Shown: positions 1-64,000 of the stretch, piece by piece
Numbering within the stretch: the first letter of the stretch is position 1
Layout: each line of letters begins with the position of its first letter
NCBI GenBank assembly: GCA_963921195.1
Contig: OY992537.1
Location: forward strand, 34,147,410-34,211,409
Source of the DNA: Pegoplata infirma
Lineage: Eukaryota; Arthropoda; Insecta; Diptera; Anthomyiidae
Length of the DNA: 64,000 bases
Direction of reading: 5' to 3'
Notes under the pieces: generated by a model
What the model was told of the DNA's origin: nothing
The model's input: only the letters and a program-made list of their open reading frames with translations
Database searches by the model: none
Made by a program: the position numbers and the translations under genes

Positions 1-546
1 AGGTAATAAAACAGCCTTTAAAAGTCATGTACCATGACTTTTTTATTTAGAATCCCAATTTTTCTTTAGTTTGAATTTTGCAAAATATCTCTGTCAATTT
101 CCTGGGTGAAATCAGCAGAGAAATCTGTCAAGACAGCAGAAAGATTTGCTGATCACAGCAGAAAAATCTGAAAATTTTATCAGACAAATAGGCTGGTTGC
201 TACTCAGTAACTTACTGATTTCAGCAGAAAAATCTGCTAATTTAAACCAAAAAATCTGCTAAAATTTCATCGTGTTTGAGTCATCTGATAAATCTGCTGA
301 TTTAAGCAGATTTAATAAAACTCTGTATTGTGCAATGAAAAAATTTAGGATAATTTTTTTTATTTTTCTTAACTTTGAAACCCTGTATTTTATTTTTATT
401 AATATTTTGTGAAAACAAATTTTTGATAAAAATTTTTTTATCAAATCATAAATTTTTCATGAAAAAACATTTTAATGAAAAACATTTTTTGATAAAAAGT
501 TTTTAATGGCTAAGAAATACTAATGATAAAATAATTTTTTGATAAT
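1..546. other. AT-rich spacer with AGCAGA/TCTGCT motifs
   Basis: No gene is seen. Between about 105 and 320 the dyad AGCAGAaaaaTCTGCT and its half sites recur at least six times. The same motif reappears near 33718, so this is probably the edge of a degraded repeat rather than host sequence. Confidence 0.5.
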
Positions 547-800
547 AAAAACAAGTAGAAAAGTTAAATTCGACTTGGCCGGATCCATGAATACCCTCCA
601 CAATGCCCTTTTTATGTGGTAATAAATTTTATGATGTAAAAAAAATCACAGTTTTGATTAGAAATATTTAATTTTGAGTAAAAAACTTTTTTAGTAATTT
701 TTGAAAAAAAAAAAAATTAAAATTTTTTTTTTTAAGTGTAAAATTTTTTTTTTAAGTGTAAAATTTTTTTCGAGTGTAATATTTTTTTTTTAGTTTTAAA
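547..800 (-). mobile_element. DINE-1-type element, truncated 3' part
   Basis: Reading right to left this matches the 3' portion of the DINE-1 copies at 38643, 42792, 48158 and 58158: the GTGGAGGGTATTCAT block, a GAATC..GCC..GTCGAATTTAA block and the CTTGTTTT terminus. It includes three runs of the GAGTGTAAAATTTT tandem motif. The 5' half, with the GTCY microsatellite, is missing. Confidence 0.75.
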
Positions 801-929
801 TTATTTTTGGAAAATTTAGGAAAAAAAATTGATAAAAAAAAATTTCGATAAAATAAAATATTTTGATGAAAAAAAATTTATGCAGAAAATATAATTTCCC
901 TATTTGTGTGTTCCTCTTTTTTTGTCTAT

Positions 930-2700
930 CCAGAGCTTTTTGAAGCCCACTGATGAGCTACAAAGCCGAAAATTGGCATGCATATAGTAAAACACCTGGG
1001 GCAGATCCTAACGATTTTTTGCCTGTGGGCGGAGAAATAAGAGAAAAAGTGGGCGTGGCAAAATTCAATTGTTTGACATTTTTGCTTAATTTAAAGCCCC
1101 CTAATGACTTAGGAAGCTTAAAATTTCCTAGAATATAGTCCTAACGATTGCGCATATCACCAAATAATCGGATTTAAAATTTTCGCAATGTGGGCGGAGA
1201 ATTGGGGGGAAAAGTTTAGTTCTAACAATGAAGCATATCCTGAAGTAATCGGACTTACATTTTTTAGACTGTGAAAGGAGAATTAAGAGAAAAATGGGGC
1301 GTGGCAAAATTGTATTTTTTAATATTTTAACTAATTTGAAGACCCCAATGACCTATGAAGATAAAAATTTTCATTTTAGCTTATTGTAAAGTCCTTTAAT
1401 GACTTAGGAAGCTGAAAATTTCCTAGCATATAGTCCTATCGATGAAGCATATCCTGAAGTAGTCGAATTTTAAATTTTTGGACTGTGGGTGGAGAATTGA
1501 AAGGAAAATGGGGAAAAATTGGGATTATTAACATTTTAACTTATTTTGAAGCCCCCAAAGGAAGCGGAAAATTGATAGCGTATAGTGCTAACGATGTTGT
1601 ATATCCTGAAGTAATCGGATTTTAAATTTCTCGACTGTGGACGGAGAATTAAAAGATGAAAGAGCGTGAAAAAATTGGGTTTTTTTAATATTTTAACTAA
1701 TTTAAAGACCTCGAATGACTTAGGAAGATGAAAATTGGCATGTATATAGTAGGTTTCATGGGGAAGATCAACAAGAACCTGGATTTTTGATATCCAGTGT
1801 ATGGGTGGATAATAAGAAAGGCAAGGGGCGTGGTAAATTTATTTCCATCTATTTTCTGTACATATAATTTTGTTTTGTGTTTTTCTAATTTTTTTTTGTA
1901 TTCAGCGCTTTTTGAATTTCATTAATGGACTTATAAGCTGAAAATTGGCATGTATATAGTAAAACACCAGGGACATTTTTGTTAAATAAACTAAAAAAAA
2001 TTGATTTGAGTTAAATTATTTAGTCGGCTTTTTCTAAAAACTTTGTTTAAACGATGATTTTAACAAAAAAGTTTGCTTAAACACAATAAAATATTGAATT
2101 TTATATCGAATTGGATAAATTTACAAATTTTGCTTGAGAGTAGGGGGGACATAATAGTTTTTTTAGCTAAAAAGTGGGGCATGACGCAAAAAGGTTGGGA
2201 ACCATTGTTTTAGAGTATTTTTAAGCTCCGCCCCTATGAATTAGGAAGCTGAAGTCCCTAACATGTAGTCCTAACTACGAAGCATATTCTAAAGTAGTCC
2301 GATTTAACATTTTTGGAATGTAGACGGAGTTGAGGGGAAAAAGGGAAAAGGCAATATTGTGTTTTATTTTTTTTTTTAATTTAACTAACTTTAAACCTAA
2401 TGACCTACGCCGCCGAAAATAGGCCAGCATATTGTCCTGACACTGGACCATATCCTAAAGTAGTCAGACTTAAAATTGTTGGACTGTGGACGGAGAATTA
2501 AGAGGGAAACGGGCGTGAATACGATTATAGTACTAACGATGGAGCTTATTCTAAAGTAGTCAGATTTAAAAATATGGACGGATAATTAAAAGAAGTAATG
2601 GGCGTGGAAAAATTATGTTTTCACATCTTACCTAATTTTGAAGACACCTTATGACCTTGAAAGATGAAAATTGTGAGTGAAAGGGCGGTGATAAAAAAAA
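930..2700. repeat. Degenerate tandem array, units of about 150-190 bp
   Basis: A module recurs about ten times: AAGCCCCCTAATGACTTAGG, then GCTGAAAATTKCCTAGC, then a TATAGTCCTAACGATG block, then CTGAAGTAGTCGGA, then GGACTGTGGGCGGAGAATT, then GGGCGTGGCAAAATT. Copies vary in length and some are truncated. A fuller start block (GAGCTTTTTGAAGCCCAC) occurs at about 932 and again at about 1903, hinting at a higher-order period near 970 bp. The array is GC-richer than its surroundings. The 61-codon frame at 953-1138 is only a chance frame in one unit. Confidence 0.7.
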
Positions 2701-2802
2701 TCCGTTATGAATTTTGTTCAGTTTATATATATAATCTGTAACGTAGCCGGATTTTCAGCCTCTAAGACAGGGAAGACGGCGAAATTTAGTTTTTAAACAT
2801 TT

Positions 2803-3027
2803 AGGTGGTTATTCATAAAAACTAAAATATAACTAAAGTAGGTTTATTTGACAGATATTGCAGGCATATTTGTCAAATAAACCTACAATAAGTCTACTAT
2901 AAGTGTTATGAATATATATATATTATATTAAAGCCTTTATTCATAATAAATACTAATCACTACAAACAAAAAAAAATAGTACTTAATGATAAATAATTAT
3001 AATAAAAAGTGTTATGAATAACAGCCT
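2803..3027. mobile_element. Small inverted-repeat element
   Basis: The ends form an imperfect 16-bp inverted repeat (AGGTGGTTATTCATAA against AGGCTGTTATTCATAA). An inner pair, GTAGGTTTATTTGACA with TGTCAAATAAACCTAC, lies at about 2838-2895, so the element could be two overlapping small foldbacks. I see no clear target-site duplication. Confidence 0.45.
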
Positions 3028-3361
3028 CAAACTATTTCTGAAAAACAAAACATAATTTTTTATAAAGTTTAGTAAAAAATTAGAATTATTAAGAAAAGTG
3101 ATTTGGTGTTCCGCCTGGCAGGGACAGGCTACTCGACTAGTGCAGAAAATAAAATTGACAAAAAAAAAATTGATGAAAAAATTTTTTTTTTGTGTTAAAA
3201 AAAAAATGGTACTTTGTTGAAAAAAAATTTTTTTTTTTATGGAAAAATTTATGGAAAAAATATCCAAAATAAAAAAAATTTGATGCAAAAAAAAAAATTT
3301 TTGAGAAAAAAAATGCAAAAAATGTTGACGAACATTTTTTTTTTAATATTTATGGTACAAT

Positions 3362-3427
3362 CACCAGCTGGTGAAACACGTAATTATTCACCAGCTGGTG
3401 AAACACGTATTTATTTACCAGCAGGTT
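3362..3427. repeat. Three 27-bp units with CACCAGCTGGTG palindrome
   Basis: Starts at 3362, 3389 and about 3416 are exactly 27 bp apart. The first two carry the perfect 12-bp palindrome CACCAGCTGGTG followed by AAACACGTA; the third is degraded to ACCAGCAGGT. The same palindrome sits singly in X copies at 9.9, 23.1, 50.4 and 57.9 kb (some diverged), so this copy has amplified it locally. Confidence 0.75.
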
Positions 3428-4044
3428 ATTTATTATAGGGAAGCGATTTTCATGTACTAAAAAATCTAAAAAATTGGGCTTAAAATATGCGCTAAAAAAT
3501 TAAAAAAAATGCACTAAAAAACACTAAAATATGCACTAAAAAATAAAATTTGTGCAGTAAAAATCTTGTTTTCATGCAAAAAACTTCTAAAAGAAGTAAA
3601 AACTAACGCTTTAGTAACATTTAAAACTTCACACAGAAAACAGTTTCAGTTGCTACAACTGAATTGTTTGCCAACTGATTTTTTGCGGTTCCACGTACTA
3701 CATATCATTGAATTCAGTTGCCTCTACTGATAATTCAGTTGCCTCCACCGGCAAAAATCTATCATAATAACCGAATATTTTTATGTTAAAATTGACATTG
3801 GTTGGAGTGATCGAATTTTAAAAAGCGTTATATGGTTGCTCCAATCAATATTTTTTATACACTGTTTCCATTGAAATAAAATTTTTATTATTTTTTTTTA
3901 AACAATTTTATTAATTGAAAATAATTACATAAATTGTAACAATTTAACAAGTGAAATAAATACATCTAATACAAAAATAAATAAATTAGCAATCAGACAA
4001 TAATTATTAACAAACTATGATAAAAGAATTGTTATATAAAAAAA

Positions 4045-5935
4045 TGCTCAGATTCCGTGAATTTTTCTAAACAACAACTCTAAGAATTTTTCTAAAGAAA
4101 AAATTTGATAATTTGTCTAAAGAAAAAATCTGAGAATTTTTCTAAAGAAAAAATCTGAGAATTTTTCTAAAGAAAAAATCTGAGAATTTTTCTAAAGAAA
4201 AAATCTGAGAATTTTTCTAAAGAAAAAATCTTAGAATTTTTCTATAAAAAATATCTCAGAAAGTACAAATTTTTTAATATAAAAAAATATAAAAAAGTCT
4301 TCTGAGACATTTTTTCTTTAGAAAAAGTCGCAGACTCTACGATATTTTTTTTTTTATAAAAGCTTCTAAGGCATTTTTTCTATAGAAAAAATTTCAGATT
4401 GTGAGAAGTTTTTGCTTTGCAAAAAGTCTCAGATTCTAAGACGTTTTTCCTGTAGAAAAAAATCTTAGATTCTGAGACATTTTTTCTATAGAAAAAGTCT
4501 CTGATTCCATAGAAAAAGAATTAGATTCTGAGACATTTTTTCTATAGGAAAAAGTCTCAGATTCCGACAATTTTTTTCTAAAAAGTCTCAGTTCTGAGAC
4601 ATTTTATTTTATAGAAAAATCTCTTGATTCTGGCATATTCTTTTTATAGAAAGTCTCAAATTCTGATACACTTTTTCTATAGAAAAAGTCTCATTTCTGA
4701 GACATTGTTTTTTATGAAAAAAATCTCTAGATACTGAGAAATTTATCTATAGAAAAAGTCTCAGATTCGGACACATTTTTTCTATAGAAAAAGTGTCAGA
4801 TTCTAAGACATTTTATCTATAGAAAAAGTCACAAATTCTGAGACGTTTTTTCTAGATGAAAAGTCTCAGATTCTTAGAATTTTTTTCTAGAGAAGAAGAC
4901 TCAGATTCTGAGACATTTCTTCTATAGACAAAATCAAAAATACTGAATTTTTTTCTTACAGAAAAAGTCTCAGAATCTCAGATATTTTTCCTACATAAAA
5001 AGTCTCAGATTCTAAGACATTTCTCTTACACAAATGTATCAGATTTTTCCATTAGAAAAAGTCTTAAATTCTGAGACATTTTTGCTATAAAAAAAGTCTC
5101 AGATTCTGAGATATTTTTGCTATAAAAAAGTCTCCGATTCTGAGACATTTTCCTATAGAAAAAGTCTCATATTCTGAGACATTTTTCTCATAGAAAAAGT
5201 CTCAGATTTTGAAACATTTTTCCTATAGAAAATTCTTAGATTCCGAAGAATTTTTTCTATCGAAAAGTCTCACATTTTTCTGTAAAAAAGGTTTCAGATT
5301 CTGAGACATTTTCCTATAAAAAAAGTCTCAGATTCTGAGAAATTTTTCCTATAAAAAGTCTCAGATTCTGAGAAATTTTTCCTATAAAAACAGTCTCAGA
5401 TTGTGAGTCATTTGTCCTATAGAAAAAGTCTCAGATTCTGAGACATTTTTCTTACAGAAAAGGTCTCCGATTCTGAGATATTTTTCCTATAGAAAAAGTC
5501 TTAGATTCTGAGATAGTTTTCTTGTTAAAAAAAGTCTCAGATTCTGACACATTTTTCACATAGAAAAAGTATAACATTCTGAGACATTTTTCCAATAGAA
5601 AAATTCTCAGATTCCGAAATATTTTTCCTTTAGAAAAAGTATTAGATTCTGAGACATTTTTTCTATAGAAAAGTCTCAGATTCTCAAAAACTTTTCCTAT
5701 AGAAAAAATCTCAGATTTTGATGCATTCTTCCTACAAAAAAGGTCCCAGATTCCGAGACATTTGTGCTTTAGGAAAAGTCTTCGAATCTCAGACATTTGT
5801 ACTTTAGAAAAAGTTTAAGAATCTGAGACATTTGTCCTTTAGAAAAAGTCTCAGAATCTGTGATAATTTTCCTAAAGGAAAGTCTTAGATTCTGAATTAG
5901 ATACTGCCTTCGATTCTGAGAAAATCTTTGTGTGT
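4045..5935. repeat. 35-bp satellite array 1 (degenerate)
   Basis: About 45-50 diverged units alternate the dyad CTCAGATTCTGAG with TTTTTCCTATAGAAAAA. Spacing drifts between about 33 and 42 bp, so this is an old array. Its left end (4091-4265) is a separate 25-bp sub-array. Frames of about 100 codons here come only from the repeat being free of stops in one register. Confidence 0.85.
4091..4265. repeat. 25-bp sub-array inside array 1
   Basis: Seven units start every 25 bp (4091, 4116, 4141, 4166, 4191, 4216, 4241), each TCTAAAGAAAAAATCTGAG plus AATTTT. It keeps the TTTTTCTAnAGAAAAA palindrome but reduces the CTCAGA..TCTGAG dyad to one arm, so it is a 10-bp-shorter derivative that amplified on its own. 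Confidence 0.85.
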
Positions 5936-6390
5936 ACCTTGGTTAATTTCTATTTTCTAAAATTTATTTACCACTCTTTGGACACTTCGTACTTTTTGTA
6001 CTTCTGTTTTGTTTTTTTGTAGTTGGCTCAAAAATGTTTAATGGGGTTTGTAACATCATTATCATCTGCATTGAAACCACATCTGAAAATATATAAAACA
6101 ATTTTTTTTTTTAATTGGCCAATATTTCTGCAACAGTATTAACTTACCCTTAAAAATTTTTTTGCGTTTTTTTTCTTCAGTTTTAATTAATAATTAAAAT
6201 TTTTCGTAAATAAGTCTTAACCGTTGTTTGTTTTTTATTTTATAAAATTATTATTTTTATTTTTGTGACGTTTAATTTTTTTAATCAAAATGAAATCCCA
6301 ACAAATAATTATTTGTCAAGAGTATCAATAAAATTTCTAAATTGGTAGTAGTAGTAGAATTTTACAAAAAAAAATAAAATATATATAAAA

Positions 6391-6520
6391 TTTGGTTAAG
6401 TGGATCATTATTTTCAGTTGTGAATCAATTAATAAATATATTTAAAATTTTATTTAAGATTTGGTTAAGTTGATTATTATTTTCAGTTGTGAATACAATT
6501 ATTTAATATATTGGAAATTT
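6391..6520. repeat. Direct duplication, 69-bp period
   Basis: TTTGGTTAAGTKGATYATTA followed by TTTTCAGTTGTGAAT occurs at 6391 and again at 6460, inside the right portion of the inverted-repeat element. Confidence 0.7.
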
Positions 6521-7180
6521 ATTAATTAAAGCAACTGATTATAGGTCGAGAGAGAAAATATAGACTTAAATAAACGGTTGCATCTACTGAATATTTTTAA
6601 AAAGCGTTATAAGATTTTAATTTTTGTGTATTTACCAACTTATTAGTTGCTAATACATCAATTCGGTCACAATAAACATTTATCTAATACTGTTGTAAGT
6701 TATATGGTATGGTGATAAAACTTTTACAATAACAACTAAAAATAATTCAAATTTATCAAAATTCGGTTTTTATAATCGAATTCCAACTAAACCGTTCTCT
6801 GTGTGTTAATGTGAGCCAGATTTTTTAGAAATTTAAAATAATAAAAAAAAATTTTCTTATTTTCAAAATAAATTTTTGAAATTTTAAACACTTTTTGAAA
6901 CAAATTAATTTCAATTTGTGTTTTTGCTAATTTATGCCAAAATATGCAAAAATATGCACTTAAATATTGGAAATATGCAAAAATGTGCAAAAACAAATCG
7001 ATGCCATTTTAACGCAAATTTCTTGATTCGGAAAGATAATTGGTCGATATCGTTTTTAGGCTATCGACAAAAAACCTGAATTTGCATGGAAATCACATCC
7101 CTAATTTTTATCCAAGTTACAAATCGAAGTTTCAAACCATTTTCGTTTTAAGAAAATAAAAACAGAAATAAGAACATTTC

Positions 7181-7596
7181 CATTTTAAAAACAACTTTAT
7201 AAAAAGTTACTTGAAAATTGTTACTTTGACGATATCATCGTAATGATGAGTAAAGAAATGTGGCCTCGAGCTAGAATATTTTTTTTAAAGAGTTAATATG
7301 TCGATTTATAAAAAATGTTTCTTAATTTAAAAATTAAAACAGAATTTATATAAAGTTTAATTTTAGTTGTTTTTGCTGTATTTGTTTAAGAAGCAAATTT
7401 CGAATGCTTATAATGGTTATTGGGGTGGAAAATTAATATTGACACATTTTGGTTTTCCTACAGTTGTATTGTTGTCCTTGGTGTTTTGGTATATATAACT
7501 AAGTAAAAACCGAGGGAGACACTTAATTGTAAGATGTTTTTTAAAGATTTAATTATAAATTTTTTAAGGACAATATTTTATCAGGCTTTCAATTAT
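7181..7596. other. Spacer, no feature seen
   Basis: AT-rich sequence without a convincing frame or repeat. It lies between the X remnant and the DINE-1 copy. Confidence 0.4.
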
Positions 7597-8354
7597 TATA
7601 CCCTACATCACACTGTGGTACAGTAAAAAAAAAATGAGTTTGTGCTGATGTTTGTAACTACCCGAAATATTGGTCCTAGACCCACTTTTAAGTGTACCGA
7701 TTAACTCAGAATCACTTTTTGAGTCGATTTAGCGATGTCCGTCCGTCCGTCTGTCCACGTAAACGATACAGATCTCATTTTTTTTTTTTAAGTTTTAACG
7801 AAGCCTATTGAAATTGGAAAAAATCGGTCCATGTTTCACCTAGCCACCATTCAAATGTCATCTTTTATTTTTGCTCAAATGACTCTAATAACCGTATAAT
7901 AATAGATATCCTTTCGAAATTTGGCAGGTTTGTATTCACAAATCATCTTTTCAAATTTTAAAGGAATCAGACTAGTTCTTCTTGTAGCCCACATACAAAC
8001 CACCTTCCCGATATTTACAAAAATCTATTAAATGTCATGAAAATAAAAAATATTTAATTAAAATTTAGGCGTACTTTATGTTAAATGCGTACTTTAATAA
8101 CCCAATCAAATCTGAATATAATCGGGCCATTTTTGGACCTAGGCCCCATATAAAAATTTCATCGATATTAAGTTAAATCGGTAAAAAAAAAAACAAATAG
8201 AAGCCTATTTCACTCAAATTTGGTTTGTGAGTGTTTTTTATACATATAAAGATTTGATGAAAGATAGATCCAATCGGTTCATATTTGAACTTCGGACCCA
8301 TTTTCCGGTATTGCATGGTCGGTCTTGACCGACTATAATTTTCTTACTTGTTTT
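7597..8354 (+). mobile_element. DINE-1-type element (divergent subfamily)
   Basis: It starts TATACCCTACATCACACTGT, has CCGAAATATTGGTCCTAGACCC, then GATTTAGCGATGTCCGTCCG with a short GTCY run, and ends GACCGACTATAATTTTCTT plus ACTTGTTTT. This order (TATACCC end, GGTCCTAGACC, CGATGTCCGTC, CTTGTTTT end) matches the Helentron-related DINE-1/INE-1 elements of flies. The body differs from the other copies here. No coding capacity. Confidence 0.8.
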
Positions 8355-9044
8355 AATTTCTTGTTTAAAATTTTAAAACTACATGTCGCCATATAAATAT
8401 CAGCCTAGTATTATTGAAAGTGTTCTATTTTATATTGCCTACGCTCTACTATACATTTATTGTTTAAAATTGGATATGATAATCCTTTTTAAGATTGTAC
8501 ATTAAATCAATGCTGTACTTGAAGTTTGTGCAAGCAAAGTAGTACTGAAGCAAAAGTAGGTTAAGTTTAAGTTAATTTCATGTGAATGGGTGCATTTAAG
8601 TAATTTTGTTTTTATTTTAACTACAATCAGAATTGTTCCCAGTCTCTCTATTATGTTTAAACAAATTTATGCTTTAAAACCTGTATTTTGCTGACGTTTT
8701 TAAGGGACGTAAAATCGTAAAATATTTTAAATTAAGTGAAAACAAATGAATGTATGTGTGGAAGAAGGTGCTATAATCCAATTTTTAGAAATCGCGTTTT
8801 TTTGCCAAATCGTACCTTCTTACAATATTTCGACCTATTTGTAAACAAATTTGTTAAAAACTTGATCGTTTTCGGTCATAAAAGTGACCTTAAAAGTTAT
8901 ATTTTATTTATTTTTGAAAATATTTTATATTTTTCCCCGAATATTAATATGTATTTAGCAGTTAAACTAACGATGGTATATGAAAATTCTTACATGTGAG
9001 ATGGTGAACGTATAGAAAACATCCTAGGCTTTAACATGTGCCCA
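8355..9044. other. Spacer, no feature seen
   Basis: AT-rich. The 87-codon frame at 8736-8999 has no recognisable domain and low-complexity composition, so I do not call it a gene. Confidence 0.4.
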
Positions 9045-9417
9045 CACTCAAAATATTTTGTAGGCAAAAATAAAATGAAAAACACATTTAAAACAAGTAA
9101 TAAAACACTTGAAAACCATCCCAGTAATTATTCATTTGTTTTAACAAACATCAACATTTATTTTTTACTGTTAATAAAATTTTCTAAAATAAATAATATT
9201 GAATATTAAAATAGAACTTCACTTTCATTTTATTTACCAACAAATTCGAAAAAAATAGCCTACGAAAACATTAAAAATTAATGATTGTTGTGTTATTTTT
9301 ACAAACAATTAAAAAAAAAAAAACCCCAGGAAAACATTAAAAATTAATGATTTCTTAGGTTATTTTTACAATTTTTCTATTGAATTTTATTTTAAAAAAT
9401 TTTTAATACAATTTTTG

Positions 9418-9482
9418 GGGAATCGATCCCGCAATGAACTACATTCTGGCCAGACACTTTACCCATCGTGACAAAGTCACTT
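9418..9482 (-). promoter_or_regulatory. tRNA-like Pol III A/B boxes in Y copy 1
   Basis: In reverse it reads GTGACTTTGTCACGATGGGT, AAAGTGTCTGGCCAG and GCGGGATCGATTCC. The A-box-like and B-box-like (GGATCGATTCC) segments are spaced about as in a tRNA gene. It is not a functional tRNA: no acceptor stem is evident. Confidence 0.5.
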
Positions 9483-9944
9483 GATGCAAACATGTTTTTA
9501 TATTTTATGACTTCTCTTTTAAAAATGCTAACAATTTAAAAAAAAAAATAACGTACACAAATCATTAAAAATTAATAAAGAATCACTTATTTTTACTTAC
9601 AGAACAAAAATAAATAACTTTAAAAATTGAATGCTAATAAAAGACTTTATTTTTTATGTTGTTATTTTTGAAACAAAGAACCGAAATAGTCATTTTAAAT
9701 AAAATAAACATTGAACAAATGTTTTAACATGATAATGTTTTTAGGCTGGTGTCTAATTTTAAAAAAGTTGCAGGACGCCACCTCAGTTTGACTATATAAG
9801 CTAACAATTAACGAAAAAGACAACAAGAATTATTATTTTCATTTTCTTAAAAAATTTTAATAACTTGGGTTGTAACTTGGATAATAATTCACCTCGTGGT
9901 GAATAAAACCGTTTTTCACCAGCTGGTTTATAAAAAGTAACATA

Positions 9945-10740
9945 ATTATTTTTCAACAAAAAAAAAATTTTTTTTTCATCAATATTTTTCTCCATCAACT
10001 TTTTTCCACCAATTTTTTTTTTTTCATCAAACTTTTTTTTTATCAAACTTTTTTTTTCAGCATATTTTTTTTTTCATTTTTTTTATCAATTTTTTTTTTT
10101 CATCAATTTTTTTTTTATTAAATTTTTTTGTCATCAAATTTTTTTTTCAAAATTTTTTTTTTTCATATTTTTTTTTTTTCATTAATTTTTTTATAAATTT
10201 TTTTTCATCAAATTTTTTTCCATAATTTTTTTTTTCATCATTTTTTTTTCATCAAACTTTATTTTTCATCAAAGTTTTTTTTTCATAAAATTTTTTTTTA
10301 TCGAACTTGTTTTTCATAATTTTTTTTTTTTGTATCAAATTTTTTTCTCATCATTTTTTTTTTTTTTTTTTTCATCAAATTTTTGTTGTCTACAAATTTT
10401 TGTTTTCGTCAATATTTTTTTATCAAACTTTTTTTTTCATCATTTTTTTTTTTCATCAAATTTTTGTTTTCGTAAATTTTTTTTTTTCATTAATATTTTT
10501 TTTTCATCAAATTTTTTTAATTTTTTTTTTCAAATTTTTTTATCAAACTTTTTATTATCAATTTTTTTCTCACCAAAACTTTTCTTTTTTCATATTTTTT
10601 TTTTTAAATTCATTAAAAACTTTTTTTCATCAAAATTTTTTTTCACCAAAAATTTTGGGTTCCTTAAATTTTTTTTAACATAATTTTGTTGTTCGTCAAA
10701 AAAAAAATCATTTTTTTTACCAAAACTACTTTTTCACCAA
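9945..10740. repeat. T-rich imperfect tandem block of X copy 1
   Basis: Dozens of runs of 6-15 T separated by CATCAAA, CATAA or ACATCAA. Phe-rich frames of 117-123 codons here are artefacts of the T runs. Equivalent blocks are at 23963-24660, 26620-26990 and 50440-51000. Confidence 0.85.
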
Positions 10741-10787
10741 GTCTAAGCTTTTCGCATAAAAATGTTCCATTTGTTTATCAAATGTAC

Positions 10788-11220
10788 ATAAAACAAGTGA
10801 GAGTGTTATATTCTTTGGTGCCGAATCTTTTATACTCTCCAAAATGTAAAAACACTTTTTTGCACTTATTTTTGCACTCACTTTCGAAATGTACACACAA
10901 AAAAAAAAAAAATTTTTCCATGAACGATTTTCATAGTATTTATGAACAAATTCATACAATTTATTAACTTTTTCATAATACTTATAAACTTTTTCATAGT
11001 ATTTATGAAAAATGTTAAAAATTCTTAAATTTCACATATTATGATTTATTCATAATTAAATGAAAAAGTTTATAAATATTATGAAAAAGTTAATAAATTG
11101 TATGAATTTGTTCATAAATACTATGTAAATCGTTCATGGAAAAAAAAATTGTGTGCAGCTCTTTTGGTTTTTTAATGGGGTCCTCGACTGATATTTCAAT
11201 TCGTTTTGCATGGAATAGCA
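10788..11220 (-). mobile_element. Shrunken DINE-1 segment within X
   Basis: AAACAAGTGAGAGTGTTA, GTGCCGAATCTTTTATACTC, then TGGGGTCCTCGACTGATATT and GTTTTGCATGGAATA parallel the minus-strand DINE-1 copy at 30475-31168 (GTGCCGAATCTTTTATACCC; GGGGTCCCCGACCGATATTT; ACGGAATGACA). The GTCY microsatellite is gone in this copy but partly kept in a related piece at 57340-57385. Confidence 0.6.
10894..11155. mobile_element. CACACAAAA foldback MITE in X copy 1
   Basis: Arms beginning CACACAAAA with TTTTTCCATGAACGATTTTC, then CATAGTATTTATGAACAAATT, are repeated inverted at 11060-11155. The X copy at 24679 reads GAAATGTACAGCT without interruption at this site, so 262 bp were inserted between GTA and CAGCT. 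Confidence 0.75.
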
Positions 11221-11509
11221 AAGTAATATAATATTATTTTTTCTAAAAAAAACTTTGCTTTGGAAAGTACACCCAAATCTTCCGCAAAACAATATCATGA
11301 TTTAATGTTTTGGGCAAGAGCACAAAATTCGCAGGCATTTTTTATTTTAAAAACGACACAACGTAAAACTTTTTAAATAAACTTCAAACAGTTAAAGATA
11401 TAATTTTTTGGTTTTCGCGAAATTAACAGCCAAAACTTGCTAAAATGAATCAAAAATAAAAAACTTGCTTTTAATGAATCAAAAATGCATCCCTACCAAT
11501 ACGAATAGT

Positions 11510-11904
11510 GGACAAAAAACAGCTATGTTATATGGACCATCATGATGAAAATCGTAAAAAACCGTTTTTTTGTATATGCCAGCATCAATTTACGAGTTGA
11601 TTTAAGGTTCCATCTTTTAGTAAGTATATAATGTGGGAACCTTAAAGAACTAACTGACCAAAAATTCGGCCAAAAAAGTTTTCATTTGCAAAAGTTATCT
11701 TAACAAAAACTGTTATTTCAGTGTTTGCGATACAATAATTATAGATTTTGTTTAGATAACTTTTGCAAATGAAAGCTTTTTTGGACAAATTTTGGGTCAG
11801 TTCATTGTTTATAAGCCTCAAATCATCTCCTAAAGTGATATACAAAAAAACGGTTTTTCGCGATTTTCTTCATGATGGTCCATATAACATAGATGTTTTT
11901 GTGC
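11510..11904. mobile_element. Foldback element Q, copy 1
   Basis: Left GCTATGTTATATGGACCATC is matched inverted by GATGGTCCATATAACATAG. An inner pair TTTTCATTTGCAAAAGTTAT / ATAACTTTTGCAAATGAAA flanks the centre. Short, mostly palindromic, without coding capacity. A relative lies at 32450-32920. Confidence 0.7.
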
Positions 11905-11944
11905 CTTTATGATCCACAAAATGCAAGTTTTTTATCAGAGACCA

Positions 11945-12547
11945 CACTCAAAAAAATAAAACTGTAAAGTTAACAAATTTTTTTTGTTAACTCGAGTTTA
12001 CTGACTTTTTAGCAAATTTTTAGTTAAAATCAGCATTTTAACTACTTTTTTTAGTTAAGTTCAATTTACGAAAATACTAGTTTTGAACAAATTTTGTATT
12101 AATTTTTTTTGTTGACTTCAAAACTGAGTTTACGAATTTTTACTAATTAATTTGCTGATTTTTCGTAAAAAATTTGTTAAGTGGAATTTCTTGCGAAGCC
12201 TCCTATGCAAATCTCATAAGTTCTACTTAAGCTGATGAAAAAATATAAAAAATAATCTTTTAATTTTTTACAAAATATTTTCTAAATTTTAGTTTACGAA
12301 AAGTAACAAAAAGTTTAGTTGAATTCAACTAATTTTTTTGTTAATATATGTACATAAAAACGTTACGAAATTTCAACTAAATTTTTAGTTAAAGTTACGG
12401 TTTTTTTTGCTACATTCATTCTACGAAAAGTTAACTAAATATTTTTAGTTAAATTAACTAAAAATTTAGTAGGCCCAAAATCAGGTGCTTTTTTAGTTAA
12501 ATTTAACTACATTTTTTGTTAACTTTACAGTTTTTTTTTTTTGAGTG
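11945..12547. mobile_element. CACTC element W, copy 1
   Basis: Ends CACTCAAAAAAATAAAACTG and the inverse. Directly outside, both sides carry CA (11943-44 and 12548-49). The interior is full of GTTAAC/TTAGTTAA motifs and internal inverted repeats, and is the reverse of copy 2 at 13651-14242. Confidence 0.8.
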
Positions 12548-13317
12548 CAATTTAGCGGTTAATTTCACGAAAACTTAAAAAAATGAAGAAATCCGCGAAT
12601 TTAAGGGGTTAAGATGAAAAGCTTTAAATCAAATTTATATTAGAAATATTGCTACAAGTTATATCTTTGTTTTCCATGCCATAAAATTTAAAAATCATTA
12701 GCTTTGGAATTTTTTTCGTTAAAAAAGCAGCTGAAAATCAGCCAATCTTTAATGACATTTTACAAGAAAACTGTACCATAAATCGAAAAACGGAGTACGC
12801 CATTCGATTCAGAATGTTCGAAATATATTGAAATTATGGTGAAAATTTTACAATTTTTTTGATAGAGCAAAAATTTGTATAAATAAAATTGTATATTCAA
12901 TCAGTTTTCTGCTTTTGTTTACTTCTCCTATTTTAATTTAATACTGAACCAAAAATAAATATGTAAAGAAATTAAATCTTTTAAATGCACATTAAATGAC
13001 AAAAAAAAAACATTATAATCATTTTTTTAAATACATTAATTGCTATTATCTGTTGTAATTAAACCTAATGAAGCTTATATAAAAAAAACAGGAACAGAAT
13101 CCTTTTTAAAAGCTTATGTCAGTAAGTATCACAACAAAAAAAATGTATAACAAACAAACGTTACAGCCACGGAACTTAATGTTTTAATATTCTTTTTCTG
13201 CTGTACACACCAGTTAAAAACAGTTGAAAGTAATAAAGTGAAAATTTGCTTTTTTTGGACTACATTTTTATTTAAACATCAATGCAGGAGGCCAAGACCC
13301 GGAGAGTCGTCTTAGAA
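12548..13317. other. Spacer, no feature seen
   Basis: AT-rich, no convincing open frame on either strand and no repeat recognised elsewhere in the window. Confidence 0.4.
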
Positions 13318-14312
13318 GTTTTTTTCAACGAAAAATATCTCAGAATCTGAGATTTTTTTATACAAAAAATGTTTCAGAATCTGAGATTTTTTCTATACGA
13401 AAAATGTTTCAGAATCTGAGATTTTTTCTATACGAAAAATGTCTCAGAATCTAATACTTTTTATCTTCGAAAAATGTCTCAGAATCTGAGGCTTTTTCTG
13501 AGAGACTTTTCTTAACGAAATCTAAAACTTTTTCATTATGAAAAATGTTTCAGATTCTAAAACTTTTTCATTATGAAAAATGTCTCAGATTCTGAGACTT
13601 TTTTTTATACGAAAAATTGGTCAGATTCTGAGACTTTTTCGAAAAATGTACACTCAAAAAAATAAAACTGTAAAGTTAGCAAAAAATTTAGTTAAATTTA
13701 ACTAAAAAAACACCTGATTTTGAACCTACTAAATTTCTAGTTAATTTAACAAAAAATATTTAGTTAACTTTTCGTAGAATGAATGTAGCAAAAAAACCGT
13801 AATTTTAACTAAAAATTCAGCTGAAAATTTCGTAACATTTTTTATTAGTTGAATTCATTAAAAAATTTTAAGTTCGGTAAATATTGGTTTTAAACACTAA
13901 CACTTCATTTATTTTTATTTTTTTTTCACAGCATTAAGTTCAGCTTAAGTAGGAGTTATGAGATTTGCATAGGAGGCTGCACAAGAAATGTTTAAAATTT
14001 TTCACTTGACAAAAATGTTACAAAAAATCAGCAAATTAATTAGTAAAAATTCGTAAACTCAGTTTTACAGTCAACAAAAAAAATTAATTCAAAATTTGTA
14101 CAAAACTAGTATTTTCGTAAATTGAACTTAACTATAAAAAGTAGTTAAAACGATGATTTTAACTAAAAATTTGCTAAAAAGCCAGTAAACTCGAGTTAAC
14201 AAAAAAAAATTTGTTAACTTTACAGTTTTATTTTTTTGAGTGTATACGAAAAATGTTTTAGAATCGGAGACTTTCTCGATACGAAAAATATCTTAAAATC
14301 CACCACATTTTT
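13318..14312. repeat. 35-bp satellite array 2, split by W copy 2
   Basis: Diverged units read AAAAATGTCTCAGAATCTGAG plus ACTTTTTCTATACG, about eleven before and two or three after the W insertion. The orientation is opposite to most of array 1, with one local switch near 13540-13590. Confidence 0.8.
13651..14242. mobile_element. CACTC element W, copy 2, inside satellite
   Basis: Starts CACTCAAAAAAATAAAACTG and ends with its inverse, flanked by TA on both sides (13649-50, 14243-44). The satellite continues directly on each side (AAAAATG before, TACGAAAAATG after), which fixes both junctions. It is inverted relative to copy 1. Confidence 0.85.
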
Positions 14313-14864
14313 TTTTGTTAAAACGTATTTTTTGTTTTTGGCATAGTGGATGGTATTTATAAATTCGGCCATGTCGAATTTCACTTTTTTACTTTTTTTA
14401 TGTTTTTAAATGACATTTACAAAATCTCCGCAAAAAACATGGAACATCGTTTTTGCATTAAAGAAAAAAAAAAAATATAAGCATTTGCATTTTGTTATAT
14501 CTTTTCTGCACATTTGCTGCCTCATTTTGTTTTTATGAGTTGGCCGGTTAACATGAAAATAACATCAACTCAATTTACAAACATCACTTTCATTATTATC
14601 ATCCTTTAAAATTTTTTCGCTAATGTAAGTCGTTTCTTTTGTTCATGTTTATACTTTACCATAAATATTTTTCCTACTTTGTTTACTTTGTATAAATATA
14701 TGATGTTAAAACAATGGAAAAATTAAAAAAAGACATCACAAATAAATGAATTAATGAATTGTAGTACATATGTATTAGGGTGGACCAAATTTAACACAAA
14801 AAAATATTAGAACTGTTGGATAATTGGACTTGAAAATTGAATAATTGGACTTTTTGAAAATGTT
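14313..14864. other. Spacer with a possible TAGGGTGG end
   Basis: No gene is seen. TATTAGGGTGGACCAAATTT at 14774 resembles the GGGTGGNNC starts near 36775 and 37200, so it may be an orphan transposon end; no partner was found. Confidence 0.35.
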
Positions 14865-15539
14865 TGGTATAACGATTATTACTATTTTTTAAAATTTTTT
14901 GAAAAATTTTGTTTGTAATTTTCAATCCTAAAATCATTTCTTCTGCTCCAATGGTGCGTCATAAAGGGGTCATTTATTAGACCGACCGCCATTAATTTTT
15001 ACGTCTTAACATTTCTCTGGAACAAACTAATACCCTATCTCCAATTTCTAAGGGGGCTCCCACACAAAACGACATTTTTTAAAATTAGCTCCAACCGCTC
15101 TAACTGCCCTAATAGTGCCCTTAGAGCAACAAAATGTATGACCGACCCACAATATTTTTTTAGTCCAAACATTTTCTCTGAATACACCCTCTATGTCCAA
15201 TTGATAAGGCGGTCACCCATACAATTTTTTTTACTTTTTGTAAATTTGTTTTATTTAATCAGCATCTACACTGCGAATCACATTAATAAGGAATCGAGTT
15301 TTTCACTTTTTAATCGAATATATCTATGTAACGAATAAGCGGAAAAATATAAAAAAATGCACTGATAGAGACCATTATCTAGCTAATAACGTCAAATAAT
15401 AACAATAATCAAAAGACTGAAAGAAGTCCTTTAAAAAAATATTTTTCGGCAACTTGTTTAAAAATTGCTAGTTTTTTATGAATCACTTGAATAAGGAATT
15501 TTTTAATACAGACCAAGTAGGACCTGAATCCAATTTGTT

Positions 15540-15935
15540 ATGGATAGCAATTCCTTAAACAATAAAAACAAAACAGTTTTGATTCGAATTTCAATAAAAA
15601 TGAGACTCACAACAGCTCTTAGATCTTCCGAAAAGAAAAAAGTACTGTATTTAAAGTCCAAAGTGTTAAAGGCCGTTGAAATCGCGAAAATAATAGAGAG
15701 GGGCAAACCTATTGAAGGCAATTATTTAAATTACATTAAGAACTGTGGAAAAAACACGAATGGGCGAACTAAAATGGCAAGAACAGAACAAAATCGACAA
15801 AAATTTTAAGAATTCCCTCGAATTCCACGTTGACAGGTTGCAAAATTATTAAAGAAAGTGGTGATTTAATGGGTATTTTGATAGTCCATCACGATTAAAA
15901 ATTAAATGAGTTCATAGTCTGTTGCAAATTGCAAA
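15540..15935 (+). pseudogene. Tc1-like transposase N-terminus, plus arm
   Basis: The 89-codon frame at 15540-15809 contains RSSEKKKVLYLKSKVLKAVE, then IAKIIERGKPIEGNYL, which fits the first helix-turn-helix of Tc1-family transposases (a 'sse-k-ilkLks-gls-reIAkiigrsk-avsNyL' pattern). It ends at a TAA at 15807. Degraded remnants of the second helix-turn-helix follow to about 15935, where homology to the minus arm stops. The catalytic DDE domain is absent. The paralogous minus arm differs at many codons, so the two arms have diverged since duplication. Not functional. Confidence 0.7.
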
Positions 15936-16590
15936 AAAAGCCACCCCTTAGTTCCAAACTTAAGAAGCATCGATGGTAGCGTAAGGAACAGTAATGATGC
16001 CACAGTAGAATAGCGCACCCCATACTATAACAACACCTTCTATGATCTGTCTGCTATGCAAAAACGGTTTTTATTGTCTCAAATCACCGAAAACCATTGT
16101 ATCCGTCCAATGCAACGATATTACTTTTTTTTTTTTGTGGAATAAATTACTTTGAAAAATTTCTCTGACCGTGTCATTGTATTCCTGCAGAGATTAAGGC
16201 GCTGCTTACTACGTTTGACATTCAGCGATTAGTTTTTGCATAATTTTCGACGAGCTATGAACTCACTTGACTTTTAAACGCGACGAACTGTGCAAATACT
16301 CGCATTAACGCCACTTTATTTGAGAATTTTGAAAGATGTCGGCGTAGAATTTGAGGGAATTTTTAAAATTTTTGTCGATCTCGTTCAGTTGTTGCCATTT
16401 GAGTTCGTCCTATTCATGTTTTTTCCATAGTTCTGAATGTTATTTAGATAATTGCATACAGCAGTTTTTTTTCTCTCTTTTATTTCCGCGATTTCAACGA
16501 CCGTTAACACTTTGAACTTCAAAGTCAGTACTTTTTCATTTTCGGAAGAGCTAAGAGCTTTGGGAGTCCCATTTTTATTGAAATTCAAAA
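15880..16590 (-). pseudogene. Tc1-like transposase, minus arm, truncated
   Basis: Read right to left, the frame from 16588 has LSSENEKVLTLKFKVLTVVE then IAEIKERKKTAVCNYLNNI, the same helix-turn-helix as the plus arm. Past 16385 the reading frame is broken, but pieces still match the family: a 'SGVNASICTVRRV' block (second helix-turn-helix, about 16290), a 'KVIYSTKKK' block (about 16130) where the family normally has 'S-D-E' with the first catalytic Asp, and 'SRQIIEGVVIVWGA' (about 16020) corresponding to the conserved 'GG-vMVWGa' region. The Asp appears lost, multiple stops are present, and the last DDE part is missing. A dead remnant. Confidence 0.75.
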
Positions 16591-16990
16591 CAAAACTGTT
16601 TTGTTTTTGTTGTTTGAGGGATTGCTATTCATAACAAATTGGATTCCGGCCCTACTTGGTCTGTATTACAAAATTCCTTATTCAAGTGATTCATAAAAAA
16701 CTGGTAATTTTTTAACAAGTTGCCGAAAAATATTTTTTAAGGGACTTCTTTCAGTCTTTTGATTATTGTTATTATTTGATATTATTAGCTAGATAATGGC
16801 CTCTATCAGTGCATTTTTTGATATTTTTCCGCATATTCGTTACAAAGATATATTCGATTAAAAAGTGAAAAACTCGATTCCTTATTGATGTGATTCGCAG
16901 TGTACCAATCCAATGGTGAGTTCGAGAGGGGTCATTAGTGAGACCGACCTCCATTTATTTTTACCCTACAACATTTTTTTTTCAAACATA

Positions 16991-19900
16991 CCCAGCAAAA
17001 TTTTATGGAATCGTTTCTTTGGCAATGTATTCTGGAATAGATTCCTCAGTAATGTTACTCCATTCCTCTACTGTTTCCACGGAATCAATAAAAAACTTGT
17101 AATTTTTGAAAAAAATGTCAAACAGAAAAATAAAATTAAAAAAAAAACAATTTATTCCCAGCAAAAAATTAACGAAAAGGTTCAAAAAGAATTAGTGGTT
17201 TCACTACATACAAAGTAGTGATAGGTGCCGAACTTCATATTCCGTAGGAAGTACTTTTAAAATCACTTCCAAAAATGCTACAAAATAACAATAAAAACAT
17301 CTTTCACCAGTTCTTTGCTTAATGATTTTGAAGTACCTTTTTCATATGTTCTTAGGAATCAAATCAAATCACCACAACATATGAACTTTGTTTTTCAACT
17401 GAAACAATTAGAATGAGGGTGATACACGAAGTATGAAATTTTTTCCAGCTTCAAATAGATTTAGGTTTTGCAAAAATGGTGACAAAATTTGGTAATGGCA
17501 TTTCATTTCTCTTTATTTAGAGCTTAAAAAATCGAAAAGACGAAAATCGATTATTGATAAATTTTTCAAATTTCATATCTTATATCAAAAAAAGTTGTTC
17601 CTAAATTAAATAAATACATTTACGAACTAAAGCGGATGTTGCTGCATCACATTATTAAAGATTGTTTAAGCTTTTTAGAAAATTGAGGTATAGGCTTGTG
17701 GTCAAAACAAACTTGTGAATCAATTCGCCGTGAATTTTTATAGTTTTGTGATCTCTATAATTACTCCTTTTTTAATTCGAAGTATATACGTTAGATTATC
17801 AATGAAATTAATTTTTCTATCACGTAAGGTTTTTAAGATATTCGCGTTTTAATATTGAAATATTTGGGTCTCCTCTGTAACGTATTTTTAAGTTGCTCAA
17901 ACACAATAGAACTCGATTTAGTAAAAATAAGGCATCTTTATTCCAAATCTGGCATCCAAATTTTTCTATCGCGTATTGTTTTTGAAATATTGGCGTTTGA
18001 AAAACTCAAACTCCACTGTTACGAACATGCTTGAAAATTGTGGATTGCAGTTTTGGAATCAGGAGGTCCATTTTATATGAAATCAGGTCCTATTTCGTGG
18101 AAACAACGTAAGAATACGTAACAGTGGACCCCTAAAAGTGCTTTTTTTACTTTTTAACAGCGAATATCTCAAAAAAGGTACGTGCTAGAAAAATTGGGAC
18201 GGTAGATTTAAAAACAGGAGACTAAAATCTATAAGGACCAGTTAGAAATTTCACTGGAAGGTTTTTGCTGTCGAACAGTGTTTTTAGTGTAAATATTACA
18301 AAAAATACTCTTTCAATCAATCTTACAAAAATAAGTAAAAAAAGAACTTCTAATTTAGAAGTTCTAAATCACCAAATAAAAATGCCATAATCACACCCAA
18401 AATGCCAAGAAATATGTACTTCTAAAGAAGTGATGAAAAAAGTGCTTCCAAAAGGTCAAGTTATATTAACATCCGGATCACTACTTCAGAAGTTGTGATA
18501 AAAACACTAGTGATATATGTTATACTTAAGTGTCAATCTTTCGCCACTAAAAAGTGGCGATAAAAAGAACATACTTTGTGTGTCACGCCCATATTAAATT
18601 CATCAATGTTTCAGTTGAAGAAGAAGTACATCTGGTTCATAAGTTGTGGTGAATTTTGTAGTGAATGGTAAGCTCTTTTTTTGCTGGGTTTGTTATCTTT
18701 TTGTGGACAAAATTTTTGATTTTCGCCGCACTAATTGTGCTTTTAAATACATTCTGGATACATATGGCAGAAATAACGTAAGTACACATCTTAATTTGGT
18801 ATATGTATGTGGTACTTACAATTTGTTTTATGGTTTCTTTCAGATTGCAAAAAATACATATTTTAAGATGTAATTTAGGAGAACTGATGCTGTCGGTTAT
18901 ACTCATGGAAATATTAAGAAGCATATTCTATCCATTTTCTCAAAACTAGAAGCGTGGGATATAATATTCATTGTAAAGGAATTATCAAGGTTGTAGCATG
19001 TATGTATCCACAGTTTAACATAATTTTTGATAGGTATAAAAAATTTTAAATATCTCAGAACCTGAGAGACATTTTCTATAGGAAAAATGTCTCGGAATCT
19101 GAGACTTTTTCTATAAGAAAAATGTCTCAGAATCTGAGACTTTTTCTATAGGAAAAATGTCTCAGAATCTGAGACTTTTTCTATAGGAAAAATGTCTCAG
19201 AATCTGAGACTTTTTCTATAGGAAAAATGTCTCAGAATCTGAGACTTTTTCTATAGGAAAAATGTCTCAGAATCTGAGACTTTTTCTATAGGAAAAATGT
19301 CTCAGAATCTGAGACTTTTTCTATAGGAAAAATGTCTCAGAATCTGAGACTTTTTCTATAGGAAAAATGTCTCAGAATCTGAGACTTTTTCTATAGGAAA
19401 AATGTCTCAGAATCTGAGACTTTTTCTATAGGAAAAATGTCTCAGAATCTGAGACTTTTTCTATAGGAAAAATGTCTCTGAATCTGAGACTTTTTCTATA
19501 GGAAAAATGTCTCAGAATCTGAGACTTTTTCTATAGGAAAAATGTCTCAGAATCTGAGACTTTTTCTATAGGAAAAATGTCTCAGAATCTGAGACTTTTT
19601 CTATGGGAAAAATGTCTCAGAATCAGAGACTTTTTTTATAGGAAAAATGTCTCAGAATCTGAGACTTTTTCTCAAGTAAAAATGTCTTAGAATCTTAGAC
19701 GTTCTTCCTGTACAAAAAGTCTTAGAATCTGAGACATTTTTTAGAAAAAGTCTCAGATTCTGAGACATTTTTCCTATAGAAAAAGTCTCAGATTCTGAGA
19801 AATTTTTCCTATAGAAAAAGTATTAGATTCTGAGAAATTTTTCCTATAGAAAAAGTCTCAGATTCTGGAACATTTTTCTTATAGAAAAAGTCTCAGATTC

Positions 19901-20184
19901 TGAGTCTATAGATTTTTTCTTAATAAGATTATTATCATCATTACATGGAACAGATATGTAACCGTTAAAAAATCGCGGAATCCCTTCTTGTACCACTATA
20001 TGCAACATATTCTAGAATAGATTCCGAAGAACAGATAAGTGTTCTAGTTTGGAGGAAAAGGATGTATTGCTTTCGTGACAATCTCAAACAAAAATCATCG
20101 ATGATGCAATGCATAGTAGAATCGATTGCAGGGTAGTATAGTTGATTCCACAACCGATTCTTTAGAATCGAACATTTTGCTGGG
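16991..20184. mobile_element. CCCAGCAAAA inverted-repeat element carrying satellite array 3
   Basis: Ends CCCAGCAAAATTTTATGGAA and inverse of CCCAGCAAAATGTTCGATTC, with TA duplicated (16989-90, 20185-86). The opposite J arm (20295-20335) reads ACATACTTACGCC without the insert. The 3.2 kb interior has no transposase frame. It contains repeated TTTTTCTATCRCGTA blocks near 17815 and 17960 with an inverted relative near 18170, TACTTCT/AGAAGT dyads near 17240 and 18410-18500, and the 35-bp array at its right end. Confidence 0.8.
19040..19915. repeat. 35-bp satellite array 3, homogeneous then inverted
   Basis: From 19089 to about 19718 eighteen units repeat at exactly 35 bp (unit GTCTCAGAATCTGAGAC plus TTTTTCTATAGGAAAAAT). 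Most are identical, with one or two substitutions in the last ones. After a disordered junction at 19690-19740 the remaining units to 19915 are the reverse complement (CTCAGATTCTGAG then ACATTTTTCCTATAGAAAAAG). Homogeneity points to recent expansion. Confidence 0.95.
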
Positions 20185-20806
20185 TACCTACGCCTTATCT
20201 CCACTCTCTAACAATAAGTAGGCTCCCATACAAATAAGAGTTGGAGCAAATTTTTTAAAAATGTAATTTTGAATGGAAGCCTACTTAGGGAGTGGAGCTA
20301 GGGCGTAAGTATGTTCTAAAAAAATGTTATAGGGTAAAAATAAATGGGGGTCGGTCTCACTAATGACCCCTTTCGGACGCACCATTGAACCGGTAGAAGC
20401 TGATTAAATAAAACAAATTTACAAAAAATAAAAAAAAAATGGATGGGTGGGTACCGCTTTAACAGTTAAAGATAGAGGGTAGGTGTGTTCAGAGAAAATG
20501 TTTGGACTAAAAAAATATTGTGGGTCGGTCATACATTATGTTGCTCTAAGGGCACTATTAGGACAGTTAGAGCGGTTGGAGCAAATTTTAAAAAATGTCG
20601 TTTTGTGTGGGAGTCCCCTTAGAAATTGGAGATATGGTATTAGTTTGTTCCAAAGAAATGTTAAGACGTAAAAATTAATGGGGGTCTGTCCAATAAATGA
20701 CCCCTCTACGACGCACCATTGGAGCAGTAGAAATGATTTTAAGATTGGAAAATTACAATAAAATTTTTTCAAAAAATTTTAAAAAATAGTAATAATAGTT
20801 ATCCCA

Positions 20807-21039
20807 CGATCCTCCTGGGCAAAAAATTTGTAGAATCGATAGAAGTTTTACACAAAAAAATTTCAAAAAAATCGAATGCAAAAAACTTTATTTAAAAAAG
20901 AAATTACTTTAGAGAAAAAAAATAAAAAAAATTTACGCGAAAAAAATTTTTGGAAAAAAATCCTCGATTTTTTTCTTTATTTGTAAAAAATACATGTTCG
21001 TACTTGATTAAATACCATATGGTGGTCAATTCTGTTCTG
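20807..21039. other. A-rich spacer
   Basis: Runs of AAAAAAATTT; nothing else supported. Confidence 0.4.
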
Positions 21040-21239
21040 TTGCTAGAATGTCTTAAAATCGATCACTGATCAATAATATAAATACTTTATGGGGTCCCTG
21101 ACCGATATTTCGATAAGTTACAAACGGAATGACAAACTTATATATCGAGAGCAAACATTCAAAACTTGCTATCTGCATTGTTATAACATAGCAGATAGCT
21201 AGTTTTTAATATTTGCCCTCGAAATACCCTCTATCACTA
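21040..21239 (-). mobile_element. DINE-1-type fragment with nested mini-foldback
   Basis: Contains TTAAAATCGATCACTGATC, TTTATGGGGTCCCTGACCG, ACAAACGGAATGACAAACTT and ACCCTCTATCACTAG, the 5' end of a minus-strand DINE-1. A 78-bp perfect-looking foldback (21145-21222, arms TCGAGAGCAAACATT.. and ..AATATTTGCCCTCGA, inner AGCAGATAG dyads) splits the conserved ACTTATATA/ACCCTC segment. Y copy 2 abuts its terminus. Confidence 0.75.
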
Positions 21240-22039
21240 GACTCAAAAAATAATGTCATTAACTGTTTGTAGTTTATTTAAAAAGTTTTACGTTGTGTCG
21301 TTTTTAAAAGAAAAAGCATTTTTTCAATGTTCAGTTTTATTAAATGACTATTACTGTTCTTTGTTTCAAAAATAACAACATAAAAAATAAAGACTTTCAT
21401 TAGCATTCAATTTTTAAAGCAAATTTTTTTTGTTCTGTAAGTAAAAATAAGTGTTCTTTTTTAATTTTTAATGATTTGTGTATATTATTTTTTTATATAG
21501 TTGGCGTTTTTTAAAGAGAAGTCATTAGTTTTTACTTCTGTTGGTTATTATTTGTAGATAAAAAATTCAAAAAATTATTTATAGAAATAAAAACAACATG
21601 TTTGTATCAAGTGACTTTGGCACGATGGGTAGAGTGTCTGGCCAGAATGTAGTTGATTGCGGGATCGATTCCCCAAAAAATTTTGTTAAAAATTTTTTTA
21701 AATAAATTTCAATAGAAAAATTGTAAAAATAATCTACGAAATCATTAATTTTTAATGTTTTTCGTTTTGAATTTGTTGGCAAAAATAACATAACAATCAT
21801 TAATTTTTAATGTTTTCGTAGGTTATTTTTTTTTCGAATTCTTTGGTTAAAAAAAATGAAAGTGAAGTTATTTTTTAATGTTAAATGATATTTTTTTTTT
21901 AGAAAATTTTATTAAGAGTAAAAAATAAATGTTGATGTTTGTTAAAACAAATGAATAATTACTGGGATGGTTTTCAAATGTTTTATCACTTGATTTAAAT
22001 ATATTTTTCATTTGTTTTTGCCAACAAAATATTTTGAGT
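21240..22039 (+). mobile_element. Y-type CACTC element, copy 2 (uninterrupted)
   Basis: Left ACTCAAAAAATAATGTCATT, then GTTTGTAGTTTATTTAAAAAG; right AACAAAATATTTTGAGT. It has no X insertion, so it gives the empty site for the two Y copies that do. A tRNA-like segment lies in the middle. The outermost bases have decayed. Confidence 0.8.
21609..21674 (+). promoter_or_regulatory. tRNA-like Pol III A/B boxes in Y copy 2
   Basis: AAGTGACTTTGGCACGATGG, then GTAGAGTGTCTGGCCAG, then GCGGGATCGATTCCCC. The TGGCACGATGGGTAGAG part resembles a tRNA D-arm/A box and GGATCGATTCC a B box, separated by about 35 bp as in tRNA genes. A run of A follows rather than a T terminator. Confidence 0.55.
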
Positions 22040-22678
22040 TGCCTATAAAATATATTCTGTTCATCATTCTTCAATTAGTAATTTAGATATTATTTTACAA
22101 AATTAAAATGCAGCTTTTGTTACTGCAGCATTTATGTCACATGAACTTTTCTGTAGTGTTATATTTGGACAGGAATTCCCCATATTCAGGAAATTTTTGG
22201 AATATCTCACTTCCATACATAGTGGTATTGCAGCATTACTGTACCCACAAATATCTCTATTTCATGCATATTTGCATAGCAACTTGTGCGATATTTGTAT
22301 GCTGTAAAAATAAACTTATGCATCTGTTAATGACAATACGAATTTATTTAACTTGCACATTTTTGTGGAGGTGAGATGGTTTTTTTTTTAGTTTTTTATT
22401 ATATTGCAAATAAAACTATTGCGGATGCGAAACTTTTTTTGGTATAAAAAGTAAAAATAAGTTTAATATTAAATTGATAGTGGAATTTTTGAAATTAATT
22501 TAAATATTAAATTTAGCTGACATAAATTATATTTAAACAAATTAAGAGCAAATAAAAAAGCAACATTTTTAATGTCTCCGTATTCGCTTAATTTGAATAC
22601 CAAATTAAAATTTTAGTATATGAACATTTTTAAATTCTGAGACATATTCGTGAAGAAATCTTTTCAGATTCTGAGACA
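22040..22678. other. Spacer with short satellite remnant
   Basis: Includes one possible exon-like frame (listed separately) and, at 22631-22680, about one and a half diverged 35-bp satellite units that X copy 2 interrupts. Confidence 0.5.
22108..22374 (+). other. Exon-like 88-codon frame, unrecognised
   Basis: This frame is less T-run driven than others and encodes a Leu/Cys/His-rich peptide with hydrophobic stretches (start MQLLLLQHLCHMNFSVVL, end RIYLTCTFLWR). A CAG precedes it (22108-22113 region, AATGCAG) and AGGTGAGAT at 22369-22377 would be a good splice donor. I recognise no domain and see no neighbouring exon. It may be chance. Confidence 0.15.
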
Positions 22679-22749
22679 TTTTAACATGATAATGTTTTTA
22701 GGCTGGTGTCTATTATTAAAAAAGTTGCAGGACGCCACCTCAGTTTGAC

Positions 22750-22949
22750 TATATAAGCTAGGTTAGGTTAGGTTAGGTTAGAGGTGGCGGAGTCAAAGAC
22801 TCCTCACATAGACCGGATGGTCCATAGCGAAACCACAATAATTCCTCAGCGACGCTGATAGAACGCGTTTGTCCTCATCGCGAATTGTACTATTTGCCTT
22901 AGGTCGACATTCGAAACGGTTTCCAAGCTCTCGAAGTCTATATAAGCTA
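22750..22949. mobile_element. 178-bp insert with (GGTTA)n start and 11-bp duplication
   Basis: TATATAAGCTA is present at 22750-22760 and again at 22939-22949, while other X copies (9795, 50276) have one copy. The insert begins with four GGTTA units, then GAGGTGGCGGAGTCAAAGAC, and ends CTCTCGAAGTC. It is GC-richer than its surroundings. The duplication length fits target-primed retroposition, so it may be a SINE-like retroposon; no poly-A tail or clear A/B boxes are visible. Confidence 0.7.
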
Positions 22950-23096
22950 ACGATTAAACAAAAAAGAAAACATGAATTACTACTTTAATTTTCTTAAAAC
23001 CAAAAATTTTAACAACTTGGGTTTGTAACTTGGATAATAATTCACCACGTGGTAAATAAAACCGTTTTCACCAGCTGGTGAATAAAAAGTAACATA

Positions 23097-23960
23097 CACT
23101 CAAAAAATTATGTCATTAACTGTTTGTAGTTTATTTAAAAAGTTTTCCGGTTAGTCGATTTTAAAAGAAAAAACATTTGTTTGATGTTCAGTTTTTATTA
23201 ATGAGTACTTTAGTCCTTTGTTTCAAAAATAACACACTAAAATATAAAGACTTTCATTAACATTTAATTTTTAAAGTCATTAATTTTTGTTCTGTAAGTA
23301 AAAACTACTGATTATTCTTTTGATTTTTAATGATTTGTGTAAGTAATTTTTTTTTAAATTGTTGGTATTTTTTAATGAAATATCATTAGTTTTTACCTAC
23401 ACAAGTCAGTTATTTTTTTGTAGAAAAAAAAATCAAAAAATTATTTATAGAAATATAAAAACATGTTTGTATCAAGTGACTTTGGCACGATGGGTAGAGT
23501 GTCTGGCCAGAATGTAGTTGATTGCGGGATCGATTCCACAAAAATTTTATTAAAAATTACAAAAAAAAAATATTTCAATAAAAAATTGTCAAAAATTAAC
23601 TACGAAATCATTAATTCTTATTGTTTTCATAGGTTATTTTTTTAAATTTGTTGGTAAAAATAACAGAACTATCATTAATTTTTAATGTTTTCGTTGGTTA
23701 TTTTTTCGAATTTGTTGGTAATCATTAATTTTTAATGTTTTCGTTGGTTATTTTTTCGAATTTGTTGGTAAAAAAGAGTGAAAAAAACGTAATTTTTTAA
23801 TGTTTAATGTTATTTATTTTAGAAAATTTTGTCAACAGTAAAAAATAAATGTTGATGTTTGTTAAAACAAATGAATAATTACTGGGACGATTTTCAATTG
23901 TTTATTCACTGGTTTTAAGTGTGTTTTTCATTTGTTTTTGCCTACAAAATATTTTGAGTG
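23097..23960 (+). mobile_element. Y-type CACTC element, copy 4, inside X
   Basis: CACTCAAAAAATTATGTCAT to AAAATATTTTGAGTG, flanked by TA (23095-96, 23961-62). Uninterrupted X copies read AAGTAACATAATTATTTTTC, so exactly one TA was duplicated. The interior holds the tRNA-like segment and a local direct repeat (CATTAATTTTTAATG blocks at 23670-23750). Confidence 0.9.
23474..23537 (+). promoter_or_regulatory. tRNA-like Pol III A/B boxes in Y copy 4
   Basis: Nearly identical to copy 2: AAGTGACTTTGGCACGATGG, GTAGAGTGTCTGGCCAG, GCGGGATCGATTCCA. The conservation of this stretch exceeds that of the AT-rich flanks. Confidence 0.55.
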
Positions 23961-23962
23961 TA

Positions 23963-24660
23963 ATTATTTTTCAACAAAAAAATTTTTTTTATCAAAATTT
24001 TTTTTTTCATCAAATTTTTTTTTTCATAAATTTTTTTTTTTCCTTCAAATTTTTTTTTTCATAAATTTTTTTTTCATCAAATTTTTTTTTTTCATAATAT
24101 TTTTTTTTTATCATTTTTTTTTTATCAATTTTTTTTTTTATCATTTTTTTTTCATCAATTTTTTTTCATCAATTTTTTTTTTTTTTTTCATTAATTTTTT
24201 TTTTTTTTTTTTATTAAAAAATTTTTTTTTTATCAACATTTTTTTTCATCAAGTTTTTTGTTTTTCCATCAAATTTTTTTTTTCATTCATTTTTTTTTTT
24301 CATCAATTTTTTTATTTTCATCAATTTTTTTTTCTTCAAATTTTTAGTCATTAATTTTTTTTTTTCATCAAATATTTTTTTTCATCAAAATTTGTTTTTC
24401 ATAATTTTTTTTTATCATATTTCTTTCATCAATTGTTTTCATAAAATTTTTTTTTCTCACCAAAAAATTTTTTTTTTTATATTTTTTTTTCATCAATTTT
24501 TTTTACATCAAAAAATTTTTCCTTTCATCAAAAAAATTCATCAAAAACTTTTTTTCATCAAAATTTTTTTCGCCAAAGATTTTGGGTTCATTAAAGTTTT
24601 TTTAACATAATTTTGTTTTTCGTGAAAAAAAAAATATTTTTTTTTTACCAAAACTACTTT
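23963..24660. repeat. T-rich imperfect tandem block of X copy 2
   Basis: Runs of T separated by CATCAAA/CATAA. The 140-codon Phe-rich frame at 23932-24354 is an artefact. Confidence 0.85.
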
Positions 24661-25006
24661 TTTACCAAGTCTAAGCTTTTTGCATAAAAGTTTCCATTTG
24701 TTTATCAAATACATAAAACAAGTGAGAGTGTTATATTCTTTGGTGCCGAATCTTTTATACTCTCCAAAATGTAAAAACACTTTTTTGCATTTATTTTTGC
24801 ACTCACTTACGAAATGTACAGCTATTTTGGTTTTTAATGGGGTCCTTGACTGGTATTTCAATTCGTTTTGCATGGAATTGCAAAGTATTATAACATTATT
24901 TTTTCTAAAAAAAAACTTTGCTTTGGTAAGTACACCCAAATCTTCTGCAAATCATTATCATGATTTAATGTTTTGGGCAAGAGTACAAAACTCGCAGGCA
25001 TTTTTT

Positions 25007-25835
25007 AAATATTTCTCACTCTCTTTAATTCTTTTCAAATTCTCCTGGCGTATGATTAATATTAATATCATTATAATAACACTCATACGCCAAGGCGTTT
25101 AATATAAATCATTAACATAATAATATTAACATAATTACTAACTGCCTCCAGTCTACCTCTAAGACATACTTTCGATGATGTATGCTGATTATAGACACAC
25201 TTAATAAAGAAATTTAAAATATTTTTTTTTTCGCCATAATTTTATATGAAATATGACTTTAGCGTAAACTTTATTTATGCATAATTTTCCAATTTAATAA
25301 AAATTTTATTGTTGTGTTAATGTAATTTTTATTACTTCTATGGCTTGTTTTATTTGCCATTCATATTTTATTTATTGGTCTATCGTTGTTTTATTTTGTT
25401 GTGTTTTCTGTTTTTTTTTCTTTGGAACAATAAATCTTTTGTTTTTAAGAAAACAAGTATAAAAAATATTGAAAAAGATGAAATATAATATTCTGCATTT
25501 TCTTTTTCTCAAAAAATTGACTTTAATTGAACTTGTTTCATTAAAAAGAAAAAAGTAATAAAAGACTTTTCAAGATAAATATAACAATGGGTACTTAAGT
25601 TATTAATAATAATTTTGTTTTTATTTTTAAATATAACGTTCATATTTATTTTTAGTATATATCAAAGCCCACTGATCGATTAAAATCTTTACAAACATTT
25701 TCAAGTCTATACAATTTTTCGTTACAACGATATAAATATAAATTTTTTAGCTTTGAAGTATAAATATTTTTACTTCAGCGAAATTTTGCATTTTAAAAAA
25801 GGCTGTTCCTTTCTTTGCTCTATACAACATTTTTA
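25007..25835. other. Spacer with one hairpin
   Basis: TGGCGTATGA at 25046-25055 pairs perfectly with TCATACGCCA at 25083-25092 around a 27-bp AT loop. Nothing else is supported. Confidence 0.5.
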
Positions 25836-27435
25836 CACTCAATATATTTTGTAGGTAAAAACAAATGAAAAACACATTAAAAATAAGTGAAAATATAATT
25901 GAACACCATCCCAGTAATTATTTATTTGTTTTAACAAACATCAACATTTTTTTTACTGTTCATAAAATTTTCTTAAATAGATATCATTGAACAATAAAAA
26001 ATAACGTCACTTTAATTTTTTTTTTCAACAAATTCGAAAAAAATAGCCTACGAAAACATTAAAAATTATTAATTGTTGTGTTATTTTTACCAACAAATTC
26101 AAAAAAAAATAATCTACAAAAACATTAAAAATTATTGATTTCGTACGTTGTTTTTTGCAATTTTTCTGTTGAATTATTTAAAAAAAATAAATTATAAAAA
26201 TTTTGGGGAATCAATCCCGCAATCAACTATATTCTGGCCGGACACTAAAGTCACTTGATACAAACATGTTTTTATTTTTCCATAAATAATATTTGGAATT
26301 TTTTTCTACAAAAAAAATAACTCACACAAGTAGGTAAAAACTAATGATTTTTCTTTTAAAAATGCCAACAGTTAAAAAAAAAAATAACGTAAACAAATCA
26401 TTAAAAATTAAAAAAGAATCACTCATTTTTACTTACAAAACAAAAATAAACGACTTTAAAAATTTAATGCTAATGAAAGTCTTTATTTTTTATGTTGTTA
26501 TTTTTGATACAACGAACAGAAATAGTCATTTAAAAAAAACTGAACACTATACTAATGGTTTTAACATGATAATGTTTTTAGGCTGGTGTCTAATTTTAAA
26601 AAAGTTGCAGGACGCCACCTCATTTTCATCAAACTTATTTTTTCATAATTTTTTTATCAATTTTTCATCAATTTTTTTTTTTATTAATTTTTTTTTTTTT
26701 CATCAAATTTTTTTTTTTCATCACAAATTTTTTTTTTTTTCATTAATTTTTTTTTTCATCAAAATTGTTTTTCATAAAATTTTTTTTTTATCATATTTTT
26801 TTTCATCAATTTTTTTTCATCAAATTTTTTTATCAAATTTTTATATTATATCCTTTTTCATTATTTTGTTTATCCTTCAAAAAATTTTTCTTTTCATCGA
26901 CTTTTTTTCATCAAAATTTTTTTTTCACCAACAATTTTGAGTTCATTAATTTTTTTTAACATAATTTTATTTTTCGTGAATAAAATATAATTTTTTTACC
27001 AAAACTACATTTTCACCAAGTCTAAGCTGTTCGCATAAAGATTTTCCATTTGTTTATCAAATGTACATAAAACAAATGAGAGTGTTATATTCTTTGGTGC
27101 CGAATCTTTAATACTCTCCAAAATGTAAAAACACTTTTTTTTTACTTATTTTTGCATTTACTTACGAAATGTACAGCTCTTTTGGTTTTTTAATGGGTTC
27201 CTCGACTGATATTTTAATTTGTTTTGCATGGAATACACGTAGGGTTGCCAGACGGTCTGGAATAGCCTGGATTTTCCAGTTATTAGAGGTCTGGTCCAGT
27301 TTCCAGTTAAAACATAATTTATCCAGTTGAAAAAGGATTTCTTTTTTTTAACAATTATTTTTTTTTTATTAAATATTTTTTATAATTTTTTGGGACTAAT
27401 TTTTGAATATAACATTAATCATAAATATAACATAA

Positions 27436-27660
27436 ATGCCTCTTTTTTATACGGAAAATGTGCTCTTTTTGCTGCATTTTCTTTTCACAATTTTTTTTGA
27501 GCATTTCGGCCAGTCTACCGTTGATTTCGGTACGAATGTTTTCCTTGAACTTGTCGATGATTTAAGGATTCTCGGCGTACATTTTGCTTTTAAAATAACC
27601 CCACAAAAATATGTCTGGATAGGTCAAATCTGCAAATGGGGGTCAGTTGTTATCGCTCTT
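27436..27660 (-). pseudogene. mariner/Tc3-like transposase C-terminal fragment, minus
   Basis: Right to left the translation gives PPFADLTYPDIFLWGYFKSK, then MYAENP, a stop, then IIDKFKENIRTEING..AEMLKK. This matches the region after the last catalytic residue in a widespread insect mariner/Tc3-like group, with the typical 'P-SPDLTPLDFFLWGYLKskVY-n-PqtidELkenI' pattern. One in-frame TAA replaces a Gln codon expected after the Pro. Upstream catalytic sequence is absent. Confidence 0.7.
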
Positions 27661-27838
27661 TTTTGACTTCGCACGTCCCGGAAATTTTAGCTGTCCTCCC
27701 AGATTTCCACATTTGACAACTTTGGACTTAATTTTGTGGGGTTATTTAAAAAGAAAAATATACTCTAACAATCCTCAGGACGATGACGAAAAAATAATAG
27801 AAATGCTTCAAAAAAGCACATTTTGCCGTGGCAAATAG
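27661..27838 (+). pseudogene. mariner/Tc3-like transposase C-terminal fragment, plus
   Basis: The frame includes PPRFPHLTTLDLILWGYLKR, then KIYSNNPQDDDEKIIEMLQK. It is the inverted partner of the minus-strand fragment immediately to its left and retains the same 'DLT-lD--LWGYLK--vY--NPQ' signature with different substitutions. It ends at TAG 27836. No DDE residues remain. The two fragments meet tail-outward at about 27650, so the pair is an inverted duplication and not a gene. Confidence 0.75.
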
Positions 27839-27988
27839 AGACGGCCATTTAGTCCAAAATAAAAACATGTGTCTCACATATGAAAATCAGTTGATTTTTT
27901 TCAAATTATTAAAAAAAATTATGTATGAGTCCAGTTACTTTTCAAAATCCAGCTGAAAATTTTCCGTTATCCAGTTATTTGACTTCTA

Positions 27989-28632
27989 CACTCATAAAAG
28001 TTTTACAGTTACTGTTTCACAGTCAAACAAATAGTTTTCGTTTTAGTTAATATTAAAAGAAAATTCGTTTGTTTCACATACAAATATTCAAAACAACTTT
28101 TCGAACGTTTATTCAAATACATAACTGTCTTTTAAATAAAATTTTCCGTAACGTTTGTTTTTTTCAGTTATTTAAAAAACAAACCACATTATTTTATTTG
28201 TCGTTTGTTATTTGTCAGTTATTTAAAAATTTCTAAAATTAGAATTTTTTTTTTTGAATTTGAAAATGAATTTTAGTTGCTGAAAATATAAGTAGCTTGT
28301 GGCACAGAGGGTAGCGTGCTGGGCTATCAGCCAGAAATTATGAGTTCGATTCTGCTCAGGTTCGAAGTTTTTTAAAATTATTTCTAAAAAAATAAATAAA
28401 AATGAATGTAAATTTCCGTTATTTTAACCGTTTTTTCCGTAAAATTTTGTCAGTCAATTTTTACGGATTTTTAAGTTATTTTTACGGATTTCAACAGTTA
28501 TTAATTAACATTTAAAAATAACTGAGAAATGTTTTTGTTTTAAATGAAATGTAAGTAGTCCGTTTTTTAAATAAAGTTTCATTTGTTTCAAACGTATTTT
28601 CTGTTGAATTTACTTACATAATATTTTAAGTG
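27989..28632 (+). mobile_element. CACTC element O with tRNA-like core
   Basis: CACTCATAAAAGTTTTACAG start and inverse-type end ATATTTTAAGTG, TA on both sides (27987-88, 28633-34). It carries repeated CAGTTATTTAAAAA motifs and a tRNA-like segment different in sequence from that of Y. Confidence 0.85.
28291..28362 (+). promoter_or_regulatory. tRNA-like segment in element O
   Basis: AGTAGCTTGTGGCACAGAGG, GTAGCGTGCTGGGCTATCAG, CCAGAAATTATGAGTTCGA, TTCTGCTCAGG. The A box (TGGCACAGAGGGTAG) and B box (GAGTTCGATTC) are near canonical, and CTGG..CCAG could form an anticodon stem. The acceptor ends do not pair well, so it is tRNA-derived or tRNA-like rather than a working tRNA. Confidence 0.65.
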
Positions 28633-29441
28633 TAGTATCTGGCAACCCTAAAAACACGGTAAGACAAAATTTAACTTTTTTTTTTAATACCAGAACGAGA
28701 CCTTATACACTTGATAGAAGAATCCTCTTAGGAGTAAATCGGAATTTACAGTTTTTCATTCGGTGATCATTTATCCTTTTTAGAGGACTTTAAAGTTTTG
28801 AAGGACATTTAAAGTAAAAAATTAAAAAAAATATTTCTACGATGCTGAAATAAAAAGAAAATGAAAGAGTAAAGTCTCCTCGATTATTTAAATATGTTTG
28901 TTTTGTCATATCGGGTTTAAAGGATGCCAATATGGTCCTTTCAAAACTTTGTTCTTTAATATCCTTTAGAATTGCCAGCCATTTCTTCCGGAAAAAATAT
29001 ATGTTAAGGACATTGATATTGACCAACACATTGTTTAATTTCATCTTTCTCACTTTGTTAGCCATTTTCTTTTTATTTCAGCATCGTAGTATAAGTAGAA
29101 ATATGTTTTTTACTTTAAAGGTCTTTCAAGTCCTCTAAGGAAGATCACCGAATGAAAAACTGTAAATGCAGTTTTACTCCAGAGGGGCTTGCTATCAAGT
29201 GTATAAGGTCTCGTTCTGGTGTTAAAAGTAGTATTGTACGGTGATAGCAAAGTAATATAACAATATTTTTTCTAAAAAAACTTTGCTTTGGCAAGTACAC
29301 CCAAATCTTTCGCAAAACATTATCGTGATTTAATGTTTTGGGCAAGAGTAGAAAATTCGCAGGCATTTTTCTTTAAAAAACGACAAACCGTAAAACTTTT
29401 TAAATAAACTACAAACAGTTAATGACATAATTTTTTAAGTG

Positions 29442-29917
29442 TATAATATTCATAATGGTAAAAATGTGTTTTTGTTTGTTTTTCAAATATTTCATGTTAT
29501 TTTCTTTAAATTTTAATTACCATAGTAATTAATATTTTGTTTATGCTAATGCGTGAGCCTAAAAACCTTACATGGAGAATTACAAAACAATGTTATTATT
29601 AACTTTTATTTTAAAATTTATGAAAACAAAGTCTAAGCATCATACATATAAGCATATAAATAAAAAAGAACCCATCAGAGTTTCCCATATAAATCTACCA
29701 CAACACTTCAAAGTTTCCCAGTTATGTTTTTTTTTTTTAATTTTTTTCACTTTTCTTTTATATATTTTTTTTTTAATTTTTTCAATTTCTATAAATTTGG
29801 CAAAATCTTCAAAAATTTTAAAAATCTTCTAAAGATTACACAGTGTGACACGAGGTCTACCCATCATTTCTACATAATTAAGGCATGCTGATTTCAATGG
29901 TGAAGTCCGTTTTTGAA
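29442..29917. other. Spacer, no feature seen
   Basis: AT-rich; the 86-codon frame at 29572-29832 ends in a Phe/Leu-rich T-run stretch and shows no domain. Confidence 0.4.
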
Positions 29918-30197
29918 TCAATGGAATACTTTTTTTGCAAATCTTCATCAAAGTTTTGCCCAATTTTTGGCGGTTTTTTTATTTTTTAAAAAATCAGCTT
30001 TCACAAATTTAAATTTGTTTGATTTGGGAAATGTGGATTAGACCCATAGCAATATAGTCAATGGAAATTTTTTTTTGCAAATCTTCATCAATGTTTTGCC
30101 CATTTTTTGGCGGTTTTTATTTAAAAAAAATCAGCTTTCACAAATTTAAATTTTGTTTGAATTGGGAAATGTGGATTAGACACATAGCAATATAGTA
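29918..30197. repeat. Tandem direct duplication, about 140 bp
   Basis: TCAATGGAA..TTTGCAAATCTTCATCAA..GTTTTGCCCA..TTTGGCGG..ATCAGCTTTCACAAATTT..GGGAAATGTGGATTAGAC..ATAGCAATATAGT occurs at 29918 and again at 30058 with few changes. Confidence 0.9.
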
Positions 30198-30474
30198 AGT
30201 ATGAAATTGGATAAAATTGTTTGCGTTTTAGTGGTAAAAATCAAAATTTCATAATTTATTAATTTTGCTCAATTTTTGAAACTATATAAATAATTTCAAG
30301 ATATTATCTAATTTATGTAAAAACAAGTAGGAAAGTTAAATTCGACTTTGCCGAATCTATGAATACCCTCCACAATGCCTTTTTTAAAGGATAGTTCATT
30401 TCTTAACGTGAAAAAAATTAACAATTTTGATAAGAAATATTTTATTTTGTGCCATTTTTTGTCATTTAAAAAAA

Positions 30475-31168
30475 AACAAGTAAGAGTGTTAAATTCGGCT
30501 GTGCCGAATCTTTTATACCCTCCAACACGTTAAAAAAAAAATCACAGGGGTGTCTTTTTTTTTTTGGTGGGGGGGGGGTCAGTGAAGTTGGTGAGGGACA
30601 CCTGTACCCCCGCTATATATGTTTAAAAATTATTTGTTTATGATAATTTACGCTTAAATAATAACTTTTTATCGTTATTTTTAATGAATTTCTATAACCA
30701 CGCCCCCTAAGGGGGGCGGCCTGAAAAAAATCGAATTTACTAACCGCCTTGGTCCAAGCGCAGGTCTATGAACATAATATGGCATACAAATGTTACATTT
30801 GTTGGACAAAAATTAAAAAAAACACGTAAAAATATCGTATTTTTCAGGGGTCGTTTTAGTTCTTCAAGGGGGAACTTTTTTTCCCCTTGTCCGAATTTGC
30901 CCATCTTCGAACTTAACCTTACCAGTAACATAAGAGATATTCTTGCACAATTTCAGGCGTCTAGCTCTTTTGGTTTGGACTGCATCGTTATTTCTACAGA
31001 CGGACGGACGGACGGACGGACGGACGGACGGACATCGCTAGAATGTCTTAGATTCTATCATGGATCAATATTATGTATACTTTGTGGGGTCCCCGACCGA
31101 TATTTCGATGTGTTACACACGGAATGACAAAGTGAGTATACCCCCATACTGTGGTTGGAGGGTATAAA
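30475..31168 (-). mobile_element. DINE-1-type element, different subfamily, nested
   Basis: In reverse it begins TATACCCTCCAACCACAGTA, has GGTCGGGGACCCCACAAAG, a (GTCC)8-9 run at 30999-31034, and ends with GTGCCGAATCTTTTATACC-type text and CTTGTTTT. This subfamily is closest to the DINE-1 segment inside X. The host DINE-1 resumes at both sides. Confidence 0.8.
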
Positions 31169-31179
31169 AATTACAAATT

Positions 31180-31375
31180 TTTATTGAGTGTAAAATTTTT
31201 TTGAGTGTAATGTGTTTTTACTATAAAAATAATTCTGAGTGAATGTACGTACGTATATACACAAAATATTGTATTTTTTTTTTTTAAAGAAAAACTAAAT
31301 TTTTTTTTGAGTGTAAAATTTTTTTTTGAGTGTAAATTTTTTTTGAGTGCAAAATTTTTTTCTAGTGTAATTTTT
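31180..31375. repeat. GAGTGTAAAATTTT tandem motif of DINE-1
   Basis: Five GAGTGTAAAATTTTTT-like units occur here, oriented as TTTTACACTCAAAA in the DINE-1 sense. Similar strings exist in the copies at 547, 38643, 42064, 42792, 48158 and 58158. The motif contains TACACTCAAAA, the same as the TA plus terminal bases of the CACTC elements. Confidence 0.8.
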
Positions 31376-31495
31376 AAGTCACCAATGCTTTTAAAACTAA
31401 ACAAGTTTAAAAAGCATTGCTTTAAAACTAAACAAGTTTGAAAAGTATTGTTAAGGTACCACCAATGCTTTTAAAACTTGTTTAAGAGTCCCCGC

Positions 31496-31922
31496 ACAAC
31501 AATGTCGGAGCGGTTGACGGTTTCGGTCATGGGAGAGTATAGGCGCAAAACAAAGGCGGCAGCGAAAAATTCAGTCAAACGTTTATATTCACATTATTTT
31601 TTCACTTTTTCTGCAAATTTTTATTTAATTTAATTATTTTTTTTAATATCAATATAATATTTTCATATTGATTCTTTTTTTGTGTTTTTTTTTTAGAATT
31701 TTATATATTTTTTTTTTAGAGATCATATTTTTTTGTTTACTTTATCGAAAATAATCGAAATATTTATAAAAATGTGGTAACATTTTCATATCAAAAATTA
31801 AAAGAGAGAGAGAAACCGACACAAAAATAAAATTGATTTTATTCAAGCGGTTTTCGGTCGAGCGTTTTTTCTTGCCAAATTTGTATGAAAAAAACGTTAC
31901 CGACATTGTTGTGCGGGGACTC
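31496..31922. mobile_element. MITE with 23-bp ends and TAA duplication
   Basis: The ends GAGTCCCCGCACAACAATGT plus CGG are perfectly inverted at 31900-31922. TAA flanks both sides (31493-95, 31923-25). A 3-bp TAA duplication is typical of PIF/Harbinger-type elements. The 427-bp body has no coding capacity; 31515-31560 and 31845-31890 are also partly inverted (CGGTTGACGGTTTCGG / CGGTTTTCGGTCGAGCG). Confidence 0.85.
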
Positions 31923-32449
31923 TAACACGTGGCATTTAAGATGAAACCAATCTGAAAAGGGTCAGGTTTTTGCTTATAACTTTTGAACCACTGAACCGAT
32001 TTTGCTGAAATTCAAAACCAAACTGACTTTGCGGAACGACAAATGTATATGCTAAGCTTTAGCACCCTCAGAATTGTCTTTCGAAAGTTAGAGTGGTTTT
32101 AATCTCGTAAATTCGCAAAATACCCTTGCCGAAATTTACTCTTTTGCTCATAACTTTTGAACCACTTGACCGATTTCGCTGGATTGCAATACCAACCTGA
32201 CCCGGTAAATGGTCAACATATATGTCAAACTTCAGGATCCTCCGTAAAGTCTTTCAAAGGTTAGCTTGTTTTCAACGGATAGACAGACAGACGGACGGAC
32301 ATCGCTAGATCGACTTAAAATCGATCAAGGATCGTGAATATATACACTTTATGGGGTCCTAGACCAATATTTCGATGTGTTACAAACGGAATGACAAACT
32401 TATATATACCCTCTATCACTAGAGTGGAGGGTATAAAAAAAAATATTAG

Positions 32450-32920
32450 GTACATCTAACTTTTTTTACAAATCGCGAAACATAATTTTCTTATAATGGC
32501 ATCATCCCTTTTAAATGGGATGCATTGCTACATCTTTTAGTATAATATATGTAAGCATTCTTTAAAACATTATGTTTAATATTTCAAGCAAAAAAGTTCA
32601 TTTTTGCAAAAGTTTTCTTAGCAAAATCTGGTTTTAAAATACATTCTTCTGTTTAAATCCCTAAAATTTTGTTATAATTTTTTGTTTTGTTAGCCATAAA
32701 TATACAAATTTTGTTTAATAAGGTATTTTAAACTAGTTTCTGTTTAGAAAACTTTTGAAAATATATACTTTTTTGCTTGAAATTTTAAACATACGGTTTT
32801 TGGTCATGTTTACATATTATACTAATAGATGACGCGATACATCACATTTTAAAGGGATGCTGCCATTATAAAAAAAATGATTTTTCGCGATTTGCAAAAA
32901 AAGTTAGATGTAAATATTTT
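32450..32920. mobile_element. Foldback element Q, copy 2
   Basis: TACATCTAACTTTTTTTACA and AATCGCGAAA..ATAATGGCATCATCCCTTTTAAA are inverted at 32850-32918 (TTTAAAGGGATGCTGCCATTAT; TTTTTCGCGATTTGC). The centre has TTTTGCAAAAGTTTTCTTAG and its inverse as in the copy at 11510. Confidence 0.7.
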
Positions 32921-33086
32921 TTTTTTTTCATAAATGAAAAACTCATATTAGTCTTTTTACATAAATTATCTCAGGTCTTGAAATTATTTATGGAGTTGCA
33001 AAAAAAAGCGCAAAATTAATAAATTATGGGAAAACCCCCTATTTTTACCACTAAAACGCAAATAATTTAATCCAATTTCGTACTAA

Positions 33087-33658
33087 CAAGGGAAGTCTTC
33101 CTGGTGTCACCCTCCGATCTTCATGAAATTTGGATATGTTGTTAAGATCGAAAATAATTCGACACGTATTTTTTTTTAGCGGCCCAAACTCATTTTTAGG
33201 GGGGGTCGATTTGTATGGAGGAAATAGACCTTTTTCAGTTTTTTTACGATTTACGCCTATTTAAACAAAACTAATATAGGCATGTGTGGTATCAGATTAA
33301 AGGTATTAAGAATACCTATTTCGTGGTGCTAACAGCGGGCCAAAGAAGTTAATATTTTTAGAATGTCCAAAAATTTTGGTATTTTACTCAATATGACGAA
33401 AATTTGTGCATGTTTGGACACATTCTTAGCACACGTAGATAGGTTTTCCAAAGACCTTTCATTTAGTATGTTACGTGACTAGGTTTCTTTGCATAATATA
33501 AAAAAACTGAAGAATGGCCTTGGGTTCCCCCCTCCTTTTTACCCCCTAAATATGAATTTGGGACGCTAAAAAAATACGTTCCCTTTATTTTTTTCTGATC
33601 TACAAAATAAAACCAATTCCACAAAGTTCCGCGGGTGACACTAGGGAGACTTCCCTTG
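33087..33658. mobile_element. CAAGGGAAGTC inverted-repeat element
   Basis: CAAGGGAAGTCTTCCTGGTG then TCACCC at the left and the inverse (two mismatches) at the right. The interior also folds (ACGTATTTTTTTTAGCGGCC / GCGTCCCAAATTCATATTTA). TA at 33084-85 and 33660-61 may be the duplication. An 82-codon frame across it is an arm shadow. Confidence 0.7.
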
Positions 33659-33944
33659 CTAGAAAAAAAACTCCAATTTTCTTGAAAAAAAAAATGACAG
33701 CAAACAAACAAACATTTTAGCAGAAAAATCTGCTGAAGTTCGCTAAATCAAATTGAAAGTCGTTTTACAGAGTTTTTCTTTTGAATGTAGGCATGCATTT
33801 GTCACAACCTTTATTTAATTATGGTAACGGTAATATTGTTTTGACAAATGAAATGAGGTTGTGCCAATGGAAATGTATGAGGTTTAAATATTTTCGGTTG
33901 TGACAACTAAATTTGTTATATATATGTCCTTTATTTATTTAAAT

Positions 33945-35300
33945 ATGTACACTACTTATACTTTAGTATAACTAATATAATTTTGGTATAACTAGTAAAT
34001 ACTTAAATATAATGTTCACGAGGAACATAGGGCGTTAACAAACTCTCTCCAACTATTTCTATCTCTTGCAAGTAACTTGATTTGATTCCATGTTGTTTGA
34101 GCTGATTCGAGTTCTTTTCTTGTGCAACGTGTCCATGTGTTACGAGGTCGCTCTGGTCGGCGTTGACCTTGGGGGTTCTAATCAAGGGCTTCTCTAGCTA
34201 TATCGTTCTGTGGTCTTCTGAGGATATGACCGATCCATGTCCGTTTACGTCTTCGTATATTGAATTCGATTGGACAACAACCAGCCTGCTGCCAAAGATC
34301 TTCATTGGATATCCAATTTGGCCAGAAAATATTTAATATTTGCTTTAAACATCGATTTACAAATGTCTGGATCTTCTTTAGGGTGAGTTGCGTGTAGCTC
34401 CATGTAGTACATCCGTAAAGCAAAACTGATTTTACGCTGCAGTTAAATATCCGCAATTTGGTTTTTTTTGAGATGTTTCTAGCACGCCAAACTTTATAAA
34501 GCTTATGGAAGGCGGTACGTGCTTTATTAATACGGTCGTAAATATCAGCTTCCGATCCACCATCTTTGGTTATTTTACACCCAAGATAGTTGAAGGTTTC
34601 TACATCTTCGATCACAGTGTCATTTACTATTAATGGCGTTGTTATATGAGTACCAATGCGCATAAGTTTCGTCTTCTTGAAATTTATTCTCAATCCAACT
34701 TTTTAAGCGTTTTCGGAGAGTCTCTTTATTTTTTCTTCAATATCCGCGAAGCGATGAGCCATTAAACATATGTCATCCGCATAGTCTATATCGTTTAAAA
34801 ACTCGGACATGTTCCATCGTATGCCCACAGGGGCCTGCCTGTTGGTTTCCTCCATTACACAGTCCAGGAGTAAAAGAAACAATGTGGGGGATAGGACACA
34901 ACCTTGCCTTACACCAGTAGCAGTAGAAAAAGGCTGACTATCCTTCCCATTAAAACGCACTTTACATGACGCATCTCTGTAAAGCTCGCTTATTAGGGTG
35001 ACAATTTTTTCTGGAATGCCTTTGTTTATTAGAGCAGACCACATAGATGTTCGAGATATTGTGTCGAAAGCACGTTCAAAATCTACAAAAAGCAAGTAAA
35101 GATGTGTGTTGTATTCTGCCGATTGTTCTATTACTATCCGAAGAGTGTTTACGTGATCTACACACGATCTTCCAGGCCTAAAACCAGATTGTTCTCTTCT
35201 TAAAATTTGTTCAACTGCTGGCGAAATACGTTGCAATATTAAAGTGGCCATTACCTTACGAATCGCATTTAAGACAGTAATGCCACGCCAGTTTCTGCAA
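33945..35300 (-). mobile_element. 5'-truncated LINE (non-LTR retrotransposon)
   Basis: It holds the reverse transcriptase C-terminal two thirds and the downstream domain of a non-LTR element, then an AT-rich tail at its 3' side (33945-34015). The 5' boundary near 35300 is abrupt, which is usual for incomplete target-primed reverse transcription. I did not find a clear target duplication. Confidence 0.8.
34016..35300 (-). pseudogene. LINE reverse transcriptase, 5'-truncated, two stops
   Basis: One reading frame runs from about 35300 to a TGA at 34016-18. It starts at NWRGITVLN and shows the family motifs in order: QSGFRPGRSCVDHVNTLR, motif A FVDFERAFDT, motif B GVRQGCVLSPTLF, catalytic YADD in DIDYADDICLM, then KTKLMRIG, FNYLGCKIT, LLYGCTTW and the C-terminal RRRKRTWIGHILRR, NPQGQRRP, RPRNTW. 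Two in-frame stops interrupt it: TAA at 34703-05 after SENA, and TAG at 34178-80 where a Trp before NPQG is usual. The N-terminal endonuclease is missing. The catalytic Asp pair is intact. Clade is not assigned; RTE- or CR1-like groups are candidates. Confidence 0.9.
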
Positions 35301-36289
35301 AGCGTTAAATCAAATTAAATTTGTTATGTGAAAGTATTAATACTCATAACATTTTCTGCTTTTTATACTTGCTTTTCTGTACATTTGGAGTGAAATGCCT
35401 CATATGTGAATATACAAATACATGTACATGAAGCAGTCAAATATCTCCATCTGCTTTTTTTTTTGCTATCATTTGATATGTAGAACAAACAAGAAGCATA
35501 AGACCTCTTCCTGATATTAATTTCAGACGCTTACTAACGTTACAAAAGTTAAGAGTTTTGTTGTTTTTGTGGTGTTGCTCTTACTGTTATGTTGTTTTTG
35601 TTCTACTTCGAATTTTGTTGACTTTTGGTTGTTATTTTCTTGTTTTTGCCTCTGATATTTTGTTTGTTTGAGTATGAATGTGTGCGTGTGTATTTAATTG
35701 TGTACAAAATAAAAACCAACTGAAAACGAGTTGCCGGAAAAAACCATTCACATTCATTATTTTCCATCATTTCTTACTAAAGGGTTTTTTTTTTTGTTTT
35801 ATACGTTTTTTTTTTACGTAAGTGTTTGTTGTTTTATATACGAATATTTTTTGTTTAAAAAAAAGCAAAAACTTACTAAAGTTTAAGTAAAATATGTAGA
35901 ATTACAAGAACAGTAAACCTTTAGTTTACGCGATTACACATTCTAGCGATGTCCATTCCGTCTGGCTGTGGAGAGCAAGATTCAGTTCAGTTGACAAATG
36001 CCCAGGGTGAAAATGTTTCCCTCAAAAAACTAAACACTTGTTATTGTAAATTATTATCCAAGTTACTAAAACTTTTTGGTTCCAAGAGAATGACAAAAGT
36101 AATACCTATTTTCTTTTCTTTTACACAGAGAAAACAAATTTGCCATTTTCCAACTGAAAATCGGTTGATGCTACCAAAATATAGTTGAAACACTTACATG
36201 TAAGTTGTCGTAATTTAATATAGGTAGATATGACTGAATAAGGCTGATATATAAGGCTTTTAATTAAAACAACCACAAAATTTGATTGT
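35301..36289. other. Spacer with DINE-1-like scrap
   Basis: Mostly AT- and TG-rich sequence without genes. CTAGCGATGTCCATTCCGTC, TGGCTGTGGAGAGC at 35944-35980 resembles the DINE-1 block seen at 57345-57385, so the 79-codon frame at 35949-36188 is probably repeat-derived. Confidence 0.45.
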
Positions 36290-37197
36290 GACTCGTAGAG
36301 GGGTCCAATGTAAAACCGACCTCTATTAATTTTTACACTCCACCCTTATAGGGTGGCTTCCATACAAAATTAAATTTTTATGAAATTTGCTTCCATCGCT
36401 CTAACTGTCCCAAGAATGCTCAATACATTTTTTTTAAATATATGGGCATTCCATGTCAAATCGGACAGTTTGATTTTTTTTTTGTTGAGATTTTCCCAAT
36501 TTGTTTACAGTTTTTAGTACCCTTCAAAAACTCCTTCGTGGCAAATTTTAAAATTTTTTGATGACCCGTTCAAAAGAAATCGAATTTTTAAAAATTGTTA
36601 GTTTGTTCCCTTACTGAAACTTTTTTTACTAACAACTTCTTTAATAATGGTCTAAATTGCAAATTTTTTAATTAAATTTTGGGTTTTTTACGTACCCGGT
36701 GAAAAATGTTCGTATATGGAAACATATATAATGATATATAGCTACATACGTATATAAAGATATATGCCTATTAGGGTGGGGCGATTTGAACATCTTAATG
36801 GGCGCTTCGCGTTTCTGATTCTTGAGATTATACTGAGCAAAAAAGTCCACCAGTCCATACGTCTACGGTGAAAATCGAGCTTCAAGATTTTGACTTGCAG
36901 TTTTTTCTCAGACTTTATTTTTTTGGAAAATTTGCAAATATTCTTGGGCTCATATTTTGTAAACTATTTAAAATTTCTACTTATTTTCAGAAGTAAAGTT
37001 GTAGCTATTGTCTCGGGCTACAAATTCTTTGAACATATTAAGAAGAATAAACTTCGGTTTCATGGTCAAAAAGTCGATAATGTAGAAAATTCACCACTTT
37101 TTGTCACGTTTTTTTGGATATTTTGGCCTATAACAGTTAAATTATTGAGATTTTCGACCCAATGTTGAGTGAGTTGAGTTGAGGGTGGGTTGTACAA
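36290..37197. other. Spacer with fragment of foldback J
   Basis: 36296-36425 matches the J arms (AGGGGTCCAATGTAAAACCG; TTAATTTTTACACTCC; TCCATCGCTCTAACTGTCC). ATTAGGGTGGGGCGATTTGA at 36772 looks like an orphan transposon end. No gene. Confidence 0.5.
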
Positions 37198-37839
37198 TAG
37201 GGTGGCTCGTTTTTGGGCTTTTCTCTCTGACCAAATTCTAATACCCGCCAAAAGTGTCGATCCCCTAAGGGTAACTCACATGCAAAATATCACTCCGATC
37301 GGAGTTTATCTTCTGTCTCCACTTTGAGCTTAAAAATTGGGGTTTTTGCGAAAAAGGACTTTTCTTAAAAAAAAAAAAATTAAAGTTTTGTTAGTAAAAT
37401 AATTAAAAAATTATTTTTGTATAATATATGATCGTAGATACTTAAATATGAAATGTAAAGATTTTTCGATTTCATTAACCCGTTCAAACTTGATACCAAA
37501 AAAATGGCATGATTTTGGGGGCGTTCTCAAAACACCTTTTTTCAAAATTTGAAATTTTTATTAAAAAAAAAATTTAAATATATCATTTTTTCTTTCTGAA
37601 TTCATTAAGAACACCTTGGAGAAGAAAAATGAGAAATATGGCGGATATCCGTCGAGCCACTTTTCGGGAATCGCGGGAGGAAGTTAGCGGATTTCAAGGA
37701 AATGTTGGTTTTATCAATAATTTGGATTAATAAAATCTTATAAATTTCATTTTTCTGCAAATTAACGGTTTTTTGGTGTCGTGGTATTCTATTATATAAC
37801 TTTAAGTCTGTCATGAAATCTTACCAATCTAGGACGTCT

Positions 37840-38126
37840 TTAACCCACATTGTCTGGGGGTCAAAAATGACCCCCGAATAAATTTGAAGATTAGAGCTTA
37901 AATTTTGTGCTATATACAAGTATAAAACGGCTTTTGTGTTTTTTACCCCAACTGTTATTTCGTATTATTATATTATCTTTAAAAAAATCGTTAACCCTTC
38001 TTGGTAGGGGGTCAAAAATGACCCATTCAATAAAAAATATAAATTTTGTTGATATCAAAAAATTCAAGCACTATGCCTAAAAGTTTTTTCCGGGGTCATT
38101 TTCGACCCCTGGCCAATGTGGGTTAA
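37840..38126. mobile_element. TTAA-flanked MITE, piggyBac-like ends
   Basis: TTAA at 37840-43 and 38123-26 flank CCCACATTG and its inverse. Inside are stems GGGGGTCAAAAATGACCCCC at 37856 and GGGGTCATTTTCGACCCC at 38093. TTAA duplication with CCC-starting ends is the piggyBac pattern. Related half-elements (TTAACCCTTCTTGG with GGGTCAAAAATGACCC) sit at 37991 and, inverted, at 38226-38262 and 38377-38410. Confidence 0.6.
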
Positions 38127-38642
38127 AGATATCTTAAATATGTGGGATTTAAGGACTGATTTAAAGTTATCTAATAGATTACCACAAATTAATTTTATAT
38201 GAAAAAATATATACTTTTTATTGAATGGGTCATTTTTGACCCCCTACCAAGAAGGGTTAACGATTTTTTTAAAGATAATATATTAATAGGAAATAATAGT
38301 TGGGGTAAAAAACATAAAAGTCGTTTTATACTTGTTTATAGCACAAAATTTAAGCTCTAAACTTCAAATTTTCCGCGGGGGTCATTTTTTACCCCCAACC
38401 AATGTGGGTTTAAGACGTCCTAGATCTGTAAGATTTCATGACAGGCTTAAACTTATCTAACAGAATGCCACGACACCAAAAAACCGTTAATTTGCACAAA
38501 AATGAAATTTATAAGATTTTATTAATCCAAATTATTGATAAAACCAACATTTCCTTGAAATCCGCTAACTTCCCCCAGTGACGGATATCCGCCATATTTC
38601 ACAATTTTCTACTCCAAGGTGTTCTTAATGAATTTAGAAAGA

Positions 38643-39478
38643 AACAAGTAGAAAAGTTAAATTCGACTTGGCCGAATCTATGAATACCCTCCACAATGCC
38701 CTTTTTAAGTGATAGCAAATTTTCTAACGTGAAAAAAATAACATTTTTGGTTAGAAATATTTTATTTTGTGTAAAAAAAACTTTTTTTTAGTAATTTTTG
38801 AAAAAAAAAAAAAAATAATTTACTAATTTTTTTTGAGTGTATATTTTTTTTGAGTGTAAAATTTTTTTGAGTGTATTTTTTTTTGTTTTAATGTAAAAAT
38901 ATTTTTGAGTGGCAAAAATACCTTGTAAAATATTTTTGTGACTCACTAATGTTTTTAAACATGTGTAACGGGTTTTCAACACGTGAATTTAAGGTGAAAC
39001 TAATCTGAAATTCACGGCTTTGCTAATAACTTTTGAACGACTTGACCGATTTGGCTGAAATTTAAAAAGAATCGGACGAGAGGAACGACAAATATATATG
39101 CCACACTTCAGCATCCTCAGAATTGTCGTTCGAAAGTTACCGTGTGTTTTAACTCGTAAATTCCAAAAAAACCCTTGCCGAAATTCACTCATTTGCTTAT
39201 AACTTTTGAACCACTGGACCGATTTCGCTGGATTGCAATACCAACCTGACCAACATATATGCCAAACTTCAGGAGCCTCCGTGAAGTCTTTCAAAAGTTA
39301 GCGTGTTTTCAACAGACAGACAGACGGACGGACGGACGGACATCGCTAGATCGTCTTAAAATCGATCGAGGATCATGAATATATATACTTTATGGGGTCC
39401 TAGACTAATATTTCGAGGTGTTACAAACGGAATGACAAACTTATATATACCCTCTATCACTAGAGTGGAGGGTATAAA
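38643..39478 (-). mobile_element. DINE-1-type element in one palindrome arm
   Basis: Complete: TATACCCTCCACTCTAG end at 39478, GGTCCTAGACTAATATTTCG-type block in reverse, (GGAC)4 near 39330, GAGTGTATTTTT repeats at 38830-38920 and the CTTGTTT end at 38643. It interrupts the right arm between CTTTCTAAATTC and ATATACCATT, which are contiguous in the left arm apart from small changes. Confidence 0.9.
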
Positions 39479-39872
39479 AATGGTATATTTAAAATTTTTT
39501 TTTGAATAAAATTTTCAAATTTTGAAAAAGGTGTTTTGAAAACGCCCCCAAAATCATGCCATTTTTTTGGTATCAAGTTTGAACGGGTTAATGATACCGT
39601 AAAATCTTTAAATTTCATATTTAAGTATTTACGATCAAATGTTATACAAAAATAATTTTTTAATTATTTTAATAAAAAAACTTAAATTTTTTTTTTATTT
39701 TTTTTAAAAAGTCCTTTTTTGCGAAAACCCCAATTTTGAGTCTCAAAGTGGAGACAGAAGATAAACTCCGATCGGAGTGATATTTTGCATATGAGTTATC
39801 CTTAGGGAACCGACACTTTTGGCGGGTATTAGAATTTGATCAGAGAGAAAAGCCCAAAAACGAGCCACCCTA

Positions 39873-42063
39873 GTGCTTACTCTAAAAAATTTAAATTTTT
39901 TTTTTTTAGTTTTGACAATCATACATTAAAGATTTGTTGTTGCTTTTGAAAATGGAATTGAAAAACTTCTCCGATGCCTGAAGTGTGAACTTTGAAATGT
40001 TTTTAATTTTCTTGTCATATTTTATGTAAATTAGTATGAATTTTAATTGAAATTAAGCTTGTCTAAAAAAGATTTTTTAATTCACTAAAATCTTATTTTA
40101 ATGACAGAATTGCAATGTAATTAACCGTTTTTATTATATTAAAGTAAATAAACAGCAATTTTCTCCTTTATTCCAGTTCAATAAAACTAATTACTGCATT
40201 GGTAAATATCTTTACCCAAGAAACACTACCGTTATAATATTGAAGCATTTTTTCTATAAGATAAAAGTTTGCGGAATGCGATAAGGTTTCCATAGAAAAC
40301 ACATTTTTAGTAATTTTCAATTAAATCGTGGTTTTATTAAAAAAAAAATTTAATTGTATTGAGAAATTGTGCTTTAAATAAAAACTCAATTAATTATCTT
40401 GTCAATACAATTAAATTGTTTGTTAATACAAAAACGTTTTAATATAAAATGAACCAACAAAACATCTGGTATTGTTTCGAATAAAAATATTTGAAAGCTT
40501 AGAGCTTTTTCAAATAAAAATGTTTCCAGAAAAAATTGTTCACAAGGCGGAATTTTGCGGATTACTGAAGGTAATATCGTTAACGATATCATATCGTAAC
40601 GTTGGTGCTTATTGGGTATGCTTATTCTCTATGACTATAATATTATCAATTTAATTGACATTTCTGTTTATCTAATCTTTGTTTACAAGTTTGGATATGG
40701 AAAATTTCATCTCCTTAACTAATAGTGTTTATTTTGTCATTCATACGTTCAAAGCTGTCCTCCACGAGTATTTTTATTTTGTATTTTTTTTTTTAATCCA
40801 CTAATTGGAATAATTGATATCATGTATTACCAGAACTGTAAAATCAGGATTTTTAAAGAGAATATTTTTAATTAACCTAAGTAAATGTTTATAAATAGAG
40901 ACTGAAAATAGGAATGTACCTACTGAATAATAATCTCTTTATCATAGTTAATTTGTTTAATGTATATAATCATACTTTTTTATTAAGCAAATATTTAAGA
41001 ACAGTTTTATACATATCAGTTACCAACTGTTTTCATATAGAAAACATATATGATAAGAAATTTAATCAAATTGCGAATTTTTGCACATAAATTCCTTCTT
41101 TTCACGTTTTTTTTTTTTTTTTGCTCCAAAAAAGTGAGAATTGTAAATAAATATCCCGTGGTCACTCTAACTCTAATTCGAAAGTTCAATAAATAAAAAA
41201 CATATATTTTATATAAGTTTTTAACGTCTCCAAGTAAAACTTAATGATTACACTGCGCCACGCCCAAAAATGCACGGGCTAAATATCATATTAAATTTGG
41301 GTAAGTTGGAGTCTATAGAAAATGTTTTGAATTTTAAATGAAATTTTAGAGGGCTTGTGCCCCTAGGCCCCATTGAGTCCAGGGGTTCCTGGAATGTGTG
41401 GACATTTATTTTAAAGAAAATAACACAAATAAATAATTTTTTTGGTAGCTGGATCTTCGCATTTAATTTTTTAAGTGTTAAAATGGGTAAAGTTTCATGT
41501 ACTCAGCCTCCTTAAATTTTAATTTTGTTTTTTTTTTTTTTTATTCTAAAGGCCCGTAAGTTGTTCACCGGTGAAAAAAATGTTTCAAAACATCAATTAA
41601 TTTGTAGTGAAAATTTGACAGTCATATGTTAGGTTATGCTATGCGCATCGGCATACACAAAATAACTTCAATTTACAATTTTTTTTTTGTAATTTTTGTC
41701 TATTTATCTGATATAATTAATGTTAATAGTGCCAACAACTTATAAATGCTTCATTTTATTCCAGAATATCAAATTTCACCGTTTTTTTAATTGTCTGTAC
41801 AATGTAAAAAAATGCTGCGAATAGTGTTGATGTGTATTGCTGCAACAAATACCGGGTTATTTGACAGGTTTTTCACCAGTGAACAGAATATGTACCTCTT
41901 CAGCGAAATTTTTACGCTTTTGTAAAGCCGGTGTGAAAAATACCGCCCTAAAGGGGTGGTATTTTTTTTTTTTGTAATTGTTGTGTGCCTCGTAAACTGC
42001 AGTTTAGCCGTCACTTTCTCCGCAGGGATGATTTTATTGTTAAAGCTGGGAATTACAAAAATT
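39873..42063. other. 2.2 kb spacer, possibly single-copy
   Basis: No element end or protein was recognised. Minor structure: GTTCACCGGTGAAAAA at 41563 is inverted at 41870-41884, and AAATACCGCCCTAAAGGGG at 41937 can fold. Frames of 60-75 codons overlap on both strands without domain content. This is one of the best stretches to look for unique anchor sequence. Confidence 0.4.
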
Positions 42064-42791
42064 ATTGATTGTGTAAAAAAACTTTTTTTTTAAGTAATTT
42101 TGGAAAAAAAAATAATTTACTAAATTTTTTTTTGAGTGTAAAATTTTTTTTTGAGTGTAAAATTTTTTTCGAGTGTTTTTTTTTAGTGTGAAAACATTTT
42201 TGAGTGACAAAAATATGTTGCAAAATATTTTTATGACTTAATAATAGTTTTAAAACATGATTAACGGGTTTTCAACACGTGAATTTAAGGTGAAACTAAT
42301 CTGAAATTCACGGTTTTGCTAAAAACTTTTGAACCATTCTAACGATTTGGATGAAATTCAATAAGAACCAGGCTGAAATTCAATAAAAACCAGGTCAGGG
42401 GACAAATATATATGCCAAGCTTCAGCATCCTGAGAATTGTCTTTCGAAAGTAATCGTGTTTTTTATCTCATAAATGCACGAAAACCCCTTGCCGAAATTC
42501 AGTCTTTAGCTCATAACTTTTGAATGGAAACACTGGACCGATTTCGCTGTGTTGAAATACCTACCTGACCAGATAAATGCCCAACATATATGCCAAACTT
42601 CAGGAGCCTTCGTTAAATCTTTCAAAAGTTTGCGTGTTTACAACAGACAGACGGACATCGCTAGACCGTCTTAAAATCGATCGAGGATCAATAATATATG
42701 TACTTTATGGGGTCATAGACCAATATTTCGAGGTATTACAAACGGAATGACAAACTTATATGTACCCTCTATCACTAGAGTGGAAGTTATA
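42064..42791 (-). mobile_element. DINE-1-type element, 3'-truncated
   Basis: Carries the 5' terminus (ACCCTCTATCACTAGAGTGG in reverse at the right), the CGGACATCGCTAGACCG block, both modules ending TTGCCGAAATT, and GAGTGTAAAATTT repeats at 42135-42170. The CTTGTTTT terminus is missing. A 17-bp direct repeat (GAAATTCAATAARAACCAGG) at 42353 and 42374 is private to it. Confidence 0.8.
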
Positions 42792-44641
42792 ACAAGTAGA
42801 AAAGTTAAAGTCGTTAGGCCGAATCTATGAATACCCTCCACAATGCTCTTTTTAAAGGATAGTAAATTTTTTAATGTGAAAAATAACAATTTTGATTAGA
42901 AATATTTTATTTTGAGTAAAAAACTTTTTTTTTTCATTTTTGTAAAAAAAAATAGTTTACTAATTTTTTTCTTTGAGTGTAAAATTTTATCCGAGTGTAA
43001 ATTTTTTTTAGTGTAAAAATATTTCTAAGGGACAAAAGTACTCTGAAAAGTAATTTTGTGGCTTCTCATTGTTTTTAAAGCTTGTTTTTTTTCAACACGT
43101 GAGTTATAGGTGAAACCAATCTGAAATTCAGGGTTTTGCTTATAACTTTAGAACCACTGGACCGATTTATTTGAAATTTAACACGAACCGTTCGAAAGTT
43201 ACCGTATCTTTTATCTCGTAAATTCGCGAAAAACCCTTGCCGAAATTTACTCTTTTGCTTAAACCTTTTGAACCACTGGACCGATTTCGCTGGATTGCAA
43301 TACCAACCTGGCCAGGTAAATGACCAACATATACGTCAAACTTCAGGAGCCTCCGTAAAGTCTTTCAAAAGTCAGCGTGTTTTCAACAGACAGACGGACA
43401 GACAGACGGACAGACGGACGGATGGACGGGCAGACGGACGGACGGACGGACATCGCTAGATCGTCTTAAAACGATCGAGGATCACGAATATATATACTTT
43501 ATGGGGTCCTAGAGCAATATTTCGAGGTGTTACAAACGGAATGACAAACTCATATATGAGGCATTCCACACCAAATGTCCAGCGAAAAAAAAGCATTGGT
43601 GCCGTAAACTTCTAAATAGGTTGTATGGATAGCCCTATATGGAACTTAGAAAATAGCGTTTTTGGTCTTTCAATTTTTCAAAAACTGGACTTAGGAGGCG
43701 TGGTCAAATATTGGAAAAATGGTGAAATTTGTGCCGATTTGCCTTGATTAAATATTTATCATATTAAATCGGAATGCACCATAATCTCAAAAATTTGCAT
43801 TCTCATATAGTTTTGTATGGGCAATCGATTAATTTTTTTTTTTGGAAAATTTTCAGAACCCGTTCTGAAATTTTCCATTTTTTAAAAAAGTCAATTTAAC
43901 AAAAATCCGCCCACTTTTTTTTTGTAAGTTTAGATGTTTGTCCATCCACACAAAAAAATTCAGAAACACGTTCTTCGTTTTCTTTAAAAAAATCGCATTT
44001 GAATTTTAAATTTCATAACAATTATGTAATTTGCTTGTATTTTCATGTTTCAATAGAGCGTAATATTTATGCAATTAATAACACTCATTCGCAACGTTAA
44101 AATAAAAAAATACAAACAAATTACAATATTGTTATGAAATTTAAAATTCAAATGCAATTTTCTCGAGAAAAACGAAAAACGCGTTTCAGAATTTTTTTGT
44201 GTGGATGGACAAACATCTAAACTTTAAAAAAAAGTTAAAAAAAAAAAAAAATGGCCGGATTTTTGATAAATTGACTATTTGAAAAAATGGAAAATTTCAG
44301 AACGGGTTCTGAAAATTTTCCAAAAAAAAAATTTAATCGATATCCCATACATAACTATATAACAATGTAAAGTTTTGAGATTGTGGTGCATTCCGCTTTA
44401 ATGTGATAAATATTTAATCAAAGCAACTCCCCACAAATTTGACCATTTTTCCTATATTTGACCACGCCTCCTAAGCTCAGTTTATGAAAATTTGAAAAAG
44501 TAAAAACGCAATTTTCTTAGTTCCATATAGAGATATCTAAACAACCGATTCAGAAATTTACGGGACACATGTTTTTCTGTAACGGGACATTTGGTGTGGA
44601 ATGCCTCATATACCCTCTTACACTAGAGTGCGGGGTATAAA
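42792..44641 (-). mobile_element. DINE-1-type element, head-to-tail with previous
   Basis: Its CTTGTTaT-side terminus at 42792 directly follows the TATAAC-type terminus of the previous copy, both in minus orientation. It contains a long interrupted GGAC/CAGA run at 43387-43450. A 1052-bp palindromic MITE splits its terminal TATATACCCTC at TA. Confidence 0.85.
43557..44608. mobile_element. 1.05 kb palindromic MITE, copy 1
   Basis: TGAGGCATTCCACACCAAAT with GTCC at the left is inverted exactly at the right, with TA on both sides (43555-56, 44609-10). DINE-1 copies without it read CTTATATATACCCTC, so one TA was added. Arms are alignable to the centre near 44080 (GGCGTGGTCAAATATTGG; TCAGAACCCGTTCTGAAATT; TGTTTGTCCATCCACACAAA; GCATTTGAATTTTAAATTTC). 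Confidence 0.95.
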
Positions 44642-44780
44642 AATAAAATGTAGGCCCTTTTAAACTTATTTTGGCCCGTTTTTGGCCTTTATCTTGGCAC
44701 TAATTCAAAATTCTCAAATACCAACACTGATGTATGTTAAAGAAGTGGAACATTTTTACGTTAGACGGTTAGACTCGGCG
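44642..44780. other. Short spacer
   Basis: TGGCCCGTTTTTGGCC at 44672 is a small palindromic stretch; nothing else is seen. Confidence 0.4.
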
Positions 44781-45265
44781 AAAAAGAAGTTTTGTTAAAA
44801 AAAAAAATTAGAAAAAAGGAAAAAACATTTTTGATGAAAAAAAAAAAATAATGTAAAAAAGAAATTGATGAAAAAAAATTTTTTGATAGAAAAAAAAGAG
44901 GATATTGATGAACTTTTTTTTTTATGTAAAAAAAATTTGGTAGAAAAAAATTCTGATTGAAAAGTTTGTTGAAAAAAAAGAATTGATGAAAAAAAAGTGA
45001 TGCAAAAAAAAAATTGATGATAAAAAAATTTTTATCCAAGTTACAAATCGAAGTTTACAAACCTTTTTGCTTTTATGAAAGTGAAAACAGTAATTCATAT
45101 TTTCTTTTAACATGATAATGTTTTTAGGCTGGTGTCTAATTTTAAAATTGATGCAGGACGCCACCGCAGTTTGACTATATAAGCTACCGTCTTAAAAAAA
45201 ATGCCTGCAAATTTAGTACTCTTGCCCAAAACATTAAATCATGATAATGTTTAGCTGAAGATTTT
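44781..45265 (-). mobile_element. Rearranged X fragments
   Basis: 44790-45030 is the A-rich (TTGATGAAAAAA) block and 45031-45103 the ATCCAAGTTACAAATCGAAG block, both in minus orientation. 45106-45185 is the X start in plus orientation (AACATGATAATGTTTTTAGG to TTTGACTATATAAGCT). 45190-45265 is the X end in minus orientation (ATGCCTGCAAATTTAG; TTGCCCAAAACATTAAATC). Similar juxtaposition occurs at 57686. Confidence 0.6.
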
Positions 45266-46697
45266 TTTGATTAAACAAAAATTAAAAAAAAAATATTTTT
45301 ATGAAATTCTTAAGGTATAATCCTACTAAAAATGGAAAATCCTGATAGAAATGTTTATATGATCTCAGAATTTATATTTCCATTGCATTCCGAAGCAAAT
45401 TTTCTACTACTGTAATTAAAATTTGGAAAATAAAAAATTTCTATGTTCAATCTTCCAATCTAAAAAAAAATATTTCATTATTTTTCTTAAGTCGATTTCC
45501 TTTCAGTTTTAAGTATTTTTTCCTCTTTTGATTTATAACAAACCATTCAAGTGTTTTATAAAGAACATATTTTCCGTAAAAACTTCATTTGTTTTTTCTT
45601 TTCTTTCCCGGGGTAAGCAAAGAACATAAAAAATAAAACAATAGAATTACAAATAAAAAAAAACTTTTCAAATGAAATAAACTATTGTTTCCTAGCCACA
45701 AAAATCAAAAACGGATATTGCAGCAAATTGCCAAACCAAACAATAGAAACACGTACATATGTAACACCATGATTAGAAAGGCAACGGATTATGTTTTCAA
45801 AAGAGGGGGGAGTATCAAATGAATGGAATTTTATTCCCTTACAGTAATTTTTAAAGATGTTGTTGTCCTAACTGCAAATAGTCCAACTACATTTTTGAGG
45901 TCATTCAATTGCCATAGTTGGAACAATCACATAGAGGTTTTGACAACTGCTATATAAATGTGACAGCATAATGATCAAATATGTTTCACACTTACTCTAA
46001 CCACATTTTTGAAGTTATCACGAAAAGTGTGTTAATGTCACTGTGAAAATGACATAATTATTTCTGAAATTTTCTGCTTGGTCTTGTTCTAAGATCTCCA
46101 TTAACTTAATAACCAAAGTCCAATAATAATATAACTATAATGAACTTAGCATTCAAACTCGCATTGTATAGTAGTTGGCACAACCACATTAAGATTTTGA
46201 CAACCGCAATATAACTATGACACTTACAAATACTCTAACCACATTTATGAAGTTATCGACAAAAGGTGTAATAATTTCACTGAAAAAAATTTATTAAAAT
46301 TTCTAAAAATTTCAGCTTGAACTTTTTCTTAGATTTCCCAACACTTTCTTACCACAGTGTATTAATAATATAACTATAGTGGAACTGGAAAATCAACAAA
46401 GAAAAAAAAACAAAAAGCAAGCAATGAAGAAATAAAAGAAAACATATTTGCTTATCCTACGGATCAATGAAGTTAGATTGTAATAATATTTCTTTGTCAA
46501 TAAATAAAGTGAAATGAAGGAGCAAGTACAAAGGATCGACATTCCAAGAAAAAAAAAAATCCTTTAAAATTTTTTTTTAAATTTAATAAAGCAGTTAAGA
46601 GGGGCAAGGCAACATAAAAAAAGACTGAAAGAAACTCTACAAAAAATGGAATACAAATTCATTCATTTGCAACAGACCATATAAAATAAGATACACA
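45266..46697. other. Spacer with 253-bp-spaced direct repeat
   Basis: AGTTGGAACAATCACATAGA, then GGTTTTGACAACTGC and ACTCTAACCACATTTTTGAA at 45918-46020 recur with changes at 46171-46245. They are followed in both copies by CTGAAATTTTCTGCTTG-type and AATAATATAACTATA blocks. No protein is recognised. Confidence 0.6.
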
Positions 46698-46699
46698 TA

Positions 46700-47786
46700 T
46701 GAGGCATTCCACACCAAATGTCCAGCGAAAAAAAACACGTGTACCATAAACTTCTGAATAGCTTGTATGGATAGCCCTATATGGAACTTAGAAAATTGCG
46801 TTTTCGGTTTTTCAATTTTTCAAAAACTGGGCCTAGGAGGCGTGGTCAAATATTGGAAAAATTGTCAAATTTGTGGCGAGTTGCCTTGATTAAATATTTA
46901 TCACATTAAAACGAAATGCACCACAATCTTAAAATTTTACACTCTTATATAGTTTCGTATGGGCTATCGAATAAAATTTTTTTCCAAGAAAAATTTTCAG
47001 AACCCGTTCTGAAATTTTCCATTTTTTAAAAAAGTCAATTTATCAAAAATCCGGCCACTTTTTTTTTCTTTTTTTTAAATTTTTTTTTTAAAGTTTAGAT
47101 GTTTGTCCATCCACACAAAAAAAATCAGAAATGTATTTTTCGTTTTTTTCGAGAAAATCGCATTTGAATTTTAAATTTCATAACAATTTTGTAATTTGCT
47201 TGTATTTTCTTGTGTCAACAGAGCGTATGACGAATATTTATGCAATTAATATTACTCATTCGCAACTTTAAAACAAAGAAATACAAGCAAATAACAAAAT
47301 TGTTATGAAATTTAAAGTTCAAATGCGATTTTCTCGAAAAAAAAGATGAACGTGTTTCTGATTTTTTTTGTGTGGATGGACAAACCTCTAAACTTTTAAA
47401 AAAATAAATAAAAAAGAAAAAAAAAAGTGGCCGGATTTTTGATAAATTTACTTTTTTAAAAAATGGAAAATTTCAGAACGGGTTCTGAACATTTTCCAAA
47501 ACAAAAAATTTTAATCGATAGCCCATACAAAACTATATAAGAACGTAAATTTTTGACATTGTGGTGCATTCCGTATTAATGTGATAAATATTTAATCAAG
47601 GCAACTCGCCACAAATTTTACCATTTTTCCAATATTTGACCACGCCTCCTAAGCCCAATTTTCGAAAATTTGAAAAACCAAAAACGCAATTTTCTTAGTT
47701 ACATGTAGGGCTATCCAAACAACCTATTCAGAAATTTACGGGACACATGTTTTTCTGTAGCGGGACATTTGGTGTGTAATGCCTCA
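46700..47786. mobile_element. 1.09 kb palindromic MITE, copy 2
   Basis: Same family as 43557-44608: TGAGGCATTCCACACCAAAT ends, TA on both sides (46698-99, 47787-88), and the same arm blocks. One terminal mismatch exists at the right (GTGTGTAATGCC). Full palindrome about the centre near 47240. Confidence 0.95.
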
Positions 47787-48157
47787 TATGCTGGTAACAT
47801 TTCGTTTACTTTTCATTTTGTAAATACATAAATATTTTGTCTGCTTCTTTCTTTCTTTTTATACAATTTTTTGTTGTTGCTATATGTTTTACACCATTAA
47901 TTTAGTTTGCATAACATCAACATCACAAGTAAAGAGGACACAATAATATCACCACTGAAGCATATGTTAAATACCCTACAATAAGTATTGCCTGCCATAT
48001 CAAAAGATTTGTCTAACCACTAGTAATTTCGAATTATAAAACAAATTTATAAAATTTGCAAAATTTTCTTGAGTGTAAGGGTGACATGTTACTTTTTTTA
48101 AACTTCAAATCTGAGAAGTTTTTTTATACGAAAAATTTTTAAGAATCTGAGAATTTT

Positions 48158-49019
48158 TATACCCTTCACTCTAGTGATAGAGGGTATATATAAGTTTGTC
48201 ATTCCGTTTGTAACACCTCGAAATATTGGTCTAGGACCCAATAAAGTATATATATTCATGATCCTCGATCGATTTTAAGACGATTTAGCGATGTCCGTCC
48301 GTCCGTCCGTCCGTCCGTCCGTCCGTCCGTCCGTCCGTCCGTCCGTCCGTCTGTCTATCTGTCTGTTGAAAACACGCTAACTTTTGAAAGACTTTATGGA
48401 GGCTAGTGAAGTTTGGCATATATGTTGGACATTTACCTGGTGAAATCGGTCCTGTCTTTCAAAAGGTATGAGCAAAATATTGACTTTCGGCAAGGGTTTT
48501 TTGTGAATTTATGAAATAAAAAACACGCCAACTTTCAAAAGACCATTTTGATGATACTGAAGCTTGGCATATATGTTTTTCGTTCCCCTGGCCTAGTTCG
48601 TATTGAATTTCAGCCAAAGCGGTCTAATGGTTCAAAAGTTATTAGCAAAACCGTGAATTTCAGATTAGTTTCACCTTAAATTCACGTGTTGAAAACCCGT
48701 GAAACATGTTTTAAAAACATTAGTAAGTCACAACAATATTTTACAACGTATTTTTGGCACTCAAAAATTTTTTTAAACTAAAAAAAAAAAAAAATACACT
48801 CAAAAAAATTTTACACTAAAAAAAAAAATTTGCACTCAAAAAAATTTTGTAAATTATTATTTTTTTCAAAAATTATTAAAAAAAAGGTTGTTTTGCACAA
48901 TATGAAATATTTTTAATCAAAAATTTTATTTTTTTCACGTTAGAAAATTTACTTAAAAAGGGCATTGTGGAGGGTATTCATAGATTCGGCCAAGTTGAAT
49001 TTAACTTTTCTACTTGTTT
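48158..49019 (+). mobile_element. DINE-1-type element in satellite
   Basis: TATACCCTTCACTCTAGTGA start, GGTCTAGGACCCAATAAAGT, GATTTAGCGATGTCCGTCCG with an expanded (GTCC) run of about 14 units at 48293-48364, TACACTCAAAAAAATTTTAC-type repeats at 48793-48845, then GTGGAGGGTATTCATAGATT and CTACTTGTTT end. Satellite sequence flanks both sides. Confidence 0.9.
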
Positions 49020-50204
49020 AACTTCAAATCTGAGAAATTTTCTATATGAAAAATATTTAAGAATCTGAGTATTTTTCTATATGAAAAATGTCTCAGAATC
49101 TGAGAAATATTTCTGAGGCATTTTTTCTATATAAAAAATGTCTCATTTTTCTATACGCAAAATGTATCAGAATCTTTGAAATTTTTCTATTCGAATGTCT
49201 ATGAGTTTGAGAATTTTTCTATAAGAAAAATGTCTAAAAATCTAAAAAATATTTCTCTACAAAAAATGTTTTAAAATCTGAGAAGTTTTTCTATACCAAA
49301 ACCTCTGAGAATTTTCTAGACGACAAATATCTTATAGTATTAGAATTTTTATTTTTCTAAGAATTTTCCAACACGAAATATGTCTTAGAATATGAAAATT
49401 TTTCACACCGAAAATTTCTCAGAATCAGTGAATTTTTTAATACGAAATATATGTCAGAATATGAGAGCATATTTATACGAAAATATCTCAGATTCTTCTA
49501 TATAAAGAATGTCTTTCAATCACAGGATCTTAACAAAAAATATCTCAGAATCTGAGAACTTTTTATATGAAAAATGTCACTGAAGCAGAAAATTTTTATT
49601 TACGAAACATGTTTCAGAATCTGTGAGTTTTTTTTAGCGAATCTGAGAATTTTTCATTCGAAAAATTATAAAGAATTTGAAAACTGTCTCAGAATTTGAG
49701 AACTTTTCTATTGGAAATTTTCTGAGAATTTTTCTATACCAAAAAAAGTCTCAAAATCTAATGTCTAAGAATCAGTGAATTTTTTATAAGAAAAAATGTC
49801 TTAGAATCTAAGAAATTTTTTATACGAAAAATGACTCAGAATCTGAAAATTTTTATATACGAAAAATCTCTCTGAATCTGAATTTTTTTTTTATATAAAA
49901 AATATCTCAGAATCTAAGAAATTTTTTACACGAAAACTGTCTCAGAATCTGAGAATTTTTCTATACTAAAAATGTCTTAGAATCTGAGAATTTCTCTATA
50001 CGAAAAAATTTCGCAGAATCTGAGAGTTTTTCTATACGAAAAATGTCTCAGAACTTAAGACTTTTTCTATTAGAAAATATTCCAGAATCTGAGACTTATT
50101 CTATTGGAAAAATGTTTCTAAATCTGAAACTTTTTCTATAGGAAAAATCTTCTAGAATCTGAGACTTTTTCTATAGAAAAGATTTCTCAGAGTCTGAGAT
50201 TTTT

Positions 50205-51363
50205 TTTAACATGATAATGTTTTTAGGCTGGTGTCTAATTTTAAAAAAGTTGCAGGACGCCACCTCAGTTTGACTATATAAGATAACAATTAACGAAAAA
50301 GAAAACAAGAATTACTATTTCCATTTTCTTTAAACCAAAAATTTTGAGTTTGTAACTTGGATAATACTTAACCTCGTGGACCACGAGTCGTGGTGAATAA
50401 ACCCGTTTTTCTCCAGCTGGTGATTAAAAAGTTATCTAATAATTTTTCAACAAAAAAAGTTTTTTTTTTTCAACAAAAAACATTTTTTTTCATCAATTTT
50501 TTTTTTGATCAAATTTTTTTATTCATCAATTTTTTTTTGTTCATCAAATTTTTTTCATCAAATATCTTTTTTTATAATTTTTTTTTTCATCAATTTTTTT
50601 TTATTTTCATCACTTTTTTTTATTAAATTTTTCATATTTTTTTTTTCATCAATTTTTTTGTTTTTTCATCAAATTTTTTTTTTTTCAATAAATTTTTTTT
50701 TTTCATAAAATTTTTTTTCATAATTTTTTTTTAATTTTTTTCATAAATTTTGTGTTCATAAATTTTTTTTCATCAATTTTTTTTTCATAAATTTTTTTTC
50801 ATAAATTTGTCTTCATCAAAAAATTTTGCTTTTCATCAAAAAAATTTTTTGGTTAGTAAATTTTTTTTTTTTATAAAAAATTTTATTTTTTCATCAAAAA
50901 TTTTTTTTTCACCAAAAATGTTGTTTTCATCAAATTTTTTTTTTGTCAAAATTTTGTTTTTTGTGAAAAAAAAAATATTTTTTTTTTTCAAAAACTAGTA
51001 AAAACTACTTTTCCACCAAGTCTAAGCTTTTTACATAAAATTTTCCATTGGTTTATCAAATGTACATAATACAAGTGAGAGTGTTAAATTCTTCGGTGCC
51101 GAATCTTTTATACTCTCTAAAATGTAAAAACACTTTTTTGCACTTATTTTTGCAATCATTTACCAAATGTACAGCTCTTTTGGTTTTTTAATGGGGTCCT
51201 CGACTGATATTTCAATTCGTTTTGCATGGAATAGCAAAGTAATATAACATTATTTTTTCTAAAAAAAAAAAACTTTGCTTTGGCAAGTACACCCAAATCT
51301 TCCGCAAAACATTATCATGATTTAATGTTTTGGGCAAGAGCACAAAATTTGCAGGCATATTTT
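50205..51363 (+). mobile_element. X element copy 4 (short, uninterrupted)
   Basis: TTTAACATGATAATGTTTTT start inside a satellite unit, TTTGACTATATAAGATAACA (one copy of the 11-bp site), T-rich block 50440-51000, GTGCCGAATCTTTTATACTC, GCAGGCATATTTT end. It is the best reference for X because nothing is nested inside. Confidence 0.8.
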
Positions 51364-51423
51364 ATACGAGTCTGAGAAAAGTTTCTCCGAACCTGAGAAT
51401 TTTTCAATATAAAAAATGTCTTA

Positions 51424-54176
51424 CACTCTAATTAATTTTCATGTAAATTTACCCTGTTTATAGTAGGTAACTTGTCTCCTACTATAAACCGTGTAAAAAT
51501 ACTTGTTGTGCTTAAAGTGATAGACACAAAGTATGTAAACGTACATATTCATGTGTCTACAAAATGCTTCGCAACAAAAATGTTTCAGGAAAATTTACAC
51601 GTTTTGTGTGTAAATAAACATGTTTATTTAGTAAACTTAAAGTAGAAATGCCTGGAAATACATGAAAATTATGTACATATACATTGAAATTGGTTTTTAT
51701 AAAACCACCCTAACCTTTCCAAATTCAAATTTTAAAAAAACAATAAATGCATTTTTATATATTTTATTTAAAATAAAAAAGGCTAATGAAGGCTTAAAAC
51801 AAACGTGTTAAAATTAAATAAAAAAAGCTAAAACAAATAAAAAAAATAATTAAAAATGTAACCAAAAACATTTCTTTCTATAGAAAAATTCTCAGATTCT
51901 GAGACATTTTTTACAGAAAAATTCTTGTACAGAAAAATTTTCAGATTCTGAGACATTATTTCTATAGAAAAACTTTCAGATACTGGGATATTTTTTCCAT
52001 AGAAAAATTCTCAGATTCTGAGACATTTTTTCTATAGAAAACAGATTCTGAGACATTTTTTCTATAGAAAAATTCTCAGATTCTGAGACATTTTTTCTAT
52101 AGAATCTGAGACATTTTTTCTATAGAATCGGAGACATTTTTTCTATAGAAAAAGTCTCAGATTCTGAAACATTTTTTCTATAGAAAAATTCTCAGATTCT
52201 GAGACATTTTTTCTATAGAAAAATTCTCAGATTCTGAGACATTTTTTCTATAGAAAAATTCTCAGATTCTGAGACAATTTTTCTATAGAAAAATTCTCAG
52301 ATTCTAAGACATTTTTTCTATAGAAAAATTCTCAGATTCTGAGACATTTTTCTAAAGAAAAATTCTCAGATTCTGAGACATTTTTTCTATAGAAAAATTC
52401 TCAGATTCTGAGACATTTTTTCTATAGAAAATTTCTTAGATTCAGAGACATTTTTTCTATAGAAAAATTCTCAGATTCAGAAACATTTTTTCTATAGAAA
52501 AATTCTCAGATTCTGAGACATTTTTTCTATAGAAAAATTCGAAGATTCTGAGACATTTTTTCTATAGAAAAATTCTCAGATTATGACATTTTTTCTATAG
52601 AAAAATTCTCAGATTCTGAGAAATTTTTTCTATAGAAAAATTCTTAGATTCTGAGAAATTTTTTCTATAGAAAAATTCTCAGATTCTGAGACATTTGTTC
52701 TATAGAAAAATTCTCAGATTCTGACATTTTTTCTATAGAAAAATTCTCAGATTTTGAGACATTTTTTTCTATAGAAAAATTTTCAGTTTCTGAGACATTT
52801 TTTTCTGTAGAAAAATTTTCAGTTCCTGAGACATTTTTTCTATAGAAAAATTTTCAGTTCCTGAGACATGTTTTTTTATAGAAAAATTGTCAGATTCTGA
52901 GACATTTTTTCTATAGAAAAATTCTTAGATTCTGAGACATTTTCTCTATAGAAAAATTCTCAGATTCTGGACATTTCCTCTATAGAAAAATTCTCGGATT
53001 CTGAGACATTTTCTCTATAGAAAAATTCTCAGATTCTGAAAGATTTTTTCTACGGAAAAATAAAAAAATGTAGAGTAATTTTCTATAGAAACAATATTCT
53101 GAGACATTTTTGATAGAAAAAAATATCTATTGAAATATGCTCTATAGAAAAAATGACTCGGAATTTGGGAACTTTTCTTTAAAAAAATATATCTCAGAAT
53201 CTGAGAATTTTGCTACAGAAAAAATGTCACAGAATCTTAGAATTTTGCTTTAGAAAAAATGTCTCAGAGTCTTAGAATTTTTCTACAGCAAAAATGTCTC
53301 AGAATCTGAGAATTAAACTTTTCTATAAAAAATATCTAGAATCTGAGATTTTTTTACCAATCTGTATTTTACAAGAATTTTTTTTTTTTTCAAATTGTTG
53401 GTTTATCAAAATTAATTTCTGTTCTGTTGTGCTTAAGAACATGCTGCAACCTACCCAAACGACCCATTCCCCATATCACAAAATATTGAAATTCTTGAAG
53501 TTGAATACTTCCACCGGACATTGTTTGGCCTATTGGTTCTAATGTTTACCCAAATTTTGATGCAAATTGTGGCTCTATATTTTGAATGCGTTTCGCTCTA
53601 TGATTTCCAATCAATTTCAAACCAAAAGGACCTTAAGAAATAAAAAAAAAGAAATAGAAAATTAAAATGCGAGTTTTAAGATTAAACATTTGAATCTAAT
53701 AGGGCCAGCACACGTGAAGAAGAATCTTCATAGAAACCAAAATTCCCTCATGTGCGAAACTATCAAAATGAATTCATTTACTTACAAAGAGAAGCAGAGA
53801 TTATGGTATTAGATTCCTCAGTTGCAAGCTGTGTTGCTCGTATTTGATTTTTTGTTTGTCTAATTTTCCAAATTGTTTTTTAAAAATGAAGTTTTGACAA
53901 TTTCCACAATACTTTGTTAAATTATGTACGATTACATATTTTGTGTCTGAAACAGAATTAACATGGAAAAAATGTATATTTAAAGTGAAAGTGTTTATAA
54001 TCTTATAAACATGTTTCACAACACACACTGTACTATACTTTGTGTTTAATTCCTTACAAATAAATGTGTAACTATTTTGTTCAAACACTACGTGTTTAAA
54101 TTTGCGTATTTTCTGTAAATATACATGAAAATTTACTAATTTAATAATAGTAAAGTTACATGCATTTTTTAGAGTG
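51424..54176. mobile_element. CACTCTAA inverted-repeat element carrying array 5
   Basis: CACTCTAATTAATTTTCATG at the left; the right end inverted reads CACTCTAAAAAATGCATG, with ACATGAAAATTTAC further in. TA flanks both sides (51422-23, 54177-78) and satellite array 4 continues beyond. The subterminal parts share AAACATG/TTTACACGT-type blocks. The middle 1.5 kb is a 35-bp array of a different variant from the array it interrupts. No transposase. Confidence 0.65.
51870..53355. repeat. 35-bp satellite array 5
   Basis: About 33 units AAAAATTCTCAGATTCTGAG plus ACATTTTTTCTATAG, mostly at 35 bp with occasional 20-30 bp truncated units near 52030-52130. After about 53060 the orientation flips to AAAAATGTCTCAGAATCTGAG-type for six units. 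Intermediate homogeneity between arrays 3 and 1. Confidence 0.9.
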
Positions 54177-54609
54177 TAGATTCTGATAATTTTTTTTGTA
54201 AGAATATCAGAACTTTTTTAAAGGAAAAATGCCTAAGGATGTGAAAATTTGTCTAGACGAAAAATGTATCAGAACTTTTCTGCACGAAAGATGTTTCAGA
54301 ATCTGAGGATTTTTCTATACCAAAAATGTCTGGAAATCTGAGATTTTTTATACCAAAAATGGCTCAGATTTTGAGAATTTTTTTATACAGAAAATTGTTT
54401 ATAAAATAGGAATTTTTCTAGACTAAAAATTCCAGCAATAGATTTTGCAAAAACTGTACAAAAGGTTTGATAATTTTTCTATTCAATAAAAATCTAAGAA
54501 ATTTGAATTTTTCTAAACGAGTACTTTTTGAGTATTTTCTATGCCAAATCCTTTTAAAATCTAAAAACTTTTCTTTACAAAAAATGTCTCAAATCTAAGA
54601 TTTTTCTTA

Positions 54610-55329
54610 CACTCAAAAAAAATCTTGTCAAATTACAAGAAAAAGTCTCGTAATCCCATTTAACCAATATTTGACAGCTTTCCTTGTTTTTTAACAAACA
54701 ATTTTAGATCGAAATTTATTTTTTTTTTTTTTTATTTTACGTTTTTTCTTGTAATTTTACAAATTTTCAATATTTTTTTACGAAAAAAATCTAGTAAATT
54801 TACAAGAATTTCTTGTAAGTTTTATTTCGCCAAAAAAGTTGCAAATTAACAATTTTATTGGTAAAAATCTTGTAAAATTACTAAAAAGCTCGTAATTTTT
54901 ACTAGGAATTCTCGTAAAATAGGAGATAGCAAAAAATCTAGTAAAAACACGAAACCTCCTTGTAAGTTTTATCGCATTAAAAAAATTTTAAATTTATAAT
55001 TTTTTTAGTAAAAAGCTTGTAAAATAACAAAATTATTGGTAAAATGCTTGTAAAATAACAACAATACGAAAAACTCGTAGTGTTTACTAGGAATTCTCAT
55101 AAAATAGGAGGTAGGGAAAAATCTAGTATTAACGCGAAACCTCCTTGTAAGTTTTATCGCGTCAAAAAAATTGTAAATTTACAATTTTTTTTTGGTAAAA
55201 AGCTTGTTAAATTACAAAATTATTGGTAGAATGCTTGTAAAATAACAAGGAGTTTTTGTCAAATAGTAGGTTGCAAAAAAAAGAAGTTAAAAATTGTTCT
55301 TGTAATTGTACAAGGTTTTTTTTTGAGTG
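54610..55329. mobile_element. CACTC element N
   Basis: CACTCAAAAAAAATCTTGTC start, inverse TTTTTTTTGAGTG end, TA on both sides (54608-09, 55330-31). The interior repeats TTGTAAAATTACAAG-type dyads and contains two similar blocks (GGAATTCTCGTAAAATAGGA near 54904 and 55089; ACCTCCTTGTAAGTTTTATC near 54954 and 55138), a 185-bp internal duplication. Confidence 0.85.
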
Positions 55330-55331
55330 TA

Positions 55332-56487
55332 ACAAAAAAGATATAATAATAATACTATGTAGGGTATATTCAAGATTCGACACTGTCAATTACAATTTTG
55401 TTACTTGGTTTTGTCAACAAATATAATTTTTTTTTTTATATATATGAGTGATATGCATTATGGAAAAATTTTAACACTGCTGTTTTCTTTATTAGAAAAA
55501 AAAAAAAAACAGATGCAATTTTTAACAAGCAGTTGTAGTTATAGAAATATATGGCAGTAATGGACATTATAGTCTAGAAAAAATGAGAACAACAAAATTA
55601 ATAAACAACATAAACATAAACAAAAAAATAAAAATGTTGTGTATAGAAAAACACCTCTTGTGGTTATCAACTTCAGGTCATGACATAAAATAAATTTTAG
55701 ATTTCCTATTTTTGCATGTTAAACAAAAAGGCAGCCAGGATAATTTAGACTGATGTATTTGTGTCAAAATATTTATACAAAAATTTTAAAGAATATAAAA
55801 TTGGAAGTATTTAAATATTTTATGGAAGAAATTTTTACTAAATTTTGTTATATTTAAATATTTTTCAATAAAACTAGTTCATTTCTTTAAAACTTGTGTA
55901 ATTTTTAAACATTTATGGCTTTTGCATGTGTTTGAAATATATTTTTTCTTCAAACTTATAAAAACTTTGTAGTAGAAAAACATTTAATTTTATTTTATTT
56001 TTGTTATTATTTCTTTTTTCTCTATGTTTCATATTTTAAGATAATGTTTGTTTATAAACTGCATTTAAAATAAAATTTTCCCATACAAAATTTTGTATGA
56101 TTTTGTATTTTGGTAGTTGGGTAGCATAAGCAGTCATTTTTGTTCTTTTATGTAGATTTAGAAAATAGAAAACTGTTTGACATAGTTGTTTGTCTTGCTT
56201 GATTTTTCAAAAAAAAAAATATATAGAAGTTTTTAAAAATGAAGTTTTACTTTTAATATAATTAAACTTTGTTTTAGTTTTATCGAAAATCAACAAAATA
56301 AATGTTGATGTTAAGAGTAGGTGTCTATTGTATTATGGGGCGTATGATTAATAATTTTACAAACAATTTAATATGAATTGCTATTAAGTATACGCTACAG
56401 AGTATACAGTAGCCTGTTCCGAAAAATAAAATTTAAGGTAAGAGCAAAAAACGATGTTACTTTAAGAGATGATAAAGGGAAAAATAA
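55332..56487. other. Spacer, no feature seen
   Basis: AT-rich, no recognisable element ends or protein. Confidence 0.4.
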
Positions 56488-57070
56488 TCCAAAAAAAAAT
56501 TGGAGTCTGTCTTTGCCTCCCTACAATCGGTTGAAGTTCGCAATCGTAGTGTATTTTTTCAAAAAAATATTTTTTTTATGTTTTGGCTGCAATTGGTGTA
56601 AAATTTTTTGCACAATGTGGAGTACATTAAGGAAAAAATATTTCCATGATGAAATTTAATCCACTTATTTGAATTGAATTTTAGTTGCAAAACTAGTAAA
56701 ATAAATATTTTTTTTTCTTTTTTTAACGTTTTTTAAGTTGCTTAAAATGGCACTCAAAGAACATGGACGATTTAAAGTACGCGTTCGAACTTGATTAAGT
56801 AACATCGGCGTCAATGTAGAAATTTAAAGTTCAATATGGCCAAAAACTTAGATTTTTTTTCTTAAAATGCTCTGGTGGACCAAAATTATTCCATGAAAAC
56901 TTTTTAAATAATTTTCCCTTAATGTACTAAACATTCCTCAAATTTTGACACCAATGCGGTCAACACAAAAAATATTTTTTTTTTTTACTTAATAAACTAC
57001 GATTGCGAACTTTAACCGGTTATAGGGAGGCACAGACAGACTCCAAATTTTTTTCTCATTATTTGTATCC
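56488..57070. mobile_element. Foldback element with 170-bp arms
   Basis: ATTGGAGTCTGTCTTTGCCT, CCCTACAATCGGTTGAAGTT, CGCAATCGTAGT and TAGTACATTAAGG-type blocks at 56500-56660 are inverted at 56890-57055. The 93- and 75-codon frames here are the two arms read in opposite directions. A non-autonomous repeat; the exact ends are not defined. Confidence 0.7.
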
Positions 57071-57221
57071 ATTATCAGCTCTGTAATACCCATAATTTTT
57101 TTGCTACTACCAAGTGAAATTCCAAAAAGAGGCCATTTTCGGGACATGCTAGTTTGCAGTAAGTTGTATTGATTTAAAGTTGTGAATTTAAAATATCTGT
57201 GAATTTTGTCCTCCAACCAAA

Positions 57222-57690
57222 AGTATTAAATCATGATGTTTTGCTGAAGATTTGGGTGTACTTGCCAAAGCAAGTATTTTTTAGAAAAAATCATGTTATT
57301 GCCATTCCATGCAAAACAAATTGAAATATACATTTCTAAGACAATCTAGCTGTATACATCCGTCCATCTGCCTGTGGAAAGCATGAATGAGGGAGTACTG
57401 TGCCAGAGAGTGGATTTGTTCCTTTCTCTTTCGCACTTACACAGTTTTTGTATGATTTCGACTCTATTCATAGAGATGGTACTCTGTAGTAACGAGTAAT
57501 TGGCCATTTTGCCGGAGCCAAAAGAGCTGTAGCTGTCAAAAGAGCTGTTAATTTAGGTAATGAATGCATTACTTATGTGCAAAAAAGGTTTGTTTACATT
57601 TTGGAGAGTATAAATGGCTCGCACAGAAGAATTTAACACTCTTACTTGTTTTTTGTACATTTCTTAAACAAATGGAACCTTTTTAACATG
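57222..57690 (-). mobile_element. X/DINE-1 composite fragment
   Basis: In reverse: ATGTACAAAAAACAAGTAAGAG, a TTCTTCTGTGCGAGCCATTT segment, CATGCTTTCCACAGGCAGAT with GGACGGATGTATACAGCTAG, then TGCATGGAAT, TTTGCTTTGGC-type and ACCCAAATCTTCAGC. This version of the X 3' region keeps the DINE-1 GTCY-adjacent block that other X copies have deleted. Confidence 0.6.
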
Positions 57691-58090
57691 ATAATGTTTT
57701 TAGGCTGGTGTCTTATTTTAAAAATGCCTGCGAATTTGGAACTCTTGCCCAAAACATTGAATCAAAAAAAAATATGGAAAAATACTTTGATGAAAAAAAA
57801 ACAAAAATAATAACAAATAAAAAAATTGATGACAAAAAGAAATTATGAAAAAAAAATTTTATGAAAAAAAAAAAAAATGATGAAAAAAACTGATGAAAAC
57901 TGGTGAAAAACGGTTTTATTCACCACGCGGTGAATTATTATCCAACTTACAAACCCAAGTTACTAAAATTTTGAGTTTTAAGAAAATAGTAATTCTTATT
58001 TTCTTTTTTGTTAATTGTTAGCTTATATAATCAAACTGAGGTGGCGTCTTACAACATTTTTAAAATTAGACACCAGCCTTAATTTTATTT
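57686..58090 (-). mobile_element. X fragment with inverted start block
   Basis: From 58083 leftward: AGGCTGGTGTCTAATTTTAA, GACGCCACCTCAGTTTGAT, the AAGAAAATAAGAATT block, ACTTGGGTTTGTAAGTTGG, CACCGCGTGGTG, A-rich block and GGCATTTTTA end at about 57722. To the left the plus-strand start block (AACATGATAATGTTTTTAGG) is joined, so both ends carry AGGCTGGTGTCT in inverse orientation. Confidence 0.6.
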
Positions 58091-58157
58091 CATTTTTTTT
58101 ATTTTTCATAAAAAGATTTTTTTAATCAAAATTTTCATTTTTTTTCCATCACTTGTT

Positions 58158-59248
58158 ATACCCTCCACTCTAGTGATAGAGGGTATATATAAGTTTGTCA
58201 TTCCGTTTGTAACACATCGAAATATTGGTCTAGGACCCCATAAAGTATATATATTCATGACCCTTGATCGATTTTAAGTCGATCTAGCGATGTCCGTCCG
58301 TCCGTCCGTCCGTCCGTCCGTCTGTCTGTCTGTCTGTCCGTTGAAAACACGCTAACTTTTGAAAGACTTTACGGAGGCTCCTGAAGTTTGACATATATGT
58401 TCTCCATTTACCGGGTCAGGTTGGTATTGCAATCCAGCGAAATCGGTCAAGTGGTTCAAAAGTTATGAGCATAAGAGTAAATTTCGGCAAGGGTATTTTT
58501 CGAATTTACAAGATTTAAACCACTATAACTTTCGAAAGACAATTCTGAGAGGGCTGAAGCTTAGCACATATATTTGTCGTACCCCAAGGCTGTTTGGTTT
58601 TGAATTTCAGCAAAATCGGTTGAGTGGTTCAAAAGTTATAAGCAAAGCACTGAATTTCAGATTTGTTTCACCTTAAACTGTTGAAAACTCGTTAAACAAG
58701 TTTTAGAAGCATGGTGAAATACCAGTTTTTTAAAACTTGTTGTTGTTTGTTTTCTTGTCGTGGGGTGCAGTTTAATTGTTAGACAAGTAAATATTTGTTA
58801 TTGTTTTGATATTGTTTTTGTAACTGTATGTAACGGTGTATAGTAAGAATTTTTGGAAAAAAAATCAAATGAAGTAAAATAAAAAGTGGGAAATACTATG
58901 TGAAATATTTTTTTTGTATTGCATGTAGGTATAAAACAACAAAAATATTTTACAAAGTAATTTTGTTACTCAACGAAATTGTACACTAAAAAAAATATTT
59001 ACACTAAAAAAAATGTATACATAATTTTTTTTTTTAGTGAAATGTCACACTCAAAAAATGCTGACAGTCAAAAAAATTTTACACTCAAAAAAATTTGATT
59101 AAAAAAAAGTTTTACTCAAAATAATACATTTCTAATAAAAAATTTGTGATGCAATTTTTTGAAATTTTTTTAGAAAATTACTATCAGATGACATTGTGGA
59201 GGGTATTCATAGATTCGACCAAGTCGAACTTAATTTTTCTACTTGTTT
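58158..59248 (+). mobile_element. DINE-1-type element, complete
   Basis: TATACCCTCCACTCTAGTGA start with a GAGGGTATA hairpin partner, GGTCTAGGACCCCATAAAGT, CGATCTAGCGATGTCCGTCC with (GTCY)n to 58340, two TTGAATTTCAGC/AATCGGT modules, CACTCAAAAAAATTTTACAC-type repeats at 59040-59100, GTGGAGGGTATTCATAGATT and CTACTTGTTTT. T-rich X sequence surrounds it. The order matches DINE-1/INE-1 in other flies. Confidence 0.9.
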
Positions 59249-59528
59249 TATTTATCAAATTGACTTTTTTTATTAAAATTTTTTTTTTTTTCATCAAAAA
59301 AAATTTTTTTTTCATCACAAATTTTTTTTTTTTTATCAATTTTTTTTTTTCATTAAATTTTTTTACATAAAATATTTATTTTTTTTATTACAAATTTTTT
59401 TCCCCAAACTACTTTTTCACCAAGTCTTAACTTCTAAAATAAAAATGTGCCATTTTATTAACAAATGTACAAAAAACAATTGAGAGTGTTAAATTCTTCT
59501 CTGCCGAAACTTTTATACTCTACAAAAT
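59249..59528 (+). mobile_element. X fragment: T-rich block and DINE-1 segment
   Basis: TTTTTCATCAAAAAAAATTT runs, CACCAAGTCTTAACTTC, ACAATTGAGAGTGTTAAATT, CTGCCGAAACTTTTATACTC, ACAAAATGTAATAAC. The hAT MITE at 59537 cuts it. Confidence 0.65.
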
Positions 59529-59536
59529 GTAATAAC

Positions 59537-60071
59537 TAGGGATGAGATTTCCATGTAATTGCTTGTTTTTTGCCGAAAGTCTAAAATCGATATCGACTAA
59601 TTACTTTCCGAATCAAGAGATTTGCGTTAAAATAGCATCGATTTGTTTTTGCATAATTTTGCATATTTTGGTGAAAATTCATATTTTTGCATATTTTGAT
59701 TTTAAATGCACATTTTGTGCATATTTCCAACTTTAAAGTGCATATTTGTACATAAATTAGCAAAAACAAAAATTGATTTTTTTTTTTTCAAAAACTATTT
59801 TAAATTTTATTTTGAAAATAAGAAAAATATTTTTTTTTTCTTTTTTTTATAGATTTTCTTAATTTCTAAAAAAATCTTCCTTATATAAGGTTTTAAATGC
59901 TACTATTTAAACCCGGCCTTATTTTTTGCTTTTTAAGAAGTTTTTCCTATAAAAACAAGAGCATATTTTAAGGTTTTATTTTTTAGTGCATATTTTAAGG
60001 TTTTTAAGTGCATATTTTGAATTTTTCAGCGCATATTTTCGATTTTTTAATGCATGAAAATCTTATCCCTA
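59537..60071 (+). mobile_element. hAT-type MITE, intact
   Basis: TAGGGATGAGATTTCCATG start, inverse of TAGGGATAAGATTTTCATG end, with perfect 8-bp GTAATAAC on both sides (59529-36, 60072-79). 8-bp duplications with TAGGG/CAGGG ends are the hAT signature. The interior is rich in TTTTGCATATTTT; both 60-codon frames are chance frames. Confidence 0.9.
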
Positions 60072-60079
60072 GTAATAAC

Positions 60080-60281
60080 CAAGGGGAGGACCTTCATGCA
60101 TATGCATGTTTTTTTTTTTGTTAGTCTTAGAACAGCATAAACCATATTTTGCCGAAAATGTATATTTTTAGGTCATATTTTGCATAAAGTTTTAGTACTT
60201 TTTGCCAATTTTTTTTAAACTTTTTTCATATTTTTGTAATTTTAGTGCATATTTTAAATTTTTAGTGCATATTTTAGGCAC
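60080..60281. other. Spacer with AGTGCATATTTTA repeats
   Basis: TTTTAGTGCATATTTTA occurs three times near 60240-60280, as in the hAT MITE, so it is likely a second, truncated relative. Confidence 0.5.
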
Positions 60282-60298
60282 TTAACTCTTTCAGGTTT

Positions 60299-61466
60299 GG
60301 TGGTTAGTTATCTAACCACTTATTGTTGCTTGTTAAAAACTTGTTTTCGTGCCACGTATTGACAAATTATTAAACAATTACATTTTTAAAGACATCGCTT
60401 GTTGCGAGACTTTGTTGCTAGGGTGCACTGGTTATATTTATATCTTTATTTAAACTCGGGACATCCCCTTGATTTTTTAACAGGTCGGTTGTGATTGAAA
60501 TAAAGAAGCATAGAGTGTTCATTATTAAACGAAATCAGTGGTGTTTAGTTATTTAGTAATTGTTTTTTTGTTTTGTGATAACATATACATACACTCAAAA
60601 TAATTACTCTGTTAAATACTCTGTAAAATGACTGTAATCTCAATTCGACAGATTTTCGACAGAGTTATCTGTCGAAATACAGATTTTAAGAAAATGCTTT
60701 GTATTTTCTTGTGACTGAAAAACAAAATTTTATCTGTAATTTTACTTTTTACTTTATAATCTCTATTTTACAGATAATAAACAAATTTTTTTTTTTTGTT
60801 AAAAAACGGATTTTGGAAAAATACTTTGTTTTTTTCTCGTAACCAAAATACTAAATTTCATTTGTAATTTTACTGATTGCTCTGTAAAACCGTTTTCAAA
60901 TAAAAAACACTTCAACACTTTTACGAGGATGACTTGTAAAATTGGAGTTACTCATTGAAAACTCGTAATATTCACAAAAATAAAAAAGGAAATTTACAAT
61001 TTGGAAGCATTAAATCGGGCAAATTTAACAAAATTAAAATTTTAATTAATTAATTTTTTTTTGATTTTAATTAATGATTTTGATGCAGAGAAGTTTTACT
61101 CATAAAATGGATTTAACTAAAACTTTGTAAGTTTACAGAGTTTTTTTGTAAAATTTTTTGAACTCATAAAATGCATTTAACTAAAACTTTATAAATTTTC
61201 AGAGTTTTTTTGGTAAAACTTTTTTCGGGTATATCAATATTGTATAGATAATTCTGTAAATTTGCAGATTTTTATCGAAATCATTTTACAGAGTTTTCTT
61301 CGTAAAATAACAAAAAATCTTGCTGGTTGGAAATCTATGGTATTTTCTGCTGGCTCAGCAGAGTATCTCTGTAATTTAACAGAGTGATTATTTTGAGTGT
61401 ATATGTAAAAAGAGCATAATATACAAAAAATAACGTAAGTAATATGGTGGTTAGATTACTAACCAC
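60299..61466. repeat. Paired hairpin motif in piggyBac 5' region
   Basis: GGTGGTTAGTTATCTAACCAC at about 60299 and GGTGGTTAGATTACTAACCAC at about 61446 are near-identical dyads (GTGGTTAG/CTAACCAC arms). They lie 5' of the transposase, apart by about 340 bp once the P insertion is removed. Confidence 0.7.
60592..61399 (+). mobile_element. CACTC element P, copy 1
   Basis: CACTCAAAATAATTACTCTG start and inverse end, TA on both sides (60590-91, 61400-01). The interior has CTGTAAAAT/ATTTTACAG dyads, GACAGATTTTCGACAGAG, and TCTGCTGGCTCAGCAGA near the right end. Confidence 0.85.
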
Positions 61467-61532
61467 TGTGACTATAGTATATTTTAAATAATCTGTTTTC
61501 CCACATAATTTTGTATTGTGTATATAATTAGA

Positions 61533-64000
61533 ATGCCGCGCATACTCCATGAACAAGACATCGTAGATATTTTGTTTGAAGATATACCTTCTGATGGTGA
61601 AATTGTGTGTAGTTTCGAATCAGACGAAGAAAGAAATCATGACCAAGAAACCGATCTGACGGTACTCGGTGATATACCTTAAGGACCGCAGCCAGAACTT
61701 GATGATTATTTTGACTCGGATGATGATATACCACACTCAAAATAATCACTCTGTTAAATTACAGAGATACTCTGCTGAGCCAGCAGAAAATACCATAGAT
61801 TTCCAACCAGCAAGATTTTCTGTTATTTTACGAAGAAAACTCAGTAAAATGATTTCGATAAAAAAACCTGTAAATTTTCAGAATTATCTGTAGAATATTG
61901 ATAAAAGCGACCAGAATTTTACTATTTTATTTACTATTTGATTTCTGATCAATTTCTTTTTCCTTATTGTTCAAGTAGTGTTGACAATTGGAAAATGCCA
62001 CCGAGTAAATTTGCCAGCTTTAATGCTTCCAAATTGTAAATTTACTTCTTTTTATTTTTGTGAAAATTACGATGTATTTTACGAGTACCTCCAATTTTAC
62101 CCGACATCCTCGTAAAATTTACCAGGTTTTATTGAAATTTAAGACGCTTTTTAAAGAGCGGTTGAAATATTTGGGAATTTTTTATTTAAAACCGTATTAC
62201 AGAGCAATAAGTAAAATAACAGTTGAAATTTAGTATTTTGGTTACGAGAAAATGTATAAAATCTGTATTTTAACAAAAAACTCTGTTTATTATCTGTAAA
62301 ATAGAGATTACAAAGTAAAAAGTAAAATTACAGATAAAATTTTGTTTTTCGGTTACAAGAAAATACAAAGTATATTCTTAAAATCTGTATTTCGACAGAT
62401 AACTTTGTCAAATGTCTGTCGAATTGAGATTACAGTCATTTTAGAGAGTTTTTAACAGAGTAATTATTTTGAGTGCATTATCAAATTTGTTTACTACTTC
62501 TGCTAACCAGTTACCTACTATGAGCTCCGCAGTGGTGCAACCAAAGTGGAAAAAAAATTTCAGAATGGAAGAACCGTGTGAATATACAGGAGGCGGAGGT
62601 GTTCCAGATGATATAGTAGAAGTAGAGAATATAACACCAACAAAATTATTCCGTTTATTTTGGACAGCAAACTTAGTTGAAACAATCTGCTTTCAAACAA
62701 ATCTATATGCTACGCAGAAAGGAGCACCTTTTACACCCACTACACCTGAAGAAATTTAAGTATTTCTTGCTTTGAATTTAGTGATGGGTATAAAAAAATC
62801 GCCCAGCTATAAAGATTACTGGTCTTCTGCCCCTGATATGAAGGACGTATACATATCTTCCTTAATGTCACTCAACCGCTTTGGATGGCATCTGAATAAT
62901 TTACATTTGAATGACAATGTCCTAATGCCCAAAAAAACAGATGATAATTACGACAAACTTTATAAGATAAGACCTATGCTAGATGCACTAAAAATAAATT
63001 TTATTAAAAATTATCACGCACCAGAAAAAGTGGCTATAGATGAGAGCATGATAAAGTTCAAGGGTAGAAATTCCATCAAACAATATATGCCAAAGAAATG
63101 GGAATATAAAGTTTGGATGATGTGTGCTGAGTCCGGATATTGTTTAGATTTCGAAATATATACTGGAAAGGATGGTGACAAGATACAAACTGATCTAGGA
63201 GGAAAAGTTGTTCGAAAATTTTGCATGCATTTGAAATCAAAAAATCATAAAGTATTTCTTGATAACTATTTCAATAGCTATCCTTTGCAAGTAGACTTGT
63301 ATAAGGACAATATATTGGCCTGTGGCACTGTCAACTCAAATCGCAAATTTCTACCACAGCTGAAAGAGGACAAACATCTAAAACGAGGAGAACATGATTA
63401 CAGGGTCAGTGATGAGAATGTGGCTTTTCTAAAATGGAAGGATAAAAGATCAGTTTTTATTCTCACCAATAACATAGATCCAACTCAGGCAGGTGTTGTT
63501 ACTCGCAGAGAACGCAACGGAGAGCTAAATGAAATGAATTGTCCTGAAGATGTCATACAATATAACAAATGTATGAACTATGTTGATAAATTTGATCACC
63601 TGAAAAGCACTTATGCCATTGACCAAAAATCCCGCAATTGGTGGCATCGATTTTTTTTTTCATTTTCTGGACTGCGCCGTCATAAACTCTTATATTACAT
63701 ATAAAGAGCTTCAGAAAATACACCACCCAGAACTTGATCAGCTCAGTGCCAAAGACTTTCGAAGAATTGTTTACATTGGGATCCTAGCACCAGTTCAGGC
63801 GAAAAAACCCAAATCAAGCTCTAGGCGCTCAACTTCGGAACCCTCTTTTCCGCTACCGGTACGAATAAAGAAACACAAACCATCAGTACCAAGAGAATTG
63901 CGTCTGGAAAGCAGTATGCATCAGCCAGAGCGATCTACATCACGAAGATGTGCAAAATGCAGCACCAAAAATAATCTTTGCATACGCAAAAATAATACAT
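61533..64000 (+). pseudogene. piggyBac-type transposase, broken
   Basis: The ATG at 61533 opens an acidic N-terminus (about 67 codons) rich in Asp/Glu, as in piggyBac proteins. After the P insertion (61734-62475) the frame resumes exactly. The catalytic domain carries VAIDESM (Asp at 63039), VFLDNYFNS (Asp at 63261) and YVDKFDHL (Asp at 63585 or 63594), followed by KSRNWWHRF. A zinc-knuckle-like tail begins RRCAKCSTKN near 63950 and runs off the window. Defects: TAA at 61680-82, TAA at 62757-59 where Gln is expected, the 742-bp insertion, and one extra T in the ten-T run 63651-60 that shifts frame. The three acidic residues themselves remain, so decay looks fairly recent. Confidence 0.92.
61734..62475 (-). 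mobile_element. CACTC element P, copy 2, inside piggyBac coding region
   Basis: Reverse orientation of copy 1. CACTCAAAATAATCACTCTG start, inverse end, and CA rather than TA on both sides (61732-33, 62476-77). Removing the element and one CA rejoins the transposase frame as ..GATATACCA|TTATCAAAT.., which supports the 2-bp duplication. Confidence 0.9.

Follow-up and report, generated by a model that had tools for sequence, protein, structure and literature searches.

A 35-bp satellite DNA carried by at least four unrelated families of transposons in the fly Pegoplata infirma

Background

Among the systems closest to the one described here is miDNA4 of Xenopus tropicalis, a MITE of the Tc1/mariner type that contains a satellite with a variable number of units and for which the cited excerpts propose capture of a pre-existing repeat together with microhomology between short direct repeats (Scalvenzi & Pollet 2014; PMC12628747, PMC9659126). 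Further tandem repeats reported from transposable elements include Xstir in the Xmix MITEs of Xenopus, (GTCY)n in lepidopteran MITEs, and HindIII and BIV160 in Pearl-type elements of bivalves (PMC9659126). Also described are Tetris and TIR-220 of Drosophila virilis, with the element-borne repeats of Tetris also forming longer arrays (PMC4079207), and Galileo, for whose copies a structure shaped by slippage or by template switches during gap repair has been proposed (PMC4168063). In the DINE/Helentron elements of Drosophila, central tandem repeats have been linked to satellite arrays (PMC9659126). Here, we analyze a satellite that is shared by several element families in the large, AT-rich genome of Pegoplata infirma, starting from a 64,000-nucleotide stretch (hereafter, the window).

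The 35-bp satellite and its arrays

Arrays of the satellite in the window were located with TRF and by matching a 17-bp core of the 35-bp unit (Table 1). With up to 4 substitutions allowed, this 17-mer matches the window 136 times, compared to a mean of 1.8 matches in five order-2 Markov sequences. Genome-wide, the core has 268,076 exact matches, and the reversed control has 3. The satellite accounts for ~2.2% of a random sample (4334 of 200,000 bases). In a separate set of 20 one-kb pieces from 20 contigs (C6 onward), an array was present in 1. The 17-mer was absent from the published paper texts searched in one open library. An estimate of satellite coverage by wrap-around scoring was discarded because the local score drifts up in AT-rich DNA, so that whole loci are called satellite.

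According to the original prediction, each unit consists of two palindromes. This description is exact for the subtype found in element E1 (GTCTCAGANTCTGAGAC followed by TTTTTCTATAGAAAAA), a minority with 20,185 exact 35-mers genome-wide, but only approximate for the commoner subtypes: the second half is an imperfect palindrome in both the CTTATAG (71,565 exact 35-mers) and the CCTATAG (32,586) units. The E5 subtype (16,053) begins with T, and its first half is imperfect at the edge. In the first 13-15 Mb of contig C1, the CTTATAG and CCTATAG units are several-fold below the genome mean, so that denser regions must exist elsewhere.

Table 1. Satellite arrays, host elements and associated repeats in the window
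Feature	Coordinates	Strand	Remarks
Element E1	3630..6805	+	3176 bp; ends CACACAGAAAAC (left) and CTCTGTGTG (right); TT on both sides
Array 1, within E1	4045..5925	+	35-bp satellite; variant with 25-bp period at left edge (4059-4261)
Array 2	13321..13640	-	restarts at ~14243 after MITE; no host element found
MITE in array 2	13651..14242	+	begins CACTCAAAAAAATAAAACTG; TA duplication; not a host
Element E3	16991..20184	+	ends CCCAGCAAAA (left) and TTTTGCTGGG (right); TA on both sides
Second element, nested in E3	17157..18688	+	ends CCCAGCAAAA and TTTTTGCTGGG (by eye); TT on both sides; outside the satellite system
Array 3, within E3	19052..19907	-	first ~19 units on - strand, last ~5 on + strand
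Two-unit satellite remnant	22611..22683	-	adjoins TTAA-flanked repeat
Array 4	49020..50208	-	between end of an abundant repeat (49019) and start of another (~50209); no host found
Left remnant of array that received E5	51360..51423	-
Element E5	51424..54176	+	2753 bp; ends CACTCTAA (left) and TTAGAGTG (right); TA duplication; sits in older array
Array 5, within E5	51885..53355	+	+ units to ~53061, - units from ~53142
Right remnant of array that received E5	54177..54600	-

Host elements of the satellite

Recounting of the ends and their recurrence across the genome confirm the original prediction that arrays 1, 3 and 5 are housed in three different non-autonomous inverted-repeat elements (E1, E3 and E5), and that two of these, E3 and E5, are flanked by TA. 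For E1, a first look genome-wide yielded 721 left and 662 right candidate ends. The satellite array was found in all 8 copies that were read, and the arrays are collinear between copies (83% over 3.26 kb). In three of these 8 copies, the known right arm is not reached: L083 and L084 exit the array into other sequence, and L080 is a piece without the E1 right arm. The 2-bp flanks, compared by eye, are identical in 8 of 9 copies (TA in 4, CA in 2, TG and TT in 1 each; the ninth has AT/TA), so that TA stands on both sides in only 4 of 9 copies, short of the strict TA duplication of Tc1/mariner elements. For E3, there are 1594 first-look candidates genome-wide; the right arm is 98-100% identical in 40 scored copies, and both the array and its junction are alike in all three copies read, with the TA target duplication seen on both sides in the window copy only.

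E5 is represented by 332 first-look candidates, and 40 scored copies on nine contigs are 96-100% identical over the left arm. All 9 copies read carry the satellite; the unit number ranges from 4 to 41 matched units in six two-ended copies and reaches at least 91 in L036. TA is present on both sides of all seven two-ended copies (six further ones and that in the window); among 20 additional copies read at the left end, the flank ends in TA in 17 and not in 3. Right arms of E5 fall into three diverged types among copies whose left arms are 98% identical. Because near-identical left arms are paired with three right arms, the two sides of the E5 array have different histories, which suggests that the arms were exchanged through the array, with the caveat that the copies were picked by left-arm similarity and that the left-right contrast could, in part, reflect conversion of the left arms. 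The window copy of E5 itself lies within an older array of the same 35-bp satellite (51360-51423 and from 54177). Homing of E5 to satellite targets is, however, unconvincing: of 27 left flanks, 2 are clearly satellite and one more, that of L061, is possibly so (1 to 2 of 26 when the window copy is excluded), against the background of ~2.2%.

Sampling of seemingly “free” arrays revealed a fourth satellite host, the hAT-like E6, with 1433 and 1916 end candidates genome-wide. Elements of the hAT superfamily typically have a short TIR starting with CAG.GGCG. The E6 ends CAGTGGCGTATACAGG and CAGGGGCGTATCCAGG match this motif, and L024 departs from it (CATGGACG and CAACGACG). As expected of hAT elements, 8-bp duplications (TTTTGTAG, GCGTGTGT and CATTGGTG) were identified by eye in all three copies tested. 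In 4 of 6 copies, satellite is present 400-480 bp from the end, with scores of 66-114 compared to a background maximum of 46 (360 pieces); the remaining two pieces are still arm sequence. The E6 arrays, too, are collinear between copies (78.6% over 1186 bp).

Thus, at least four unrelated families (E1, E3, E5 and E6), with thousands of candidate copies in total, carry one and the same 35-bp satellite as inherited cargo. The arms of these families share only short cross-family matches of at most 39 bp (for E6, arms of only 231 and 107 bp were compared), and the target duplications are of 2 bp, mostly TA, in E1, E3 and E5, and of 8 bp in E6. In the copies read, the array occupies a place that is constant for the family and is transmitted by transposition, as follows from the collinearity of arrays among copies of a family. 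The original prediction had the satellite spread by riding in transposons, and the recurrence of the ends, array junctions and target duplications at many unlinked sites bears this out. It also expected the boundaries of E1, E3 and E5 to reappear in copies that lack the satellite. The boundaries do reappear, but no satellite-free copy was seen among those read, which indicates that each element has the array as an integral component rather than as a late insertion.

With respect to classification, the hosts resemble MITEs, with TIRs and target duplications at many unlinked sites, no long ORF (in E1, E3 and E5) and an internal array, the unit number of which varies widely between near-identical copies of an element. 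When the window copies of these three elements were scanned (introns ignored), the only ORF that reached 110 aa lay inside the satellite. Comparison of the left and right arms of these three elements detected no long TIRs, and the array is central, unlike in foldback elements. Helitrons and Helentrons are not known to have TIRs or target duplications, whereas the satellite hosts have both.

Not all arrays could be assigned to a carrier. In an unbiased sample, no element was recognised for 5 of 8 arrays, one of which is at least 2.37 kb long, so that support for the original expectation that most arrays lie in inverted-repeat elements is mixed; some of the satellite DNA may be multiplying or expanding carrier-free. 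Classical satellites form long, homogeneous arrays in heterochromatin. At C1:7427918-7434320, exact units extend over 6.4 kb in three ~2-kb blocks of alternating orientation (only the exact units were mapped), and these may equally be three neighbouring carriers rather than a free array. Contig C10 contains one homogeneous array; a large satellite block on this contig was considered and rejected because three other places on it are non-satellite. Placement of array 2 within a long inverted repeat was also rejected, since both arms proved to be copies of a single MITE, one of which lies in the array itself.

Origin and maintenance of the shared satellite

The older arrays are degenerate, with only 3 of 318 units intact in eight such arrays, yet recent expansions nearly always reuse the ancestral unit, which is repeated exactly at 32 positions in 13 of 14 tandem runs (5 arrays). 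G/C sites generally decay faster than A/T sites, as expected of AT-biased neutral decay; the exceptions are G7 and C11, near the center of the 17-mer, which are changed in 12-15% of cases compared to 24-30% at other G/C sites. At unit position 24 of the window E1 array, unit comparisons anchored on the 17-mer and unanchored ones disagree. The possibility that the dyad is upheld by compensatory change was rejected, given that double changes at mirror positions of the 17-mer are about as frequent as expected (90 against 88.2); in the other half of the unit, there are 56 against 47.3 expected, and all position pairs there also average 1.13 times the expectation.

The reuse of the ancestral unit and the slow change of G7 and C11, along with the presence of the same unit in four unrelated families, would fit a functional module, whereby binding of a transposase or a host protein to the dyad units boosts transposition, so that unrelated families are selected to keep the repeat. 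Such a role is very unlikely: mirror positions change independently, decay outside G7 and C11 looks neutral, and the genome-wide commonest subtypes break one dyad. The more specific proposal that the arrays are internal transposase-binding repeats also fails to account for unit numbers from 4 to at least 91 among E5 copies, for the switches of orientation inside arrays, and for one unit in hAT-like and 2-bp-duplication families, which should use different transposases. A different scenario puts the satellite first, multiplying independently by unequal exchange and via extrachromosomal circles and inserting widely, with the elements as passive targets. The arrays outside any recognised element, the uneven unit density along C1 and the homogeneous array of C10 with its three non-satellite places are compatible with it; however, within a family, the array is at one place and collinear in the copies read, so that the arrays within elements were duplicated along with them rather than arriving by new insertions, and we consider this scenario unlikely. 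It is somewhat less likely still that the satellite was born in one element, perhaps the hAT-like E6, from which nested insertion or inter-element recombination brought it into the others. The E6 family is large, its arrays are collinear between copies, and two of them rank with the most decayed arrays (17-19% in the 17-bp core). However, decay is stronger in array 4 (21%), for which no host is known, and slight (5%) in a third array with E6 ends.

Most probably, the 35-bp minisatellite is hitch-hiking cargo of non-autonomous cut-and-paste transposons. Each family would have acquired the array once. Both the acquisition of the array and the re-pairing of arms would occur when repair of an excision gap switches template into another array or joins to it by microhomology, an event that an AT-rich, dyad-rich repeat may ease, and slippage during the same repair would lengthen or shorten the array. 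Old arrays could outlast the decayed ends of their elements, yielding free satellite that might seed the next family. A stronger version of this cargo model, which we find doubtful, would make the 35-bp unit a parasite of transposons that uses gap repair to move between unrelated families, gives their arms new partners and is repeatedly renewed from intact units, its sequence staying fixed while the carriers diverge.

Comparison with known systems

This case shows how transposons can spread a satellite DNA, with one satellite serving several carriers, and the route of spread can be read copy by copy from the carrier element, the junction, the target duplication and the unit subtype. If arm exchange through the array is real, satellites would be more than passengers and would help build new transposon combinations; a single genome would then allow a test of whether transposons give rise to satellites or acquire them.

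In contrast to Tetris, TIR-220 and Galileo, in which, as described in the cited excerpts, the repeats are contained in long foldback TIRs (PMC4079207, PMC4168063), the elements analyzed here have short TIRs and a single central block. They share a central tandem array with the DINE/Helentron elements but, unlike these Helitron-type elements, have TIRs and target duplications. As with Xstir in Xmix, (GTCY)n, HindIII and BIV160, a tandem repeat is aboard small non-autonomous DNA elements; among the entries compared, each of those repeats is paired with one element type (PMC9659126), whereas here there are several. The likeness to miDNA4 is in the MITE-type host and its internal satellite, whose unit number varies. 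As far as the cited excerpts describe it, miDNA4 combines one MITE with one satellite, whereas here at least four unrelated families, including a hAT-like one, have the same satellite, and the right arms of E5 are reshuffled. Among the titles and abstracts listed in the one open library searched, we found no report of one satellite in several unrelated elements. Satellite-carrying MITEs are known; what is new is one satellite common to several unrelated families.

The 35-bp unit and its subtypes

In the window (C2:34147410-34211409), the 17-mer GTCTCAGANTCTGAGAC, one half of the unit, has 136 matches with up to 4 substitutions, whereas five Markov sequences average 1.8, and its exact matches in the screened genome (1.384 Gb, 813 contigs) numbered 268,076, as against 3 for the reversed pattern. 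Unanchored alignment yielded the array consensus GTCTCAGATTCTGAGACATTTTT-NN-TATAGAAAAA, with variation between arrays limited to position 1, where G alternates with T, and to positions 24 and 25, except for a short array of 14 units (L018) that additionally differs at position 13. Genome-wide, exact 35-mers of the four subtypes number 71,565 (CTTATAG), 32,586 (CCTATAG), 20,185 (CTATAG with G at position 1, the E1 subtype) and 16,053 (E5 subtype, T at position 1), with 0 in the reversed controls. Therefore, both halves are exactly dyad-symmetric in 20,185 of the 140,389 counted exact 35-mers, and the original prediction of a double-palindrome unit is exact for the CTATAG/G1 subtype and imperfect for the remaining ones.

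Features located in the window
Feature	Position	Remarks
E1	3630-6805	short inverted ends
E3	16991-20184	short inverted ends
E5	51424-54176	short inverted ends
Array 1, 35-bp unit	4045-5925	
Array 2, 35-bp unit	13321-13640	
Array 3, 35-bp unit	19052-19907	
Array 4, 35-bp unit	49020-50208	
Array 5, 35-bp unit	51885-53355	
Satellite remnant	22611-22683	
Satellite remnant	51360-51423	
Satellite remnant	from 54177	
Abundant repeat starting TTAA, then CATGATAATGTTTTTAGGCTGG	9727, 22684, 26564, 45110, 50209, 57688	also in L012, L020, L024, L026
310-aa open frame	62772-63704	DDE_Tnp_1_7 match, PF13843, E 1.7e-60
Two adjoining open frames	34178-35251 (minus strand)	reverse transcriptase (PF00078) and DUF6451
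GACG/GTCC tetranucleotide arrays	30999-31033, 43389-43451, 48293-48355, 58292-58341	

Carrier elements

The TIR families E1, E3, E5 and the hAT-like E6 share only short arm matches, up to 39 bp. The candidate numbers for E1 (721 left-arm, 662 right-arm), E3 (1594 right-arm) and E5 (332 left-arm) are first-look counts rather than confirmed elements; the 40 scored for E3 had 98-100% identity, and the 40 scored for E5 had 96-100% over the arm, on nine contigs.

Both ends of E5 were located in 6 of the 8 fetched copies, all six with TA on either side, as in the window copy, and TA terminates 17 of 20 additional left flanks. All nine E5 copies contain the array, and unit number is not conserved: the six bodies with both ends, of about 1.25-2.70 kb, have 4, 10, 10, 12, 25 and 41 matched units, and another copy (L036) has at least 91. 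Between any two of the nine copies, the first 450 bp on the left show 97.6-99.3% identity, whereas the final 450 bp fall into three types among the seven copies with the end present in sequence, a contrast biased on its left side by the picking of copies by the left arm. Type 1 (window, L029, L030, L031) has a mutual identity of 94-99%; type 2 (L034, L035) is 98% identical internally and 84-88% to type 1; type 3 (L032) is 82-86% identical to all other copies compared. In the short copy L034 (C644), the array meets the right arm at an interior position, with a few bases, TTCTAT, common to both, as a microhomology deletion would produce.

An array lies downstream of the left arm in all eight E1 copies read, four of which belong to one group (85-87% identical). 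The right arm was not reached in three: in two (L083, L084), the array exits into different sequence, and the third (L080) lacks that arm within the piece examined. Matching 2-bp flanks were found in eight of nine copies (TA in 4, CA in 2, TG and TT in 1 each), and the ninth has AT/TA. For E3, the window copy and both fetched copies share an identical array at an identical junction. Inverted arms outside E3 on both sides (14865-15269 with 20393-20806, 91%; 16903-16980 with 20318-20395, 90%) make it seem nested in a larger inverted-repeat element. Elsewhere, an E3 end directly adjoins the next E3 start (L078, C1:146343550-146345100; GCTGGG/CCCAGC, without TA), and two right arms lie 2.6 kb apart (C1:128003428 and 128006039), hinting at head-to-tail tandems.

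E6 was delineated by the arrays of L026 and L001, the latter from a genome-wide search, which are bounded by CAGTGGCGTATACAGG at one end and CAGGGGCGTATCCAGG at the opposite end; their 8-bp flanks, TTTTGTAG and GCGTGTGT, are each identical on both sides. A 1-kb relative in L024 is flanked by CATTGGTG at either side. Candidates for the two ends number 1433 and 1916, including two end pairs spaced 2029 and 2408 bp; four of six interior pieces contain clear satellite, and the other two are still arm. The L002-L008 array has an E6-type end at one side only.

Other repeats in the window

The TTAA repeat is flanked by TTTTAA in most copies, as expected of a TTAA-target element, and its copies at 9727, 26564 and 50209 lead, within about 250 bases, into tandem repeats of a 14-17-bp unit, TTTTTTTTCATCAA, which may be another minisatellite carried by an element. 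We take the PF13843 open frame to be a piggyBac-type transposase. The tetranucleotide arrays recall the (GTCY)n microsatellites of lepidopteran MITEs, as described in PMC9659126.

Placement of arrays in the genome

Twenty systematic 10-kb pieces of C1 yielded eight array loci, namely, seven arrays of at least two units (the two middle clusters of L014, read as one array with an interruption, count once) and a remnant of two units in L024. Two loci lie within E6-type elements with both ends present, one (L014) adjoins a single E6-type end, and for five no host element could be defined in these pieces. E1-subtype exact units extend from C1:7427918 to beyond 7434320 in three ~2-kb blocks of alternating orientation, by exact-unit positions either a single long array or neighbouring carriers. 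Among the places listed, CTTATAG units (about 100 places, first 13 Mb of C1) occur at about 8 per Mb versus 52 genome-wide, and CCTATAG units (first 14.8 Mb) at about 7 versus 23.5, so denser regions must lie elsewhere; E5-type units are near the mean (about 13 per Mb over 7.5 Mb versus 11.6).

Spread, decay and renewal

Arrays are collinear between copies of E6 (78.6% over 1186 bp) and of E1 (83% over 3.26 kb) and, therefore, travel with the element; the satellite spreads by riding in transposons, as originally proposed. Subtypes also meet: E5-type and CCTATAG units are intermixed at C1:7547074-7549674, and CTTATAG units adjoin CCTATAG units at C1:5043628-5044397. Carriers probably capture arrays, and exchange arms, via gap repair.

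The alternative, that the arrays are internal transposase-binding repeats, is unlikely, as is any binding function of the units. Among 318 units from eight older arrays, and leaving out the variable positions (1, 24 and 25), changes affect G/C sites in about 12-30% of units and A/T sites mostly in 5-13% (15-17% at positions 27-28); G7 and C11, near the 17-mer centre, are changed in 15% and 12%, compared with 24-30% at other G/C sites. Among 310 distinct units, there was no paired change at mirror positions beyond expectation (90 versus 88.2 expected in the 17-mer; 56 versus 47.3 in the other half, in which the average over all pairs of positions is itself 1.13-fold that expected). The common unit is retained at all 32 fixed positions in just 3 of the 318 older units; yet, among 14 runs of identical neighbours in five arrays of greater homogeneity, 13 match that unit exactly. 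Either expansion prefers intact units, or young arrays refill old elements, or these arrays never decayed.

Comparison with known systems

Two reviews (PMC9659126, PMC12628747) and the Tetris (PMC4079207) and Galileo (PMC4168063) papers describe satellites each of which arose in, or was taken up by, one MITE, foldback or Helitron family, and microhomology or gap repair is proposed for such elements. The literature searched contained no report of a satellite common to several unrelated TIR families. The carriers described here are of the same kind but, unlike the single families, belong to several unrelated ones; that this is satellite DNA carried by transposons, with an unusually wide range of carriers, is well supported.
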